NCBI RefSeq assembly: GCF_023702635.1
Contig: NZ_CP098455.1
Location: 434,001-498,000 of the forward strand
Length of the DNA: 64,000 nt
Direction of reading: 5' to 3'
Source of the DNA: Spongiibacter taiwanensis
Lineage (GTDB): Bacteria > Pseudomonadota > Gammaproteobacteria > Pseudomonadales > Spongiibacteraceae
Positions 1 through 64,000 of this stretch are shown here, piece after piece (position 1 is the first letter of the stretch; each line of letters opens with the position of its first letter). Both the position numbers and the translations under genes were made by a program. The notes beneath the pieces are model-generated. The model worked only from the letters and a program-made list of their open reading frames with translations, was not told where the DNA came from and did no database searches.

Positions 1-26
1 TCGAGCTCCGATTCCAATACCCGCAT
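1..26 (-). CDS. N-terminal start of a gene cut by the window edge, possibly rpoS
   Basis: Only eight codons are visible (MRVLESEL), reading off the left edge. The ATG is at 26-24 and is preceded at good spacing by an AAGGA ribosome-binding site on the minus strand. The gene lies just downstream of nlpD in the same direction. In most gammaproteobacteria rpoS (the stationary-phase sigma factor) follows nlpD directly, so rpoS is the natural guess. The eight residues are too few to confirm it. Confidence 0.4.
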
Positions 27-110
27 CGTCAAATCCTTATTTTTGTCGAGAATTTCATTGACTGATTGGGGTGATTCTTTCGACTGATGTCAGGTCTTAC
101 CTGTTCGTTC

Positions 111-881
111 TTACCTAGGAAGCAGCCGTAAAGGATCAACCGGTTTTCCGTTAATACGAACTTCAAAGTGGAGCTTTGCCGAGTCTGTGCCACTGTCTCC
201 CAACTCTGCAATGACGGCCCCTGCTTTTACCTGCTGTCCCTCCTTTACCAACAGCTTTCGATTATGCCCATATGCGCTGAGTTCTTGCTCAGAGTGTTTC
301 AAGATTAGAAGATTGCCGTAACCCACTAATCCACTACCCGAGTAAACAACAACCCCACTGCGCGCTGCATGTACAGGCTCCCCTATTTTTCCACCGATAT
401 CAATACCTTTATGCGCTTGGCCAGTCGCAACAAACGCCCTGACCACAGGCCCCTTCACTGGCCATCGCCAACCACCACTGGATGGTGCAGAAACCACGGC
501 TTTTGCAGGGCGCTTGGGCGAGCTAGCCACCGGTGGGGAGGATGGAGTTGAGGGCGGCGGAGCTGCCGCTCTGACTGGTGTGTTACGGGGCGCCGCAGCC
601 GGCGGCGAAACACTGGTAGAACGCTCCCGCAAGGCGAGACGCTGTCCGGGATAGATCGTATAGGGAGGACCAATTTGATTGGCAGCGGCGAGACCCTTCA
701 CGTCAAAGCCATAACGCCAGGCAATCGAAAACAGGGTATCGCCGCGACTGACAATGTAATACTCCGGCGCCCGCTCCGACGGCGAATAGCGATCTTCGAT
801 GGGTGCCGAGCCGCCACTGGCACATCCATGCATCAGCAAGAGCACCACTGACAGCAATAGTATGTGCAAGCGCGGCATCAT
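111..881 (-). CDS. nlpD: NlpD-like lipoprotein, LysM plus degenerate M23 (LytM) domain
   Basis: Outer-membrane lipoprotein of the NlpD family, whose members activate the septal amidase AmiC during daughter-cell separation. A hydrophobic signal ends at a likely lipidated Cys about 20 residues in (motif MHGCASG). A LysM domain follows at about residues 41-86, then a Pro/Ala-rich linker, then a C-terminal M23 fold. The metal-binding HxH motif is broken (KLHFEVR), as in E. coli NlpD, so it is expected to be a regulator and not a peptidase. The ATG at 881 was chosen because it puts the signal peptide at the N terminus; an in-frame ATG at 893 is also possible. The neighbours pcm and DUF368 upstream, and possibly rpoS downstream, fit. 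Confidence 0.93.
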   Translation of the reverse strand: MMPRLHILLLSVVLLLMHGCASGGSAPIEDRYSPSERAPEYYIVSRGDTLFSIAWRYGFDVKGLAAANQIGPPYTIYPGQRLALRERSTSVSPPAAAPRNTPVRAAAPPPSTPSSPPVASSPKRPAKAVVSAPSSGGWRWPVKGPVVRAFVATGQAHKGIDIGGKIGEPVHAARSGVVVYSGSGLVGYGNLLILKHSEQELSAYGHNRKLLVKEGQQVKAGAVIAELGDSGTDSAKLHFEVRINGKPVDPLRLLPR

Positions 882-1037
882 CAGCGGCGACATCCCCCGG
901 CCGGGCAAGCCAGGCGATCATCGGGCTTCATCCTTGTCATCCCAGTATTATCCAAACTATCTGCCACGCATTAAAAAGACTGATGAATCCGCGAATCCCT
1001 AAATCGTGCTACCGCGGTACGAAACAAATTGAAGACC

Positions 1038-1964
1038 TCACTCACCAACGGCCGACTGCTTGTGCCCGGCAAGTCGCTCAATCGCCAGCACCAGAATAAC
1101 ACCAAAGGCCGCCAGAAACCCGGTGAGCAGCAAATGGGCATCAGCCACTTCCGCGTAATGCCAGGGCCACGAATTGGCCAGTTCCAGACCGCTGCCCAGC
1201 CCGCCAGCTTGGCCCACGCTGTCAAGCTTCCAAGGCCAGATAATAGAGAGCGAACCTATCAGCAGGCCGGACAAGAATGACAGCAAGGCGCCATGGTAGT
1301 GATGCAGTAGCCAGGACAACAGCCGAACGAATAGCATCAACCCGGTTGCGCAACCCGCCCCAAACAGAGCAATCGCCAACAAATCCATCGATTTTATGGC
1401 ATCGATAACGGGCCCATACATACCGATCAACAGCAGAATAAAACTGCCTGAAATCCCCGGCAGAATCATGGCGCAGATGGCTACCGCACCGGCCAGGAAC
1501 AGGCTGAGCGGAGTGACGGCAATACTGGCTGGTCGCACTTCCCCGATTCCGATTGCCACCCCTGCCCCAAGAATCAATAAGACCAAAGTGACGACGGTGC
1601 GCTCGGGAATTTGCCGATAAATCAGGATCGCGGAGGCCAACACCAACCCGAAGAAAAAACCAGCCAGCGGTACAGGGTGGTGCTCCAGCGCGTAAGAAAT
1701 AGCCTTGGCCAACGACAGCGCGGCAATCAGCACCCCCGTCACCAGACTCAACAGAAAGCCGCCGTTCACATGACGCCATAAGGCGCCAATACCCTGTTGC
1801 CGTAACACACGAACTGCCTGCAGGTTGAAGGAGGTCAGGCTTTCTATCAGCTCATCATAAATGCCAGTAATGAAGGCGATGGTTCCCCCGGAAACACCCG
1901 GCACAATATCTGCCGCGCCCATTGCCATACCCCGTAGAAAAATTGCGGGCTTAAATCCTTTCAC
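1038..1964 (-). CDS. DUF368 family membrane protein (PopT-type undecaprenyl-phosphate translocase)
   Basis: Polytopic inner-membrane protein of the DUF368 family. Other members have been shown to act as undecaprenyl-phosphate translocases (PopT), returning the C55-P lipid carrier to the cytoplasmic face for reuse. The family's N-terminal signature is visible (GMAMGAADIVPGVSGGT), and an internal repeat of it, with PGISGSF, follows around the middle, consistent with two pseudo-symmetric halves. The GTG at 1964 has a GGAG site five bases upstream; a TTG at 1973 is the alternative. It lies between pcm and nlpD on the same strand. Function in this organism is inferred from family only. The other C55-P recycling gene, uppP, is at 55.1 kb. 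Confidence 0.85.
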   Translation of the reverse strand: MKGFKPAIFLRGMAMGAADIVPGVSGGTIAFITGIYDELIESLTSFNLQAVRVLRQQGIGALWRHVNGGFLLSLVTGVLIAALSLAKAISYALEHHPVPLAGFFFGLVLASAILIYRQIPERTVVTLVLLILGAGVAIGIGEVRPASIAVTPLSLFLAGAVAICAMILPGISGSFILLLIGMYGPVIDAIKSMDLLAIALFGAGCATGLMLFVRLLSWLLHHYHGALLSFLSGLLIGSLSIIWPWKLDSVGQAGGLGSGLELANSWPWHYAEVADAHLLLTGFLAAFGVILVLAIERLAGHKQSAVGE

Positions 1965-2058
1965 TAACTCCAATTCCTTCTAGGCAGAGAAATGTCTTCG
2001 GGTTACCGGCCTGTGCCAGCAAGCCTCCGATTGGGGGAGAACACAGGCACAAAAAAGC

Positions 2059-2697
2059 TTACGCGACGACGCCACCGAGCAAGGGGACAAAGGTCACAGG
2101 TTCGATTTGCTGCTCGACCACACCGTTCTCGGTTTTGTCATAGACAACTAAAAACTGCTGACCGTTCTGTTTGCCGATGGGAATCACCAGGCGGCCGCCG
2201 ATGTCGAGCTGATCGAGTAGATCCTGGGGCACCACTTCAGGGGCTGCGGCGGAGAGAATTGCGTCGAAGGGGCCCCGTTGCGGCCAGCCCATTCCGCCAT
2301 CGGCGTGACGCAAATGTACGTTGTGCAGACGCAGGTGGCGCAGCCTTTCCCGAGCCTTCTCCTGCAATGGACGAATGCGCTCTACGCTGAACACCCGCTC
2401 GACCAATTGGGCCAGAATCGCCGTTTGGTAACCTGAGCCAGTGCCCACCTCCAAGACCCGGGATTTGGGTCCCGAAGCGAGCAGCAACTCGGTCATCCGC
2501 GCAACAATGTAGGGTTGAGAAAGGGTCTGCTGGAAGCCGATTGGCAGGGAGCTATCTTCATAGGCGCGGTGAGCCAGCGCCTCGTCCAGAAAAATATGCC
2601 GCGGCGTGGCGCGCATCACCTTTAATACCGCGTCGTCCTCAATGCCCCTTTCCCGCAAGCGCTGAATCAGCCGGTCCCGGGTTCGCTGGGAAGTCAT
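2059..2697 (-). CDS. pcm: Protein-L-isoaspartate O-methyltransferase
   Basis: Repairs L-isoaspartyl residues in aged proteins by S-adenosylmethionine-dependent methylation, in the cytoplasm. The AdoMet-binding motif [13 protein letters not shown] is at about residues 81-93, preceded by the family block [18 protein letters not shown]. The ATG at 2697 gives 212 residues (E. coli Pcm has 208), aligns with the family start and has an AAGG site; a GTG at 2727 is less likely. In E. coli surE sits between truD and pcm. Here surE is missing and truD ends only a few dozen bases upstream. Confidence 0.96.
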
Positions 2698-2738
2698 CCC
2701 TATGCCTTGCAGGTTCAGAGTGGTCACCCTTTATTCTC

Positions 2739-3749
2739 TTAGTATGTCACCAATTCTCGCACAAGCGCTGTCGCGAAACAGCCCCGGGGCAGCGCAAATT
2801 CTAACCGCAGACACTTAGCATCAAGCCACTCCCAAGACAGCTCCTTAGGCAAGACCCGCAGCGCACGCCGCTCCATCTTGAGACCGTGCTTTGCCAAACC
2901 CGCACACAACACCGGCTCCGCATTGCATTGCTGTTGTTCAAGGGCCGCTACCTCACCGGCAACGCTGATTTTTGCCGGGGCACCAAAGAGCGGGCCGGTG
3001 GGATGCAGATCGCCGCTGGCCACGCGGGCAACAATTTCATCGCTCAACGGCTCAGAAAAAACACTGCCGCTATCGCGCAAAGCAAGAACCTCGCCATCCA
3101 GAGCTTTATCCCACGTCCCGCTGAAAACACGTTGCGCCAGAACCTGATTGAATAACCAGGAGCGAGCCGAGGAAAGGTAGAGGCCTTTTTCGAAGCGGGC
3201 CGGCTGGCCGCCCTGTTCAAACCACTGACGACAGGCCGCAATGTTGCCGCCATCAATGCCAAAACGCTGTTCGCCAAAATAGTTGGGAAATCCGGCGGTC
3301 AATGCTGACAAACGCTCGTTGAGTAACGGACGATCACCCACCACCTCATTAAGAATCAGTACAAAGCGGTTTCCGCGATGACTGCCCCGGCGCAATTTTT
3401 GCCGGTGGCGCACACCCTTCACCACCCGCCAATTGTCGCCCAGCAGGGTACTCCAGTTGAGCGCCGCTTTGCCGGGACGGTGCAGGCAATACCATTGGCG
3501 AGTCAGTGCATGACGATCTTTCAGCCCGGAGTAACCCACTGCGCGAGCCGGTAAGCCAAGCTGTTTTGCCAGCGCTCTGGCAACAAATTCTGTACTGTCG
3601 CCAGACTTCTCTACCAGCAGCCAATCAAATTCGCCATCGCCACTGGGAAGAAATTCAAACAGCTCTTCCACCTGAAAATCGGTGTTGGCCTGACGCAAAA
3701 CGGCCTGAGCTGCAGGGCCTCCCCAGGCCCGGGGCCAATCAGGCAGCAT
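2739..3749 (-). CDS. truD: tRNA pseudouridine(13) synthase TruD
   Basis: Isomerises U13 of tRNA-Glu to pseudouridine. The TruD catalytic motif GLKDRHA places the nucleophilic Asp at residue 78. The length of 336 residues and the C-terminal ALVREL ending match the family. Its start overlaps the end of ispF by 11 bases, which implies translational coupling within the ispD-ispF-truD unit. Confidence 0.96.
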
Positions 3750-4236
3750 GTTTGGGCAACACCCCTTGCATCAATACAACGGCGTCCACAGCAATCCCCT
3801 CTTCCCTACCAACAAAACCCAGTTTTTCGGTGGTAGTGGCTTTCACACTGATCTGGCCAATATCAACGCCCGCCAGACTGGCAATGCGTTGCCGCATTGC
3901 GTCAATGTGGGGCGCCAGTTTGGGCCGTTGGGCCGCGATAGTGAGATCTGCATTAACCAGTTGGTAGCCCTGCTGTGCCGCCAGGACAATGCAATGTGCC
4001 AATAAGTCACCGCTATCAGCACCCGCGTAACGCGGATCGGTATCGGGAAAATGTTTGCCAATATCACCCAGCGCCAGCGCGCCGAGAATGGCATCACAGA
4101 GGGCATGCAGCGCGACATCGCCATCGGAATGCGCAATCAGCCCCCGGTCATGGGGAACAACCACGCCGGCCAATACAAGGGGCTTATCACTGCCAAAGCG
4201 GTGCACGTCGTAGCCGTGCCCTATACGTAGTGTCAT
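3739..4236 (-). CDS. ispF: 2-C-methyl-D-erythritol 2,4-cyclodiphosphate synthase
   Basis: Fifth step of the MEP isoprenoid pathway: converts CDP-methylerythritol 2-phosphate to the cyclic diphosphate with release of CMP. The zinc ligands are visible as D10 and H12 (GHGYDVH) and H44 (DGDVALHAL). At 165 residues it is of normal size for this trimeric enzyme. Its ATG overlaps the ispD stop by four bases, and its 3' end overlaps truD. Confidence 0.97.
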
Positions 4237-4943
4237 CGGCTCGCACGCTCTCGCAAATAAAAATCCGCCAGGGCCAAATCGTCCGGATAGGTCACCTTGA
4301 TGTTACAGGGGTTGCCACTTACCAACAGTGGCCGGCGACCCAGATGCTCCATCGCCGAGGCCTCGTCGGTGACGGGCAGGTGCCGCATTTGACACTGTTC
4401 CAGGGCCACCCGCAACAAACCATAGCGGAACATTTGGGGGGTCAAGGCTCGCCATAAACCACTGCGATCCACAGTCTCGGCAATTTCATCCGTCTCGGGG
4501 TCACAGCGTTTCAAGGTATCCACCACCGGCGATGCCAATATCGCGCCCACCTTGTGTTGGCGTCCTTTCTCGAGAAGTTTCTTGAGGTCCACCTGAGGCA
4601 GGCAGGGCCGAGCAGCATCGTGGACCAGCACCCAGTCTGCGGGTTGGGCAATGCCGTCCATCGCCTGCAGGGCATTTAACACCGAGTCCATGCGCTCCGC
4701 GCCGCCGATCACTTGTTCCACCCGCGGATTGTAGGCCACCTCCATCAGCGCAAAATGGTCGTCCTCTTCACTGACGGCAACAAATATCTTTTCAATCGTT
4801 GGCTCGCTGAGAAGACACTCAAGGCTGTGCTCAATCATTGCCTTGCCAGCTAGCGGCAGGTACTGCTTACTGCGACTGGCGAGCATTCTGCGCCCCGCCC
4901 CCGCCGCAGGCATCACTGCCCAGATCTTTTCGTTTCCCCGCAC
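4233..4943 (-). CDS. ispD: 2-C-methyl-D-erythritol 4-phosphate cytidylyltransferase
   Basis: Third MEP-pathway step, transferring CMP to methylerythritol 4-phosphate. The nucleotidyltransferase P-loop-like motif AAGAGRRM carries the conserved Arg (about R19), followed by [10 protein letters not shown] with the conserved Lys (about K26). [10 protein letters not shown] is the family's central motif. It begins with GTG at 4943, nine bases after ftsB, with an AGGAC site upstream. ftsB-ispD-ispF is the usual gammaproteobacterial order. Confidence 0.96.
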
Positions 4944-4952
4944 GGCTTTGTC

Positions 4953-5234
4953 CTATTGCCCTTCAATGATCAAGTAAAAATCCTCACCTTTCTTGATCAT
5001 GCCCATATCGTTTCGCGCCCGCTCTTCAATGCTGTCGAGGTTATTTTTCAGGCTGTCCACTTCACTGTAAAGGCGTTCATTTCGCCGCTGAAGCTCAGCG
5101 TTAACTTGCCGCTGAGATTTTATATCACGTTTCAGACTGGCGATCTGCTCCCAGCTGCCGCTGCCAGTCCACAGGCGAAATTGCAGAAAAACAAAAATCA
5201 CTACCAGTAGTATCAGCAATCTGCGCCGGGTCAT
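4953..5234 (-). CDS. ftsB: Cell division protein FtsB
   Basis: Bitopic divisome protein that forms the FtsQ-FtsL-FtsB complex. It has a short basic cytoplasmic end (MTRRR), one transmembrane helix at about residues 5-21, and a periplasmic coiled coil rich in Lys, Gln and Asn. The coil is followed by the conserved EERARNDMGMIKKGE segment typical of FtsB. The ATG at 5234 puts the TM helix at the N terminus; an upstream in-frame TTG at 5255 would add seven residues. It lies between eno and ispD as in most relatives. Confidence 0.94.
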   Translation of the reverse strand: MTRRRLLILLVVIFVFLQFRLWTGSGSWEQIASLKRDIKSQRQVNAELQRRNERLYSEVDSLKNNLDSIEERARNDMGMIKKGEDFYLIIEGQ

Positions 5235-5334
5235 TTTACCCCCCGCAAAAAGCAAACCGGGGCGTCTGGATCACCAGCCGCCCCGAAATACCACCCTGTT
5301 CGACAAACTGTCGCCATCAAAAGCTCCAGTAATG

Positions 5335-5353
5335 CGGGGTGCCTAGCACCCCG
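5335..5353 (-). terminator. Hairpin six bases after eno
   Basis: A perfect 8-base inverted repeat, CGGGGTGC and GCACCCCG, is separated by three bases and begins just past the eno stop. There is no T-run, so it could be a weak or Rho-assisted terminator or an mRNA 3'-end stabiliser between eno and ftsB. Confidence 0.5.
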
Positions 5354-5358
5354 ACTAA

Positions 5359-6645
<1,287 letters not shown>

Positions 6646-6669
6646 TTAAATCTCCATTTAATCGCTAAA

Positions 6670-7533
<864 letters not shown>

Positions 7534-7590
7534 TTAACTTGCACTTGCCGGTAACGTGCCCGGGTCTGGCCAATGGCCACCAGTCGGAGT

Positions 7591-9294
<1,704 letters not shown>

Positions 9295-9359
9295 TCAGTT
9301 TATCAGCAAGGCCCCGATGAAACAATGAAAATAGCCCTCATCGTCGGCCGCACCTCTGC

Positions 9360-9365
9360 TATAAT
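9360..9365 (+). promoter_or_regulatory. Candidate -10 box upstream of suhB
   Basis: A perfect TATAAT lies 38 bases before the suhB ATG in the pyrG/suhB divergent gap. No good -35 is seen 16-18 bases upstream, so a sigma70-type promoter is only suggested. Confidence 0.45.
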
Positions 9366-9403
9366 GCGCACCCAATTGCCAGAACATTCAAGGTCTTAGT
9401 CAT

Positions 9404-10210
9404 ATGCAACCCATGCTCAATATTGCCCTGCGCGCCGCCCGCAAGGCCGGTGATCTTATCGCACGCGCCTCCGAGCAACTGGACCGGGTCCAGGTGGAAG
9501 AAAAGGGTCAGAACAACTTCGTTACCGAAATTGACCGCAAATCCGAGAAAGAGATCATCTTTCACCTGCAGAAGGCCTACCCCGATCACGCCTTTCTGGG
9601 CGAGGAGTCCGGCGAGTCTGGCAACCCTGATAGCGACTACAAATGGGTAATCGACCCCATCGACGGCACCACTAACTTTATTCGCGGCATACCCCACTTC
9701 GCCATTTCCATCGCCTGCATCTATCAGGGTCAGATCGAACATGCGGTGATTCTCGACCCGATCCGCCGGGAAGAATTCACCGCCAGCCGTGGCCGCGGCG
9801 CTCAGCTCAATGGCCGTCGCGTTCGCGTTGCCATGGGCGCGACCACCCTGGAAGGCGCCCTGATCGGCACCGGCATTCCCTTCAAAGCCCGCAGCGAGCA
9901 ACATATCCCCGCCTACATGCGCAGCCTTGAAGCGATTGCGGGCGAGACCGCCGGGATTCGCCGGGCGGGCGCAGCCTCCCTGGATCTGGCCTATGTTGCT
10001 GCAGGACGGTTGGACGGCTTCTGGGAAATCGGCCTGAGCAAATGGGATATTGCCGCCGGCATTTTGCTGGTGCGCGAAGCCGGCGGCCTGATCAGCGACT
10101 TCAAAGGCGGCGGTGATTACTTTGAAACCGGGAATATCGTGGCAGCCAACCCCAAGTGCCTGAAGAGCATTTTGCAGGTCGTACGGCCACACCTGGAGCA
10201 TATTGGCTAG
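9404..10210 (+). CDS. suhB: Inositol-1-monophosphatase family protein SuhB
   Basis: Mg-dependent phosphatase of the inositol monophosphatase fold. In E. coli SuhB also works in the rRNA antitermination complex. The metal-binding motifs are GEESGE and WVIDPIDGTTNF, with a C-terminal WDIAAGILLVREAGG. At 268 residues it is full length. The stop TAG at 10208-10210 directly abuts a 37-copy heptamer array, and in this reading frame no further stop occurs until about 10754, so stop-codon loss would add some 180 residues. It is monocistronic and convergent with secF. Confidence 0.96.
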   Translation: MQPMLNIALRAARKAGDLIARASEQLDRVQVEEKGQNNFVTEIDRKSEKEIIFHLQKAYPDHAFLGEESGESGNPDSDYKWVIDPIDGTTNFIRGIPHFAISIACIYQGQIEHAVILDPIRREEFTASRGRGAQLNGRRVRVAMGATTLEGALIGTGIPFKARSEQHIPAYMRSLEAIAGETAGIRRAGAASLDLAYVAAGRLDGFWEIGLSKWDIAAGILLVREAGGLISDFKGGGDYFETGNIVAANPKCLKSILQVVRPHLEHIG

Positions 10211-10469
10211 ACGCTGGACGCTGGACGCTGGACGCTGGACGCTGGACGCTGGACGCTGGACGCTGGACGCTGGACGCTGGACGCTGGACGCTGGACGCTG
10301 GACGCTGGACGCTGGACGCTGGACGCTGGACGCTGGACGCTGGACGCTGGACGCTGGACGCTGGACGCTGGACGCTGGACGCTGGACGCTGGACGCTGGA
10401 CGCTGGACGCTGGACGCTGGACGCTGGACGCTGGACGCTGGACGCTGGACGCTGGACGCTGGACGCTGG
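10211..10469 (+). repeat. Perfect 37-copy tandem heptamer (ACGCTGG)n
   Basis: 259 bases made only of the 7-base unit ACGCTGG, with no substitution in any copy. It starts at the base after the suhB stop codon. Because seven is coprime with three, every frame cycles through the same heptapeptide: RWTLDAG on plus and SSVQRPA on minus. None contains a stop, which explains long false reading frames here. The perfect identity points to recent expansion or strong homogenisation. Related seven-base repeats occur at other intergenic sites in the window. Confidence 0.99.
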
Positions 10470-10570
10470 AAAAGCATGATTTGGCGCCTGCGCATGTCAA
10501 GCATTTAGCGCACTTTTTTATTTCAACGCCAATCTCTATTCAGCGTCGCCCTCAAGATGAACTCTTAACC

Positions 10571-10661
10571 CTGTCGCCCCGGCCCCAGAGCCGGGGCCCA
10601 GTTGCTACCACTCGCAAAACTTTTGGATTCCGGCTCGCAAAAAGACGCGTCCGGAATGACG
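10571..10661. repeat. Palindromic intergenic repeat, copy A (~91 bp)
   Basis: The first of three related units. It starts CTGTCGCCCCGG, contains a GGCCCC...GGGGCC inverted repeat, then ATTCCGG...CCGGAATGACG near its end. The two arms can form two hairpins per unit. No coding potential is seen. Similar ATTCCGG/CCGGAAT extragenic repeats are common in proteobacteria. Confidence 0.85.
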
Positions 10662-10689
10662 GATACGTGGAATCTTCCGGAGGCGCCGC

Positions 10690-10710
10690 GTCTGACGTCC
10701 GACGTCAGAC
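10690..10710. repeat. Short GACGTC heptad repeat, perfect palindrome
   Basis: GTCTGACGTC and its exact reverse complement are separated by a single C. It can equally be read as seven-base units CTGACGT, CCGACGT, CAGAC. It lies between copies A and B of the larger palindromic repeat. Similar GACGTC heptads occur at 30235-30340 and 34865-34887. Confidence 0.8.
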
Positions 10711-10720
10711 CCACTCCGCT

Positions 10721-10812
10721 CTCCGTCGCCCCGGCCTCCGAGCCGGGGCCCAGTGACTCCCGAGCTCAAAGCCACTGGATTCCGGATCGCAAGCAGCGCG
10801 TCCGGAATGACG
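10721..10812. repeat. Palindromic intergenic repeat, copy B (~92 bp)
   Basis: The second copy of the unit at 10571-10661, offset by 150 bases. It shares the CGCCCCGGCC...GAGCCGGGGCCCAG first arm and the TGGATTCCGG...GTCCGGAATGACG second arm. The middle between the arms is more variable. Confidence 0.85.
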
Positions 10813-10851
10813 ACAACCCAATGGCCTTGTCACCCTTAAGACGAAATCCCA

Positions 10852-10943
10852 CCTCTGTCGCCCCGGCCCCGAGCCGTGGCCCAGCGGCTCCCATGCCCAA
10901 AACCCCTAGATTCGGCATCGCAAACAGTCCGCCCAGAACAACG
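10852..10943. repeat. Palindromic intergenic repeat, copy C (decayed)
   Basis: The third copy, offset by 131 bases from copy B. The first arm (TGTCGCCCCGGCCCCGAGCC) is well kept, but the second arm has decayed (ATTCGGCATCGCAAACAG, without the CCGGAATGACG end). This suggests it is the oldest of the three copies. Confidence 0.7.
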
Positions 10944-10978
10944 CTGACGCCGAAATCACACCACAACCCCTGCAGAAC

Positions 10979-11016
10979 AAAAAAGGCCAGCTCCTTTCGG
11001 AACTGGCCTTTTGTTT
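10979..11016 (-). terminator. Bidirectional Rho-independent terminator after secF
   Basis: The ten-base arms AAAAGGCCAG and CTGGCCTTTT enclose a 12-base loop. On the minus strand the stem is followed by a run of T, about 40 bases after the secF stop. On the plus strand it is followed by TTGTTT and could stop transcription coming from suhB. Confidence 0.88.
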
Positions 11017-11057
11017 ATCCTCACCTTTTCTAGCGTCCGGCGCGCGACCCCGGTCAC

Positions 11058-11981
11058 TCAAGGCAAATCGTCAATCTCCGCCCCTTCCTTCTGAATCACA
11101 ATCAGATCATCCTGACTGATATTCATGGTGAGCAGCAGATTGGCGACAATATAGATCGACGAGTAAGTCCCCACCCCAATACCGATAATCAACGCCAGCG
11201 CAAAGCTGTGAATCATATCGCCACCAAAGACCGCCAGCGCCACCAATACCAGCATTGTAGTGCCGGAGGTCGCCAGGGTCCGATCCAGGGTCTCGGTCAG
11301 GGAGATATTGACGACATCAAAGGCTTCATGCTTACGCAATTTGCGCAAATTTTCCCGAATCCGGTCAGCTACCACAATGGAGTCATTCAATGAGTAACCA
11401 ATGACCGCCAGAATCGCCGCTAACACCGTCAGGTCAAAATCCCACCCGACCAGGGCAAAGGCACCAAGGGTGATAATGACGTCGTGAACCAAGGCTGCCA
11501 CAGCACCCACCGCGAACTTGATCTGAAAGCGCATGGCGATGTAAATCAGCACCACAATCAGTGCCAGCAATACCGCCAGGCCGCCCTGCTCCCGCAGTTT
11601 TTCACCTACCTGAGGACCAACAAATTCAATCCGCAGCAACTCGACTTCCGAGGGCGCGTCGGCCCGCAGCGTCGCCAGCACCTCTTCACCCAGCTTAGGG
11701 CTCATGCCCTGGGGCAGGCGCACCAACACATCCGTGTCGGAGCCAAAGTTCACGACAATGGCATTTTCGTAGCCGGCGCCCGATAGCGTACTGCGCACTT
11801 CTTCCAAGGGCTGAGGCTCTTCATAGAGCACTTCAATCAATGTACCGCCGGTAAAATCCAGGCCGAAATTCAGCCCCTTGGTGGCCAGAATTCCGATGGA
11901 GGCCAATACCATGGCGATCGACAGCACCGAAGCCAGGCCCCGGAGCTTCATAAAATTAATAATTTTGCTTTCAGTAGACAT
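11058..11981 (-). CDS. secF: Protein translocase subunit SecF
   Basis: Inner-membrane RND-family partner of SecD. The SecDF complex uses proton motive force to pull proteins through SecYEG on the periplasmic side. At 307 residues it has a first TM helix and FGLDFTGGTLIEV motif near residues 35-50, a small periplasmic domain, and five C-terminal TM segments including NDSIVVADRIREN. It is separated from secD by 12 bases. No gene follows; a strong terminator lies just downstream. Confidence 0.97.
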   Translation of the reverse strand: MSTESKIINFMKLRGLASVLSIAMVLASIGILATKGLNFGLDFTGGTLIEVLYEEPQPLEEVRSTLSGAGYENAIVVNFGSDTDVLVRLPQGMSPKLGEEVLATLRADAPSEVELLRIEFVGPQVGEKLREQGGLAVLLALIVVLIYIAMRFQIKFAVGAVAALVHDVIITLGAFALVGWDFDLTVLAAILAVIGYSLNDSIVVADRIRENLRKLRKHEAFDVVNISLTETLDRTLATSGTTMLVLVALAVFGGDMIHSFALALIIGIGVGTYSSIYIVANLLLTMNISQDDLIVIQKEGAEIDDLP

Positions 11982-11993
11982 TGCTCAACCCCG

Positions 11994-13865
11994 TCAGATC
12001 GCCAGTTTCTTCACACGGCGACCGCCGTAGATCAGGTTAATAATCGCCCGAGTACCCATGATCGCCGTGAACATGGAGGTCAGAATCCCGATAGACAAGG
12101 TCACCGCAAAGCCCTTCACCGGCCCTGTACCCACGGCATACAGAATCAGGGCAACCAGCAAGGTGGTGATGTTGGCATCCATGATCGTGACGTAAGCACG
12201 ACCGTAACCGGCATCAATGGCATGCTGAGGTGCCATGCCGTTGCGCACCTCTTCCCGTATTCGCGAAAAGATCAGCACGTTAGCATCCACCGCCATCCCC
12301 ACCGTCAGCACGATACCGGCAATACCCGGCAGGGTGAGTGTCGCGCCCAGAATCGACATGGCCGCCACCAGCAGCACAATATTGAAGGCCAGCGCCGCCA
12401 CCGCGACCACACCAAAGACCCGGTAGTAAACCACCATAAACAGCGCTACCAAGCCCAGGCCGATTTGTACCGAGATAACCCCTTTGGCGATGTTTTCCGC
12501 GCCCAGCGAGGGCCCGACCGTACGCTCCTCAACAAAATCGATGGGCGCCGCCAGGGCACCGGCCCGTAGCAACAGGGCCAACTCATTGGCCTCACCGGGC
12601 GCGTTCAGCCCGGTAATGCGGAACTGCACACCCAGCGCATCGCGAATGGTCGCCAGACTGATGATTTTCTTCTCGTCGTAGGGAATCTTGATGATCTGCT
12701 CTTCACCCGCCTCATTCACTTCGTAGCGAGTGCGGCTCTTACGCTCGATAAACAGCACACCGAGCCGGCGATTGATATTGTGGCGGGTCATCCGGTGCAT
12801 CAACGTGCCACCTTCGCTGTCCAGGGTGATATTGACCTGGGGCATGCCGTTCTCGTCGAAGCTCGACTGGGCATTGGCGACCCGCTCACCAGTGATCACC
12901 ACATCGCGCTCCAGCCACGCCGAGGGCTCGCCGAGGCCGGGGTTACGAAACTCAAATTGCTCCCGATCAGACGCCGGCGCATCGTAACGGGCCTCCAGGC
13001 GGAATTCCAAGTTGGCTGTCTTGCCCAGAATCCGCTTGGCTTCTGCCGTGTCCTGGATGCCGGGCAGCTCAACCACGATGCGATTGCGGCCCTGCCGTTG
13101 TACCAAAGGTTCGGACACGCCCAACTCATTAACCCGGTTGCGCAGGGTGGTGAGGTTTTGGCCAACGGCGTAGTCTTCAATTTCCTTGCGCTTGGTGTCG
13201 CTTAGCAAAGCGACCAGATCAAAGTTTTCCGGGTCAGACTGCTCGGCACGCTGAGCGGTGAGATCGGTGTACTCTTTGCGGATAACGGACAACGCCTTGT
13301 CCCGCAACGCTTCCGAACGAAACTTGCCCTGGATTTCGCCGTTGTCTGCCAGCGAAACATAACCCCGGATACCCGCTTCCCTCAGCGCCTTCTTAATACC
13401 CGTGGTGTACTGGTCCAGGCGATTATCAATGGCCGCATCCGTATCCACTTCCAGCAGAAAATGCACACCACCACTCAAATCCAAGCCCAACTTCATTGCT
13501 TGGGCACCGAGGTTGCTCAGCCAGTCTGGGGTGGTAGACGCCTGGTTAAGCGCGACAATGTAGCCGTCGCCGAGGGCGCGCTGAATAATCCGCTGAGCCC
13601 GTAACTGGCCATCACTGGCGTAAAGGCGAATCAGCCCGCTCTTGCCATCGCTACTCGCCAATTCGCCAAAGTGCTCAATACCCGCCGCATCCAAGGCACG
13701 GGAAGCCCGTTCGATAGTCGGCTGATCGATCTTCATGCCGCTGCTTTGGCCGGAAATCTGCACTGCCGGGTCCGGCGGATACAGGTTGGGCATCGCGTAA
13801 AGTAAGCCGAAACCCAGCACTGCCAGTAACAGCAGATTCTTCCAAAGTGGATATTTGTTCAGCAT
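11994..13865 (-). CDS. secD: Protein translocase subunit SecD
   Basis: The large SecDF subunit, 623 residues. It has an N-terminal TM helix, the periplasmic P1 domain (motif KLGLDLSGGVHFLLEVD), the DDNGxPQV-like segment (here SFDENGMPQVNITL), and a C-terminal RND TM bundle with GMAVDANVLIFSRIREE. The usual upstream gene yajC is not next to it, because purL lies there instead. queA-tgt, which normally precede yajC-secD, are at 45.6-47.7 kb. Confidence 0.97.
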   Translation of the reverse strand: MLNKYPLWKNLLLLAVLGFGLLYAMPNLYPPDPAVQISGQSSGMKIDQPTIERASRALDAAGIEHFGELASSDGKSGLIRLYASDGQLRAQRIIQRALGDGYIVALNQASTTPDWLSNLGAQAMKLGLDLSGGVHFLLEVDTDAAIDNRLDQYTTGIKKALREAGIRGYVSLADNGEIQGKFRSEALRDKALSVIRKEYTDLTAQRAEQSDPENFDLVALLSDTKRKEIEDYAVGQNLTTLRNRVNELGVSEPLVQRQGRNRIVVELPGIQDTAEAKRILGKTANLEFRLEARYDAPASDREQFEFRNPGLGEPSAWLERDVVITGERVANAQSSFDENGMPQVNITLDSEGGTLMHRMTRHNINRRLGVLFIERKSRTRYEVNEAGEEQIIKIPYDEKKIISLATIRDALGVQFRITGLNAPGEANELALLLRAGALAAPIDFVEERTVGPSLGAENIAKGVISVQIGLGLVALFMVVYYRVFGVVAVAALAFNIVLLVAAMSILGATLTLPGIAGIVLTVGMAVDANVLIFSRIREEVRNGMAPQHAIDAGYGRAYVTIMDANITTLLVALILYAVGTGPVKGFAVTLSIGILTSMFTAIMGTRAIINLIYGGRRVKKLAI

Positions 13866-13937
13866 TGTTTCCCCATCTGTAGCTGCTTAGCCCGCAGCCC
13901 CTTCATTATGTAATTCGTTATTGCGATTAACCGGCGA

Positions 13938-16900
13938 TCAACCCAAGGCTTTACGGGCGTTGCGGAACAAGCGCAGCCAGCCAGCGTCTTCACCCATCTC
14001 TTTCGGCGCCCAGGAATTCTGCACCTTGCGATACACCCTTTCAGGGTGGGGCATCATGATGGTGAAACGGCCATCCTGGCTACTGACCCCGGCAATACCG
14101 GCGGGTGAACCATTCGGGTTGGCGGGATAGGTCTCGGTGACAGCGCCGTAATTATCGACATAGCGCAATGCCACCAGGCCGTTTTGCTGCAGCGTTTGCA
14201 ATTGACCGCCGCTAGCAAATTCGGCGCGCCCCTCACCATGGGCGACCGCCACTGGCAGGCGAGACCCTTCCATTCCAGCCAGTAATATGGAGGGAGATTG
14301 CGGAATTTCAACCATTGCCACCCGGGCTTCGAATTGTTCCGAGCGGTTGCGCACGAATCGCGGCCAGTGATCCGTACCAGGAATCAACGGCTTAAGGGTG
14401 GACATCATCTGGCAACCGTTACACACACCCAGAGCGAAGCTGTCGCTGCGGCCAAAGAAGGCACTAAAGTCATCCCGGGCACGGTTGTTGAATAAAATCG
14501 TCTTCGCCCAGCCCTCGCCAGCACCCAACACGTCGCCATACGAGAAGCCCCCGCAAGCAGCAAAGCCGGCAAAATCCTGCAGACTGACGCGACCACTGAG
14601 AATATCGCTCATGTGAACGTCTACTGCGGCAAAGCCCGCCCGGGTGAAGGCTGCCGCCATCTCTAGCTGACCGTTAACCCCCTGCTCCCGCAGAATCGCG
14701 ACTCTGGGTTTTGCCCCAGTGGCGATAAAGGGAGCAGCCACGTCGTCAGCCGGATCAAAGCTCAGGGCGACGCTCAACCCCGGGTCGTCTTCTTTTAAGC
14801 TATCGTACTCCTGCTGGGCGCAGGCCGGATTGTCACGCAGCGATTGCATTCGGTAGCTAAGTTCACTCCAGCGCCGCTGCAGGGTCAGACGCTCACCCTG
14901 AAAAACCGACTCGCCAGCCATTGAGACCTGTATCCGGCCGCCACTGATCGGCGCACCAATGACCTTCAGCGCATCGTCGCCCAGCCCCTGGTCACGGAAA
15001 AGCTGCTGAACCTCGGCCAGGTCCGCATGGCGAACCTGTAACAGCGCGCCGGCTTCTTCCGCAAACAGCTCTGCCAGTGGCGACTCCGTCGCTGGCAACT
15101 CCAGACGCAAACCGCAGTGCCCGGCAAAAGCCATTTCCAGCGCGGCGATCATCATGCCGCCATCGGAGCAGTCGTGATAAGCGAGAATTTTTTCGGCATC
15201 CAGCAACTGCTGGACCGCACAGAAAAAGCCCTTCAACAACTCGGGCTTATCCACATCGGGGGCGCAATCGCCCAGCTGGCCACACACTTGCGCCAGACAG
15301 CTGCCCCCCAGGCGGCGTTTGCCGGGGCTGACATCAACCCGAAGCAATACCGTCTCACCGCTGTCCATTTGCAATTGCGGGGTGACCGTCTTGCGCACAT
15401 CGCTGACCGGGCCAAAAGCGGACACGATCAACGACATGGGCGCAGTGACCGATTTGGCCTCGGCACCATCCTGCCATGCCGTGCGCATTGACATACTGTC
15501 TTTGCCCACCGGCACAGTGATACCCAAGGCGGGACAGAACTCCAGCCCCACCGCCTTCACCGCGTCGTACAACCGGGCGTCTTCATCGGCGTGTCCTGCC
15601 GCACACATCCAGTTGGCAGACAGCTTAATGTCGCTCAACTGCGCAGAACCCGGCGCGGAGCCTGGGCTGGCAATGCGGGCCGCAGCAATATTGGTGATTG
15701 ACTCTGCCACCGCCATACGGGCCGAGGCGCCAGCATCCAGCAGCGCCAGCGGGGTGCGCTCGCCCATTGCCATCGCCTCGCCGGCATAGCTATCGAGCCC
15801 GGAGGTCGTCACCGCACAATCAGCCACCGGCACTTGCCAGGGGCCGACCATCTGATCCCGATGCACCGTGCCGGTAATAGAGCGATCACCGATGGTGATC
15901 AAAAAATTCTTGGAGGCAACCGCGGGGAGACATAACAAACGGTCCAACGCCTCGGCGACACTAAGATCGCAACTCAGCGGCTGGGCTTTCTGGGCAATGC
16001 GCTTAACCTCTCTGTGCATCTTCGGCGGCTTGCCAAACAGCACTGACATGGGCAGATCAACGGGGTTGTTGCCAAAATGACGATCACCCAAGCGGAGAAC
16101 CTTCTCCTCCGTGGATTCACCCACCACCGCATAAGGTGCCCGTTCGCGCTCACACATCGCCGCAAAGACCGGTAGATCGGCAGGCGCGATGGCCATGACA
16201 TAGCGCTCCTGGGACTCGTTACACCAAATCTCCAGTGGCGACATACCTGGCTCGTCATTGGGCACATCGCGCAGCTCAAACTGACCGCCACAGCCACCAT
16301 CCTTCACCAACTCGGGAAAGGCATTGGAAAGACCGCCAGCACCCACATCGTGAATAAACGCGATGGGGTTTTGCTCACCCATGGCCCAGCAGCGATCGAT
16401 AACTTCCTGGCAGCGCCGCTCGATTTCGGGGTTCTGACGTTGCACCGAGGCAAAGTCCAGGTCGGCACTAGAGGCACCAGAGCTCATGGACGACGCCGCG
16501 CCACCGCCAAGGCCAATCAACATGGCCGGGCCGCCCAGCACCACCAGTTTGTAGCCGGCGGGAAAGGGCGGCTTGTCGATATGTTCGGCTTTGATATTGC
16601 CGTAACCACCGGCAATCATGATCGGCTTGTGATAACCGCGCCGCTCTGCACCGGCGCCGGTGTCGATATCTTGCTCGTAGCTGCGGAAGTAACCACACAA
16701 ATTGGGCCGGCCAAACTCATTGTTAAAGGCTGCGCCCCCGATTGGGCCTTCCAGCATAATTTCCAGCGCCGACACAATGCGCTCGGGTTTGCCGTAGTCC
16801 AGCTCCCAGGGCTGAACAAAATCCGGCACCTGAAGGTTGGACACACTAAATCCGGTCAAGCCTGCCTTGGGCTTGGAGCCACGACCCACGGCACCCTCGT

Positions 16901-17852
16901 CCCGAATCTCGCCACCAGCCCCGGTACCCGCCCCGGAGAACGGCGCAATGGCGGTGGGGTGGTTGTGGGTTTCCACTTTCATCAGAATGTGAATGTTTTC
17001 ATCGCTAAAGCGATACTCGCCATCGGTCGAGCTCGGGTAGAAACGCAGCGCCTGGGGCCCCTCTATGACGGCAGCGTTGTCAGCATAGGCGCTTAGCACC
17101 CCTTCCCCACCCAATTGATAGGTATTTTTAATCATGCCAAACAGGGAGTGAGGCTGGTCCTCGCCATCAATCGTCCAGCTGGCATTAAAAATCTTGTGGC
17201 GACAGTGCTCGGAGTTTGCCTGGGCAAACATCATCAACTCCACGTCGCTAGGGTTGCGACCGAGCTGATTGAAACTGTCGGTCAAATAGTCGATTTCGTC
17301 GTCGGCCAGCGCCAAGCCAAGATTGGCGTTGGCTTGCACCAGGGCTTCGCGGCCACCGCCGAGCACGTCCACCGCAGTCATCGGCTTCGGGCTCTGCTGA
17401 GAAAATAAAACAGCGCCCGCCTCTGGGGTATCCACCACCGCCTCAACCATACGGTCGTGGATCGCCGCCATCACCACCTGCTGTTGTTCGCTGGTTAAGG
17501 GAGCAGCAACCTTAAGTTGATACAGTATGCCGCGCTCCAGGCGCTGCACCTTTTCTAGGCCGCAGTTATGCGCAATATCGGTGGCTTTACTGGACCAGGG
17601 AGAAATTGTGCCCGGCCGCGGGATAACGAAAAACGGCAACCCCTCAAAATCATCGGCCTCGCCGGTCGGGCCGTAACGAAGCAATTTTTCCAGTACCTCG
17701 GCCTCGTCACTATCGAGCGCCACCCGAGTCTGGGCGAGGTGGACAAACCGGGCGCTGACCGCCTCCAGATCGGGAATGGCCTGGCGCAGTTGCCCCAACA
17801 GTTTGGCTATGCGGAAATCAGAAAGCGCGGGGGCACCGGGTAGGATCAACAT
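13938..17852 (-). CDS. purL: Phosphoribosylformylglycinamidine synthase (single-chain)
   Basis: Fourth step of purine synthesis, forming FGAM from FGAR with ATP and glutamine. This is the large proteobacterial form of about 1300 residues: an N-terminal PurS-like part, two AIR-synthase-type halves ([19 protein letters not shown] and GGRIQVSM regions), and a C-terminal glutaminase with GVCNGCQMM and MPHPERVYR. The ATG at 17852 aligns with known starts ([15 protein letters not shown]). It is divergent from mltF, as in E. coli. Confidence 0.97.
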
Positions 17853-17891
17853 GCGGGGCGACAACCTCGATCGACGGAATTGAAGCCGGCC

Positions 17892-17965
17892 ATTGTATAG
17901 GAAATAGCGCCAAATTTTTATCCGAAATACGTTTTATGGCTCTGCCCCGACGCGGCCGATACAAT
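17892..17965. promoter_or_regulatory. Divergent purL/mltF promoter region
   Basis: TACAAT-type -10 boxes face both ways: minus-strand TACAAT at 17897-17892 toward purL, and plus-strand TACAAT at 17960-17965 toward mltF. The -35 elements are poor, as expected if activators or repressors such as PurR contribute. No clear PurR operator was seen. Confidence 0.35.
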
Positions 17966-17998
17966 GGGCCCTCCTTTATTGGAAGATTGCATTTAGCT

Positions 17999-19444
17999 GT
18001 GTTTCCGCTACTTAAAAAATTCGCGCTTTTCTCGATTCCGGTGCTGATCGTCGCACTGGTATTCAGCAATTGGGGAGACACCACCGACAGCCTTCAACAC
18101 GTCAAGGACCAAGGGGTACTGAGAGTAATCACGCGCAACTCCGCCACCACGTATTACGAAAGTCAGGGCAATCCCGCCGGCTTTGAATACCAGCTCGCCA
18201 AAGGCTTTGCCGATCACCTTGGCGTGGAGCTGGAGATGATCCCAGTGGTGGGCCTGGAAGATATTTTTATCCAGCTCGAAGAAGGCAATGCCGATATGGC
18301 AGCGGCCGGCCTGACAATCACCAAAGAGCGCCACAACCGACTGATGTTTGGCCCCACCTATATCAGCATCAAGCAATTGTTCATCTATAACCGAGCCCTT
18401 GGCCAACGGGCCAACGAAGTGGAAGACCTCATCGGCAAACGCATTCGGGTGATGGCCAACAGCGCTCACGCTGAATTGCTACGAACCCTGCAAGTCAGCC
18501 ACCCCGCACTGGAATGGAAGGAAAGTCGCGACCTGGAGACCATCGACCTGCTGGAGCAGCTGGTCAACGGCGAAATTGACTTCACACTGATCGATTCCAA
18601 CGACTTTTACGCAAACCGGGCGTTCTACCCCGACTTCCGCATTGCCTTCAGCGCAGGCAAGCCCGTTCCGCTGGCCTGGGCCATGGTCCGCCAACCGGCC
18701 AACGAGCCCCTGCGAAAAGAAATGGAGGTTTATTTTGAGCACCTGCGCGACAGCGGCAAATTGGCCCGCCTGATTGATCGTCACTTCACCTTCAGTGAGC
18801 GGCAGTCCTTTGTCAGCACCCATACCTTCCTGCAACGCATGGAGCAGCGCCTGCCGGAGGTCAAAGGGATGATTGAGCAGGTCGCAATTGAATACGATAT
18901 GGACTGGCGCCTGCTCGCCGCCATCAGTTACCAAGAATCACATTGGGAGGCCGAAGCCACCTCGCCTACCGGCGTGCGCGGAATGATGATGCTAACCCAG
19001 GCCACCGCAGACGAACTGGGTGTGGATAATCGACTGGACCCCATGCAAAGCCTGCGCGGCGGTGCGCGCTACTACCGCAAACTGCTCAGCCGATTACCCG
19101 CGGGAATCGAGCAACCCGATCGGGGCTGGTTTGCCCTGGCCGCCTACAACATCGGCCTGGGTCACCTAGAGGATGCCAGGGTGCTCACCCAACGGGCTGG
19201 ACAAGACCCCAACCTGTGGAAAGATGTACGCACCCACCTTCCCCTACTGCGCCAGGCCAAATGGTACAAAACCACGAAGTATGGCTTCGCCCGGGGCGAT
19301 GAACCGGTTCGCTACGTGGAAAATATCCGCCACTATTATTCTCTGCTGACCTGGGACGAGCTCAACCGGTATCGCGTGCCGCCACCGAGGATTGTGGCAG
19401 ACTACCTTCCCGATGCGATCAATCGCGGCTTCTATGCCCTGTAA
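17999..19444 (+). CDS. mltF: Membrane-bound lytic murein transglycosylase F
   Basis: Cleaves peptidoglycan glycosidic bonds at the outer membrane. The N-terminal hydrophobic segment is followed by a periplasmic solute-binding-protein-like domain (about residues 30-250). A C-terminal SLT lysozyme-like domain has the catalytic Glu in SYQESHW and the motif GVRGMMMLT. The GTG at 17999 with a GGAAGA site is preferred, because an upstream ATG at 17936 would place 21 polar residues before the signal and lie ahead of the likely -10. Divergent from purL, as usual. Confidence 0.93.
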   Translation: MFPLLKKFALFSIPVLIVALVFSNWGDTTDSLQHVKDQGVLRVITRNSATTYYESQGNPAGFEYQLAKGFADHLGVELEMIPVVGLEDIFIQLEEGNADMAAAGLTITKERHNRLMFGPTYISIKQLFIYNRALGQRANEVEDLIGKRIRVMANSAHAELLRTLQVSHPALEWKESRDLETIDLLEQLVNGEIDFTLIDSNDFYANRAFYPDFRIAFSAGKPVPLAWAMVRQPANEPLRKEMEVYFEHLRDSGKLARLIDRHFTFSERQSFVSTHTFLQRMEQRLPEVKGMIEQVAIEYDMDWRLLAAISYQESHWEAEATSPTGVRGMMMLTQATADELGVDNRLDPMQSLRGGARYYRKLLSRLPAGIEQPDRGWFALAAYNIGLGHLEDARVLTQRAGQDPNLWKDVRTHLPLLRQAKWYKTTKYGFARGDEPVRYVENIRHYYSLLTWDELNRYRVPPPRIVADYLPDAINRGFYAL

Positions 19445-19540
19445 TCCACCCTGCAACGCCCCATCACCGACGGCAGTCGCAAACATCGACGAAAAACCCT
19501 CAGACCATTCGAGTGACTAGCGGTAGACCCGCAATCGAAA

Positions 19541-19990
19541 TCAATACTCCGATGGCTGGGCGAAGGTGATGTTGGCGATCTTGTCCAGATTGAGCCAGAT
19601 TTTCTCAGACCAGCGCTCAACACGACCAATCCCATCCCGACAATATTCCAACTGCTGCTTGACCACCTCTTCCAGCCGAAAAATCCCTTTTTGGGTTCCG
19701 CCCACATGAAACGCCAGACTGTCGTCGGGAAAACGGCGACTGGTAAAATTGGGTTGACTCAATTGGAATTCGATTTGATGCCGGTTGTCGTTGGCCAACC
19801 GCTTCATCAAGTCTTCGACCTTTTCGTCGGGGCCTTCAAAATAATGGAGGAACACCCCGTTGTCCCAAAAGAAAAGATAGCTTGTAACACCGGCAACCGA
19901 ATTCTTGGTGCGCGCCTGTCTGGCCAGTGTTTTCAAATCCACATCACTCAGTGGCTGGGTCGCATTACTGAAGTAAACGAAGGCTTTCAC
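19541..19990 (-). CDS. BLUF-domain-like protein lacking the photoactive glutamine
   Basis: A 149-residue protein whose first ~95 residues match the BLUF flavin photosensor fold: VYFS with Tyr6, TKNSVAGVT with Asn30, EGPDEKVEDLM, NDNRH and RRF. The Gln that drives the BLUF photocycle, normally in FxQxLEG, is His49 here (FLHYFEG). The C-terminal Trp/Met motif is also absent (DDSLAF). It may bind flavin without normal signalling, or be light-independent. The GTG at 19990 has an AGGGGA site five bases upstream and gives the canonical domain start. It sits between mltF and tadA. No output domain is recognisable in the last 50 residues. Confidence 0.8.
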   Translation of the reverse strand: MKAFVYFSNATQPLSDVDLKTLARQARTKNSVAGVTSYLFFWDNGVFLHYFEGPDEKVEDLMKRLANDNRHQIEFQLSQPNFTSRRFPDDSLAFHVGGTQKGIFRLEEVVKQQLEYCRDGIGRVERWSEKIWLNLDKIANITFAQPSEY

Positions 19991-20212
19991 AGCTTCCCCT
20001 AAGGAATTTCGACTTTTCCGGCATTGCCCGTTCTCTCCATAGGACAACACCTTTCCCGACAACGGCTAACCTCGCCCTGTCACCAACTCCCCCCAGGACA
20101 GCACCCCACCGCCCTTTTTGCATTCTACCCATCCCGAAAAGGCCGAAAACTCCGTAAAACCCACAAACATCGCCCATCATCCGTGGCTTATCGTTCATAA
20201 GTCAGATTGCAC

Positions 20213-20725
20213 TCAATCGCTATTGGCCTGGGCCTTCGCCCTTTTCTTCTCTTCCCGGCGACGACTAAAAAAACCCTGCATCACCGCGCTCGCCTGGTCG
20301 GCAAGCACGCCGCCTTGCCATTGCACTCGGTGATTCATCTGCGGCTGATCAAATAACTGTAAATGACTACACACGGCACCGGCTTTTGGTTCGGTAGCGG
20401 CAAACACCACCCGCGCCACCCGGGCATGAACAATCGCGCCGCTGCACATCGCGCAGGGCTCTATCGTGACATAGAGCGTGCTGTCCGTCAGGCGATAATT
20501 GCCGATACGCCCAGACGCGGCCCGCAGTGCCACCAGCTCTGCATGGGCAGTGGGATCCGCGGTGGAAATGGGCTGATTGAAGCCCTCGCCCAAGAGCTCA
20601 CCTTCCCCGGACACCACCACAGCGCCGACGGGTACCTCCCCCTTTAGGCCCCCTTGCTCTGCCAACCGCAATGCTCGCGCCATCCAGACTTCGTCGATAT
20701 TCCTTTCCAGAGCACACCTCTGCAC
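20213..20725 (-). CDS. tadA: tRNA-specific adenosine deaminase
   Basis: Deaminates A34 to inosine in tRNA-Arg(ACG), allowing wobble decoding. The zinc-deaminase motifs are HAE (PTAHAELVAL) and PCAMCSGA. At 170 residues it is of usual length. The start is GTG at 20725, which gives the short lead-in before WMARAL seen in relatives. In E. coli mltF is followed by tadA; here a BLUF-like gene lies between them. Confidence 0.95.
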   Translation of the reverse strand: MQRCALERNIDEVWMARALRLAEQGGLKGEVPVGAVVVSGEGELLGEGFNQPISTADPTAHAELVALRAASGRIGNYRLTDSTLYVTIEPCAMCSGAIVHARVARVVFAATEPKAGAVCSHLQLFDQPQMNHRVQWQGGVLADQASAVMQGFFSRRREEKKRAKAQANSD

Positions 20726-20885
20726 CGCTCGTGATTTGGCACTACATTAGCAGAGATTCCTGAGAGCGCGCAGCCCAAATGCAGGCATATCAACGGCTCA
20801 GCGTTTTGCGCCGAGCGGCAAATTGCGATTCAGCGGGAAGTGCCAGCGCAAGCCAGGAATGAGATAGTCAGGCTGCTTTAACTAT

Positions 20886-20902
20886 ATTTGTTGAAAACAA
20901 AT
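20886..20902. promoter_or_regulatory. Candidate LysR-type operator
   Basis: The perfect inverted repeat ATTTGTT-GAA-AACAAAT contains a T-N11-A core, the usual LysR-family box. It lies 64 bases before the LysR-family gene, in an AT-rich stretch, consistent with autoregulation. The divergent neighbour tadA starts at 20725. Confidence 0.5.
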
Positions 20903-20965
20903 AAGCTTAAATATTAAATACAGCGTTGATCACCAGAAACAATCTAGGCGTGGAAAGCAACTTTT

Positions 20966-21838
20966 ATGCATAAATGGGAAGGAATCGAGGCCTTTGTGAG
21001 CGTCGCGCAACATCAAAGTTTCTCGAAAGCCGCTCAAGAGCTCGGTGTATCCCGCTCTCATATCAGCAAGCAGATTGCCCAGCTGGAGAGCAGACTGGAC
21101 GCGCAGCTCTTGCTGCGCACGACCCGCAGCGTCTCCCTCACCGAAGTCGGTCAGGCCTTTTTCCTTCGCTGTCAGGACATACTCAACACTCTGGATGAAG
21201 CCGAGCAGGCAGTCATTGATCTTCAGGAGCGCCCCAGAGGCAACCTGCGACTGTCCGTGGCCGGCGCATTTGGAGAGGATTTTATTGCCCCCGCTGCTGC
21301 CGCTTTTATGGCAGAGAATCCGGGGCTGGCGGTAGAACTGGACTTTAGTAACCGGGTCGTCGACCTGATTACCGAAGGCTATGACCTGGCCATTCGCGCA
21401 GGCACGCTCAAGGATTCATCGCTTATCGCCAGGCGGATTTGCAATCGACGGCTGGTGACCTGCGCCTCCCCCAAATACCTCAAGCGCTATGGCACACCAG
21501 AGAGCGTCAGCGCACTGGTGAATCATAACTGCCTGGTCGGCACCCTGAGCACCTGGCGTTTCAAGGAAGGCAGCCGCCACTTCGACCTGAAAGTCAGTGG
21601 CGACTGGCACAGCAACAATGGCCGCGCACTGGTTCACGCGGCAATCGCCGATTTGGGAATTGTGCAATTACCAGATTTTTACGCCAGCGTGGCGATTGAA
21701 TCGGGCCAGCTGGTGCCGATTTTAGAGCAGTTTCTGCCCACCGACACCGGGGTCTGGGCCGTCTATCCCCACAACCGCCACCTATCGGCAAAAGTGCGCT
21801 TATTTGTTAGTTTTCTGGCGGAGCGTTTTGGCAGCTGA
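20966..21838 (+). CDS. LysR family transcriptional regulator
   Basis: A 290-residue DNA-binding regulator. The N-terminal winged helix-turn-helix (about residues 5-64, SFSKAAQELGVSRSHISKQI) is followed by a linker helix and a LysR substrate-binding domain (residues ~88-288). The pattern resembles the CrgA/DsdC-like subgroup that represses or activates adjacent genes. No plausible target is adjacent: upstream is divergent tadA and downstream is convergent guaA. The target and effector are unknown. Confidence 0.9.
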   Translation: MHKWEGIEAFVSVAQHQSFSKAAQELGVSRSHISKQIAQLESRLDAQLLLRTTRSVSLTEVGQAFFLRCQDILNTLDEAEQAVIDLQERPRGNLRLSVAGAFGEDFIAPAAAAFMAENPGLAVELDFSNRVVDLITEGYDLAIRAGTLKDSSLIARRICNRRLVTCASPKYLKRYGTPESVSALVNHNCLVGTLSTWRFKEGSRHFDLKVSGDWHSNNGRALVHAAIADLGIVQLPDFYASVAIESGQLVPILEQFLPTDTGVWAVYPHNRHLSAKVRLFVSFLAERFGS

Positions 21839-21938
21839 GCCGGCTGACAATCCCGAATACCACCAGAATCTGCCGAAGAGGAGCGCCTGTTACTTGTGTG
21901 GACAAAGCGAAGGCGCCCGCTTCAGTCACCGCCAGAAC

Positions 21939-23522
21939 TTATTCCCACTCTATTGTCGCTGGCGGCTTGCTGGACACATCGTAGGTGACCCGGGAAACAT
22001 GGGTAATTTCGTTAATGATGCGATTGGACACGGTCTCGAGTAACTCGTAGGGCAAATGCGCCCAACGGGCGGTCATGAAGTCGATGGTCTCCACTGCGCG
22101 CAGCGCAATCACGTATTCGTAACGGCGGGCATCCCCCACCACACCAACGGATTTCACCGGCAGAAACACCGCAAAGGCCTGGCTGGTTTTGTGATACCAG
22201 TCTGCCTTGTGCAATTCTTCGATAAAAATGGCGTCGGCTTCGCGCAGGATATCGGCGTATTCCTTTTTCACTTCGCCAAGAATACGCACACCCAGCCCCG
22301 GCCCCGGGAAGGGGTGGCGATAGACCATGTCGTAGGGCAAGCCCAACTCCAAACCGATCTTTCTCACCTCGTCTTTAAACAGTTCCCGCAACGGCTCAAC
22401 CAGCTCCATTGCCATATCTTCCGGCAGACCACCGACATTGTGGTGAGACTTGATCACATGGGCCTTGCCAGTTTTGGCCGCGGCAGATTCGATGACGTCG
22501 GGATAGATGGTGCCCTGGGCCAGGAAGTTAACGTCCTTCAGCTTGGCCGCCTCGGCATCAAACACGTCGATAAACGTGTTGCCGATAATTTTGCGCTTTT
22601 TCTCTGGGTCGGCCTCGCCGGTCAATTTGCCCAGAAACAAATCCTCTGCATCGGCGCGAATCACTTTGACACCCATGTTTTTGGCAAACATGTCCATCAC
22701 CTGATCGCCTTCACCCTTGCGCAGCAGGCCGTTGTCAACAAACACACAAGTCAGCTGATCGCCGATGGCCCGATGCAGCAATGCCGCCACCACCGAGCTG
22801 TCGACACCGCCGGACAGACCGAGCAGCACTTTCTGGCCACCCACCTGAGCACGCACCCTTTCGATGGCATCGTTAGCAATGTTTTCCGGCGTCCACAGCG
22901 CTTCACAGCCACACAGTTTGTGAACGAAATGCTCGAAAATACGCTTGCCCTGCAGGGTGTGCGTCACCTCGGGATGAAACTGCACACCGTAAAAGCGCTT
23001 GGCTTCACACTGCATGGCGGCAATCGGGCAGGATGGCGTTGACGCCAGCACCTCAAAACCCTCCGGCAGCTGAACCACCTTGTCACCGTGGCTCATCCAT
23101 ACGTCCAGCAGGCCAGCACCTGTAGCATGGTCGACGTGATCCTTGATATCCCGGGTCAGCTCACTTTCAGCTTCCAGGCGAATCTGGGCGTAACCAAATT
23201 CGTGTACGGGCGAGCCCTCGACTTTGCCGCCGTTCTGCTCGGCCATCGTCTGCATGCCGTAGCAGATCCCCAACACCGGAATACCCATTGAAAAAACCCG
23301 CTCCGGTGCCCGGGGCGAGCCTGGCTGGGTAACTGACTCTGGTCCACCGGCAAGCACAATGCCCGAGGGCTTGAATTCGTCGATGTCGGCATCGCTCAGA
23401 TCAAAGGCGCGAATTTCGCAATACACGCCAATTTCCCGAATGCGGCGGGCAATCAGCTGGGTGTATTGAGAACCAAAATCGAGGATGAGAATGCGGTGGG
23501 CATGAATATCAGGGCTGGACAC
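21939..23522 (-). CDS. guaA: GMP synthase (glutamine-hydrolysing)
   Basis: Amidates XMP to GMP. The N-terminal glutaminase has GICYGMQTM and QFHPEVTH. The ATP-pyrophosphatase P-loop is [15 protein letters not shown], and the C-terminal dimerisation domain ends [10 protein letters not shown]. The GTG at 23522 gives the family N terminus ([18 protein letters not shown]); an in-frame start at 23555 would add 11 residues. It follows guaB by 85 bases, forming guaBA. Confidence 0.97.
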
Positions 23523-23607
23523 AGGGCTCTCTCTTGCTAAAAAAGTAACCGGCACAAAGGCGCCGGTTAGGGATCAGACTCGCAGTTTCTGGACAGGGCC
23601 CTCAGGC

Positions 23608-25095
<1,488 letters not shown>

Positions 25096-25109
25096 CTAGA
25101 ATCCTCGCA

Positions 25110-25138
25110 ATTTTAAGTGATGCGGCGGGTTGAGTAAA
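25110..25138 (-). promoter_or_regulatory. Likely guaBA promoter
   Basis: On the minus strand TTTACT (-35) and TAAAAT (-10) are separated by 17 bases, about 36 bases before the guaB ATG. This is good sigma70 geometry. A stringently controlled GC-rich discriminator (TGCGAGG) follows, plausible for a guanine-nucleotide gene. Confidence 0.5.
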
Positions 25139-25207
25139 CCGATTGTTTGGCCAACAACGCTGCCGCGCCACACACGATAAGCCGGCCTGCGGTGCTACAA
25201 TGCCGCG

Positions 25208-26563
25208 ATGGACACCCCGACTCCCCAAGACACCCTATCCGTCACCCAGCTGAACCGGCTGGCCAAGCAGTTGCTGGAAGATTGCTTCGCTCAGGTCAAG
25301 GTCAGCGGCGAGCTATCCACCTTGTCGCGACCCAGCTCCGGGCATTGGTATTTCACCCTCAAAGATGATCGCGCCCAAATTCGCTGCGCCTTCTTCCGAG
25401 GCCGCAATATGCGGGTTCGCTTTCAGCCCGAAGTGGATCAGCAGGTCACGGTGACTGGCAAAGTCAGTCTCTATGAGGGCCGCGGCGACTATCAGTTGAT
25501 TGTGGACGAAATGCAGCCCGCCGGCGCCGGTGCCCTGGCCGCCGCCTTTGAACGACTGAAAGAGGAGTTGCGCGAGGCCGGCTGGTTTGACGCCGCACTG
25601 AAACAGCCCTTGCCAGAAACCATCAATCACATCGCGGTAGTGACCTCACCCACCGGCGCGGCCATTCACGATATTTTGTCTGTACTTGCCCGGCGCTGGC
25701 CCGCAATGCGGGTGTCCGTGCTGCCGGTGCTGGTTCAGGGCGATCAGGCGGCGGCGCAAATTGCCAACGCCCTCGCCACCGCCAACCGCTGGCGAGATGC
25801 CGGCCACCAGGATTTCGACGTCATTCTGCTCAGCCGGGGCGGCGGCTCGCTGGAGGATTTATGGCCATTCAATGAACGGAGAGTGGCCGAGGCGATTCGT
25901 GCCTCCAGTCTGCCGGTGGTGAGCGCAGTGGGCCACGAAGTCGACTTTAGCATTAGCGATTTTGTCGCCGATGTTCGCGCCGCCACCCCCTCGGCCGCCG
26001 CCGAGCTGCTCAGCCCCGACCAGCACACCCTGCTCTCTCGACTGAAACTGTTACACGGGCGCTTGGTCGCCGGACAAACCCGCCGCCTGGACCTGATGCG
26101 CCAACGCTGCCGAGAACTGTTTGGTCGTTTAAAGGACCCACGCAGCCAACTTCGCGAGCAAAGCCAGCGCCTCGACGATTTGGAAATGCGCCTCACCAGC
26201 CAATGGCAGCAGGGGCAGCGCCGCCGATTTCAGCAATTGCACGGTCTGGAAAAGCAATTGCATTTGCTCAGCCCGACCCGTCAACTCGGCCAGCGGCACA
26301 GGGAGCTGAGCGCGCTCAACGGCCGGCTGCAGACCGCCTGGCAACAGCGCCACAAGGCGGCCAGCACCCATCTACAGCATTTGGAGCAACAGCTAAAATC
26401 CCTCGGCCCCCAGCAAACCCTCAACCGGGGATACGCCATTGTGCTGGATGAGCGTGGCCAAGCGATTCGGGATAGCGAATCCCTTACCGAGGGTCAACAA
26501 CTTGAGGGGCGCTTTGCCCGGGGCCGGGCGCAGCTGGCAGTGACAAAAAAACAAGCTCAATAA
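25208..26563 (+). CDS. xseA: Exodeoxyribonuclease VII large subunit
   Basis: Degrades single-stranded DNA together with many XseB subunits. An N-terminal OB-fold (SGHWYFTLKDDRAQIRC) is followed by the ExoVII catalytic core with DVILLSRGGGSLEDLWPFN and SAVGHEVDFS, then a long coiled coil. At 451 residues it is full length. It ends eight bases from the convergent lipoprotein gene. xseB is not in this window. Confidence 0.96.
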   Translation: MDTPTPQDTLSVTQLNRLAKQLLEDCFAQVKVSGELSTLSRPSSGHWYFTLKDDRAQIRCAFFRGRNMRVRFQPEVDQQVTVTGKVSLYEGRGDYQLIVDEMQPAGAGALAAAFERLKEELREAGWFDAALKQPLPETINHIAVVTSPTGAAIHDILSVLARRWPAMRVSVLPVLVQGDQAAAQIANALATANRWRDAGHQDFDVILLSRGGGSLEDLWPFNERRVAEAIRASSLPVVSAVGHEVDFSISDFVADVRAATPSAAAELLSPDQHTLLSRLKLLHGRLVAGQTRRLDLMRQRCRELFGRLKDPRSQLREQSQRLDDLEMRLTSQWQQGQRRRFQQLHGLEKQLHLLSPTRQLGQRHRELSALNGRLQTAWQQRHKAASTHLQHLEQQLKSLGPQQTLNRGYAIVLDERGQAIRDSESLTEGQQLEGRFARGRAQLAVTKKQAQ

Positions 26564-26571
26564 GCCGGAAA

Positions 26572-27816
26572 TTACTGACCGCCCTCGCGACTCAACTCGG
26601 CCGCCCAACCGCGCCGTACCTCAGCCATGAAAGGCGACTCCCCGGGCACCTCGATACCCTCCAGCAGGCGCTGGGAAAAATCGGCGATCAGCTCCGCGGC
26701 CGGATCGCTGGCCAGCCCGGTGTGACGAATCTTGACAAATTTGTCGCCCCGTACGGCGAGCACCACCCGGGATCGAAAGTGGTTATCGAGGGCGTCGGCA
26801 TAGTCGACGTGAAAGCGCACCACCGGTTCGGCCTCGGGTCCTGCCTCCACTTGCGGATCACTGAACTGGGGCGCAAGAAATTCCTCGGCCTCGAGCAAGC
26901 GGCTGATTTCCTCACGAATCGCCTCTAACTCAGCCTCTATCGCGATCGCCGAATTCTGCCAGGCTATCTGGCGGATCGGGTAGACAAACACATCCGCCGC
27001 ATCCTCAAATTGTGCTGGGCGAAGATAATGGAACTGCATACCGAGAAAGGGATGATGAAATTGCCGCGAACCCGCCACCTGAAAGGCGCCCACCGCCTGG
27101 GGCATTTTCAACTCGCGATCGTAGTCCGTTGCACCCAATGTACGGCTCAGAAACTGCGCGCTGAACAATTCAGGGTGGGACTGCAGGGTGTGCGTCACCT
27201 TCTCAGCGATCTGCCTGGCCAAAGGCGTCTCGAAATCCTTGCCCAAGGTGAACAGCGAAACGGATCGCTCATCCTCCACCGATACATCAAAGTTGGATAG
27301 CAACTGATTAAACCAGTACAGCTTCGCCTCTACCCTAACCTCCTTGGTCTGGCGCATCGGCAGAACCAGCAGCGTGGCACCGGACAGCGCGGCACTGCCA
27401 ACTTCGGCTGCCGTCTTCTCGTTGAAATCTGCGATAGAGAAACTCAAACGGTAGGGAATATCATCATCGGCGCGACGAACTTCCGCGAACAGGCCTTGAG
27501 CTTCTATCGCCGTTCGCAGCTTTTCCAGCGGTGGCGCGGTAAAGCGGCAATGGTGTAATAACGAACGCTGCTCAAACGCCTGACACTTGGCCAAAAATTC
27601 GCTGGAGGGGCGCTGAAAAAAAACCGACACCGCCGGGAGCTGGTTGGTTTCTAGATTGGTAGCCCCGGTAACGGCAGTGTCGCGGGCTTGCGGACTTGGC
27701 GTGGTGGCGCAGGCCAGCAAACCGAAGCACAAAGAAATCAGGCAAAGCGCCTTAAGCTGACGTAAAACAGTAATTTTGCGGTGCTCCAAAACCCTGAGCA
27801 AAGATAAAGTAGCCAA
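26572..27816 (-). CDS. Predicted lipoprotein of unknown function
   Basis: 414 residues. A hydrophobic N-terminal segment ends at a lipobox, GLLAC (Cys at about residue 36), followed by an Asn/Thr-rich stretch, so an outer-membrane lipoprotein is predicted. The body is a soluble mixed alpha/beta sequence with an acidic helix (EAELEAIREEISRLLEAEE). I recognise no family. No ATG is available near the 5' end: the start is TTG at 27816 or a later TTG near 27789 with AGGG just before it. It begins 15 bases after the Crp-family gene, so the two are probably co-transcribed. Confidence 0.75.
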   Translation of the reverse strand: MATLSLLRVLEHRKITVLRQLKALCLISLCFGLLACATTPSPQARDTAVTGATNLETNQLPAVSVFFQRPSSEFLAKCQAFEQRSLLHHCRFTAPPLEKLRTAIEAQGLFAEVRRADDDIPYRLSFSIADFNEKTAAEVGSAALSGATLLVLPMRQTKEVRVEAKLYWFNQLLSNFDVSVEDERSVSLFTLGKDFETPLARQIAEKVTHTLQSHPELFSAQFLSRTLGATDYDRELKMPQAVGAFQVAGSRQFHHPFLGMQFHYLRPAQFEDAADVFVYPIRQIAWQNSAIAIEAELEAIREEISRLLEAEEFLAPQFSDPQVEAGPEAEPVVRFHVDYADALDNHFRSRVVLAVRGDKFVKIRHTGLASDPAAELIADFSQRLLEGIEVPGESPFMAEVRRGWAAELSREGGQ

Positions 27817-27831
27817 TAGTGTGAACAGGCC

Positions 27832-28485
27832 CTAGTAACTTTCCGGCAGCTTCTTCTTAATGATGATGTGTCGGCCTTCCACTTCGACGTACTCGCCGAT
27901 GGTCAGGTCCTTGAGGATACGCGCAACCATTTCACGAGAGGAACCCACCCGATCAGCAATTTCCTGCTGGGTCAGCTTTTCCTCGATACGCATCTGCCCG
28001 CCATCACCGAAGGGTTCGGCAAGGCTGGTCAACACCTTGACCACGCGACCGTAGACATCCTGCAGGGCGAGGCTTTTCACATCATTGGTGAGTTTACGAA
28101 TGCGGCGGGTCAGGTTCTTATTCAGAATCCGGGTAATATTGGGGTGAAGGTCAAGGATCGCTTTGAAGTCTTCCTTGTACACAATCCGCACCCGGGTCGC
28201 GTCCATCGCTCTTACCGACGCGGAGCGCTTGTCATCGTCCAGCAGAGCAAGCTCGCCAAAATAGTCTCCGGATTCGAGAATATTCAGCACAAAGTCCTTG
28301 CCACTTTTATCGCTGCAATACACTTTCACCCGGCCGGACTCGATCACGTACAGCGAATCTGCAGTGTCACCTTCGTGAATGAGCACGGTATTTTTGGCGA
28401 ACTCCCGCATTACGCTGGTATCGCGCAAAATTTGCAGCTCGTCTGGCGACAGCCCGTCAAACAAATCCACATTCTCGATACTCAT
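27832..28485 (-). CDS. Crp/Fnr family transcriptional regulator
   Basis: 217 residues: an N-terminal cyclic-nucleotide-binding fold (about 1-120) and a C-terminal winged helix-turn-helix (TQQEIADRVGSSREMVARIL). The phosphate-binding cassette reads FGELALLDDDKRSASV, keeping the Glu, Arg and Ser expected for cyclic nucleotide contact, so a cAMP or c-di-GMP type ligand is possible. There is no Fnr Cys cluster. The ATG at 28485 was chosen over one at 28503 because it starts the domain directly. It is followed closely by an unknown lipoprotein gene. Confidence 0.9.
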   Translation of the reverse strand: MSIENVDLFDGLSPDELQILRDTSVMREFAKNTVLIHEGDTADSLYVIESGRVKVYCSDKSGKDFVLNILESGDYFGELALLDDDKRSASVRAMDATRVRIVYKEDFKAILDLHPNITRILNKNLTRRIRKLTNDVKSLALQDVYGRVVKVLTSLAEPFGDGGQMRIEEKLTQQEIADRVGSSREMVARILKDLTIGEYVEVEGRHIIIKKKLPESY

Positions 28486-28574
28486 CGACTCCACTCCTGA
28501 CAATGCCGCGTTGGAAATAAACCAACCGTGCCAAAAAACGCTGGAAGGACCGGTCGAAGTTCCGGCTTGAGCTT

Positions 28575-28602
28575 ATAGTACAGACCCATAAGTTATTGTC
28601 CA
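28575..28602 (-). promoter_or_regulatory. Candidate promoter of the Crp-family gene
   Basis: On the minus strand TGGACA (-35) and TACTAT (-10) are 16 bases apart, about 90 bases before the ATG. Confidence 0.45.
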
Positions 28603-28650
28603 GCCTAGGGTTTGGCGGAGCACACAAAAGCGGAAAATCTGGCTGGCAAG

Positions 28651-28691
28651 AAACCAGGCGACCGCCTCACTGTGTCACAGGGCGGTCGCTG
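28651..28691 (-). terminator. Long hairpin downstream of lysS
   Basis: Arms of 13-14 bases, ACCAG(G)CGACCGCC and GGCGGTCGCTGGT, differ by one bulged G; a second small palindrome (CTGTGTCACAG) lies in the loop. It begins about 28 bases after the lysS stop. There is no T-run, so it may act with Rho or protect the mRNA 3' end. Confidence 0.5.
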
Positions 28692-28719
28692 GTATATCGG
28701 CGATATCTACAAGCGCTTG

Positions 28720-30219
28720 TTACGCTTCAGGTCGCATATGGGGGAACAGCAAAACGTCCCGAATGGAGGGTGAATCGGTAAACAACATCACGAGACGGTC
28801 GATACCGATCCCCTCGCCCGCGGTGGGCGGCAAACCGTATTCCAGCGCTGCAACAAAGTCGGCGTCGTAGTGCATGGCCTCATCATCTCCGGCCTCTTTT
28901 TCGGCAACCTGGGCCATAAAGCGCTCCGCCTGATCCTCGGCGTCATTCAGCTCCGAGAAGCCGTTGGCCAGTTCACGACCACCCACAAAGAACTCAAAGC
29001 GGTCGGTTACGAAGGGATTGTCATCACTGCGCCGGGCCAGTGGCGATACCTCTGTAGGGTACTGGGTGATAAACGTCGGCTGATCCAGCTTATGCTCAGC
29101 GGTTTCTTCGAAGATCTCAATTTGGATTTTGCCCAGCCCCCAAGTGTCTTTCACGTCTATGCCAAGGGACTTGGCGACCGCGATTGCCTGGGCTTTATCA
29201 GCCAACTGTTCGGCAGTCACATTGGGGTTATACTTGAGCACCGCGTCGAATACCGACAGGCGCGCAAAGGGCTGGGCGAAGTCGTATTCGCTGCCCTGGT
29301 ATTGAATGGTGGTTGTGCCAAGGACCTCTTGGGCCACCGTGCGCAGCATGTCTTCGGTTAAATCCATCAGGTCGTTGTAGTCCGCATAGGCCTGATAAAA
29401 CTCGATCATAGTGAACTCGGGGTTGTGCCGAGTCGAAAGGCCCTCGTTGCGGAAGTTGCGGTTGATTTCAAATACCCGCTCAAAGCCGCCCACCACCAGC
29501 CGCTTCAAATACAGCTCCGGTGCAATACGCAGATACATATCAAGATCCAGAGCATTGTGATGGGTGACAAAGGGCTTGGCGCTGGCGCCACCGGGAATCA
29601 CCTGCATCATCGGTGTTTCCACTTCCATAAAGTCGCGCTGCTGGAGGTAATTGCGAATGCTGGTAATCATCTTTGAGCGAATCGCGAAGGTGCGGCGGGA
29701 CTGCTCGTTCATAATCAGGTCGACATAGCGCTGGCGGTAGCGCATTTCCTGATCCTGCAGGCCATGAAATTTATCCGGTAGCGGACGCAGGGATTTGGTC
29801 AGCAGGCCCGCTTCTTCCATATACACATACAGATCGCCCTTGCCGGATTTATGCACCGGACCACAGGCAAACACGATATCGCCGATGTCCCAGTGTTTGA
29901 TTTCTTCAGCAAGTTCTTCCGGCAGTTGCTTTTTATCCACATAGGCCTGAATGCGACCGCTCATATCCTGCAGCACCAGGAAGGGCCCGCGCTTGGCCAT
30001 AATCCGCCCGGCCACCTTGGCCTTGCGATCCAGCGCTTCCAGTTCTGCCTTGTCCTTGTCACCCAGCTCCTCTTGCAACTGCTGGGCATAGGCATCCCGG
30101 CGAAAGGCATTGGGGAAGGCATTGCGCTTTTCGCGAATGGCCGCCAGCTTGCTGCGACGCTCGGCGATCAGGCGGTTTTCTTCCTGCGCGGTGATTTGGG
30201 TATTTTCTGTATCAGACAT
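28720..30219 (-). CDS. lysS: Lysyl-tRNA synthetase, class II
   Basis: Charges tRNA-Lys. An N-terminal OB-fold anticodon-binding domain (about 60-150) and a class II catalytic core are present: motif 2 region [23 protein letters not shown] and motif 3 [16 protein letters not shown]. At 499 residues it is of normal length. It lies downstream of prfB, the conserved prfB-lysS pair, here separated by GACGTC heptad repeats. Confidence 0.98.
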
Positions 30220-30234
30220 GGATAAATATCTCTG

Positions 30235-30340
30235 GTCGGACGTCGGACGTCTGATGTCGGACGTGTAGTGCTAAATATCGGGTCGGACGTTAAAACCCTG
30301 GGGCTGCTTTGCGTCAGACGTCAGGCTTCCGACGTCCGGC
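30235..30340. repeat. GACGTC heptad repeat cluster between prfB and lysS
   Basis: Two short tracts of degenerate seven-base units. At 30235-30264 the units read CGGACGT, CGGACGT, CTGATGT, CGGACGT. At about 30311-30340 they read CAGACGT, CAGGCTT, CCGACGT, CCGG. A single GGTCGGACGT lies between them. The cluster covers nearly the whole prfB-lysS gap and would be transcribed in the shared mRNA. Confidence 0.8.
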
Positions 30341-30348
30341 CCAGTTCT

Positions 30349-31447
30349 TTAAAGCCCAAACTTCAAACTGGCCTCAATAAACATATCCAGATCGCCATCC
30401 AGCACGGCACCGCAGTTGCTGGTTTGAACATTGGTGCGCAGGTCTTTAATGCGCTGGTCATCCAGTACGTAACTGCGAATCTGGCTGCCCCAGCCGATAT
30501 CGGCCTTGCTATCTTCCAATGCTTGGGCGGCGGTGTTGCGTTTCTGCAGCTCCAGTTCATAGAGCTTGGCGCGCAGCATCTTCCAGGCGTTATCCCGGTT
30601 CTGGTGCTGGGAGCGTTCGGTCTGGCACTGCACTACCGTATTGGTGGGCACGTGGGTCAAGCGCACCGCCGAGTCAGTTTTGTTGACGTGCTGACCACCG
30701 GCGCCGCTGGCCCGGTAGGTATCGGTACGCACATCGGCGGGGTTGATATCGATCTCAATATTGTCGTCAATCTCAGGGGAGATAAACACCGAGCAAAAAG
30801 AGGTGTGGCGGCGATTGCCAGAATCGAATGGCGATTTGCGCACCAGGCGGTGAACACCCGTTTCGGTGCGCAACCAACCGTATGCGTACTCACCCTGCAC
30901 ATGAATGGTGGCACTTTTGATACCGGCCACCTCGCCATCGGAGGCCTCGACCAGTTCGGCCTTAAAGCCCTTGTCTTCACACCAGCGCAAGTACATGCGC
31001 AGCACCATGCTGGCCCAATCCTGAGCCTCGGTACCGCCAGAGCCAGATTGGATATCCAGGTAACAGTTGTTGGGGTCCATTTCACCGGAAAACATGCGCC
31101 GAAATTCCAGGGTGGCGAGCACCGCTTCCAGCTTCTTCACATCTTCCTGCAGCGCGTTGATGGTGTCTTCGTCATCCTCTTCCGCCGCCATAAGCAGCAG
31201 CTCTTCGGCGTCGGTGATTCCGGCATCCAGCTCGTCGATGGAGGCCACCACCAATTCGAGGCTGCTGCGCTCCCGACCCAGCTCCTGGGCCCGGGCAGGA
31301 TCATCCCACACAGAGGAATCCCCCAGTTCTAGCTCAACCTCGGTCAAGCGCTCTTTCTTGTTAGCGTAGTCAAAGGTACCCCCTAAGCGTATCAGTACGC
31401 TCAGTCATATCCTTGAGGGCATTGCGCAGGGCATTGATTTCTAACAT
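30349..31447 (-). CDS. prfB: Peptide chain release factor 2, with programmed +1 frameshift
   Basis: Recognises UGA and UAA stop codons and triggers peptide release. The gene is in two frames. A 25-codon first part runs from ATG 31447 to CTT at 31375-31373, followed by an in-frame TGA. Shifting one base forward at 31372 gives GAC and opens a 340-codon second part. The total is 365 residues, exactly E. coli RF2 length. The SPF stop-recognition tripeptide falls at residues 205-207 and the GGQ catalytic motif at 250-252. High RF2 favours termination at the TGA, giving autoregulation. It is a normal functional gene, not a pseudogene. lysS follows. Confidence 0.97.
31370..31384 (-). promoter_or_regulatory. 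prfB programmed +1 frameshift site
   Basis: The minus strand reads AGGGGG TAC CTT TGA C. An internal Shine-Dalgarno-like AGGGGG sits three bases before the slippery CTT next to an in-frame TGA, followed by C. This is the classic RF2 autoregulatory signal, differing from E. coli only in TAC instead of TAT. Confidence 0.97.
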
Positions 31448-31520
31448 TGAGTGCGGTCCGAGCCTGATTTTACAAAAGGCGGGCATTTTACCTGATGGAC
31501 CGGGTGGCGGAAAGGCTGGT

Positions 31521-31665
31521 GCGGGAGACGGGAGACGCAACTACATGCGGCTTTGCCGCTCTCGCAGCATCCCGCGGCGAAGCCGCGGCCGCTTTTGCGT
31601 TTACCGTGGGCCCAGCCCGCGAGCACAGCGAGTGCTTTGGCTGCTCCCGTCCAGCGTCTCCCGTC
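31521..31665. repeat. MITE-like element with 12-bp inverted ends between recJ and prfB
   Basis: The perfect 12-base inverted repeats GACGGGAGACGC (31527-31538) and GCGTCTCCCGTC (31654-31665) bound a non-coding segment of about 115 bases. The segment holds several small hairpins: GCGGC-TTT-GCCGC, CCGCGGC-GAA-GCCGCGG and AGCAC...GTGCT. The right end supplies the recJ stop codon. Read on the minus strand, the right end is three seven-base units (GACGGGA, GACGCTG, GACGGGA), and the left end also repeats GGGAGAC twice, which links it to the heptamer family. Confidence 0.7.
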
Positions 31666-33397
31666 AAACCGCCCGTAAATGATCCACCAACAGCTGCAGC
31701 GACAAATTTTCCCGCCACAGGTTGCTATCCAGCTTATAGACCAGCTCCACCAACTCCACGCCAGTATCAGGCCAGACTGCGGTATCGATGTTAAAAGCGA
31801 TGGCATCTATGAGGGGCGCATCAGTGGCTTCGGGCAGCAGCACCATTTTCAGGTGTTTTTCGCCGACCAGACGTTGCTGCTGAATGCGGAAGCGGCCATG
31901 AAAGACCGGCGCGGGGAAGGCCTGCCCCCAGGGCCCGGCATTGCGCAGCAGCTCGGCATTTTCCAGGGTCAGGCTGGCCTGGCTCAGTTCGCCATCACTG
32001 TGGACCACCGCTTCCAGGTCGTCCTCACTGACCAGCTCGGCCACGGTATCAGCAAAGGCCTGGCGAAAGGTGTCAAAGTCTTTGCGCGCCAGACTGAGCC
32101 CCGCCGCCATGGCGTGACCGCCGAATTTGCGCAGCAGTTGGGGGTGGCGCTTGGCGATCAAATCCAGGGCATCGCGCATATGCAGACCGGGGATGGACCG
32201 GGCCGACCCCTTGATTTCGTCATTGCTGGTTTCGGCAAAGGCAATCACCGGGCGGTGGAATTGTTCCTTGACCCGGGAGGCCAGTATCCCCACCACACCC
32301 TGATGCCAGGAGGGTTCGAACAGACACAAACCCGCGGGCAGATCGGCGCCCTCTAGGTGCAGATGGGACAGGGCCCGAAAGGCCTCGTCCTTCATACTCT
32401 GCTCAATGCTGCGCCGCTCCCGGTTGAGGTCATCCAGCTCGGCCGCCAGGTTCAGGGCTCGATTGGGATCCTCTTCCAACAGGCAGCGGATGCCGATGGT
32501 CATATCATCGAGGCGCCCCGCGGCGTTGAGGCGCGGTCCCACGGTAAAGCCCAGATCGCTGGCCACCAGACGGCCGGCGTCGCGGCCCGAGACCTTCAAC
32601 AGCGCGGAGATGCCGGGGCGACAGCGCCCCGCCCGAATCCGGCGCAGGCCCTGCTCAACCAGAATGCGGTTGGCATGACTGAGGGGCACCACATCAGCCA
32701 CTGTGCCCAGAGCAACAATATCGAGAAACTCGGCCAGATTCGGTGCCGAGCGATCGACAAAGGCGCCCTGCTCTCGCAGCTTGCTCCGCAGGGCCAGCAG
32801 CAGATAAAACATCACCCCCACCCCTGCCAGGGCTTTATCCGGAAACTCGCAGCCGGGCTGGTTGGGATTCACAATCGCGGCAGCCTTGGGCAACTCATCG
32901 CCGGGCAAATGGTGATCGGTCACCAATACCGGAATCCCCAGCGCCCTCGCCGCCTCAACCCCGTCGATACTGGAAATACCGTTATCCACGGTGATAATCA
33001 GATCGGGTTGGCGCTCGGCGGCCACGGCGACTATCTCGGGGCTAAGGCCGTAGCCATACTCGAAACGATTGGGAACCAGGAAGTCGACCTGGCGAGCACC
33101 CAGTGCGGTCAGACCCAGCATGGCCAGGGTGGTGCTGGTTGCGCCGTCGCAGTCGAAGTCGCCAACGATCAGTAGGCGCTTATTGCCAGCAATGGCCGCT
33201 ACCAACAATTCCACCGCCACGTCCAGGCCCTTCATGGTCGGCGCGGGTAAGGCATCCAGACCCAGCGACAACTCTTGAGCGCGGCGCAACCCCCGATTGT
33301 GGTACAGGCGGGTCAGCAGATCGGGCAGTTGGGGGAATTCTGGCGCCGGACCCTCTTCGGCCCGACGCTCACGCAGGACAATGCGAGGAAATGGCAT
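31664..33397 (-). CDS. recJ: Single-stranded-DNA-specific exonuclease RecJ
   Basis: 5'-3' ssDNA exonuclease of the RecFOR and mismatch-repair pathways. DHH-family motifs are intact: motif I DFDCDGATST (residues 80-89), VDNGISS, and motif III DHH at 161-163. A C-terminal DHHA1 part contains KFGGHAMAAGLSL. At 577 residues it equals E. coli RecJ. Its ATG overlaps the thrC stop by one base (TGATG), so they are translationally coupled. Confidence 0.97.
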   Translation of the reverse strand: MPFPRIVLRERRAEEGPAPEFPQLPDLLTRLYHNRGLRRAQELSLGLDALPAPTMKGLDVAVELLVAAIAGNKRLLIVGDFDCDGATSTTLAMLGLTALGARQVDFLVPNRFEYGYGLSPEIVAVAAERQPDLIITVDNGISSIDGVEAARALGIPVLVTDHHLPGDELPKAAAIVNPNQPGCEFPDKALAGVGVMFYLLLALRSKLREQGAFVDRSAPNLAEFLDIVALGTVADVVPLSHANRILVEQGLRRIRAGRCRPGISALLKVSGRDAGRLVASDLGFTVGPRLNAAGRLDDMTIGIRCLLEEDPNRALNLAAELDDLNRERRSIEQSMKDEAFRALSHLHLEGADLPAGLCLFEPSWHQGVVGILASRVKEQFHRPVIAFAETSNDEIKGSARSIPGLHMRDALDLIAKRHPQLLRKFGGHAMAAGLSLARKDFDTFRQAFADTVAELVSEDDLEAVVHSDGELSQASLTLENAELLRNAGPWGQAFPAPVFHGRFRIQQQRLVGEKHLKMVLLPEATDAPLIDAIAFNIDTAVWPDTGVELVELVYKLDSNLWRENLSLQLLVDHLRAV

Positions 33398-34794
33398 CAG
33401 GCGCGGATATTGGCCGCCATAAACTGCTGAACAGCAGCCATGTCGTTGTCCAGGACTTCGTAACGCTCGTCCAAGTCAAACAGGTCAGCCATATGCAGTG
33501 GCAGCGGCGGCGCCGAGGGGTAGCCCGCCTTCATTACCGCTTCCGGGAATTTGGCCGGATGGGCGGTCGCTAGGGTCACCATCGGCACGCTCTTATCCCG
33601 CCAGCAATCCCGGGCGGCTTTGACGCCGATGGCTGAGTGCGGGTCCAGCAGGTACTCGCTGGCCTGATAGACCGAGGCAATGGTCGCTACAGTGTCTTCA
33701 TCATTGACCGCACTGCTGGCAAACAGCTCACGCACTTTATCGAAGGCCCCCGCCGGAATGGAGGTGGTCTCGGTGTTCATCTTTTGCATCAAATCGGCAA
33801 TGGCGGCGCCGTCCCGGTCGAAGCAGTCAAACAGCATCCGCTCAAAATTGCTGGACACCACAATATCCATACTTGGCGACAGGGTGTGCTGCAGCTCGTG
33901 TTTTTCAAACTGATTGCTACTGATAAAGCGATGCAGAATATCGTTCTGGTTGGTAGCCACCACCAGCTGATCGATGGGCAGGCCCATGCACTTGGCCAGG
34001 TAGCCGGCATAAATATCGCCAAAGTTGCCGGTGGGCACCGAGAAGCTGACCTTGCGGTCGGGGGCGCCCACAGCATAGGCGGCGTAGAAGTAATAAACGA
34101 TCTGGGCCATGATCCGCGCCCAGTTAATCGAGTTCACCGCTACCAGCTGCCGGCCTTCCGGCAGGAAGCTCTGATCGGCGAAGCTGGCTTTGACCAATGC
34201 CTGGCAGTGGTCAAAGTGTCCCTTCAATGCGATGTTGTGGATGTTGTCGCCCACGACGGTAGTCATCTGGCGGCGCTGAACTTCAGACACCCGCTGATAG
34301 GGGTGCAGAATAAAAATATCGACATTGGCGCAACGCTTCACACCCTGGATAGCGGCAGAACCGGTATCACCGGAAGTGGCACCCATCACCACGACTTTTT
34401 GCTGACGCTTTTCCAGCACGTAATCCAGCAGACGGCCCAGCATCTGCAGGGCAAAATCCTTAAAGGCTAGGGTCGGGCCCTGGAACAGTTCCAACAGCCA
34501 TTCGTTGTGGCCCAGCTGCACCAGCGGCGCGATGGCCGGGTGACGGAAGTCCACATAACTGTCTTCGATAATCGCCTTCAGATCGGCATCGGGAATACAG
34601 CCCGCGACAAAGGGCTGAATGATTTCAAAGGCCAACTCGGTGTAGGGCAAGGACGACCACGCGGCGATCTGCGCTTTGCTGTACTGCGGCAGCGATTCGG
34701 GCACATACAAACCGCCGTCTGGCGCCAGGCCAGTCAGCAGAACGTCTTCAAAGTTTAGTGCGGGGGCCTTGCCCCGGGTGCTGATGTATTTCAC
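33397..34794 (-). CDS. thrC: Threonine synthase
   Basis: PLP enzyme making threonine from O-phosphohomoserine, the last step of the pathway. The PLP lysine is in TLAFKDFALQ, and the phosphate-binding GATSGDTGSAA and SFSVPTGNFGDIYAG segments are intact. At 465 residues it is the longer gammaproteobacterial/yeast-like class. It sits between hom and recJ, the common Pseudomonas-type hom-thrC arrangement (thrB not adjacent). Confidence 0.97.
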   Translation of the reverse strand: MKYISTRGKAPALNFEDVLLTGLAPDGGLYVPESLPQYSKAQIAAWSSLPYTELAFEIIQPFVAGCIPDADLKAIIEDSYVDFRHPAIAPLVQLGHNEWLLELFQGPTLAFKDFALQMLGRLLDYVLEKRQQKVVVMGATSGDTGSAAIQGVKRCANVDIFILHPYQRVSEVQRRQMTTVVGDNIHNIALKGHFDHCQALVKASFADQSFLPEGRQLVAVNSINWARIMAQIVYYFYAAYAVGAPDRKVSFSVPTGNFGDIYAGYLAKCMGLPIDQLVVATNQNDILHRFISSNQFEKHELQHTLSPSMDIVVSSNFERMLFDCFDRDGAAIADLMQKMNTETTSIPAGAFDKVRELFASSAVNDEDTVATIASVYQASEYLLDPHSAIGVKAARDCWRDKSVPMVTLATAHPAKFPEAVMKAGYPSAPPLPLHMADLFDLDERYEVLDNDMAAVQQFMAANIRA

Positions 34795-34864
34795 GTTGTT
34801 CTCGATTCTAGCTACAGTAGTCGCGTAAAGCCCACCCTAGAGCGGACTCCTTCAAATAATCATT

Positions 34865-34887
34865 GGTCGGACGTCAGACGTCAGACT
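34865..34887. repeat. GACGTC heptad repeat after hom
   Basis: Seven-base units CGGACGT, CAGACGT, CAGACTC lie within ten bases of the hom stop codon, between hom and thrC. They belong to the same family as 10690-10710 and 30235-30340. Confidence 0.8.
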
Positions 34888-34893
34888 CAAAGA

Positions 34894-36201
34894 TCAGCCC
34901 GCCAGGGACTCCACCCGAATCCGGGTGACTTCGCCAACGATGCTTTCCAGGCCTTCGATCTGAGCCACCGCTGAAGACAGTTTGCCCTCGATGGTGCGGT
35001 TGGTCAGGATGATCATCGGCACCAGATTGGCCTCTTCCGGCGGCTCCTTCTGGATCAGGGCTTCGATGCTGATGCCCTCGTCGCTGAGAATCTGGGCCAC
35101 CCGTGACAGCACCCCGGGACGATCCACGGCGGACATCCGCAAGTAAAAGGCGGTCTCTACCTCATCGATGGGCAGCACCGGGTGGGCGCTCAGGGCCGAT
35201 TGCTGGAAGGCCAGGTACGGTACTCGGGCATCCGGTGTGGCGCCAAGGGTCCGCGCAACGTCAATAATATCGGCCACCACTGCCGAGGCGGTGGGCTCGC
35301 TGCCCGCACCCGCGCCGTAGTATAGGCTGGGGCCGACGGCGTCGGATTGCACCAACACCGCGTTCATTACGCCATTAACGTTGGCGATCAGGCGCTTGAC
35401 GGGAATCAGCGTGGGGTGAACCCGCAGCTCAATACCGTTGTCAGTGTCCCGGGCAATACCCAGGTGCTTGATGCGATAACCCAGCTCTTCCGCGTAAGTG
35501 ACATCCTCAGGCGCAATGCGGCTGATGCCCTCGGTGTAGACCTTGTCGAATTGGAGCGGAATACCAAAGGCCAGCGACGCGAGAATAACCAGTTTGTGGG
35601 CGGCGTCGATACCCTCTACATCAAAGGTGGGGTCCGCTTCGGCATACCCCAGCGCCTGGGCTTCGGCCAGCACATCGCTGAAGTCCCGGCCCTTATCGCG
35701 CATTTCTGTCAGGATGAAGTTGCCCGTGCCGTTGATAATCCCGGCCAGCCATTGAATCCGGTTACCGGCCAGACCTTCCCGCAGGGCTTTGATAATCGGA
35801 ATGCCCCCAGCTACAGCCGCTTCAAACGCCACAGAGACGCCTTTTTCGGCAGCCACGGCGAAAATTTCGTTACCGTGCTCGGCGATCAACGCCTTGTTGG
35901 CCGTCACCACATGCTTGCCGTTTTCAATGGCGCGCAGAACCAGATCTTTGGCCGTGGTCGTGCCACCAATCAGCTCAACAACAATATCGATTTCCGGGTT
36001 GTCCGCGACCGCGAACACATCGCGGTTTACCGCTGTAGCACCCACGTCACTGTCCTCACAGCCACGCCGGGCGCCGATTTCGGCCACCACAATTTCGGCG
36101 CCCACACGGGCGGCAATCTCTGCCGCATTGCGGGTCAGCACGGCATAGGTGCCGCTACCAACTGTTCCGAAACCACAAATACCTACTTTGACCGGATCCA
36201 C
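34894..36201 (-). CDS. hom: Homoserine dehydrogenase
   Basis: NAD(P)H-dependent reduction of aspartate semialdehyde to homoserine. The N-terminal Rossmann motif is GFGTVGSGTY. The catalytic domain contains GIINGTGNFILTEM and EADPTFDVEGIDAAHKL. A C-terminal ACT domain (about 350-430) is likely used for threonine feedback inhibition. At 435 residues it is the monofunctional type, not fused to aspartokinase. It is upstream of thrC. Confidence 0.97.
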   Translation of the reverse strand: MDPVKVGICGFGTVGSGTYAVLTRNAAEIAARVGAEIVVAEIGARRGCEDSDVGATAVNRDVFAVADNPEIDIVVELIGGTTTAKDLVLRAIENGKHVVTANKALIAEHGNEIFAVAAEKGVSVAFEAAVAGGIPIIKALREGLAGNRIQWLAGIINGTGNFILTEMRDKGRDFSDVLAEAQALGYAEADPTFDVEGIDAAHKLVILASLAFGIPLQFDKVYTEGISRIAPEDVTYAEELGYRIKHLGIARDTDNGIELRVHPTLIPVKRLIANVNGVMNAVLVQSDAVGPSLYYGAGAGSEPTASAVVADIIDVARTLGATPDARVPYLAFQQSALSAHPVLPIDEVETAFYLRMSAVDRPGVLSRVAQILSDEGISIEALIQKEPPEEANLVPMIILTNRTIEGKLSSAVAQIEGLESIVGEVTRIRVESLAG

Positions 36202-36343
36202 GGACGCTCCTTAGTCATTTTGTACCGTAAAGAATGATGCCAGCGAACCCTCACGGGCGCTGGAAAAGGCGAACATTTTAGTCAAGCCGGGGCACTAAAG
36301 CCATCGCCACCGGCATTATTCCGGGGCGACGGGCTTCAATGGA

Positions 36344-37174
36344 TCAGGACTCGCTTTGCAGAACGACCTTGGCAAGGCGGTCAGCAGGCATATAACCAGG
36401 AATCAACTGGCCAGAGGTCGTCACAATCGCCGGTGTACCCGTGACACCGACTTCGCCGCCGAGCTTGTATTCCTCGGCAATGGGGTTGTCACAGCTCTTC
36501 TCAGGAATGGGCCGACGGTCTTTCAGCGCATCCATCGCCGCGAGCCGGTCATCTGCACACCAGGCCGACTCCATCTTCTTGTAGGTTGGCGTACCCAAAC
36601 CGGCCCGCGGGTAAGCGAGGTAGCGGACCTCTATCCCCATCGCGTTGAGCTCAGGTACCTCCTTGTGCAGCTTTTGGCAGTATCCGCAATCCACATCGGT
36701 GAACACGTACACCGCCCCCTTGGGCTTACCCTCCGGGCTGAAGATAATCATATCCTCCCGCTTCACCTCGGCCATCAGCTTTTGCCGCTCGCCGTTGCGC
36801 CGGGTTTCGGCCAGATTGACAAAGCCCGTTTCGGTGACCGAGTACATATCGCCGAGGAAAAAGTATTTGCCGTCGGCAGATACATAGATTTCGGGTCCGT
36901 TTTGCAGCTCAACACGGTAAATGCCAGCGACATCACTGGGCGCAACCTGGCTGATCACCACATCGGGACGTGCGGTTTTAAAGCGCTGGCGAATCGCCGC
37001 CTCATCGCCACCAGCAGCCTGACTGGATCCGGCTGCAACGGCGGGCTTGTCTGCATCTGCGTCAGACGCCTGCTTTGAGCACGCCGCGGTAAGGGTCAGC
37101 GCAAGCGTCAGGGTCAAGCCACTGGCGCAACGCAAGAAAGTGGTTTTTTTGGTCTTCAAAATCGACTCCGTCAT
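36344..37174 (-). CDS. dsbC: Thiol:disulfide interchange protein DsbC
   Basis: Periplasmic disulfide isomerase. An N-terminal dimerisation domain is followed by a thioredoxin fold with the active site CGYC (residues 163-166), the cis-Pro loop VTGTPA and a second Cys pair. Unusually, the signal region ends LTAAC with Cys32 followed by SKQ and an Ala/Asp-rich linker, which could be a lipidation site, so the protein may be membrane-anchored. The ATG at 37174 was chosen; an in-frame GTG at 37198 is possible. It lies between xerD and hom, as in pseudomonads. Confidence 0.94.
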   Translation of the reverse strand: MTESILKTKKTTFLRCASGLTLTLALTLTAACSKQASDADADKPAVAAGSSQAAGGDEAAIRQRFKTARPDVVISQVAPSDVAGIYRVELQNGPEIYVSADGKYFFLGDMYSVTETGFVNLAETRRNGERQKLMAEVKREDMIIFSPEGKPKGAVYVFTDVDCGYCQKLHKEVPELNAMGIEVRYLAYPRAGLGTPTYKKMESAWCADDRLAAMDALKDRRPIPEKSCDNPIAEEYKLGGEVGVTGTPAIVTTSGQLIPGYMPADRLAKVVLQSES

Positions 37175-37222
37175 CACAAATAACTGCTTTAAGAACACCG
37201 AAAACGTTAGGAGTTCAGCACG

Positions 37223-38134
37223 CTAACCCCTGGGGTGGTGGGCTGCGTGCAGGGCTTTCATTCGCTCCCGAGCCACGTGAGTGTATATCTGGGTGGTACT
37301 CAGGTCACTGTGGCCGAGAAGCAATTGTACCACCCGCAAGTCGGCACCGTGGTTAATCAGGTGGGTGGCAAAAGCGTGGCGCAGGGTGTGTGGCGAAATG
37401 GTGGCCCGAATTCCGGCAACCGTCGCCCAGTGCTTTATGCGATGCCAAAAGGTCTGCCGGGTCATCTGCCCGCCGCGCTGACTGAGAAAAATCACCTCCG
37501 TTGGCGGCCCTGCACAAAGCGCGGGTCGCCCATAGCGCAGATACTTCTGCAGCCAGTCGAGCGCCTCTTCCCCCATCGGCACCAAGCGCTCCTTATTGCC
37601 CTTGCCTATTACCTTGACCACTCCCTGATTGGTGCTGACCTGAGAAAACTGCAGCCCAATCAATTCGGTAACTCGCAGGCCAGAGGCATACAGCAGCTCC
37701 AACATGGCCCGGTCGCGCAACCCGAGGGGTTCATCAACATTGGGCGCCAATAGTAGCGCCTCAACATCGCGCTCGCTGAGGGATTTCGGCAGTGGCCGAC
37801 CCAGCTTGGGCGAATCGATATCAGCGGTAGGGTCTACTTGAATGCGCGATTCTCTGAGGTGGTAGCGATAAAATCCCCGCAAACACGATAGTAATCGGGC
37901 GCTGCTGCGAACCGAACGCTGGAGCGCACCCTGGGCTCCCAGATAAGCCAGCACCTGCGCTTTACCGGCCTGGAGCAGGCCGACACCCTCTCGCTCAGCC
38001 AGCCATTGCGCCCAAAACGTCAAATCTCTCCGGTAAGCCTCCAATGTGTTGGCGGCCAGCCCTTTCTCCAGCCACAGTGCATCGACGTAGCCATCAATCA
38101 GACGGAGATCACTCTGGGGAACATCAACTGCCAT
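37223..38134 (-). CDS. xerD: Site-specific tyrosine recombinase XerD
   Basis: With XerC it resolves chromosome dimers at dif under FtsK control. The N-terminal SAM-like core-binding domain is followed by the catalytic domain. Catalytic residues are visible in SGLRVTELIGL (Arg), HTLRHAFATHL (His-x-x-Arg), GHSDLSTTQIYTH (His and Tyr). The ATG at 38134 has an AGGAAG site; upstream ATGs would add about 20 residues. First gene of the xerD-dsbC-hom-thrC-recJ run. Confidence 0.96.
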   Translation of the reverse strand: MAVDVPQSDLRLIDGYVDALWLEKGLAANTLEAYRRDLTFWAQWLAEREGVGLLQAGKAQVLAYLGAQGALQRSVRSSARLLSCLRGFYRYHLRESRIQVDPTADIDSPKLGRPLPKSLSERDVEALLLAPNVDEPLGLRDRAMLELLYASGLRVTELIGLQFSQVSTNQGVVKVIGKGNKERLVPMGEEALDWLQKYLRYGRPALCAGPPTEVIFLSQRGGQMTRQTFWHRIKHWATVAGIRATISPHTLRHAFATHLINHGADLRVVQLLLGHSDLSTTQIYTHVARERMKALHAAHHPRG

Positions 38135-38209
38135 CAACTGGCTTCCTGAGAACATGTTGCGGGCCATCATATCAGCCCAAACCGCACTCAAGCGATTTTA
38201 CACCGGCAC

Positions 38210-38237
38210 AAAAAAAGGCAGCCTCGGGCTGCCTTTC
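38210..38237 (-). terminator. Rho-independent terminator of the rpsP-rplS operon
   Basis: The stem GGCAGCC/GGCTGCC with a three-base loop, extended by A/T pairs, is followed on the minus strand by seven T. It starts about 30 bases past the rplS stop and just before xerD. Confidence 0.93.
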
Positions 38238-38267
38238 TCGGAGCGAATCGGGCTTGCGCCCAACCAC

Positions 38268-38630
38268 TTAGCCTTTGTTGGCCAGCTTTTCTTTGATGCG
38301 GGCAGAACGACCGCTGCGCTCGCGCAGGTAGTACAGTTTGGCTTGACGTACATCACCGCGACGCTTGACCTGGATGCTGTCGATCAGCGGGCTGTAAGTT
38401 TGGAAAGTACGCTCAACGCCAACACCGTGAGAAATTTTACGCACGGTGAAAGCAGAGTTCAGGGCGCGGTTGCGAACACCGATGACCACACCTTCAAAGG
38501 CCTGCAGACGCTCGCGGTTACCTTCTTTTACTTTTACCTGAACGACAACGGTGTCGCCGGGGCCGAATTCTGGCAGTTCTTTGGCGGTTTGTTCCGCTTC
38601 CAGCTCAGCGATAATTTTGTTGGTGCTCAT
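38268..38630 (-). CDS. rplS: 50S ribosomal protein L19
   Basis: Large-subunit protein at the 30S-50S interface. At 120 residues it carries the L19 motifs [40 protein letters not shown] and the basic tail. Last gene of rpsP-rimM-trmD-rplS, followed by a strong terminator. Confidence 0.98.
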
Positions 38631-38678
38631 GGCCTGCTCCTAAAAATAAAAAGTGTAGCTTCACAGCTAGCTTGTCAG

Positions 38679-39419
38679 TTAATCGTCACACTCGCGGATA
38701 AATTCCGCCAGCAGTAATTTTTGCTCTTCACTCAGATCGCACTTTTCCAGCAGATCCGGGCGTCTTTGCCAGGTCCGACCCAGCGACTGCTTGAGCCGCC
38801 AGCGCCGTATTGCCTCGTGATTGCCACTGGTTAGCACCGCCGGCACCGAGCTCCCCTGATAGGTTTCGGGCCGTGTGTAATGCGGACAATCCAATAATCC
38901 GTCGGTGAAGGAGTCCTGCTGCGCAGACAGCGGATGCCCCAACACGCCTGGCAACAGACGGCTTACACCATCGATCACCACCATGGCAGCCAACTCACCG
39001 CCACTGAGCACATAATCACCAATCGACAACTCCTCATCGACCAGTTCATTGATCAAGCGCTCGTCCACTCCCTCATACCGACCCGCCAGCAGTATTAATG
39101 CAGGCTCTTGGGCCAGGGCCTCAAGCCGTTGCTGGCTGAGTGTCTGCCCCTGGGGAGACAGATAAATCACTTTGGCTCCCTGCGCCACTTTCGCCTTGGC
39201 CTCAGTAATGGCCTTAGCGAGGGGCGGTGCCATCATCACCATCCCGGGACCACCGCCGTAGGGCCGGTCATCCACCGTCTGGTGACGATCCGCAGTAAAA
39301 TAGCGGGGGTTAACACAGCTAATTGCCAACCCACCGCTGCTTACCGCTCTGCCGGTCACGCCATAATCGCTGACCGCGCTAAACATCTCTGGAAACAAGG
39401 TCACGACGGCAATATCCAT
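38679..39419 (-). CDS. trmD: tRNA (guanine(37)-N1)-methyltransferase
   Basis: Makes m1G37, preventing frameshifting. The SPOUT trefoil-knot fold shows [23 protein letters not shown] and [17 protein letters not shown]. The ATG at 39419 ([13 protein letters not shown]) has a GGGAGA site and fits the family; an upstream start at 39449 is unlikely. 246 residues. Confidence 0.97.
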
Positions 39420-39457
39420 GACTCGTCTCCCAAAAACCTGACTAGTCAACGGCGTTG

Positions 39458-39991
39458 TTAAAAGGCCGGATCCCAGTCCACTAACATCTCCCCCGCCTGG
39501 AGATCGATGCGCTCTACAAACTGTCCTGGCAGATAAGGCACCAGGCGTTGCTGCTTGTCGATGCTACCCTGGCAGGCTTTCACCACCAGCACATCGTTGG
39601 CACCGGTTTCCATCAGATCGCTCACCTCACCCAGCAACTGCATGCCGCCCTGATGGGTATAGACTTTTAAGCCGATCAATTGGTGCCAGTAATATTCACC
39701 CTCTTCGAGTGACGGCAGCGCATCGTTGGCAATTGCCAGCTCCACGCCACAAAACTCTCTGGCCGCGTCTCTATCGTCTACCCCAGCCAGCTGGGCCACA
39801 ATGCCCTTGCCGTGCCGCTGACTGGTGACGATTTCCAGCGCTTTCCACTCTTTATCCCGACGATAAAAGCAGCGGGAGTGGTTCAGAAAGTTCTCTAACG
39901 GGTCGGTGAAGGAATGCACCTTCACCCAACCTTTCACCCCGTAAACCGTGGTGATCTTCGCAATCACCACATAATCGCCGGGGCCTGCCAT
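39458..39991 (-). CDS. rimM: 16S rRNA processing protein RimM
   Basis: 30S maturation factor acting on the head near S19. 177 residues with an N-terminal RimM domain ([18 protein letters not shown]) and a C-terminal PRC-barrel ([13 protein letters not shown] to [12 protein letters not shown]). Three bases after rpsP, before trmD. Confidence 0.96.
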
Positions 39992-39994
39992 AAA

Positions 39995-40252
39995 TTAAGC
40001 GGCAGCGCTTTCTTTCTGACTGTCTTTCAGCAACTGAGCAACGCGATCAGACACTTGCGCGCCTTGGCTAACCCAGTACTCAACGCGCGCAGCGTCAACA
40101 CGCAGACGCTCTTCCTGACCACGAGCGATCGGGTTGAAAAAACCTACGCGCTCAATAAACCGGCCGTTGCGAGAAGAGCGGCTGTCAGTAACAGTCAGGT
40201 GGTAGAAAGGACGCTTTTTAGAGCCGCCGCGAGACAAACGAATAGTGACCAT
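39995..40252 (-). CDS. rpsP: 30S ribosomal protein S16
   Basis: 85 residues beginning [19 protein letters not shown], the universal S16 start, with [13 protein letters not shown]. First gene of its operon, with a good promoter about 95 bases upstream. Confidence 0.98.
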
Positions 40253-40347
40253 TCTTGTTTCATTTCCTGTTGTTTACGGCGAGCCTGTCGACCCGCTGCT
40301 AAAAAATTTGCACAACCACGCACAGGGCGCGGCCGTAAAGGCGCGGC

Positions 40348-40376
40348 ATTATAAGGGAAATGCGTGGTGTTTGAAA
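40348..40376 (-). promoter_or_regulatory. Promoter of the rpsP operon
   Basis: On the minus strand TTTCAA (-35) and TATAAT (-10) are 17 bases apart, followed by a GCCGCGCC discriminator typical of stringently controlled ribosomal promoters. The leader before rpsP is about 90 bases. Confidence 0.75.
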
Positions 40377-40512
40377 CACTTAGGGATTTATTTCTGGCGA
40401 ATTTCGCGACTCCAATATCCCCGCAGCGGACAGACTGAGAACTCGCCCGGAGAGAAAATAATTTTAAAGATTAATTTCAGTTAGTTAGCCTGATCTTTGC
40501 AAGTTTATTATC

Positions 40513-40545
40513 AAGACAAAAGCGCCCTAGCCACCGGCGCCCTGT
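40513..40545 (-). terminator. Rho-independent terminator of ffh
   Basis: On the minus strand GGCGCC...GGCGCT can form a six-base stem with one G-T pair and a nine-base loop, followed by TTTTGTCTT, about 40 bases after the ffh stop. The rest of the 328-base gap to rpsP holds only the rpsP promoter and leader. Confidence 0.6.
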
Positions 40546-40580
40546 CTACATAATCAGCCAACTCACTCAGCCGGCGCGCC

Positions 40581-41954
40581 TTACATGCCAGGGAAGCGAC
40601 CACCGCCGGGCGGCATCATACCGCCCATTCCGCGCATCATATTGGTCATGCCGCCCTTCTGCCCCATCTTCTTCATCATCTTCGCCATCTGCTTGTGCTG
40701 CTTTAGCAGGCGATTCAGATCCTGGATTTCGGTGCCCGAGCCAACGGTGATACGGCGCTTGCGAGAGCCATTGAGAATATCCGGATTGCGGCGCTCAGCG
40801 GGCGTCATGGAGTTGATGATGGCTTCCATGCGCGTGAACATTTTGCTATCCACCTGACTCTGGGCCATCTGGGCCATATTGCCCATGCCCGGCAGCTTGT
40901 CGAGCAGGCCACCAAGCCCGCCCATCTGCTGCATTTGTTGAAGCTGGTCGCGCAGATCTTCCAGATCGAACTTCTTGCCCTTTTTCAGCTTCTTGGCCAG
41001 CTTCTCGGCTTTTTGCTTGTCGAGCTTGGCCTCGGCTTCATCGATCAGCGACAGGATGTCGCCCATCCCCAAAATACGGGAGGCGATACGATCAGGGTAG
41101 AAGGGGTCGAGGGCATCGGTTTTTTCGCCGGTACCGATAAACTTGATGGGCTTGCCAGTGATATGACGCACTGACAGCGCAGCACCACCGCGGCTATCGG
41201 CGTCAGCCTTGGTCAAAATCACCCCGGTGAGTGGCAGCGCCTCGTTGAAGGCCTTTGCGGTATTGGCCGCATCCTGACCGGTCATGGCATCCACCACGAA
41301 CAGGGTTTCGACCGGATTGATGGCCGCGTGCAAATCGGTGATTTCGGTCATCATATCGGCGTCGACGTGGAGTCGACCGGCCGTATCCACAATCACCACA
41401 TCAAAAAAGCGCAGCTTGGCTTCGCTGATTGCGCCTTTGGCGATATCCACCGGCTTTTGCTCAATTGTACTGGGGAAAAAGGTCGCCCCCACTTCGCCAG
41501 CAACGGTTTCCAACTGTTTGATCGCTGCCGGGCGGTACACGTCGGCGCTGACCACCAGCACCTTTTTCTTCTGCTTGTCCTGGAGAAACTTGGCCAGCTT
41601 GGCCACCGAGGTGGTTTTACCTGCACCCTGCAGGCCCGCCATCAGGATCACCGCCGGGGGCTGCACCGACAGATTCAGGGCCTCATTGCTTTGGCCCATG
41701 ATGTTCTCCAGCTCCTGCTGGACGATCTTGATAAACATCTGCCCGGGGCTCAGGCTCTTGCTGACTTCCTGCCCCACCGCGCGGCTGCGTACGGCCTCGA
41801 CAAAGTCCTTCACTACCGGCAGGGCGACATCGGCCTCAAGCAACGCCATGCGCACATCGCGCATCGCATCCTTGATATTGTCCTCACTCAACCGGGCCTG
41901 ACCGGTTACCGAGCGCAAGGTCTGGGAAAGGCGTTCCTGCAAGCTCTCGAACAT
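40581..41954 (-). CDS. ffh: Signal recognition particle protein Ffh
   Basis: SRP GTPase that binds 4.5S RNA and signal sequences. N and G domains have GLQGAGKTTSVAKLA, DTAGRLHVD and TKADADSRGGAALS. The C-terminal M domain is methionine-rich, ending in Gly/Met repeats (MRGMGGMMPPGGGRFPGM). At 457 residues it is normal. It is divergent from the YpjD-like gene and upstream of rpsP, a conserved neighbourhood. Confidence 0.98.
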   Translation of the reverse strand: MFESLQERLSQTLRSVTGQARLSEDNIKDAMRDVRMALLEADVALPVVKDFVEAVRSRAVGQEVSKSLSPGQMFIKIVQQELENIMGQSNEALNLSVQPPAVILMAGLQGAGKTTSVAKLAKFLQDKQKKKVLVVSADVYRPAAIKQLETVAGEVGATFFPSTIEQKPVDIAKGAISEAKLRFFDVVIVDTAGRLHVDADMMTEITDLHAAINPVETLFVVDAMTGQDAANTAKAFNEALPLTGVILTKADADSRGGAALSVRHITGKPIKFIGTGEKTDALDPFYPDRIASRILGMGDILSLIDEAEAKLDKQKAEKLAKKLKKGKKFDLEDLRDQLQQMQQMGGLGGLLDKLPGMGNMAQMAQSQVDSKMFTRMEAIINSMTPAERRNPDILNGSRKRRITVGSGTEIQDLNRLLKQHKQMAKMMKKMGQKGGMTNMMRGMGGMMPPGGGRFPGM

Positions 41955-42202
41955 GCTTTGCTCTCTTACTCTGTAGGTTTACATCGGGTCGGTGCCCGGC
42001 TGGCTCGCAGCGTGTCGACAGCTCAGCGCCAACGCGCTTACAATCTGCCACTGCTCAGCACCGCGTTGGCCACGGCAGCCGGAATCAACAAAGGGCGAGC
42101 AGTATAACCGAGTCAGCAGCGCGACCCAATGCAGACGACCCGTCTCTTTTTGGCAATCGCGCCGCCGCCCTCGGCCACTCACAACCACGGCTAACACACC
42201 GA

Positions 42203-42991
42203 ATGAATGTATATTTGAGCATCGCCGCCATTGTGCTTTACGGTCTGGCCGGTGGCTTACAAATTCGCCAGATCAAATCCAGCAGCGGCGAAATGCTCCC
42301 CGCGCTGTTGGCGTTTGGCGCGGTCAGCGCCCATGCCGTGGCTGCCATTACCGCAATCTACACCGATATCGGCATAGACCTGGGCCTGCCCCAAAGCCTT
42401 TCATTAATCAGCTGGGTGATTTGTCTGATCACCCTGCTCGCCAGTTTTCGGCGTCCGGTTCACAGCCTGCTGATTGCGGTCTACCCGCTAGCGGCCCTCG
42501 CGCTCCTGGCCGAACTCACCTTGCCGCCCAACCACGACATTCTCAGCCATGTCGGCACTGGCGTTTTTGTTCATATTATCTCGTCCATTCTTTCCTACAG
42601 CGTGCTGTCAGTGGCGGCGGCGCTCGCCATTGTGCTGGCGATCCAGGACAAGCGCCTGAAACAGCACAAGCTGCTGGGCCTTTCCAACCTCCTGCCGCCA
42701 CTCCAGACCATCGAGGAGATGCTGTTTGAGTTTATTTGGGCTGGCTTTGCCCTGCTCACCGTGGCCATTGCCAGCGGCGCGTTATATGTGGAAGACCTCC
42801 TCGCCCAGCACCTGGTCCACAAAACTGTGTTCTCAGTGGTGGCCTGGGCTCTGTTTGCCATTTTACTCTGGGGCCGGGCAACGCTGGGCTGGCGCGGACG
42901 CACCGCCATTCGCTGGACGCTATGGGCATTTGCCTTTCTGATGCTGGCCTATATTGGCACCCAGGTGGTGCTGCAGTGGATTTTGAATTAG
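42203..42991 (+). CDS. YpjD/CcsA-family inner-membrane protein
   Basis: 262 residues with about eight transmembrane helices, matching the cytochrome c assembly (CcsA/HemX-like) family member YpjD. In gammaproteobacteria it lies opposite ffh and beside a CorB/YfjD gene, as here. The family handles or binds heme in some members; conserved His are seen (HVGTGVFVHI; HLVHK). Its exact role is unknown. The tryptophan-rich CcsA WWD motif is not seen, so cytochrome c ligase activity is unlikely. Confidence 0.85.
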   Translation: MNVYLSIAAIVLYGLAGGLQIRQIKSSSGEMLPALLAFGAVSAHAVAAITAIYTDIGIDLGLPQSLSLISWVICLITLLASFRRPVHSLLIAVYPLAALALLAELTLPPNHDILSHVGTGVFVHIISSILSYSVLSVAAALAIVLAIQDKRLKQHKLLGLSNLLPPLQTIEEMLFEFIWAGFALLTVAIASGALYVEDLLAQHLVHKTVFSVVAWALFAILLWGRATLGWRGRTAIRWTLWAFAFLMLAYIGTQVVLQWILN

Positions 42992-43104
42992 GGTGATGCG
43001 AATCTTCTCGGGGAAATGACCGATCCGGTCTCAATATTCCTTGTTCCCAACGCACTTTTTATTCAAGATGTGCGTCTCAAATTTATTAGGGAGTTGTTGG
43101 CTTT

Positions 43105-44364
43105 TTGAACGAAGCACCGCTGGGTCTTCTTTTCGGCGTCTTGGCTGCGCTGATCGTTTTGTCGGCGTTTTTTTCTGGTTCCGAAACCGGAATGATGTCC
43201 CTGAATCGCTACCGTCTTCGCCACAAAGCAAAGTCTGGTCACAGTGGCGCCCGCCGGGCGGCCAAACTGCTGGAGCAGCCAGACAGCCTGATCAGCACCA
43301 TTCTGATTGGCAATAACCTCGTCAACAACCTGGCAGCCGCCATTGCCACCGTACTGGCGATTCGACTTTACGGCGACAACGCCGTGGTGCCCGCCTCGAT
43401 TTTGCTAACCCTCGCATTTCTGATCTTCGCAGAAATTATTCCCAAGACAATTGCCGCCTATAAGTCCGAGCTAGTGGCCTACGCGGTAAGCCATATTCTG
43501 CTGCCACTGCGCAAACTCCTGTCACCCGTCATCTGGCTGGTCAGCCACATTACCCATTTTGTTCTGCGCCTGACCGGTGTGGAGAAAGGTGATGGCAGCG
43601 ACCATATCGGCGTTGAAGAGCTGCGCACCATTGTAGGCGATGCCGGCCATCTGATTCCCAAGCACCACAAGGGCATGCTGCTGAACATCCTCGACCTTGA
43701 GCAGATCACAGTGGAAGACATCATGATCCCCCGCAATGAGGTCTTCGGCATCGATATTGAGGCAGACACCGAAACCATCATTGAGAAGTTGCGCACCGCT
43801 GAATTCACCCGCATCCCCGTTTATAAAGGCGATATCGACAACATTGTCGGCATCCTCCACCAGCGCGACATTATCAACAGCGTCAACAAACAGGGCCAGG
43901 TACAGCGGGATGCCCTGCTCGGCTCGCTGCGCAGCCCCTACTTTATCCCCGAGGGTACCCCGCTCAACACGCAGCTGTTTAATTTCCAGCAGAAAAAACG
44001 CCGCATGGGCATCGTGGTAGACGAATATGGCGTGATGCAAGGCATTGTCACCCTGGAAGATCTGCTTGAGGAAATCGTCGGCGAGTTCACTTCAAACCTA
44101 AGCGGTGAAACCGATGACATTACCCACCAGCAGGATGGCAGCTTCGTGATTGACGGCACTACTACCATCCGGGATATCAACAAATCGTTGAAGTGGGAAT
44201 TGCCCACAGACGGGCCAAAGACCTTGAATGGTCTGCTATTGGAGCGCCTCGAGTCCTTTCCCGAGGCCTCGGTGGGGGTGAAATTTGATCGCTATCGTTT
44301 TGAAATTATCGAGGTCAAAGGCAACCTGATTCAGAAGGTTCGCGCGTTTTCTGCCAGAGGCTGA
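43105..44364 (+). CDS. HlyC/CorC family protein, CNNM/CorB-type (YfjD)
   Basis: 419 residues: DUF21 transmembrane domain (FFSGSETGMMSLNRYR near the start, about 1-190), a CBS pair (about 200-330, GVMQGIVTLEDLLEEIVGE) and a C-terminal CorC_HlyC domain (DGTTTIRDINKSL). The family transports or regulates Mg2+ and related ions. The start is TTG at 43105, with a GGGAG site somewhat far upstream; the following residues align with YfjD starts. It lies downstream of ypjD, as in E. coli relatives. Confidence 0.92.
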   Translation: MNEAPLGLLFGVLAALIVLSAFFSGSETGMMSLNRYRLRHKAKSGHSGARRAAKLLEQPDSLISTILIGNNLVNNLAAAIATVLAIRLYGDNAVVPASILLTLAFLIFAEIIPKTIAAYKSELVAYAVSHILLPLRKLLSPVIWLVSHITHFVLRLTGVEKGDGSDHIGVEELRTIVGDAGHLIPKHHKGMLLNILDLEQITVEDIMIPRNEVFGIDIEADTETIIEKLRTAEFTRIPVYKGDIDNIVGILHQRDIINSVNKQGQVQRDALLGSLRSPYFIPEGTPLNTQLFNFQQKKRRMGIVVDEYGVMQGIVTLEDLLEEIVGEFTSNLSGETDDITHQQDGSFVIDGTTTIRDINKSLKWELPTDGPKTLNGLLLERLESFPEASVGVKFDRYRFEIIEVKGNLIQKVRAFSARG

Positions 44365-44380
44365 TCAAGCCCCGTGACCG

Positions 44381-44605
44381 TCACCCCAAGCCAAAATCAC
44401 CAAACCGGGCCTTGCGACGTTGCTGACAACGGAGCAGCACTTCCCGGCGGGCTGGATTATCGAGAGTTGACCAGCGGGCGATTTCGTCCAGATCCCTGAA
44501 ACACCCCGTGCACACGTCCTCGTCGTCGAGGGCGCACACTGACACACAAGGCGACGCGACGGGCTTCTCTACCTGGTCTTTCATCTTCAATTCTGGGGCC
44601 TCCAT
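44381..44605 (-). CDS. DUF1289 family small protein
   Basis: 74 residues with the DUF1289 signature SPCVSVCALDDEDVCTGCFRDL, holding four Cys that may bind a metal or an Fe-S cluster. The start is ATG 44605 or a later ATG at 44584. It follows the gamma-carbonic anhydrase gene by 12 bases, probably in one operon. Function unknown. Confidence 0.88.
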   Translation of the reverse strand: MEAPELKMKDQVEKPVASPCVSVCALDDEDVCTGCFRDLDEIARWSTLDNPARREVLLRCQQRRKARFGDFGLG

Positions 44606-44617
44606 ACTGCCGCGTGT

Positions 44618-45145
44618 TCAACCTTCTTGGGGTTTCAGCCCGCGAAGGTAGCGGTGGCCATTTTCAACATAATGGGCGGCTGATGCCAGCAGGCCTTCAC
44701 GTTGCGCCTCGCTAAGCTGACGACGAACCTTGCCGGGGGCGCCCAGCACCAGAGAGCCATCAGGCACCTCCATGCCCTCCGTCACCAGCGCACCAGCGCC
44801 AATCAAGCAGCCCTTGCCAATTTTTGCGCCATTGAGCACCACTGCATTGATGCCAATCAGGCTGCCATCACCAATGGTGCAGCCGTGGATCATGGCCTTG
44901 TGCCCTACGGTGACATCCTCACCGATGGTCAGCGGGAACCCTTCATCGCTGTGCAGCACGGAGCCATCCTGAATATTGCTGCGCGCGCCAATGTGCATGG
45001 GCTCGTTGTCAGCGCGAATCACCACATTGAACCAGACGCTAACGTCCTCGCACAGGGTCACATTACCAATCACTGCAGCGCTCTCTGCCACAAAGTGGCC
45101 CTCGCCCTCAAGGCGTACCTTGGTGTCATCCAGTTGATATAACAT
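44618..45145 (-). CDS. Gamma-carbonic anhydrase family protein (YrdA-like)
   Basis: 175-residue left-handed beta-helix protein with hexapeptide repeats ([42 protein letters not shown]). The zinc-ligand His residues in SVLHSD, VGHKA and IHGC are present. Carbonic anhydrase activity has been shown for only some family members. It sits five bases from the YqfO-like gene. Confidence 0.92.
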
Positions 45146-45150
45146 GACTA

Positions 45151-45480
45151 TTACCTACTCTCGAATTCGTTGGGGTCCACTAGTGCGATAATATCGAAGG
45201 CCGGCTCTTCATAGGGGTGAGCCTCGCGAAGTGCCGCCAACACCGGCCCCATCACCTCAGCCGAACACAGGGTTTCGACCCGTAGCTCAGCGACCCGCTC
45301 CAGCGCTCCGTGACTGCCGATAAAGGGCTGGCTGCCGGCCATCGGCCGAAATTGTCCAGTGCCAGCACTCTGCCAACAACAAGCCTCATAATTTCCCTGA
45401 CGCCCCGCACCGGCGGCAAAGATGGCTTCTTTTACTGCCTCCCCGTGCGTTTCGGGCACAAACACGACCAACTTATACAT
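45151..45480 (-). CDS. Stand-alone YqfO/NIF3-associated domain protein
   Basis: 109-residue PII/CutA-like ferredoxin-fold protein of the COG3323 type, the domain inserted in larger NIF3/YqfO proteins. The typical motifs are [35 protein letters not shown] and [11 protein letters not shown]. Function is not established. Between tgt and it lies a 13-base tandem repeat. It heads a three-gene set with gamma-CA and DUF1289. Confidence 0.88.
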
Positions 45481-45495
45481 CAGCCCCTCCCATTC

Positions 45496-45542
45496 TCACC
45501 GCGACTGGTCACCGCGACTGGTCACCGCGACTGGTCACCGCG
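45496..45542. repeat. 13-bp tandem repeat, 3.6 copies, after tgt
   Basis: The unit TCACCGCGACTGG is repeated three times exactly, plus eight more bases. It lies 14 bases past the tgt stop. The unit contains GGTCACC, a near-palindrome across the unit junction. The period differs from the GACGNNN heptads, but the position, just after a stop codon, is the same. Confidence 0.9.
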
Positions 45543-45555
45543 GCGACCCATGACC

Positions 45556-47729
<2,174 letters not shown>

Positions 47730-47833
47730 CTGCGGGGTCGTCCAAAGTGAGCGCGCAAGATTAGCGGAATTCGCTGACTGACTCCACCCAAGCGGGCGGC
47801 GCAGCCAGTATGAAAACAATATTGCGCCATCAA

Positions 47834-47861
47834 TTGACCCGGCGATAAAGATTGTTATAAT
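47834..47861 (+). promoter_or_regulatory. Promoter of tRNA-Leu
   Basis: TTGACC (-35) and TATAAT (-10) are 16 bases apart; the -10 ends 14 bases before the mature tRNA 5' end, followed by a GC-rich discriminator (CCCCGCCC). Confidence 0.85.
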
Positions 47862-47875
47862 CCCCGCCCTCACAT

Positions 47876-47962
47876 GCCAGTGTGGTGAAATTGGTAGACA
47901 CGCTAGATTCAAAATCTGGTTCCCTTGCGGGAGTGGCGGTTCGAGTCCGCCCACTGGTACCA
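47876..47962 (+). tRNA. tRNA-Leu (anticodon CAA)
   Basis: 87 bases with an encoded CCA end. Acceptor stem GCCAGTG/CACTGGT (first pair G-T). Anticodon stem CTAGA/TCTGG with loop TTCAAAA gives anticodon CAA, reading UUG. A long variable arm (CCC-TTGC-GGG) marks it as class II. T arm GGCGG-TTCGAGT-CCGCC. Confidence 0.97.
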
Positions 47963-48177
47963 CTCTCTCACTTCGGTGAGCGCTAAGCATTTTTACCGCC
48001 CCCAGACTCACTCGTTGGACTAGGCATTTGCCCTGCCGACCATTACACTCCTCTTCGTCAATAGGCAGCAATCCACTGCAAGTGCTTGCCGACCCAGCAA
48101 TTATTGATTCTGTCGCGCTCTGATCAGTCTTGGCCAGGGACCGTGGCGCCACTCCGACGCGAGAATTAAAAGAAGCG

Positions 48178-50220
48178 ATGACAAAGCGGACACTCCTAAC
48201 GACAACCCTCACCTTGAGTTTGCTACCCAGTTTGGCAGCGCTGGCTGGGGACGATAGCAAACCCGAGCACACCTCAGTAGTCGGAAGCCGCATTGCTAAA
48301 GACGTTGCTGAGCAAAGTCTGTCGCTCAGCCTGATCAGTGCAGATGACATCGCCACGGTGGGCCATACCCATATCAACGAGCTTCTAAACCGGGTTCCCG
48401 GTGTATGGATCAGCCGCGGCAACGGTCAGGAACACCTTACGGCGATCCGATCATCAGTGCTCACCGGACCCGGTAGCTGTGGCGCATTTTATCTGGCTGA
48501 GGATGGCATCCCCCTGCGCGCGCCCGGCTTTTGTAATGTTAACGCCCTGTTTGATGTTAACAGCGAGCAGGCACAGCGCGTTGAAGTGCTCCGCGGGCCC
48601 GGCACCGCCGTGCATGGCAGCAATGCCCTTAACGGTGTGATTAATGTGATCAGCGCGGCGCCGAGTAAAGAGAATGACACCTGGCTCAGCCTGGAAGCCG
48701 GCCCCCACGAGTATGGCCGCATTAAATTCAGCCAGAGTGATACCGTCGGCAAACACGGCTACCGCCTGAGCCTGCAGGGCAATCACGATGGTGGTTACAA
48801 GGACAACTCCGGCTTTGAACAGCAAAAGCTCAATCTGCGTCACGATTATGCGGGTGAGACCTGGGACATCCAGTCCATGCTGGCCACCACCAACCTGGAC
48901 CAGGAGACCGCCGGCTACGTTATTGGCAAAGATGCCTATAAAAATGACAACCTTAAAAAGCGCAATCCCAACCCGGACGCCTTTCGCAACAGTCGCAGCC
49001 TGCGTTATTACAGCCGCTTTCAACGCGAAGGTCTGAACGACAGCCGCTTTGTAGTGACCCCCTACCTGCGGGTCACCGATATGGAATTTCTCCAGCACTT
49101 TTTGCCGGGCACACCGCTTGAGGAAAACGGCGAACGAACGGTGGGCGTCCAAACGGCGTTCTATCACTCACCGAGCGAAGACGTGACGCTGTTTAATGGC
49201 TTTGATATGGAGCTGACCCAGGCCTATCTGGAGCAAACTCAGGGCGGCCCCAGTGTGGGTGACAGCCCTAGCGGCAAGCACTACGACTACGAGGTGGACG
49301 GTCGTTATTTTGCCTGGTTTATTGGCGGTGATTGGCAGGCCAGTGAAAATACCCTGATTAACTTCGGCACCCGCTACGACATTCAGTTTTACGACTACGA
49401 TAACCAGATGATCAGTGGCAATACCGATGACCAAGGCGCCCCCTGCCTCGTTGCGCCTTGTCGCTATGCCCGCCCGGACGATGAGGAACAGCGCTTTCGT
49501 AACTGGTCCTATCACCTGGGACTGGTTCACACCCTCACCGATCACACTAGCTTGATTGCCAATGCCAACCAGGGCTTTCGCGCACCCCAGGCGAGTGAGC
49601 TGTACCGTTTGCAGTCTACCCAGCTATCCACCAATCTGGATGAAGAGTCCATGGCAACGCTGGAATGGGGTTTTCGAGGCACCTGGCCCAGTTTCAGCTA
49701 CCAACTGGTCGCGTTCTGGATGCAAAAGGAAGATGTCATTATTCGCGACGACCAGCGCCGCAACCGCAACGGCGGCCAGACGGAGCATCGAGGATTGGAG
49801 CTGGAGCTTGACTGGGACATCACTCCCAGCCTGAACTGGGCGGTTCAAGCCAGCTACGCCGCTCATCAATATGGTAACGACGTGGTGGGCAATGAGGGTG
49901 ATGACCTCGACACCGCACCGCGCCAGTTGCTGAGCAGCCAATTAACCTGGCAGCCCTTTGCCAGCAGCCGCATTGAGCTGGAATGGGTGTTTCAGGACGA
50001 ATACTATCTGGATAGCGCCAACCAACACCGCTACCCCGGCCACAGCCTGCTCCACCTGCGCTGGCGCCAGCAGCTCAGCCAATCCCTCTATGCCGCTGTT
50101 AGAGTGAGCAACTTAACGGATGAGGATTACGCCGAGCGCGCCGATTTTGCCTTCGGTAACTATCAGTACTTTATTGGCGAGCCCCGCGCCGTCTACCTGG
50201 AGCTGGGCCTGCGACTGTAA
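48178..50220 (+). CDS. TonB-dependent outer-membrane receptor
   Basis: 680 residues. The signal peptide cleaves near ALA/GDD, followed by a TonB-box-like TSVVGS. The plug domain (about 45-160) has [25 protein letters not shown], then the 22-strand barrel ends in an aromatic-poor [10 protein letters not shown] Cys pair at 101 and 119 in the plug, and another in GAPCLVAPC, probably form disulfides. The substrate cannot be read from sequence; siderophore, cobalamin or another nutrient are all possible. The ATG at 48178 was chosen over 48130 because it starts at the signal peptide. It shares no operon with transport genes. Confidence 0.93.
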
Positions 50221-50231
50221 TCCTGTGCCGC

Positions 50232-50278
50232 GAGTCACGCATTTTTGAGAAAATGCGTGACTCAGTTCGCATCTGAGT
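50232..50278 (+). terminator. Two mutually exclusive hairpins after the TonB receptor
   Basis: A perfect 14-base stem (GAGTCACGCATTTT with AAAATGCGTGACTC, loop TGAG) begins 11 bases past the stop. A second six-base stem, ACTCAG/CTGAGT (50260-50265 and 50273-50278), shares its first four bases with the first. There is no T-run, so it may be a Rho-assisted or regulated 3' end. Confidence 0.6.
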
Positions 50279-50347
50279 AAAACCCCCATTCAACAGCTAA
50301 TCTACATCGTTATATTTGAACCATGAGCAACTAAATGGTTCTGTCAG

Positions 50348-50635
50348 ATGCGCTGTCGCAAATTCGGATGTTTTATGATTCTGGTGCTATTGGCTGGCGC
50401 CGCTTGGGCTGAACGCCCACGGCAGGTCGAGTCCGGCTGGCCCGGGGCCGCCAGCACGCTGGCAACAAGCAATGTTCCTCACCTGTTCCGCCCAAACAAT
50501 CACTACCCGGTCGAAAATCAGCACCTACGACTGTGGGAGTTTCGCTTCAGCGACAAGCGAGCCAGTCTGCTAAAAAATGGTTCACTTGAGCTGGAAATGG
50601 AAGGCACTGGCGTCTCGGTCAGGGCGCGTTTCTAG
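50348..50635 (+). CDS. Small predicted secreted protein, unknown
   Basis: 95 residues with a signal peptide (LVLLAGAAWA, cleavage before ERP). The mature part is about 70 polar residues with a Trp-Glu-Phe-Arg-Phe strand. No family recognised. It follows the TonB receptor by 127 bases in the same direction, with hairpins in between, so a link to the receptor is possible but unproven. No clear ribosome-binding site. It is convergent with trpS. Confidence 0.55.
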   Translation: MRCRKFGCFMILVLLAGAAWAERPRQVESGWPGAASTLATSNVPHLFRPNNHYPVENQHLRLWEFRFSDKRASLLKNGSLELEMEGTGVSVRARF

Positions 50636-50653
50636 ACCCGACCGAAAACTCCA

Positions 50654-51661
50654 TCACGCAAACCGACTTAAGCCTACTGCCTTTCTCGCCTTATCCAGCA
50701 ACGCTGCCGCCTCCGCCCGCGCCCGCTCCGCTCCCTTGCGCAGCTCGTCGTCCAGATAGGCCCCATCCTGCAAAATTTCCTCGTACCGCTGCCGGGCTTC
50801 ACCGATCTGATCATTAATGAGTGCGAACAGGGCTTTCTTGGCATCACCCCAGCCGATCCCGTCAGCAAAGCGTTGCCGCATCTCGGCCGTTTCTGCTGGC
50901 GTGGCAAAGGCCTGCCAGATCTGAAACACCGTTGAGTCGTCAGGGTCCTTGGGCTCACCCGGTTCAAGCAGATTGGTTTTGATTTTATTGATGTGTTTTT
51001 GCAGCTTCTTTTCCGGCAAAAACAGCGGAATGGTATTGCCGTAACTTTTGCTCATTTTGCGACCATCCAAGCCGCTAAGCACAGCCACATTATCGTCGAC
51101 CACCGCCTCGGGCAGAGTGAAAGTCTCACCGAATAAATGATTGAAACGCTGGGCCATGTCCCGGGCCATTTCAATGTGCTGAATCTGGTCCCGGCCAACC
51201 GGCACCTTGTCGGCGTTGAAGGCCAAAATATCGGCGGCCATCAGCACCGGGTAGCTAAACAAGCCCATCGTGATACCAAAGTCGGCGTCTTCGCCCTTGC
51301 CTTCGTTGTCCTGAACCGCCGCCTTATAGGCATGGGCGCGGTTCATCAGGCCCTTGGCGCACACGCAGCTCAAGATCCAGTTGAGTTCGAGCACCTCTGG
51401 CACGTCCGACTGACGATAAAAAGTGCTCTTGGTGGTATCCAAGCCCAGGGCCAACCAGGTCGCGGCAATTTCCCGCGCAGATTGATGTACCTGGGCGGGG
51501 TCCTGGCATTTAATCAGCGCGTGGTAATCGGCCAGAAAAAAGAAACTGTCGATACTTTCGTCATGGCTGTCGGCCACCGCCGGACGAATGGCGCCAACAT
51601 AGTTGCCCAAGTGGGGGGTGCCGGTGGTGGTAATACCGGTCAATACCCGGGATCTGCTCAT
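50654..51661 (-). CDS. trpS: Tryptophanyl-tRNA synthetase
   Basis: Class I synthetase, 335 residues. The HIGH-like motif is TPHLGNY at about residues 15-21 and the KMSKS motif is [11 protein letters not shown]. It is upstream-convergent with the small secreted protein gene and follows the DUF3524 glycosyltransferase by 61 bases. Confidence 0.97.
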
Positions 51662-51722
51662 AACCTGTCCTTACTGGCCGAAACGACAAAGGCGCTAATG
51701 ATACTGGCTGCCATGGCCAGTG

Positions 51723-52814
51723 TCACCGCCGCAGCCCCATCAGCACCGCCTCATAGCGCGGCGCAAGGGCGCCCCAGTAAAACTGGGTCACAACAGGCGC
51801 CTTCAGCTCGCCCTGGGCTTTATCACTGGCGAAGCGGGCCAACGCTGCGGCGCAGGCGGCGGCCTCGGTTGCAGCGCTGTCGCCCTGATAGAGCGAGCTG
51901 CCGGGATAGAACTCGGGATAGCACAAGCGCTTGGGCAATAGCGGCACGCAACCTGCGGCCACCGCCTCAAGGACCGATAAACCCTGGAAGTCGTGCAGGG
52001 CCGTTGACAGGACAATATCGCAACGTGCCAGGAGCCGGCGATAATCGTCGACCTCCAGGTATCCCCAGCGCCCCAATCCAAGCGTCGCGCTCGAATCCAA
52101 CAGTGTGCGCAATTCAGCAAAGACCGGGGGTTGCCGTCGAAAGCGCTGACCGACCACGTGAAAGTCGGCGACAAGACCAAGCGCATCGCAGGCCCGCGCT
52201 ACCGCCAACAGACCCTCGGGGCCTTTGTCGTATTCCCAGCGATGATTCCAGATAACCTGCAATCGCCCACCGGGCCGTGGCAACGCAGGCTCCAGCGGAT
52301 CGATGCCAACCGGTAGTACCTCTGCCGCAGACAATCGCGCCAGCACCTGAGCGGTAGGGACAAAATCCGGCAGCCGGGACAACAGCGCCTTGCAACCTTC
52401 AATCATGGAATCGCGATTGTACTGGCTGTTAAACAACACCTTTTGCGCCGCCAACGCCGAGTACAAATTGACCATGGCAGGCTCCAGGCTCGCGTGCTGT
52501 CGCTCGGACGCAGGGTAAGCAAATTGATTTTCGTGGAAGTAGACCACTGCCGGGGTCATTGCGAGTTCGGGGCACAACCCCCGCAAGGTAGCGAGGTCAG
52601 TCATCGAGGTCGCTAGAATGGCATCATACCCAGCCCGCAGGGTATCGGCCTCCAACATACTCCAGGAGAGTCCATTGCCGCGAATCCGCCAGCTGAAGTG
52701 GCGCGGTGGCAGAGACAACACAGTCCAGTCGATACCAGCACAATGGCGCTGCAGTCCCTCTGCCCACTGCCGATGGCTTTCAGCGTGGTAGGCAGAGAGC
52801 AATAGAACCTTCAT
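51723..52814 (-). CDS. DUF3524 glycosyltransferase, putative tRNA-queuosine mannosyltransferase (QTMAN-like)
   Basis: 363-residue GT-B glycosyltransferase of the GTDC1/QTMAN type. The N-terminal domain carries FHENQFAYP (93-101), and between the two domains is WNHRWEYDK (189-197), both hallmarks of the family. The C-terminal nucleotide-sugar domain has FQGLSVLEAVAAGCVPLLP. Human QTMAN mannosylates queuosine in tRNA-Asp; bacterial members are less studied. The presence of queA and tgt in the same window makes a queuosine-modifying role plausible but not shown. Confidence 0.82.
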   Translation of the reverse strand: MKVLLLSAYHAESHRQWAEGLQRHCAGIDWTVLSLPPRHFSWRIRGNGLSWSMLEADTLRAGYDAILATSMTDLATLRGLCPELAMTPAVVYFHENQFAYPASERQHASLEPAMVNLYSALAAQKVLFNSQYNRDSMIEGCKALLSRLPDFVPTAQVLARLSAAEVLPVGIDPLEPALPRPGGRLQVIWNHRWEYDKGPEGLLAVARACDALGLVADFHVVGQRFRRQPPVFAELRTLLDSSATLGLGRWGYLEVDDYRRLLARCDIVLSTALHDFQGLSVLEAVAAGCVPLLPKRLCYPEFYPGSSLYQGDSAATEAAACAAALARFASDKAQGELKAPVVTQFYWGALAPRYEAVLMGLRR

Positions 52815-52866
52815 GCTAACCGGGCGCCAAACTAAGCCGCCGGACTAAACCGCAAAATTGACCGAC

Positions 52867-54159
52867 TCATGGCAGCGACGACAGCTGATAGAAGGCGGCT
52901 AAAATCCGGACCATTGCCGCACTATCGCGGCTCCCCGCCAACTCCCGGATGGAATGCATGGCAAAGGTCGGCACACCAATATCCAGAGTGCGAATGCCAA
53001 TACCGGACGCGGTAATGGGGCCAATCGTGCTGCCGCAAGCCATGTCAGCACGCACCACAAAACTTTGCACCGCCTCACCCAATTCGCTACACAGATTGCG
53101 GAAGATGCCGCTCGTCTCGCTGCTGGTGGCATAGCGCTGATTGACGTTAATTTTGATGACTGGGCCGCCATTGAGCCGCGGGCCATGATTGGCATCGTGT
53201 TTGTCACTGTAATTGGGGTGGATGCCGTGGGCATTGTCCGCCGAGATCATCATAGAATTGGCCACCGCCCGCTGCAGACTGACCTCGTCCCCGGCAATGC
53301 GTCGCAAAACCGACTCGAGCATCGGCCCCTGGGCGCCGATGGCAGACTGGCTGCCCACTTCCTCGTGATCATTACAGACCAGGATGCGATGCCCGTCCCC
53401 TTCGGCGTTGAGCAACCCTTGTAAGCCTAGATAGCAGGACAGCAAATTATCTAGCCGGGCGCTGGCGATAAAATCTTCCTGCCAACCGACCACGGCAGCG
53501 CCCTGGCAGTCATAAAAACTGAGCTCGTAATCCAGCACCTGTTCAACATCGCCAAGCCCCTGCTCCGCCAGTACCGATGCCAGCAACTGGCGAAAATCCA
53601 GCTTCTTCTCATCCTGAAACAACACCACCGGCATATCGGTTTGGGGGTTCACGGTGCGGTTGTTATTCGCCTCACGGTCCAGGTGAATGGCCAGGCTGGG
53701 AACCACCCCAACAGGCCGATTGAGATTTATCAGCGTCGATTTCACCGCGCCACCGCGCTGGCGGTAGTTCACCCGCCCCGCCAAACCCAGATCCCGGTCG
53801 AACCAGGGGTTCAGCAAGGCGCCGCCGTACACATCTACCGCCAATTGGTTAAAGCCGTGACGATGCAATTCGGGATTGGGTTTGACCCGCAGGCACGGGC
53901 TGTCGGTGTGGGCACCGACCATTCGCCAACCCGCTTCGGCAAGGTCATCGTGACCCAAGGTAAAAGCAATAATTGATGAGCCTTCACGCACCACAAAATA
54001 ACGGCCACCGGGCTGCAAGGTCCAGGCATCCCGCTCCTTCAACTCGACAAAGCCCGCCGCCAGCAGGGAAGCGCTCATGGTACTCACGGCGTGATAAGGT
54101 GTGGGGCTGGCGTCTAAAAAAGCCAGCAGATCGGCGTTATTAAAGGGTGTTTGGCTCAT
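52867..54159 (-). CDS. M18 family aminopeptidase
   Basis: 430-residue metalloaminopeptidase of the aspartyl-aminopeptidase (ApeB/DAP2) type. Metal and active-site regions: [44 protein letters not shown] and [10 protein letters not shown]. The ATG at 54159 gives the usual length; a start at 54195 would overlap the upstream dehydrogenase. Confidence 0.94.
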
Positions 54160-54166
54160 AGCAACA

Positions 54167-55066
54167 TCACTTCTTTTCAGTAAAGGATTGACCACGCCCC
54201 TTGGCTGGGTCGAGGGCCAAAATCAGACTGGAGGTATCATATCGGCCGCCGCCCTGGGACTGAACCCGGCTATAAAATTGATCGACAAGGGCGGTCACCG
54301 GAAGGCTTAGCTGCTGTCGGCTCGCCTCCTCCAACACGTACTTTAAATCCTTGCGCATCCAATCCACCGCAAAACCAAAGTCGAACTGTCCGGCAAGCAT
54401 GGTGTTGGCGCGATTGTTCATCTGCCAAGACTGGGCGGCACCGGCAGAGATCACCTCCACTACGGCAGCCATATCCAGGCCCGCGCTCTCACCGAAGTGC
54501 AAGCCCTCAGACAGGCCTTGCAGCAGCCCCGCGATACAGATCTGGTTCACCATTTTTGCTAACTGGCCACTGCCGGCCGGCCCGAGCAAACGCACGCAGG
54601 CAGAATAACTTTCCAGTACCGGCAGCGCCCGATCGAAGTCTTGCTGCGCTCCGCCCACCATGGCGGTAAGGCGACCATTCTCAGCGCCAGCCTGGCCGCC
54701 GGAGACCGGTGCATCCAGAAATCCGACCTGACGTTGTTCACACAGGGTCGCCATTTCGCGGGCCAGGGCTGCCGAGGTGGTCGAGTGATCGATAATCAGG
54801 CCGCCCGGCGGTAGCTGGGCGAGCACACCGTGTTCACCGGCGACAACGGCGCGCACATCTTCATCAGCCCCAAGGCAGAGGGCGACGATCTCCGCTTCAG
54901 ACACGGCCTCAGCGACCGAATCGGCAACCTGACCGCCAAAACGCTGTTGCCAGGCTTGCGCGCGCTGGGGGCTGCGGTTGTATACCTTTACCGCAAAGCC
55001 CTTGGCGACAAGGTGGCCAGCCATTGGACCGCCCATCGTGCCAAGGCCCAAAAACGCAATCGTCAT
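54167..55066 (-). CDS. 3-hydroxyisobutyrate dehydrogenase family oxidoreductase
   Basis: 299 residues: Rossmann motif [13 protein letters not shown], the substrate-binding [14 protein letters not shown], and the catalytic Lys in GQLAKMVNQ. The beta-hydroxyacid dehydrogenase family includes glyoxylate/succinic-semialdehyde reductases and tartronate semialdehyde reductase. The substrate is not clear from sequence. It ends just before the M18 peptidase start, so they are likely co-transcribed. Confidence 0.9.
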
Positions 55067-55103
55067 AACCCCTCCCCTTTACTGTGCCCGGTGAGCAACT
55101 CGC

Positions 55104-55904
55104 CTACTGAGAGATCACCGCAAAAATGATGAGCGCAAGAATGACCCGATAGATGGCAAAGGGCATCATGCCAATCCGCTCTACCCAGTTCATAAAGACG
55201 CGAATGCAAAGGTACGCAGTCACCCCCGACACCACCGCGCCAATCGCCAGTAAATCCCACGCGACGGCGAGATCACTTTCAATTAACTCCAGCATTTTAT
55301 AACTGCCCGCCGCCGCGATAATGGGCATGGACAACAGAAAGGAAAACCGGGCGGCATCGCCACGATTGAGGCCCACTAACAGGGCCGCGGTGATGGTAAT
55401 GCCTGAGCGTGACGTTCCGGGCACCAATGCCAAGGCTTGAGCGAACCCCACAAACAGCGCCAGCCCCAGGCCGATATCGACCAAATTTCGCCGATGACTG
55501 GAGTAGCGGTCCACCGCACCCAGCGCGATCCCCCACACCAGCGTGGTCGCCGCCAACACTTCACCACTGCGCAAATGGCTTTCGATGAAATCATTAAACA
55601 ACAAGCCCGCCAGCACCGCAGGCACCGTTGCCGCAATGACGTACCAGGCTAAGCGGGAGTCGGTGGAGTGCTCTCGCCGGCCAACACTGACCAGCCAGGC
55701 AGAGACCAAGTTGATCACGTCCCGCCGAAAGAACCACACCACGGCCACCAGGGAGCCCACGTGAACAGCCACATCGAAGGCCAGGCCCTGATCTTCCCAG
55801 CCAAGCAGCGTCTGCGGCAAGACCAGGTGCCCTGAGCTGGAGATGGGGAGAAACTCGGTCAGGCCCTGAATGGCCGCCAATATCACTGCTTTTACTGCAT
55901 CCAT
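55104..55904 (-). CDS. uppP: Undecaprenyl-diphosphatase UppP (BacA)
   Basis: Inner-membrane C55-PP phosphatase recycling the peptidoglycan lipid carrier. 266 residues with the catalytic FLPISSSGHLVLPQTLLG (Glu and SSSGH) and PGTSRSGITI motifs, and about eight TM helices. With the DUF368 protein at 1 kb it gives two parts of C55 lipid turnover. Confidence 0.96.
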   Translation of the reverse strand: MDAVKAVILAAIQGLTEFLPISSSGHLVLPQTLLGWEDQGLAFDVAVHVGSLVAVVWFFRRDVINLVSAWLVSVGRREHSTDSRLAWYVIAATVPAVLAGLLFNDFIESHLRSGEVLAATTLVWGIALGAVDRYSSHRRNLVDIGLGLALFVGFAQALALVPGTSRSGITITAALLVGLNRGDAARFSFLLSMPIIAAAGSYKMLELIESDLAVAWDLLAIGAVVSGVTAYLCIRVFMNWVERIGMMPFAIYRVILALIIFAVISQ

Positions 55905-56120
55905 TTTCGCAATTTCCTTAATGCTGGGAGCTAATTCCTGAAGAGGCCACCTCTGGCGTGGCCTGTTATCTCCTACTGCCGGGTATTCACAATGACTTGC
56001 TTAAGCAGGTGCCATCGACTGGCAATCACCAGGTATTGGCCAGCCGGCGCGCACCCAAGCCAGGTTGCGTGGCAGGCCAATGAACAACTTGTCTAAGCCT
56101 ATTGAACATCACTGCGCCAT
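55905..56120. other. Intergenic region with one hairpin
   Basis: 216 bases between uppP and tsaB. It contains AGGCCAC-CTCTGGC-GTGGCCT (55944-55964), a seven-base stem without a T-run. I see no reading frame with family features and no clear promoter. Confidence 0.5.
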
Positions 56121-56807
56121 CTAGGACTTCTGCCAGGCCACGCTATCACGCAAATACGTCGGCTGAGCCAATTCAGCGGCCAATAACGCTCCGCGCTCCC
56201 AGCGTTCCAGGGCAAAGGGCAAGGCCGCGCTCGCGTGGGGCAAAACCGATTGCAGCACCGTTGCATCAGGGAAGGCGCCGTTAAACTCGCTGGCATATTG
56301 CCAGCCGTCACCAATACCGCAGAGCTGCCGCCCCTGATATTCACCGAGTTGTACACCATCGGGCGAGTTCAGGGCATCTTCCAAACGGCGCTCTGCAATG
56401 CCATTTCTCACCTCAAAGGCGGCCCAATAGACTTCGGACATACGGGCATCCAACACCGGCACAATAATCGCGCCCTCAGACACCGGCGTTGACGTGATGG
56501 CGTACTGGGCCATCACCTGTAACGTGGACACTGGTATAACCGGAATATCAGCAGCAAAGGCGAGCCCTTGCACCATGGCGCAGGCAACCCGCAGACCGGT
56601 GAAAGACCCGGGCCCCGCGGTAAACGCAATTGCATCAATATCGGCCAGTTTCAAATCTCGGCTGGCCAGATGCTCGTCTACCATTGGCAGCAGGAACTGG
56701 GTGTGGGATTTGGGTAATAAGCGAAAGTCCTCGCTGACCCGGCCTGCCTGATACAGTGCAACGGAACAGGCATCGGTAGCAGCATCAATCGCTAACAGCG
56801 TGGGCAT
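56121..56807 (-). CDS. tsaB: tRNA threonylcarbamoyladenosine biosynthesis protein TsaB
   Basis: Partner of TsaD in making t6A37. 228 residues starting MPTLLAIDAATDACSVAL, with GPGSFTGLRVACAMVQGLA. The ATG at 56807 gives the canonical start; the frame is open for another 39 codons but has no family similarity. It is divergent from mobA. Confidence 0.94.
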   Translation of the reverse strand: MPTLLAIDAATDACSVALYQAGRVSEDFRLLPKSHTQFLLPMVDEHLASRDLKLADIDAIAFTAGPGSFTGLRVACAMVQGLAFAADIPVIPVSTLQVMAQYAITSTPVSEGAIIVPVLDARMSEVYWAAFEVRNGIAERRLEDALNSPDGVQLGEYQGRQLCGIGDGWQYASEFNGAFPDATVLQSVLPHASAALPFALERWERGALLAAELAQPTYLRDSVAWQKS

Positions 56808-56878
56808 ACAGAATTCGCAACTTGAGGTCTGGGGTGGGCATTCGTGTGGCTGAATCATATCATAGGCGCAAAGCCCTG

Positions 56879-57508
56879 ATGAAACAGACCATGACCCCGG
56901 ATAGCTCCCACTCCCCACGCCCAAACTACAGCTTGCTCATCTTGGCCGGCGGCGAAGGTCGCCGGATGGGCGGCTGTGATAAAGGTCTGGCTCTGTGGCA
57001 GGACCGACCGCTTGTCGAACATCTGATTGCCAACATGACCAGCGGATACGCCGAGCGCTTGATTAGCTGCAATCGCAACCTGAACCGTTACGCCGAATAC
57101 GGCATTGCCTTCAGTGACAATCGGACGGGGTTTCAGGGCCCGTTAGCCGGTATAGAAGCTGGCTTGCAGCGGGCCACCCAGGGCCACGTTTTAGTTGTGC
57201 CTTGCGACTGCCCCGCCCCACCCCCAACCTTGTTTCAGCGGCTTTACCAGGCAATGGCTGCCAGCGGCAATCAGATTTGCTTTGCTCGTCAAGGCGACCG
57301 GAACCAATATCTGTTTGCGCTGCTTCAACGCGAGTGTCTGCAATCACTGCAAAACTATCTCGCCACGGGGCAACGCAGTGTGCGCCATTGGTATGGCGAG
57401 CAAGGCGCACTTGCTGTCGACTTTAACGATTCGCCGGACGGTTTTGCCAACTACAACTTGCCAGACGCGCTAACCCCAGACGTCTTGACCAAAGCAGAGA
57501 ACAAATAA
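56879..57508 (+). CDS. mobA: Molybdenum cofactor guanylyltransferase
   Basis: Attaches GMP to molybdopterin to form the bis-MGD cofactor, so the organism has DMSO-reductase-type molybdoenzymes. The nucleotidyltransferase motif LAGGEGRRMGGCDKGL is near residue 25, and VVPCDCPAPPPTLF holds the metal-binding Asp. The ATG at 56879 (or 56891) is preferred; an ATG at 56822 overlaps tsaB. About 209 residues. Followed by a good terminator. Confidence 0.92.
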   Translation: MKQTMTPDSSHSPRPNYSLLILAGGEGRRMGGCDKGLALWQDRPLVEHLIANMTSGYAERLISCNRNLNRYAEYGIAFSDNRTGFQGPLAGIEAGLQRATQGHVLVVPCDCPAPPPTLFQRLYQAMAASGNQICFARQGDRNQYLFALLQRECLQSLQNYLATGQRSVRHWYGEQGALAVDFNDSPDGFANYNLPDALTPDVLTKAENK

Positions 57509-57533
57509 AAACGGGAGCGAAGCTCCCGTTTTC
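57507..57533. terminator. Bidirectional terminator between mobA and the H1-like gene
   Basis: Stem ACGGGAGC-GAA-GCTCCCGT, extended by A/T pairs, overlaps the last bases of mobA. On plus it is followed by TTTTC and on minus by TTTTTATTTG, so it can serve both converging genes. Confidence 0.92.
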
Positions 57534-57556
57534 ATGACACCGTTAAACCCGTTTGA

Positions 57557-58474
57557 TCAAGATTCAGTGCTGCTCGCTGGCGGCGTGGCCGCTACCGGCG
57601 CGGCAACCGCTTTCTTGCGAGGCGCCCGCTTCGTGGCAGCTTTCTTAGCGACCGCTTTCTTGCTTGCTACTTTTTTTGCCGGTGCCTTTCTTGCTGGTGC
57701 TTTTTTCTTGGCGACCTTAGCGACTGTTTTTTTCGCAGCTACCTTTCTAGTGGCTACCTTCTTGGCCGCTACTTTCTTCTTGGCAACGGCTTTTTTTGCC
57801 GCTGATTTTTTCGTCGGCGCTGCGGTCACTTTGGCTGTGGCCTTTTTCACGGCCGCTTTACGCTTCGCTTTTGGCTCGCCCTCTATTTTCTTGGACAACT
57901 GCTTGACCGCTTGCTTGTGCTTGCTGACCAACTTGCGCTCGATCACGGCCAACTTGGCTTTGTTTTCCGCGGTGCGCTTCTTCATGAAACGCTGCTCAAA
58001 CTGCTTAAGCGCCTTGCTCAAGTCTGCCTCAGCCTTGCTGGCCAGCGCTTTGGCACGCTCCTGCATTTTTTGCTTAACCGCTTCCTCGGACGCCTTCAAT
58101 TTAGCGGCCGCTTTCGCTTTGCTCAAAGCGGCTTTGTTGGCAGCAAGTTTCGCTCTGGTCGCCTTGAGTTTTGCGTTCACTTTTTCGGCGGCTTTTGCGG
58201 CCCGCTTGGCGGCATTTTTATCCGCAGCCTTAGCACTTTTCTTCGCCGCGGATTGCGCAGCCGCGAGTTTAGATTTTGCGTCAGCGAGGGCTTTTCTCTC
58301 GGCAGCGAGCATTGCCTCGACTTTTTTCAGACCCTCTTCGGCTTTCTTAACAAGAGGGCTACCAACAACGGCACTCTGCCGCTTTGCAGCAGTTTTTTTC
58401 GCAGCTACTTTGCGTGTGCTTTTAGGAGCTGACTTTTTTGTTGCAGCTTTGGTTTTCTTTTTTGCGGCAGGCAT
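57557..58474 (-). CDS. Histone H1-like/AlgP-type Lys-Ala-rich protein
   Basis: 305 residues dominated by Lys and Ala. The N-terminal basic stretch is followed by a predicted coiled-coil middle (about 40-200) that holds the acidic and Gln residues. The C-terminal KAAxKKxA repeats resemble eukaryotic H1 tails and Pseudomonas AlgP. Such proteins bind DNA non-specifically; AlgP affects alginate gene expression. The repeat-rich 3' end is prone to length change between strains. It is convergent with mobA. Confidence 0.85.
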   Translation of the reverse strand: MPAAKKKTKAATKKSAPKSTRKVAAKKTAAKRQSAVVGSPLVKKAEEGLKKVEAMLAAERKALADAKSKLAAAQSAAKKSAKAADKNAAKRAAKAAEKVNAKLKATRAKLAANKAALSKAKAAAKLKASEEAVKQKMQERAKALASKAEADLSKALKQFEQRFMKKRTAENKAKLAVIERKLVSKHKQAVKQLSKKIEGEPKAKRKAAVKKATAKVTAAPTKKSAAKKAVAKKKVAAKKVATRKVAAKKTVAKVAKKKAPARKAPAKKVASKKAVAKKAATKRAPRKKAVAAPVAATPPASSTES

Positions 58475-58598
58475 GTTTTTCTCCTAAGCATTCGGCCTCG
58501 CGACTATGTGATGGTAAAAATAGCACACAAAATAGCCAGCGCAAAACAATGTGCATTTTCTATTTCACAATTTACGTTTTTACCAACACATTTACCGA

Positions 58599-59585
58599 TT
58601 AAGACAACTTTTCTTGTAGAAAAACGCGGCATAACTCCAGCATCAATGTCTGCTGACCAGCGCCACTGTTCAAACAAGGGATATAGCTAAAACGCTCACC
58701 GCCGTGGTGACGAAAGAGTTCATTGGCCTCACCATCTATCTCTTCAAGCGTCTCCAGGCACTCGGCAGCAAATGCGGGGCATATCACATCCAGATGCTTA
58801 ACACCGCTTTGAGCAAGGCCGATCACCGTTTTATCTGTATAAGGCTGCAACCATTCCGCTTTTCCCAAACGAGATTGAAAGCTTAACTGCCACTCGTTGT
58901 CCGACAGCCCCAGCGCATCAACCAGCAGTGCTGTCGTCCTCTCACAGTGAGCCAGATAGGGGTCGCCAAGGTCGACATTACGTCTGGGGATGCCATGAAA
59001 TGAAATCAGTAATTTTTCGCCCCGGCCGTTACTTTTCCAATGATCCCGAACGCTGTCGGCAAGCGCATTAATATACTGCGGGTGATCATGATAATCGCGC
59101 ACCCAGCTCCAAGCCGGGATATCGCGGCATTTAGCAAAATAGCGATTGATCTGATCATGCACCGCCGCTGTGGTGGTAGCCGAATACTGGGGATACAAAG
59201 GAACAAACAGAAACCGATCGCAGCCTTTTTCGCGGAGCGTTGCGATTTGCTCAGCGATACCGGGTTCACCGTAAGTCATCGCCAATGCCGTCTCAATTTC
59301 CTGATCGGGGTATTGTTGTTGCAGCTTTTCAGCTATCTGCTTGACCAGGCTCTCGCTAAAGAATCGCAGCGGCGAAATGTTATCCATCCATATCTGCCGA
59401 TAGGCGCCAGCAACTTTAGGCGACCTGAAGGGTAAAATGATTAAATTAAGAATCAGCCACCATAGTACCCGGGGCACCTCTACCACCCGTCGGTCCCATA
59501 GAAATTCCTTCAGGAAGCGCCGCACATGTTTGCTATCGGGGGCCGCTGGCGTTCCCAAATTAATGAACACAATTGCTGATTTCAC
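58599..59585 (-). CDS. hemH: Ferrochelatase
   Basis: Inserts Fe2+ into protoporphyrin IX, the last step of heme synthesis. 328 residues with FINLGTPAAPDSKHVRRFL, the catalytic His in LLISFHGIPRR, and CPAFAAECLETLEEI. The GTG at 59585 has an AGGAG site at six bases; a TTG three bases upstream is less well placed. It follows adk after a terminator. Confidence 0.96.
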   Translation of the reverse strand: MKSAIVFINLGTPAAPDSKHVRRFLKEFLWDRRVVEVPRVLWWLILNLIILPFRSPKVAGAYRQIWMDNISPLRFFSESLVKQIAEKLQQQYPDQEIETALAMTYGEPGIAEQIATLREKGCDRFLFVPLYPQYSATTTAAVHDQINRYFAKCRDIPAWSWVRDYHDHPQYINALADSVRDHWKSNGRGEKLLISFHGIPRRNVDLGDPYLAHCERTTALLVDALGLSDNEWQLSFQSRLGKAEWLQPYTDKTVIGLAQSGVKHLDVICPAFAAECLETLEEIDGEANELFRHHGGERFSYIPCLNSGAGQQTLMLELCRVFLQEKLS

Positions 59586-59716
59586 CAAACTCTCCTAGGC
59601 AGATTGACTCGACGGGGCACGCGGCGACGAACTTTTTTCGCGCCGACTGCTTGCTGCGATATACGCAGAATCTGTCAAAACAAGATGACCTGCTGGCCCT
59701 GAACTCAAATTTTAGA

Positions 59717-59746
59717 CAAAAAAAAGGCACCGCGAGAGGTGCCTTC
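59717..59746 (-). terminator. Rho-independent terminator of adk
   Basis: Stem GGCACC-GCGAGA-GGTGCC; the minus strand continues with about nine T. It starts some 20 bases after the adk stop. Confidence 0.93.
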
Positions 59747-59765
59747 ATTAGCCTGTTTGCAGTGC

Positions 59766-60860
<1,095 letters not shown>

Positions 60861-61196
60861 ATGAATGTACGAGATTTGTTATCGCTGTGGGAACAGACTG
60901 CAAGTGGCGACTTAACAGCAGATGCCTTTGCCGTCAGGCTCCCGATCAAAGACGCTGCCCGCCTGAAAGCACTCCAGGAACTCTACCCCCGTCGCAGCAT
61001 AGAGGAGCTGATCACTGATCTGCTAAGCGCCTCGCTGGACGAGCTCGAAGGGGTTATGCCTTATATCCGGGGTTCCAAGGTGGTTGCGACTGACGAGCTG
61101 GGCGACCCCATGTACGAAGATATCGGTCCAACCCCCCGCTACCTGACGCTGACAGAAAAGCACCTGAGCAGCTACAAGAAGCACCAGGACCATTAG
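60861..61196 (+). CDS. Small conserved protein, Pseudomonas-type hypothetical
   Basis: 111 residues beginning MNVRDLLSLWEQTASG. The core resembles a small pseudomonad family sometimes annotated as a pilin-assembly or pili-tip component: VRLPIKDAARLKALQELYP, LDELEGVMPYI and DPMYEDIGPTPRY. That annotation is not well supported, and the function should be treated as unknown. The ATG at 60861 has an AGGA site eight bases upstream; an upstream TTG at 60840 is unlikely. It is convergent with mazG. Confidence 0.85.
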   Translation: MNVRDLLSLWEQTASGDLTADAFAVRLPIKDAARLKALQELYPRRSIEELITDLLSASLDELEGVMPYIRGSKVVATDELGDPMYEDIGPTPRYLTLTEKHLSSYKKHQDH

Positions 61197-61256
61197 CCGC
61201 GCCCATTTAGCGCGTCTCACACCCGGCGACTGACGGGCGAGTACAGACTTACGGCC

Positions 61257-62069
61257 TCACAGGCCCTGGGCCTTTGCTTCATTCCAAAACAGCTCAAGTT
61301 GGGCGGTAGCACCCTCAGTGCCGGTGTTGACACCCTCTTCCTGACAGCGGGCTTCTACATGGCGAAATCGGCGCTCAAACTTCTTGCCTGCCGCCCGGGT
61401 CACCGCTTCAGGGTCCAGGCCAAGGTGGCGACTAATATTCACCGCCGAGAAGATCACGTCACCTAGTTCATCGGCAATCGCGTCTCTGTCGCCGCTCGCC
61501 ATTGCCTCAGTCAACTCTGTAATTTCTTCTTTGAACCCGGCCATCACCGCATCAACGTCGGGCCAGTCGAAACCCAAATTGCGGGCCCGCTTCTGCAATT
61601 TCGCCGCCCGACTCAGCGCGGGCAACGCCAGCGGTACATCATCGAGCACACTATTCTGCGACTTTCCCTGCCGTTCTTGCTGCTTTATCTCCTCCCAGCG
61701 AAGCTTGATTTGTGCCTCCTCGGGCGGCGCCTCACCGCGCACTGAGTCGAGCGTTCCGTCGGGAAACACGTGCGGGTGCCGGCGCAACAGCTTGGCAGTA
61801 ATATCGTTCACTACATCGGCAAACCCAAACAGTCCCCGCTCGCGGGCCAGCTGGCTGTAGAACACCACCTGAAACAGTACATCGCCCAGTTCCTGCCGGA
61901 TCTGGGCACTGTCGTCGGCCTCAATGGCATCGGCCAGTTCGTAAACTTCTTCCAGGGTGTGGGGAACAATGCTGGCAAAATTCTGCTTGAGGTCCCAAGG
62001 GCAGCCGGTATCGGGATCGCGCAGGCGGGCCATCAGCGTCAGCAGATCTTCCAAGGTGTAACGTGCCAT
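61257..62069 (-). CDS. mazG: Nucleoside triphosphate pyrophosphohydrolase MazG
   Basis: Hydrolyses NTPs and dNTPs to monophosphates. 270 residues with two MazG domains, each with EExxE-type metal sites (ELADAIEADDSAQIRQELGDVLFQ and EEITELTEAMASGDRDAIADELGDVIFS). The ATG at 62069 overlaps the relA stop by one base (TGATG), with GAGGG just upstream, so the two are translationally coupled. Links (p)ppGpp synthesis with nucleotide clean-up, as in E. coli. Confidence 0.96.
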   Translation of the reverse strand: MARYTLEDLLTLMARLRDPDTGCPWDLKQNFASIVPHTLEEVYELADAIEADDSAQIRQELGDVLFQVVFYSQLARERGLFGFADVVNDITAKLLRRHPHVFPDGTLDSVRGEAPPEEAQIKLRWEEIKQQERQGKSQNSVLDDVPLALPALSRAAKLQKRARNLGFDWPDVDAVMAGFKEEITELTEAMASGDRDAIADELGDVIFSAVNISRHLGLDPEAVTRAAGKKFERRFRHVEARCQEEGVNTGTEGATAQLELFWNEAKAQGL

Positions 62070-64000
62070 CAACCCTCTCTTACTCGCTCGACTGAGATCA
62101 CATTTGGCAGACTGTTGACGCGGTTAAATAGCCCCGACAGCGCCGCCAAATCAGAAATTTCCATACGAATACGCATGCTGGCGATGTGCTGCTCGGTATC
62201 TGTCACCGTGTTCATCGAGATGACGTTCACTTTCTCAGAGGCAAGCTGCAGGGTGATGTCACGCAGCAGCCCCTGACGGTCGTAGGCGCTGATCAGAATA
62301 TCGACGGGATAGGTATCAATATGATCCCCGGCCCAATCCACGGCGATAATGCGCTGGGGCTCGACACTCTGCAATTGCAGCAATTTATTGCAATCCTGCC
62401 GGTGCACACTGACACCCCGCCCGACCGTGATATAGCCCGCAATGGCTTCACCAGGCAAGGGCTTGCAGCAGCGGGCGAAATGGGTCATCAAATTGCCCAC
62501 CCCGCTGATGCGGACCTTGTCGCCTTTGCTTCCCTTGCTGGGCGGGCGCAGCCGCAACAGCGCAACACCTTCAGCCTCTTCCTTGCCAGCAACCTGGTGG
62601 GCTGCCTTAATGATCTGCAGGGTGCTGATCTCCCCTGCTCCCACCGAGGCGTACATATCCTCAACGCTGGGGCAATGGAGGTGATCGGCAATGTACTTGT
62701 AGTCGATACTGTTCAGCGCAAGGCGACGAAACTCTTTCTCAAGCAGTGCGCGCCCGGCAGTAATGTTGTCCTCCTTCGCCTGCTGCCGAAACCAGTGCTG
62801 AACCTTGGTTCTAGCCCTGGAGGTCTTCAGGTAACCCAGGTTGGTCTGCAGCCAGTCGCGCCGGGGTTCACTGTCTTTGCCGGTGAGAATTTCGACGCGT
62901 TCGCCGGTCTTGAGCGTATAGGTGAGCGGCACAATACGACCGTTAACCTTGGCCCCCCGGCAACGGTTACCCACCTCGGTATGTATGTGATAGGCAAAAT
63001 CCAGGGGCGTCGCGCCATTTTGCAAATTGACAACGTGTCCCTCGGGGGTAAATACATAGACACGATCCTGGGCACGACTGAACTGCTCGGCCACGTCAGA
63101 GCTGCTGCCACTCTCTTCATGCCAGTCCAAGACCTGCCGCAACCAGGCAATTTTTTCATCGTAGCTGGAATTGTTCTTGGCGTGTTTGTCGGTGCCCTTG
63201 TACATCCAGTGGGAGCACACCCCAAACTCCGCCTCTTCATGCATACCGCGGGTGCGAATCTGGATTTCCAGCACCTTGCCCTGAGGGCCAATCACCGCGG
63301 TATGCAGAGAGCGGTAGCCATTCTCTTTGGGGTTGGCGATATAGTCATCGAATTCGTTGGGAATATTTCGCCATAGACCGTGGACCAAGCCCAAGGCCGA
63401 GTAACAGGACTTCAGGTCGGGTACCAACACCCGCACGGCACGAATGTCGTAGACCTGCGAGAAGCCTATGCCCTTGCGCTGCATTTTCCGCCAAATGCTA
63501 TAAATATGCTTGGCGCGACCTGCAATATCCGCATCAATACCATCCGCCTTCAGGGCATCGCTCAGCATCTGAATGACATCATCGATGTAGCGTTGTCGGT
63601 CGAGCCGCTTCTCGTCGAGCAGTTTAGCGATTTTCTTGTAGGCCATTGGCTGGAGGTAGCGAAAGGACAGATCCTCCAGCTCCCACTTGATATGCCCTAT
63701 CCCAAGGCGATGGGCTAGCGGCGCATAGATATCGAATACTTCCCGGGCAACGCGCTGGCGCTTTTCACTGTGGTTTTTAACGCTACGGATGGCAGCGGTA
63801 CGTTCCGCCAATTTGATAAGCGCGACCCGGACATCATCCACCAGGGCCACCAGCATCTTGCGAATCGTTTCGCTCTGGGCTTCGGACTGACCGAGCACCG
63901 GCACGTCGAGCTGGGCATTGACCTTGGAAATCGCCGCCATACCCAACACACCGTCAATCAGTTTGGCTACCGGCGCACCGAACTGGGCACTGACGTCATC
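62069..64000 (-). CDS. relA: (p)ppGpp synthetase RelA, 5' end beyond the window
   Basis: 643 C-terminal residues are visible; about 100 N-terminal residues lie off the right edge. The pseudo-hydrolase domain is degenerate (LVDDVRVALIKLAERT, without the HD catalytic pair), which marks RelA as opposed to SpoT. The synthetase domain has YDIRAVRVLV and NPKENGYRSLHTAVIG. TGS (GNRCRGAKVNGRIVPLTY) and a C-terminal ACT domain follow. It makes (p)ppGpp on stalled ribosomes. mazG follows. Confidence 0.97.
   Translation of the reverse strand, partial: DDVSAQFGAPVAKLIDGVLGMAAISKVNAQLDVPVLGQSEAQSETIRKMLVALVDDVRVALIKLAERTAAIRSVKNHSEKRQRVAREVFDIYAPLAHRLGIGHIKWELEDLSFRYLQPMAYKKIAKLLDEKRLDRQRYIDDVIQMLSDALKADGIDADIAGRAKHIYSIWRKMQRKGIGFSQVYDIRAVRVLVPDLKSCYSALGLVHGLWRNIPNEFDDYIANPKENGYRSLHTAVIGPQGKVLEIQIRTRGMHEEAEFGVCSHWMYKGTDKHAKNNSSYDEKIAWLRQVLDWHEESGSSSDVAEQFSRAQDRVYVFTPEGHVVNLQNGATPLDFAYHIHTEVGNRCRGAKVNGRIVPLTYTLKTGERVEILTGKDSEPRRDWLQTNLGYLKTSRARTKVQHWFRQQAKEDNITAGRALLEKEFRRLALNSIDYKYIADHLHCPSVEDMYASVGAGEISTLQIIKAAHQVAGKEEAEGVALLRLRPPSKGSKGDKVRISGVGNLMTHFARCCKPLPGEAIAGYITVGRGVSVHRQDCNKLLQLQSVEPQRIIAVDWAGDHIDTYPVDILISAYDRQGLLRDITLQLASEKVNVISMNTVTDTEQHIASMRIRMEISDLAALSGLFNRVNSLPNVISVERVREG

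Follow-up and report, generated by a model that had tools for sequence, protein, structure and literature searches.

The 64-kb stretch of Spongiibacter taiwanensis DNA analyzed here (the window) raises the question of what the seven-base tandem repeats in several of its intergenic gaps are, and how tracts of a few units relate to an array of 37 copies. A preliminary description had reported seven tracts with a common GACG core and proposed a single class of extragenic period-7 element, with the 37-copy array as its extreme member. All seven tracts were present within a few bases of where they had been placed, and the proposal of one class with one extreme member held. The names given to the flanking genes agreed with NCBIfam (secF, lysS, prfB, recJ, thrC and hom), with the suhB-like inositol monophosphatase scoring slightly below its cut-off.

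Table 1 Heptad features of the 64-kb window.
Feature	Position	Strand	Location
GACGCTG array, 37.3 exact copies, one overgrown arm	10210..10470	+	3' of suhB
Conserved body adjoining the GACGCTG array, begins AAAGCATGATTTGGC	10471..10515	+	
GACGTCN heptad tract, part of a longer composite repeat	10689..10710	.	suhB-secF gap
First arm, GACGTCN type	30235..30264	.	prfB-lysS element
Inverted partner arm	30311..30340	.	prfB-lysS element
First arm, GACGGGA type	31521..31538	.	recJ-prfB element
Inverted partner arm; overlaps recJ stop codon	31645..31665	.	recJ-prfB element
GACGTCN tract, solo or decayed arm	34865..34887	.	hom-thrC gap

Heptad tracts lie between genes and close to stop codons

The sequence GACGNNNGACG occurred 47 times in the window compared with 1.8 times expected from dinucleotide shuffling (highest shuffle, 6), with 36 occurrences inside the 37-copy array and 11 elsewhere. 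A 264-kb sample of the same genome, comprising the window and ten 20-kb stretches chosen blind to repeats, contained five exact period-7 tracts in intergenic DNA (four of them inside the window) and none in coding DNA, while the remaining periods in the 4-20 range added up to 4 tracts in intergenic and 14 in coding DNA. Two-unit GACG matches were distributed in the same direction, with 49 intergenic (1.315 per kb) versus 3 coding (0.013 per kb). The family idea had depended on such an intergenic excess, and both counts support it. Genome-wide, 34 array ends with at least three units were identified versus 7 for a reversed-pattern control, which was not clean because AACGCAG heptad arrays match the control pattern.

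Proximity to stop codons was likewise borne out. A gene end flanked 36 of 37 multi-match loci (32 of the 37 came from stretches fetched for their heptads), and the nearest stop codon was a median of 14 bp away, lying within 30 bp in 23 of 36 loci. Gaps between divergent genes were depleted (1/37 loci versus 30/190 in the background). The heptad arrays reached 48 units and were nearly uniform in sequence and variable in length.

Most tracts are paired arms of hairpin elements

The 34 array ends comprised 21 non-palindromic ends that could be assessed for inverted partners, nine of GACGTC type, which could not be scored as GACGTC is itself a palindrome, and four outside the sequence examined. 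An inverted partner was found in the inward direction within 900 bp for 15 of the 21 assessable ends and in the outward direction for none. Most heptad tracts are thus paired arms of hairpin elements and not free-standing repeats. The period of seven in the preliminary description is real, and its reading of the tracts as tandem repeats needs amending to this extent; in addition, four of its separate tracts are the arm pairs of two elements, prfB-lysS and recJ-prfB (Table 1). Arms fitted their own partners (mean 37.3) far better than the arms of other loci (mean 16.1), and the bodies enclosed by the arms were unrelated.

On folding, the prfB-lysS element (30225-30350; z -4.91) and the recJ-prfB element (31510-31670; z -2.97) each formed a single long hairpin, and none of 200 shuffles was equally stable in either case. 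No clear inverted partner was found for the tract at 34865-34887. A tandem-repeat program placed the bounds of the GACGCTG array at 10206-10470, and the body adjoining it recurred next to long arrays at nine sites in the portions of the genome that were read, exactly at eight of them and with a mismatch at the ninth; long arrays are a feature of particular bodies. All window copies sit between protein genes and outside 23S rRNA, and an Rfam scan of the 64-kb window returned one tRNA and nothing else.

Related genomes differ in occupancy at shared sites

The pattern is common to related species, as had been suggested could be checked. At shared sites, close relatives were either empty or occupied by different armed elements, and at one site whole elements had been exchanged between close relatives. 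The site 3' of lysS held plain hairpins in some relatives. No target-site duplication was read from the filled and empty sites compared, which were too diverged for one to be made out.

Period-7 inverted arms accompany IVP genes across bacteria

IVP, a long-known yet unexplained bacterial protein, is encoded by 23S rRNA intervening sequences (IVS). One armed copy elsewhere in the source genome carries an IVP gene (PF05635, a four-helix-bundle family), and IVP-positive genomes of the genus have one such gene each. Within the genus, 5-34 array ends were counted in genomes with a strong IVP match and 0-1 in the others, with several changes of state on the tree. Thirteen of 14 heptad-bearing genomes in the order and five of six in the class were also IVP-positive. 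Heptads yet no PF05635 match were found in G152 (92 matches), G406 (4) and G510 (3), as well as in SAT61/G020, which has 40 array ends in a genome that is 70% complete. In G011, many of the listed array ends were of GACGGGA type, whereas its own IVP gene has GTC-type arms.

Among 89 strong IVP loci across bacteria, 68 passed a strict test for inverted, period-7 arms and 21 failed; for loci fetched after the thresholds had been fixed, 39 of 48 passed. By comparison, none of 218 control genes from the source genome and none of seven weak or partial PF05635 matches passed. The latter (L180, L252 and L254-L258) were scored separately, although L180 and L252 exceed the Pfam cut-off. L245 was not counted, being the same locus as L172, and L234 and L236 are truncated by contig ends. 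Three plasmid IVP loci showed a period of eight, two armed IVP loci (L228 and L243) were located inside 23S rRNA, IVP flanks were examined on 14 plasmids of cyanobacteria, and phage records gave no IVP match. IVP genes are linked with period-7 inverted arms across phyla.

The heptad sequence varied by lineage while the period of seven remained mostly constant. GACG, proposed as the family core, was rejected as a defining motif: it is this lineage's version, and the arms of other lineages differ in sequence at an identical period. Across 49 loci, a universal heptad word gave only a weak signal, with G as the final base in 92% of weight and an information content of 2.63 bits versus 1.98 (sd 0.06) for permuted columns. 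Specific matching between IVP and arms was similarly weak at long distance, as IVP similarity correlated with heptad similarity at a Mantel r of 0.17 (p 0.0005, 70 loci), or 0.12 (p 0.007) when the genus was left out.

Discussion

We consider that the tracts are probably arms of mobile hairpins of the IVS/IVP kind, whose IVP-less copies spread in trans. Each element has two arms around a short body that varies: on the left a few tandem heptads, frequently about four, and on the right their inverted complement, so that its RNA or a single DNA strand can form a long hairpin. IVP is carried by some copies, and the rest, lacking it, relate to these as MITEs do to transposons; as the window copies contain no IVP/S23p gene, they can only be IVP-less relatives. 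IVP may bind the heptad arms, perhaps with one ring subunit per heptad, and together with a hypothetical nicking or copying partner it may move or copy the hairpin into transcribed gaps, mostly directly behind stop codons. A role for IVP in movement is what we infer; association is not causation, and IVP could be a mere passenger. The heptad-bearing genomes that lack a PF05635 match, the GACGGGA ends of G011, the weak Mantel correlations, the 21 loci that failed the strict test and the period-8 plasmid loci weigh against this reading, and neither a target duplication nor a catalytic partner was identified. Long arrays such as the 37-mer would be single arms of particular subfamilies, grown by slippage or unequal exchange and uniform thereafter.

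The arrays, which are nearly uniform and vary in length, probably grew by polymerase slippage or unequal exchange. As a full account without any element, simple slippage is very improbable and was rejected, since it cannot produce inverted complementary arms, would not be expected to attach to one gene family and leaves filled and empty sites among relatives unexplained. In their inverted ends, short bodies and intergenic location the elements are like MITEs, and a conventional transposase or RAYT might mobilize them as ordinary MITEs, with IVP a passenger of one or more of them. However, IVP genes have period-7 arms in many lineages despite differing heptads, which a passenger would not predict, and this account appears distinctly doubtful.

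Alternatively, selection could maintain the hairpins as signals for processing, termination or regulation behind genes, with IVP an RNA-binding regulator that acts on them and movement rare and of other cause. Their location behind stop codons, scarcity in divergent gaps and co-occurrence with IVP agree with such a function, as do the plain hairpins 3' of lysS in some relatives. Conversely, such a function is at odds with unrelated bodies, with overgrown arrays and with close relatives in which gaps are empty or, at one site, hold unrelated armed elements; we regard selected signals as unlikely. Mobile hairpins of the IVS/IVP kind remain our preferred reading, and the combination of heptad arms and an IVP gene suggests one widespread, largely overlooked kind of mobile DNA. 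More tentatively, many reported bacterial heptads and the 23S rRNA IVS may form one pan-bacterial class of mobile hairpin, with arms read by a ring-shaped IVP in seven-nucleotide steps almost regardless of sequence, and copying itself by an undescribed route. This route would perhaps pass through RNA, as suggested by Avd of diversity-generating retroelements, which belongs to the same protein family as IVP.

Such a class would join repeats until now described as separate lineage curiosities, help to explain why seven is a favored repeat length in intergenic bacterial DNA and point to a function for a widely distributed protein family. The movement of rRNA IVS, a decades-old question, would become testable in free-living bacteria, which offer dozens of array ends outside rRNA.

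Comparison with known systems

MITEs share short length, intergenic location, lack of coding sequence and inverted repeats with the armed elements, and their hallmarks are a target-site duplication and a related transposase. The armed elements differ in having tandem heptad arms of fixed period and free sequence, in their tie to IVP and in having no known transposase. REP/RAYT elements combine a tetranucleotide and a REP hairpin with a RAYT gene. Avd falls in the same protein family as IVP; no strict period-7 inverted arms accompanied the seven PF05635 matches that were weak or partial, several of which looked Avd-like on inspection.

The dispersed, intergenic heptanucleotides of Calothrix (STRR) form long arrays in some genomes, and strictly defined 23S rRNA IVS are sited in 23S rRNA and excised by RNase III. 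The preliminary description knew of no named family, but heptads of Calothrix, Xanthomonas (GGGAATC), Beggiatoaceae (TAACTGA) and the Coxiella IVS had already been published, going by the portions of the reports consulted. Calothrix heptanucleotides are mentioned in one of these portions (PMC4692102), which also covers intergenic GGGAATC in Xanthomonas and GGGGA(C/T)T in Nostoc, commonly in four units, with 70 and 75 inverted heptad pairs in two Xanthomonas genomes. There they are presented as quadruplex-forming repeats. In genome G669, heptads of this type flank a partial PF05635 match in the accB-accC gap. TAACTGA is described as a dispersed intergenic heptad of Beggiatoaceae with long arrays in some genomes (PMC4679880, in part). 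For a link of heptads with IVP, the literature search gave one Coxiella rRNA insert only: in the part of the report consulted, the C. burnetii 23S rRNA IVS has terminal inverted repeats that form a long stem, an S23p/IVP gene within and variable tandem heptamers (GACAGAT) 5' of the gene (PMC4990558). The known IVS copies lie in rRNA, whereas here copies with and without IVP occupy intergenic gaps, and heptad arms are a general feature that includes the rRNA copies L228 and L243.

Heptad tracts in the Spongiibacter taiwanensis genome

All seven intergenic heptad (seven-base) tracts with a GACG core reported previously for the window were found in its sequence, and the gene names assigned there were confirmed. 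Exact period-7 tracts occurred five times in intergenic and never in coding DNA over 264 kb of this genome (the window plus ten 20-kb stretches placed blind to repeats); for periods of 4-6 and 8-20 bases taken together, 14 exact tracts fell in coding DNA and 4 in intergenic DNA. With relaxed matching, the same 264 kb yielded five multi-match clusters, every one intergenic, plus 16 single matches, of which 14 were coding. As four of the five clusters lie inside it, the window is unusually rich in heptads; GACGNNNGACG matched 47 times there (1.8 expected), with 36 matches inside the long array.

Gene context was assessed for 37 multi-match loci, of which 32 came from stretches selected because they contained heptads, one from an unbiased stretch and four from the window; only one locus was coding by majority. 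Gaps were co-directional at 25 loci, convergent at 11 and divergent at one, compared to 133, 27 and 30 in the background. The proposed proximity to stop codons held, with median distances of 14 bp to the nearest stop and 74 bp to the nearest start, although gene edges are approximate, gene calling having relied on a simple codon-usage script.

Inverted arms, bodies and arrays

At the sites read, elements consisted of heptads, frequently ending in GACGCAAA or GACGCTAA, a body that varied between sites and ranged from tens of bases to several hundred, and the complement of the heptads. In the genome (3,714,182 bases, one contig), 30 of 34 array ends were covered as loci. A mirrored two-unit tract was found within 900 bp inward of 15 of the 21 non-palindromic ends and outward of none; the remaining nine ends (GACGTC-type) were unscorable for mirroring because their unit is identical on both strands. 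None of 200 shuffles was as stable as the RNA fold of either arm pair in the window. The same arms were present in 42 named stretches, including 20 from Zhongshania and 12 from one Spongiibacteraceae genome.

Repeat features of the window
Feature	Position	Properties
GACGCTG array	10210-10470	37.3 exact copies
Composite repeat	10530-10900	..ATTCCGG..TCCGGAAT.. and CCCCGGC..GCCGGGG hairpins
Arm pair	30235-30264 and 30311-30340	Folds end to end as RNA, -48.7 kcal/mol, z -4.91
Arm pair, recJ-prfB element	31521-31538 and 31645-31665	Folds end to end as RNA, -81.8 kcal/mol, z -2.97
Small hairpin (CAAAGCACTCGCTGTGCTCG...)	31590-31645	Within one recJ-prfB element arm
Heptad tract	34865-34887	Partner arm sought, no clear one seen
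13-base tandem repeat	45496-45542	3.6 exact copies of TCACCGCGACTGG

One conserved body, AAAGCATGATTTGGC onwards, directly adjoins nine arrays of GACGCTG, GACGCTA or GAGGCTG units in 17-48 copies, the long window array among them; the body matches exactly at eight and with a mismatch at the ninth. A second body, TTAGTGTTGC, adjoins three AACGCAG arrays of 12-33 units and a short one; a further AACGCAG array (L111) does not lead into it. Units inside an array are nearly uniform, pointing to expansion of one or a few units, most simply by slippage or unequal exchange.

Separately, pieces resembling the CAAAGCACTCGCTGTGCTCG hairpin were seen by eye near arms at two other loci (L045, L117), and the composite repeat recurs elsewhere in the genome as ~150-bp tandem units, with heptads nearby at all loci read.

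Armed IVP genes across lineages

One armed copy in the S. taiwanensis genome encodes a four-helix-bundle protein (IVP; PF05635, E 4.1e-34, also TIGR02436). PF05635 is the protein encoded by intervening sequences (IVS) of 23S rRNA; the only relative of solved structure found was Xanthomonas XCC0516 (2gsc). PF05635 matches occurred in 11 of the 18 genus genomes and were strong in ten, one gene each. All ten strong genes lie in the metK-ahcY gap between inverted heptad arms, with gap genes verified on single representatives and elsewhere identified by eye. The eleventh match (G013) was weak (E 6.3e-7), had no arms and was scored as not IVP.

Arms were then scored within 260 bp either side of PF05635 loci, using the best inverted match and self-match at lags 2-20. 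A strict pass (inverted score of at least 27, lag-7 match of at least 0.45; thresholds set after the first 41 loci) was obtained for 68 of 89 strong IVP loci, and for 39 of the 48 fetched after the thresholds were fixed. Passing loci comprised 10/10 from the genus, 16/24 from the order, 3/7 from Hydrocarboniphaga, one Planctomycetota and one Cloacimonadota genome, and, post-threshold, 23 of the 28 best-scoring class-wide loci and 16 of 20 named plasmid loci. The plasmid loci, chosen for breadth (14 Cyanobacteriota; one each Gemmatimonadota, Alphaproteobacteria, Bacteroidota, Bacillota, Spirochaetota and Chloroflexota), all had inverted arms, with period 8 rather than 7 in three (L331, L332, L334). 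No strict pass was obtained for seven weak or partial PF05635 matches or for 218 control genes, all from the S. taiwanensis genome. The best lag was 7 or 14 at 78/89 strong loci versus 18/218 controls, and self-match in the 28 class loci averaged 0.61 for lag 7 and 0.59 for lag 14, compared to ~0.27 at other lags. Two loci inside bacterial 23S rRNA (L228, L243) also had period-7 inverted arms.

Heptad sequence depended on lineage. Arm fit averaged 37.3 within a locus (49/62 scoring at least 27) and 16.1 between different loci (20/744); arms match their own partner and not those of other loci, indicating that the two arms change together.

By eye, IVP elements in several families occupy the metK-ahcY gap (L221-L226, L230, L233, L237 and the genus loci), and others neighbour sulfate-assimilation genes, giving the impression that these gaps are hot spots. 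Five plasmid IVP genes (L326, L327, L334, L341, L338) are flanked on both sides by CRISPR genes (cas6-cas4 twice, cas10-cmr3, cas2-cas1) or by restriction genes. One 1.5-Mb genome (G628) had eleven weak PF05635 matches, ten with one of two identical scores.

Co-occurrence and turnover

The preliminary description suggested looking for heptads in related strains, and array ends (at least three GACG units) numbered 5-34 in the ten strong-IVP genus genomes compared to 0-1 in the other eight. On a prfB+lysS tree, in which some branches were poorly supported, IVP and heptads changed together at several places (G000 versus G012 and G004; G001 versus G007, G013 and G014), and both were absent from G006 and G008 inside an IVP-bearing clade. 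Two or more GTCNSACGTCNSACGTC matches were present in 14 of 293 order genomes, 13 of them PF05635-positive compared to 43/293 overall (Fisher p ~3e-11, kinship of genomes ignored), and two of four genomes with a single match were IVP-positive. The exception, G152, had 92 matches and short armed elements, and its PF05635 search returned no match. GGGAATN heptads occurred in six of 369 class genomes (5/6 IVP-positive versus 77/369 overall), and the reversed pattern, also a heptad word, in seven (6/7; an unplanned reading); class heptad-bearing genomes G406 and G510 had no PF05635 match. The Spongiibacteraceae genome SAT61 had 40 array ends and its PF05635 search returned nothing, though the genome is 70% complete; G019, outside the PF05635 search, had four array ends.

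By eye, armed elements were present in 8/10 strong-IVP genomes and 0/11 other family genomes at each of the prfB-lysS and lysS 3' gaps. The recJ-prfB element was unique to S. taiwanensis among 19 genomes with the gap recovered, and no metK-ahcY heptads were found in 11 checked genomes without strong IVP. Behind lysS, GACGGGA arms in G011 contrast with GTC arms in G002 and G015, and the G003 and G017 elements differ from that of G016. At metK-ahcY, IVP type and arm type differ jointly between sister genomes G003 and G017, and likewise between G011 and G002 or G015: the protein and both arms are exchanged together. Whatever the mechanism, elements at shared sites turn over.

Proposed mechanism and relation to known repeats

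Beyond the observed anatomy, period, IVP linkage, co-occurrence and turnover, we infer that IVP recognises the heptad arms. The Xanthomonas relative is described in PMC4990558 as a ring of five four-helix bundles, which makes one subunit per heptad an attractive possibility. A putative role of IVP in element movement is likely. To our knowledge IVP has no catalytic domain, so movement would require a partner; as Avd of diversity-generating retroelements is a member of PF05635, a reverse transcriptase is one candidate.

For the Coxiella IVS, the same paper describes a variable number of tandem GACAGAT heptamers together with a terminal stem of 28 bp, and it refers to older suggestions that these inserts are left over from transposition or that the gene they carry promotes mobility (PMC4990558). 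Xanthomonas GGGAATC heptads form 70 and 75 inverted pairs in two genomes according to PMC4692102; in genome G669 such heptads lie on both sides of a partial PF05635 match in the accB-accC interval. TAACTGA repeats have also been reported (PMC4679880). No paper joining these was found in searches of open PMC papers, outside which most subscription papers and preprints fall. Overall, the proposed heptad family is real, its window members are best interpreted as relatives of IVS/IVP elements that lack IVP, and the IVS/IVP-like class is broader than any description found in that open literature.
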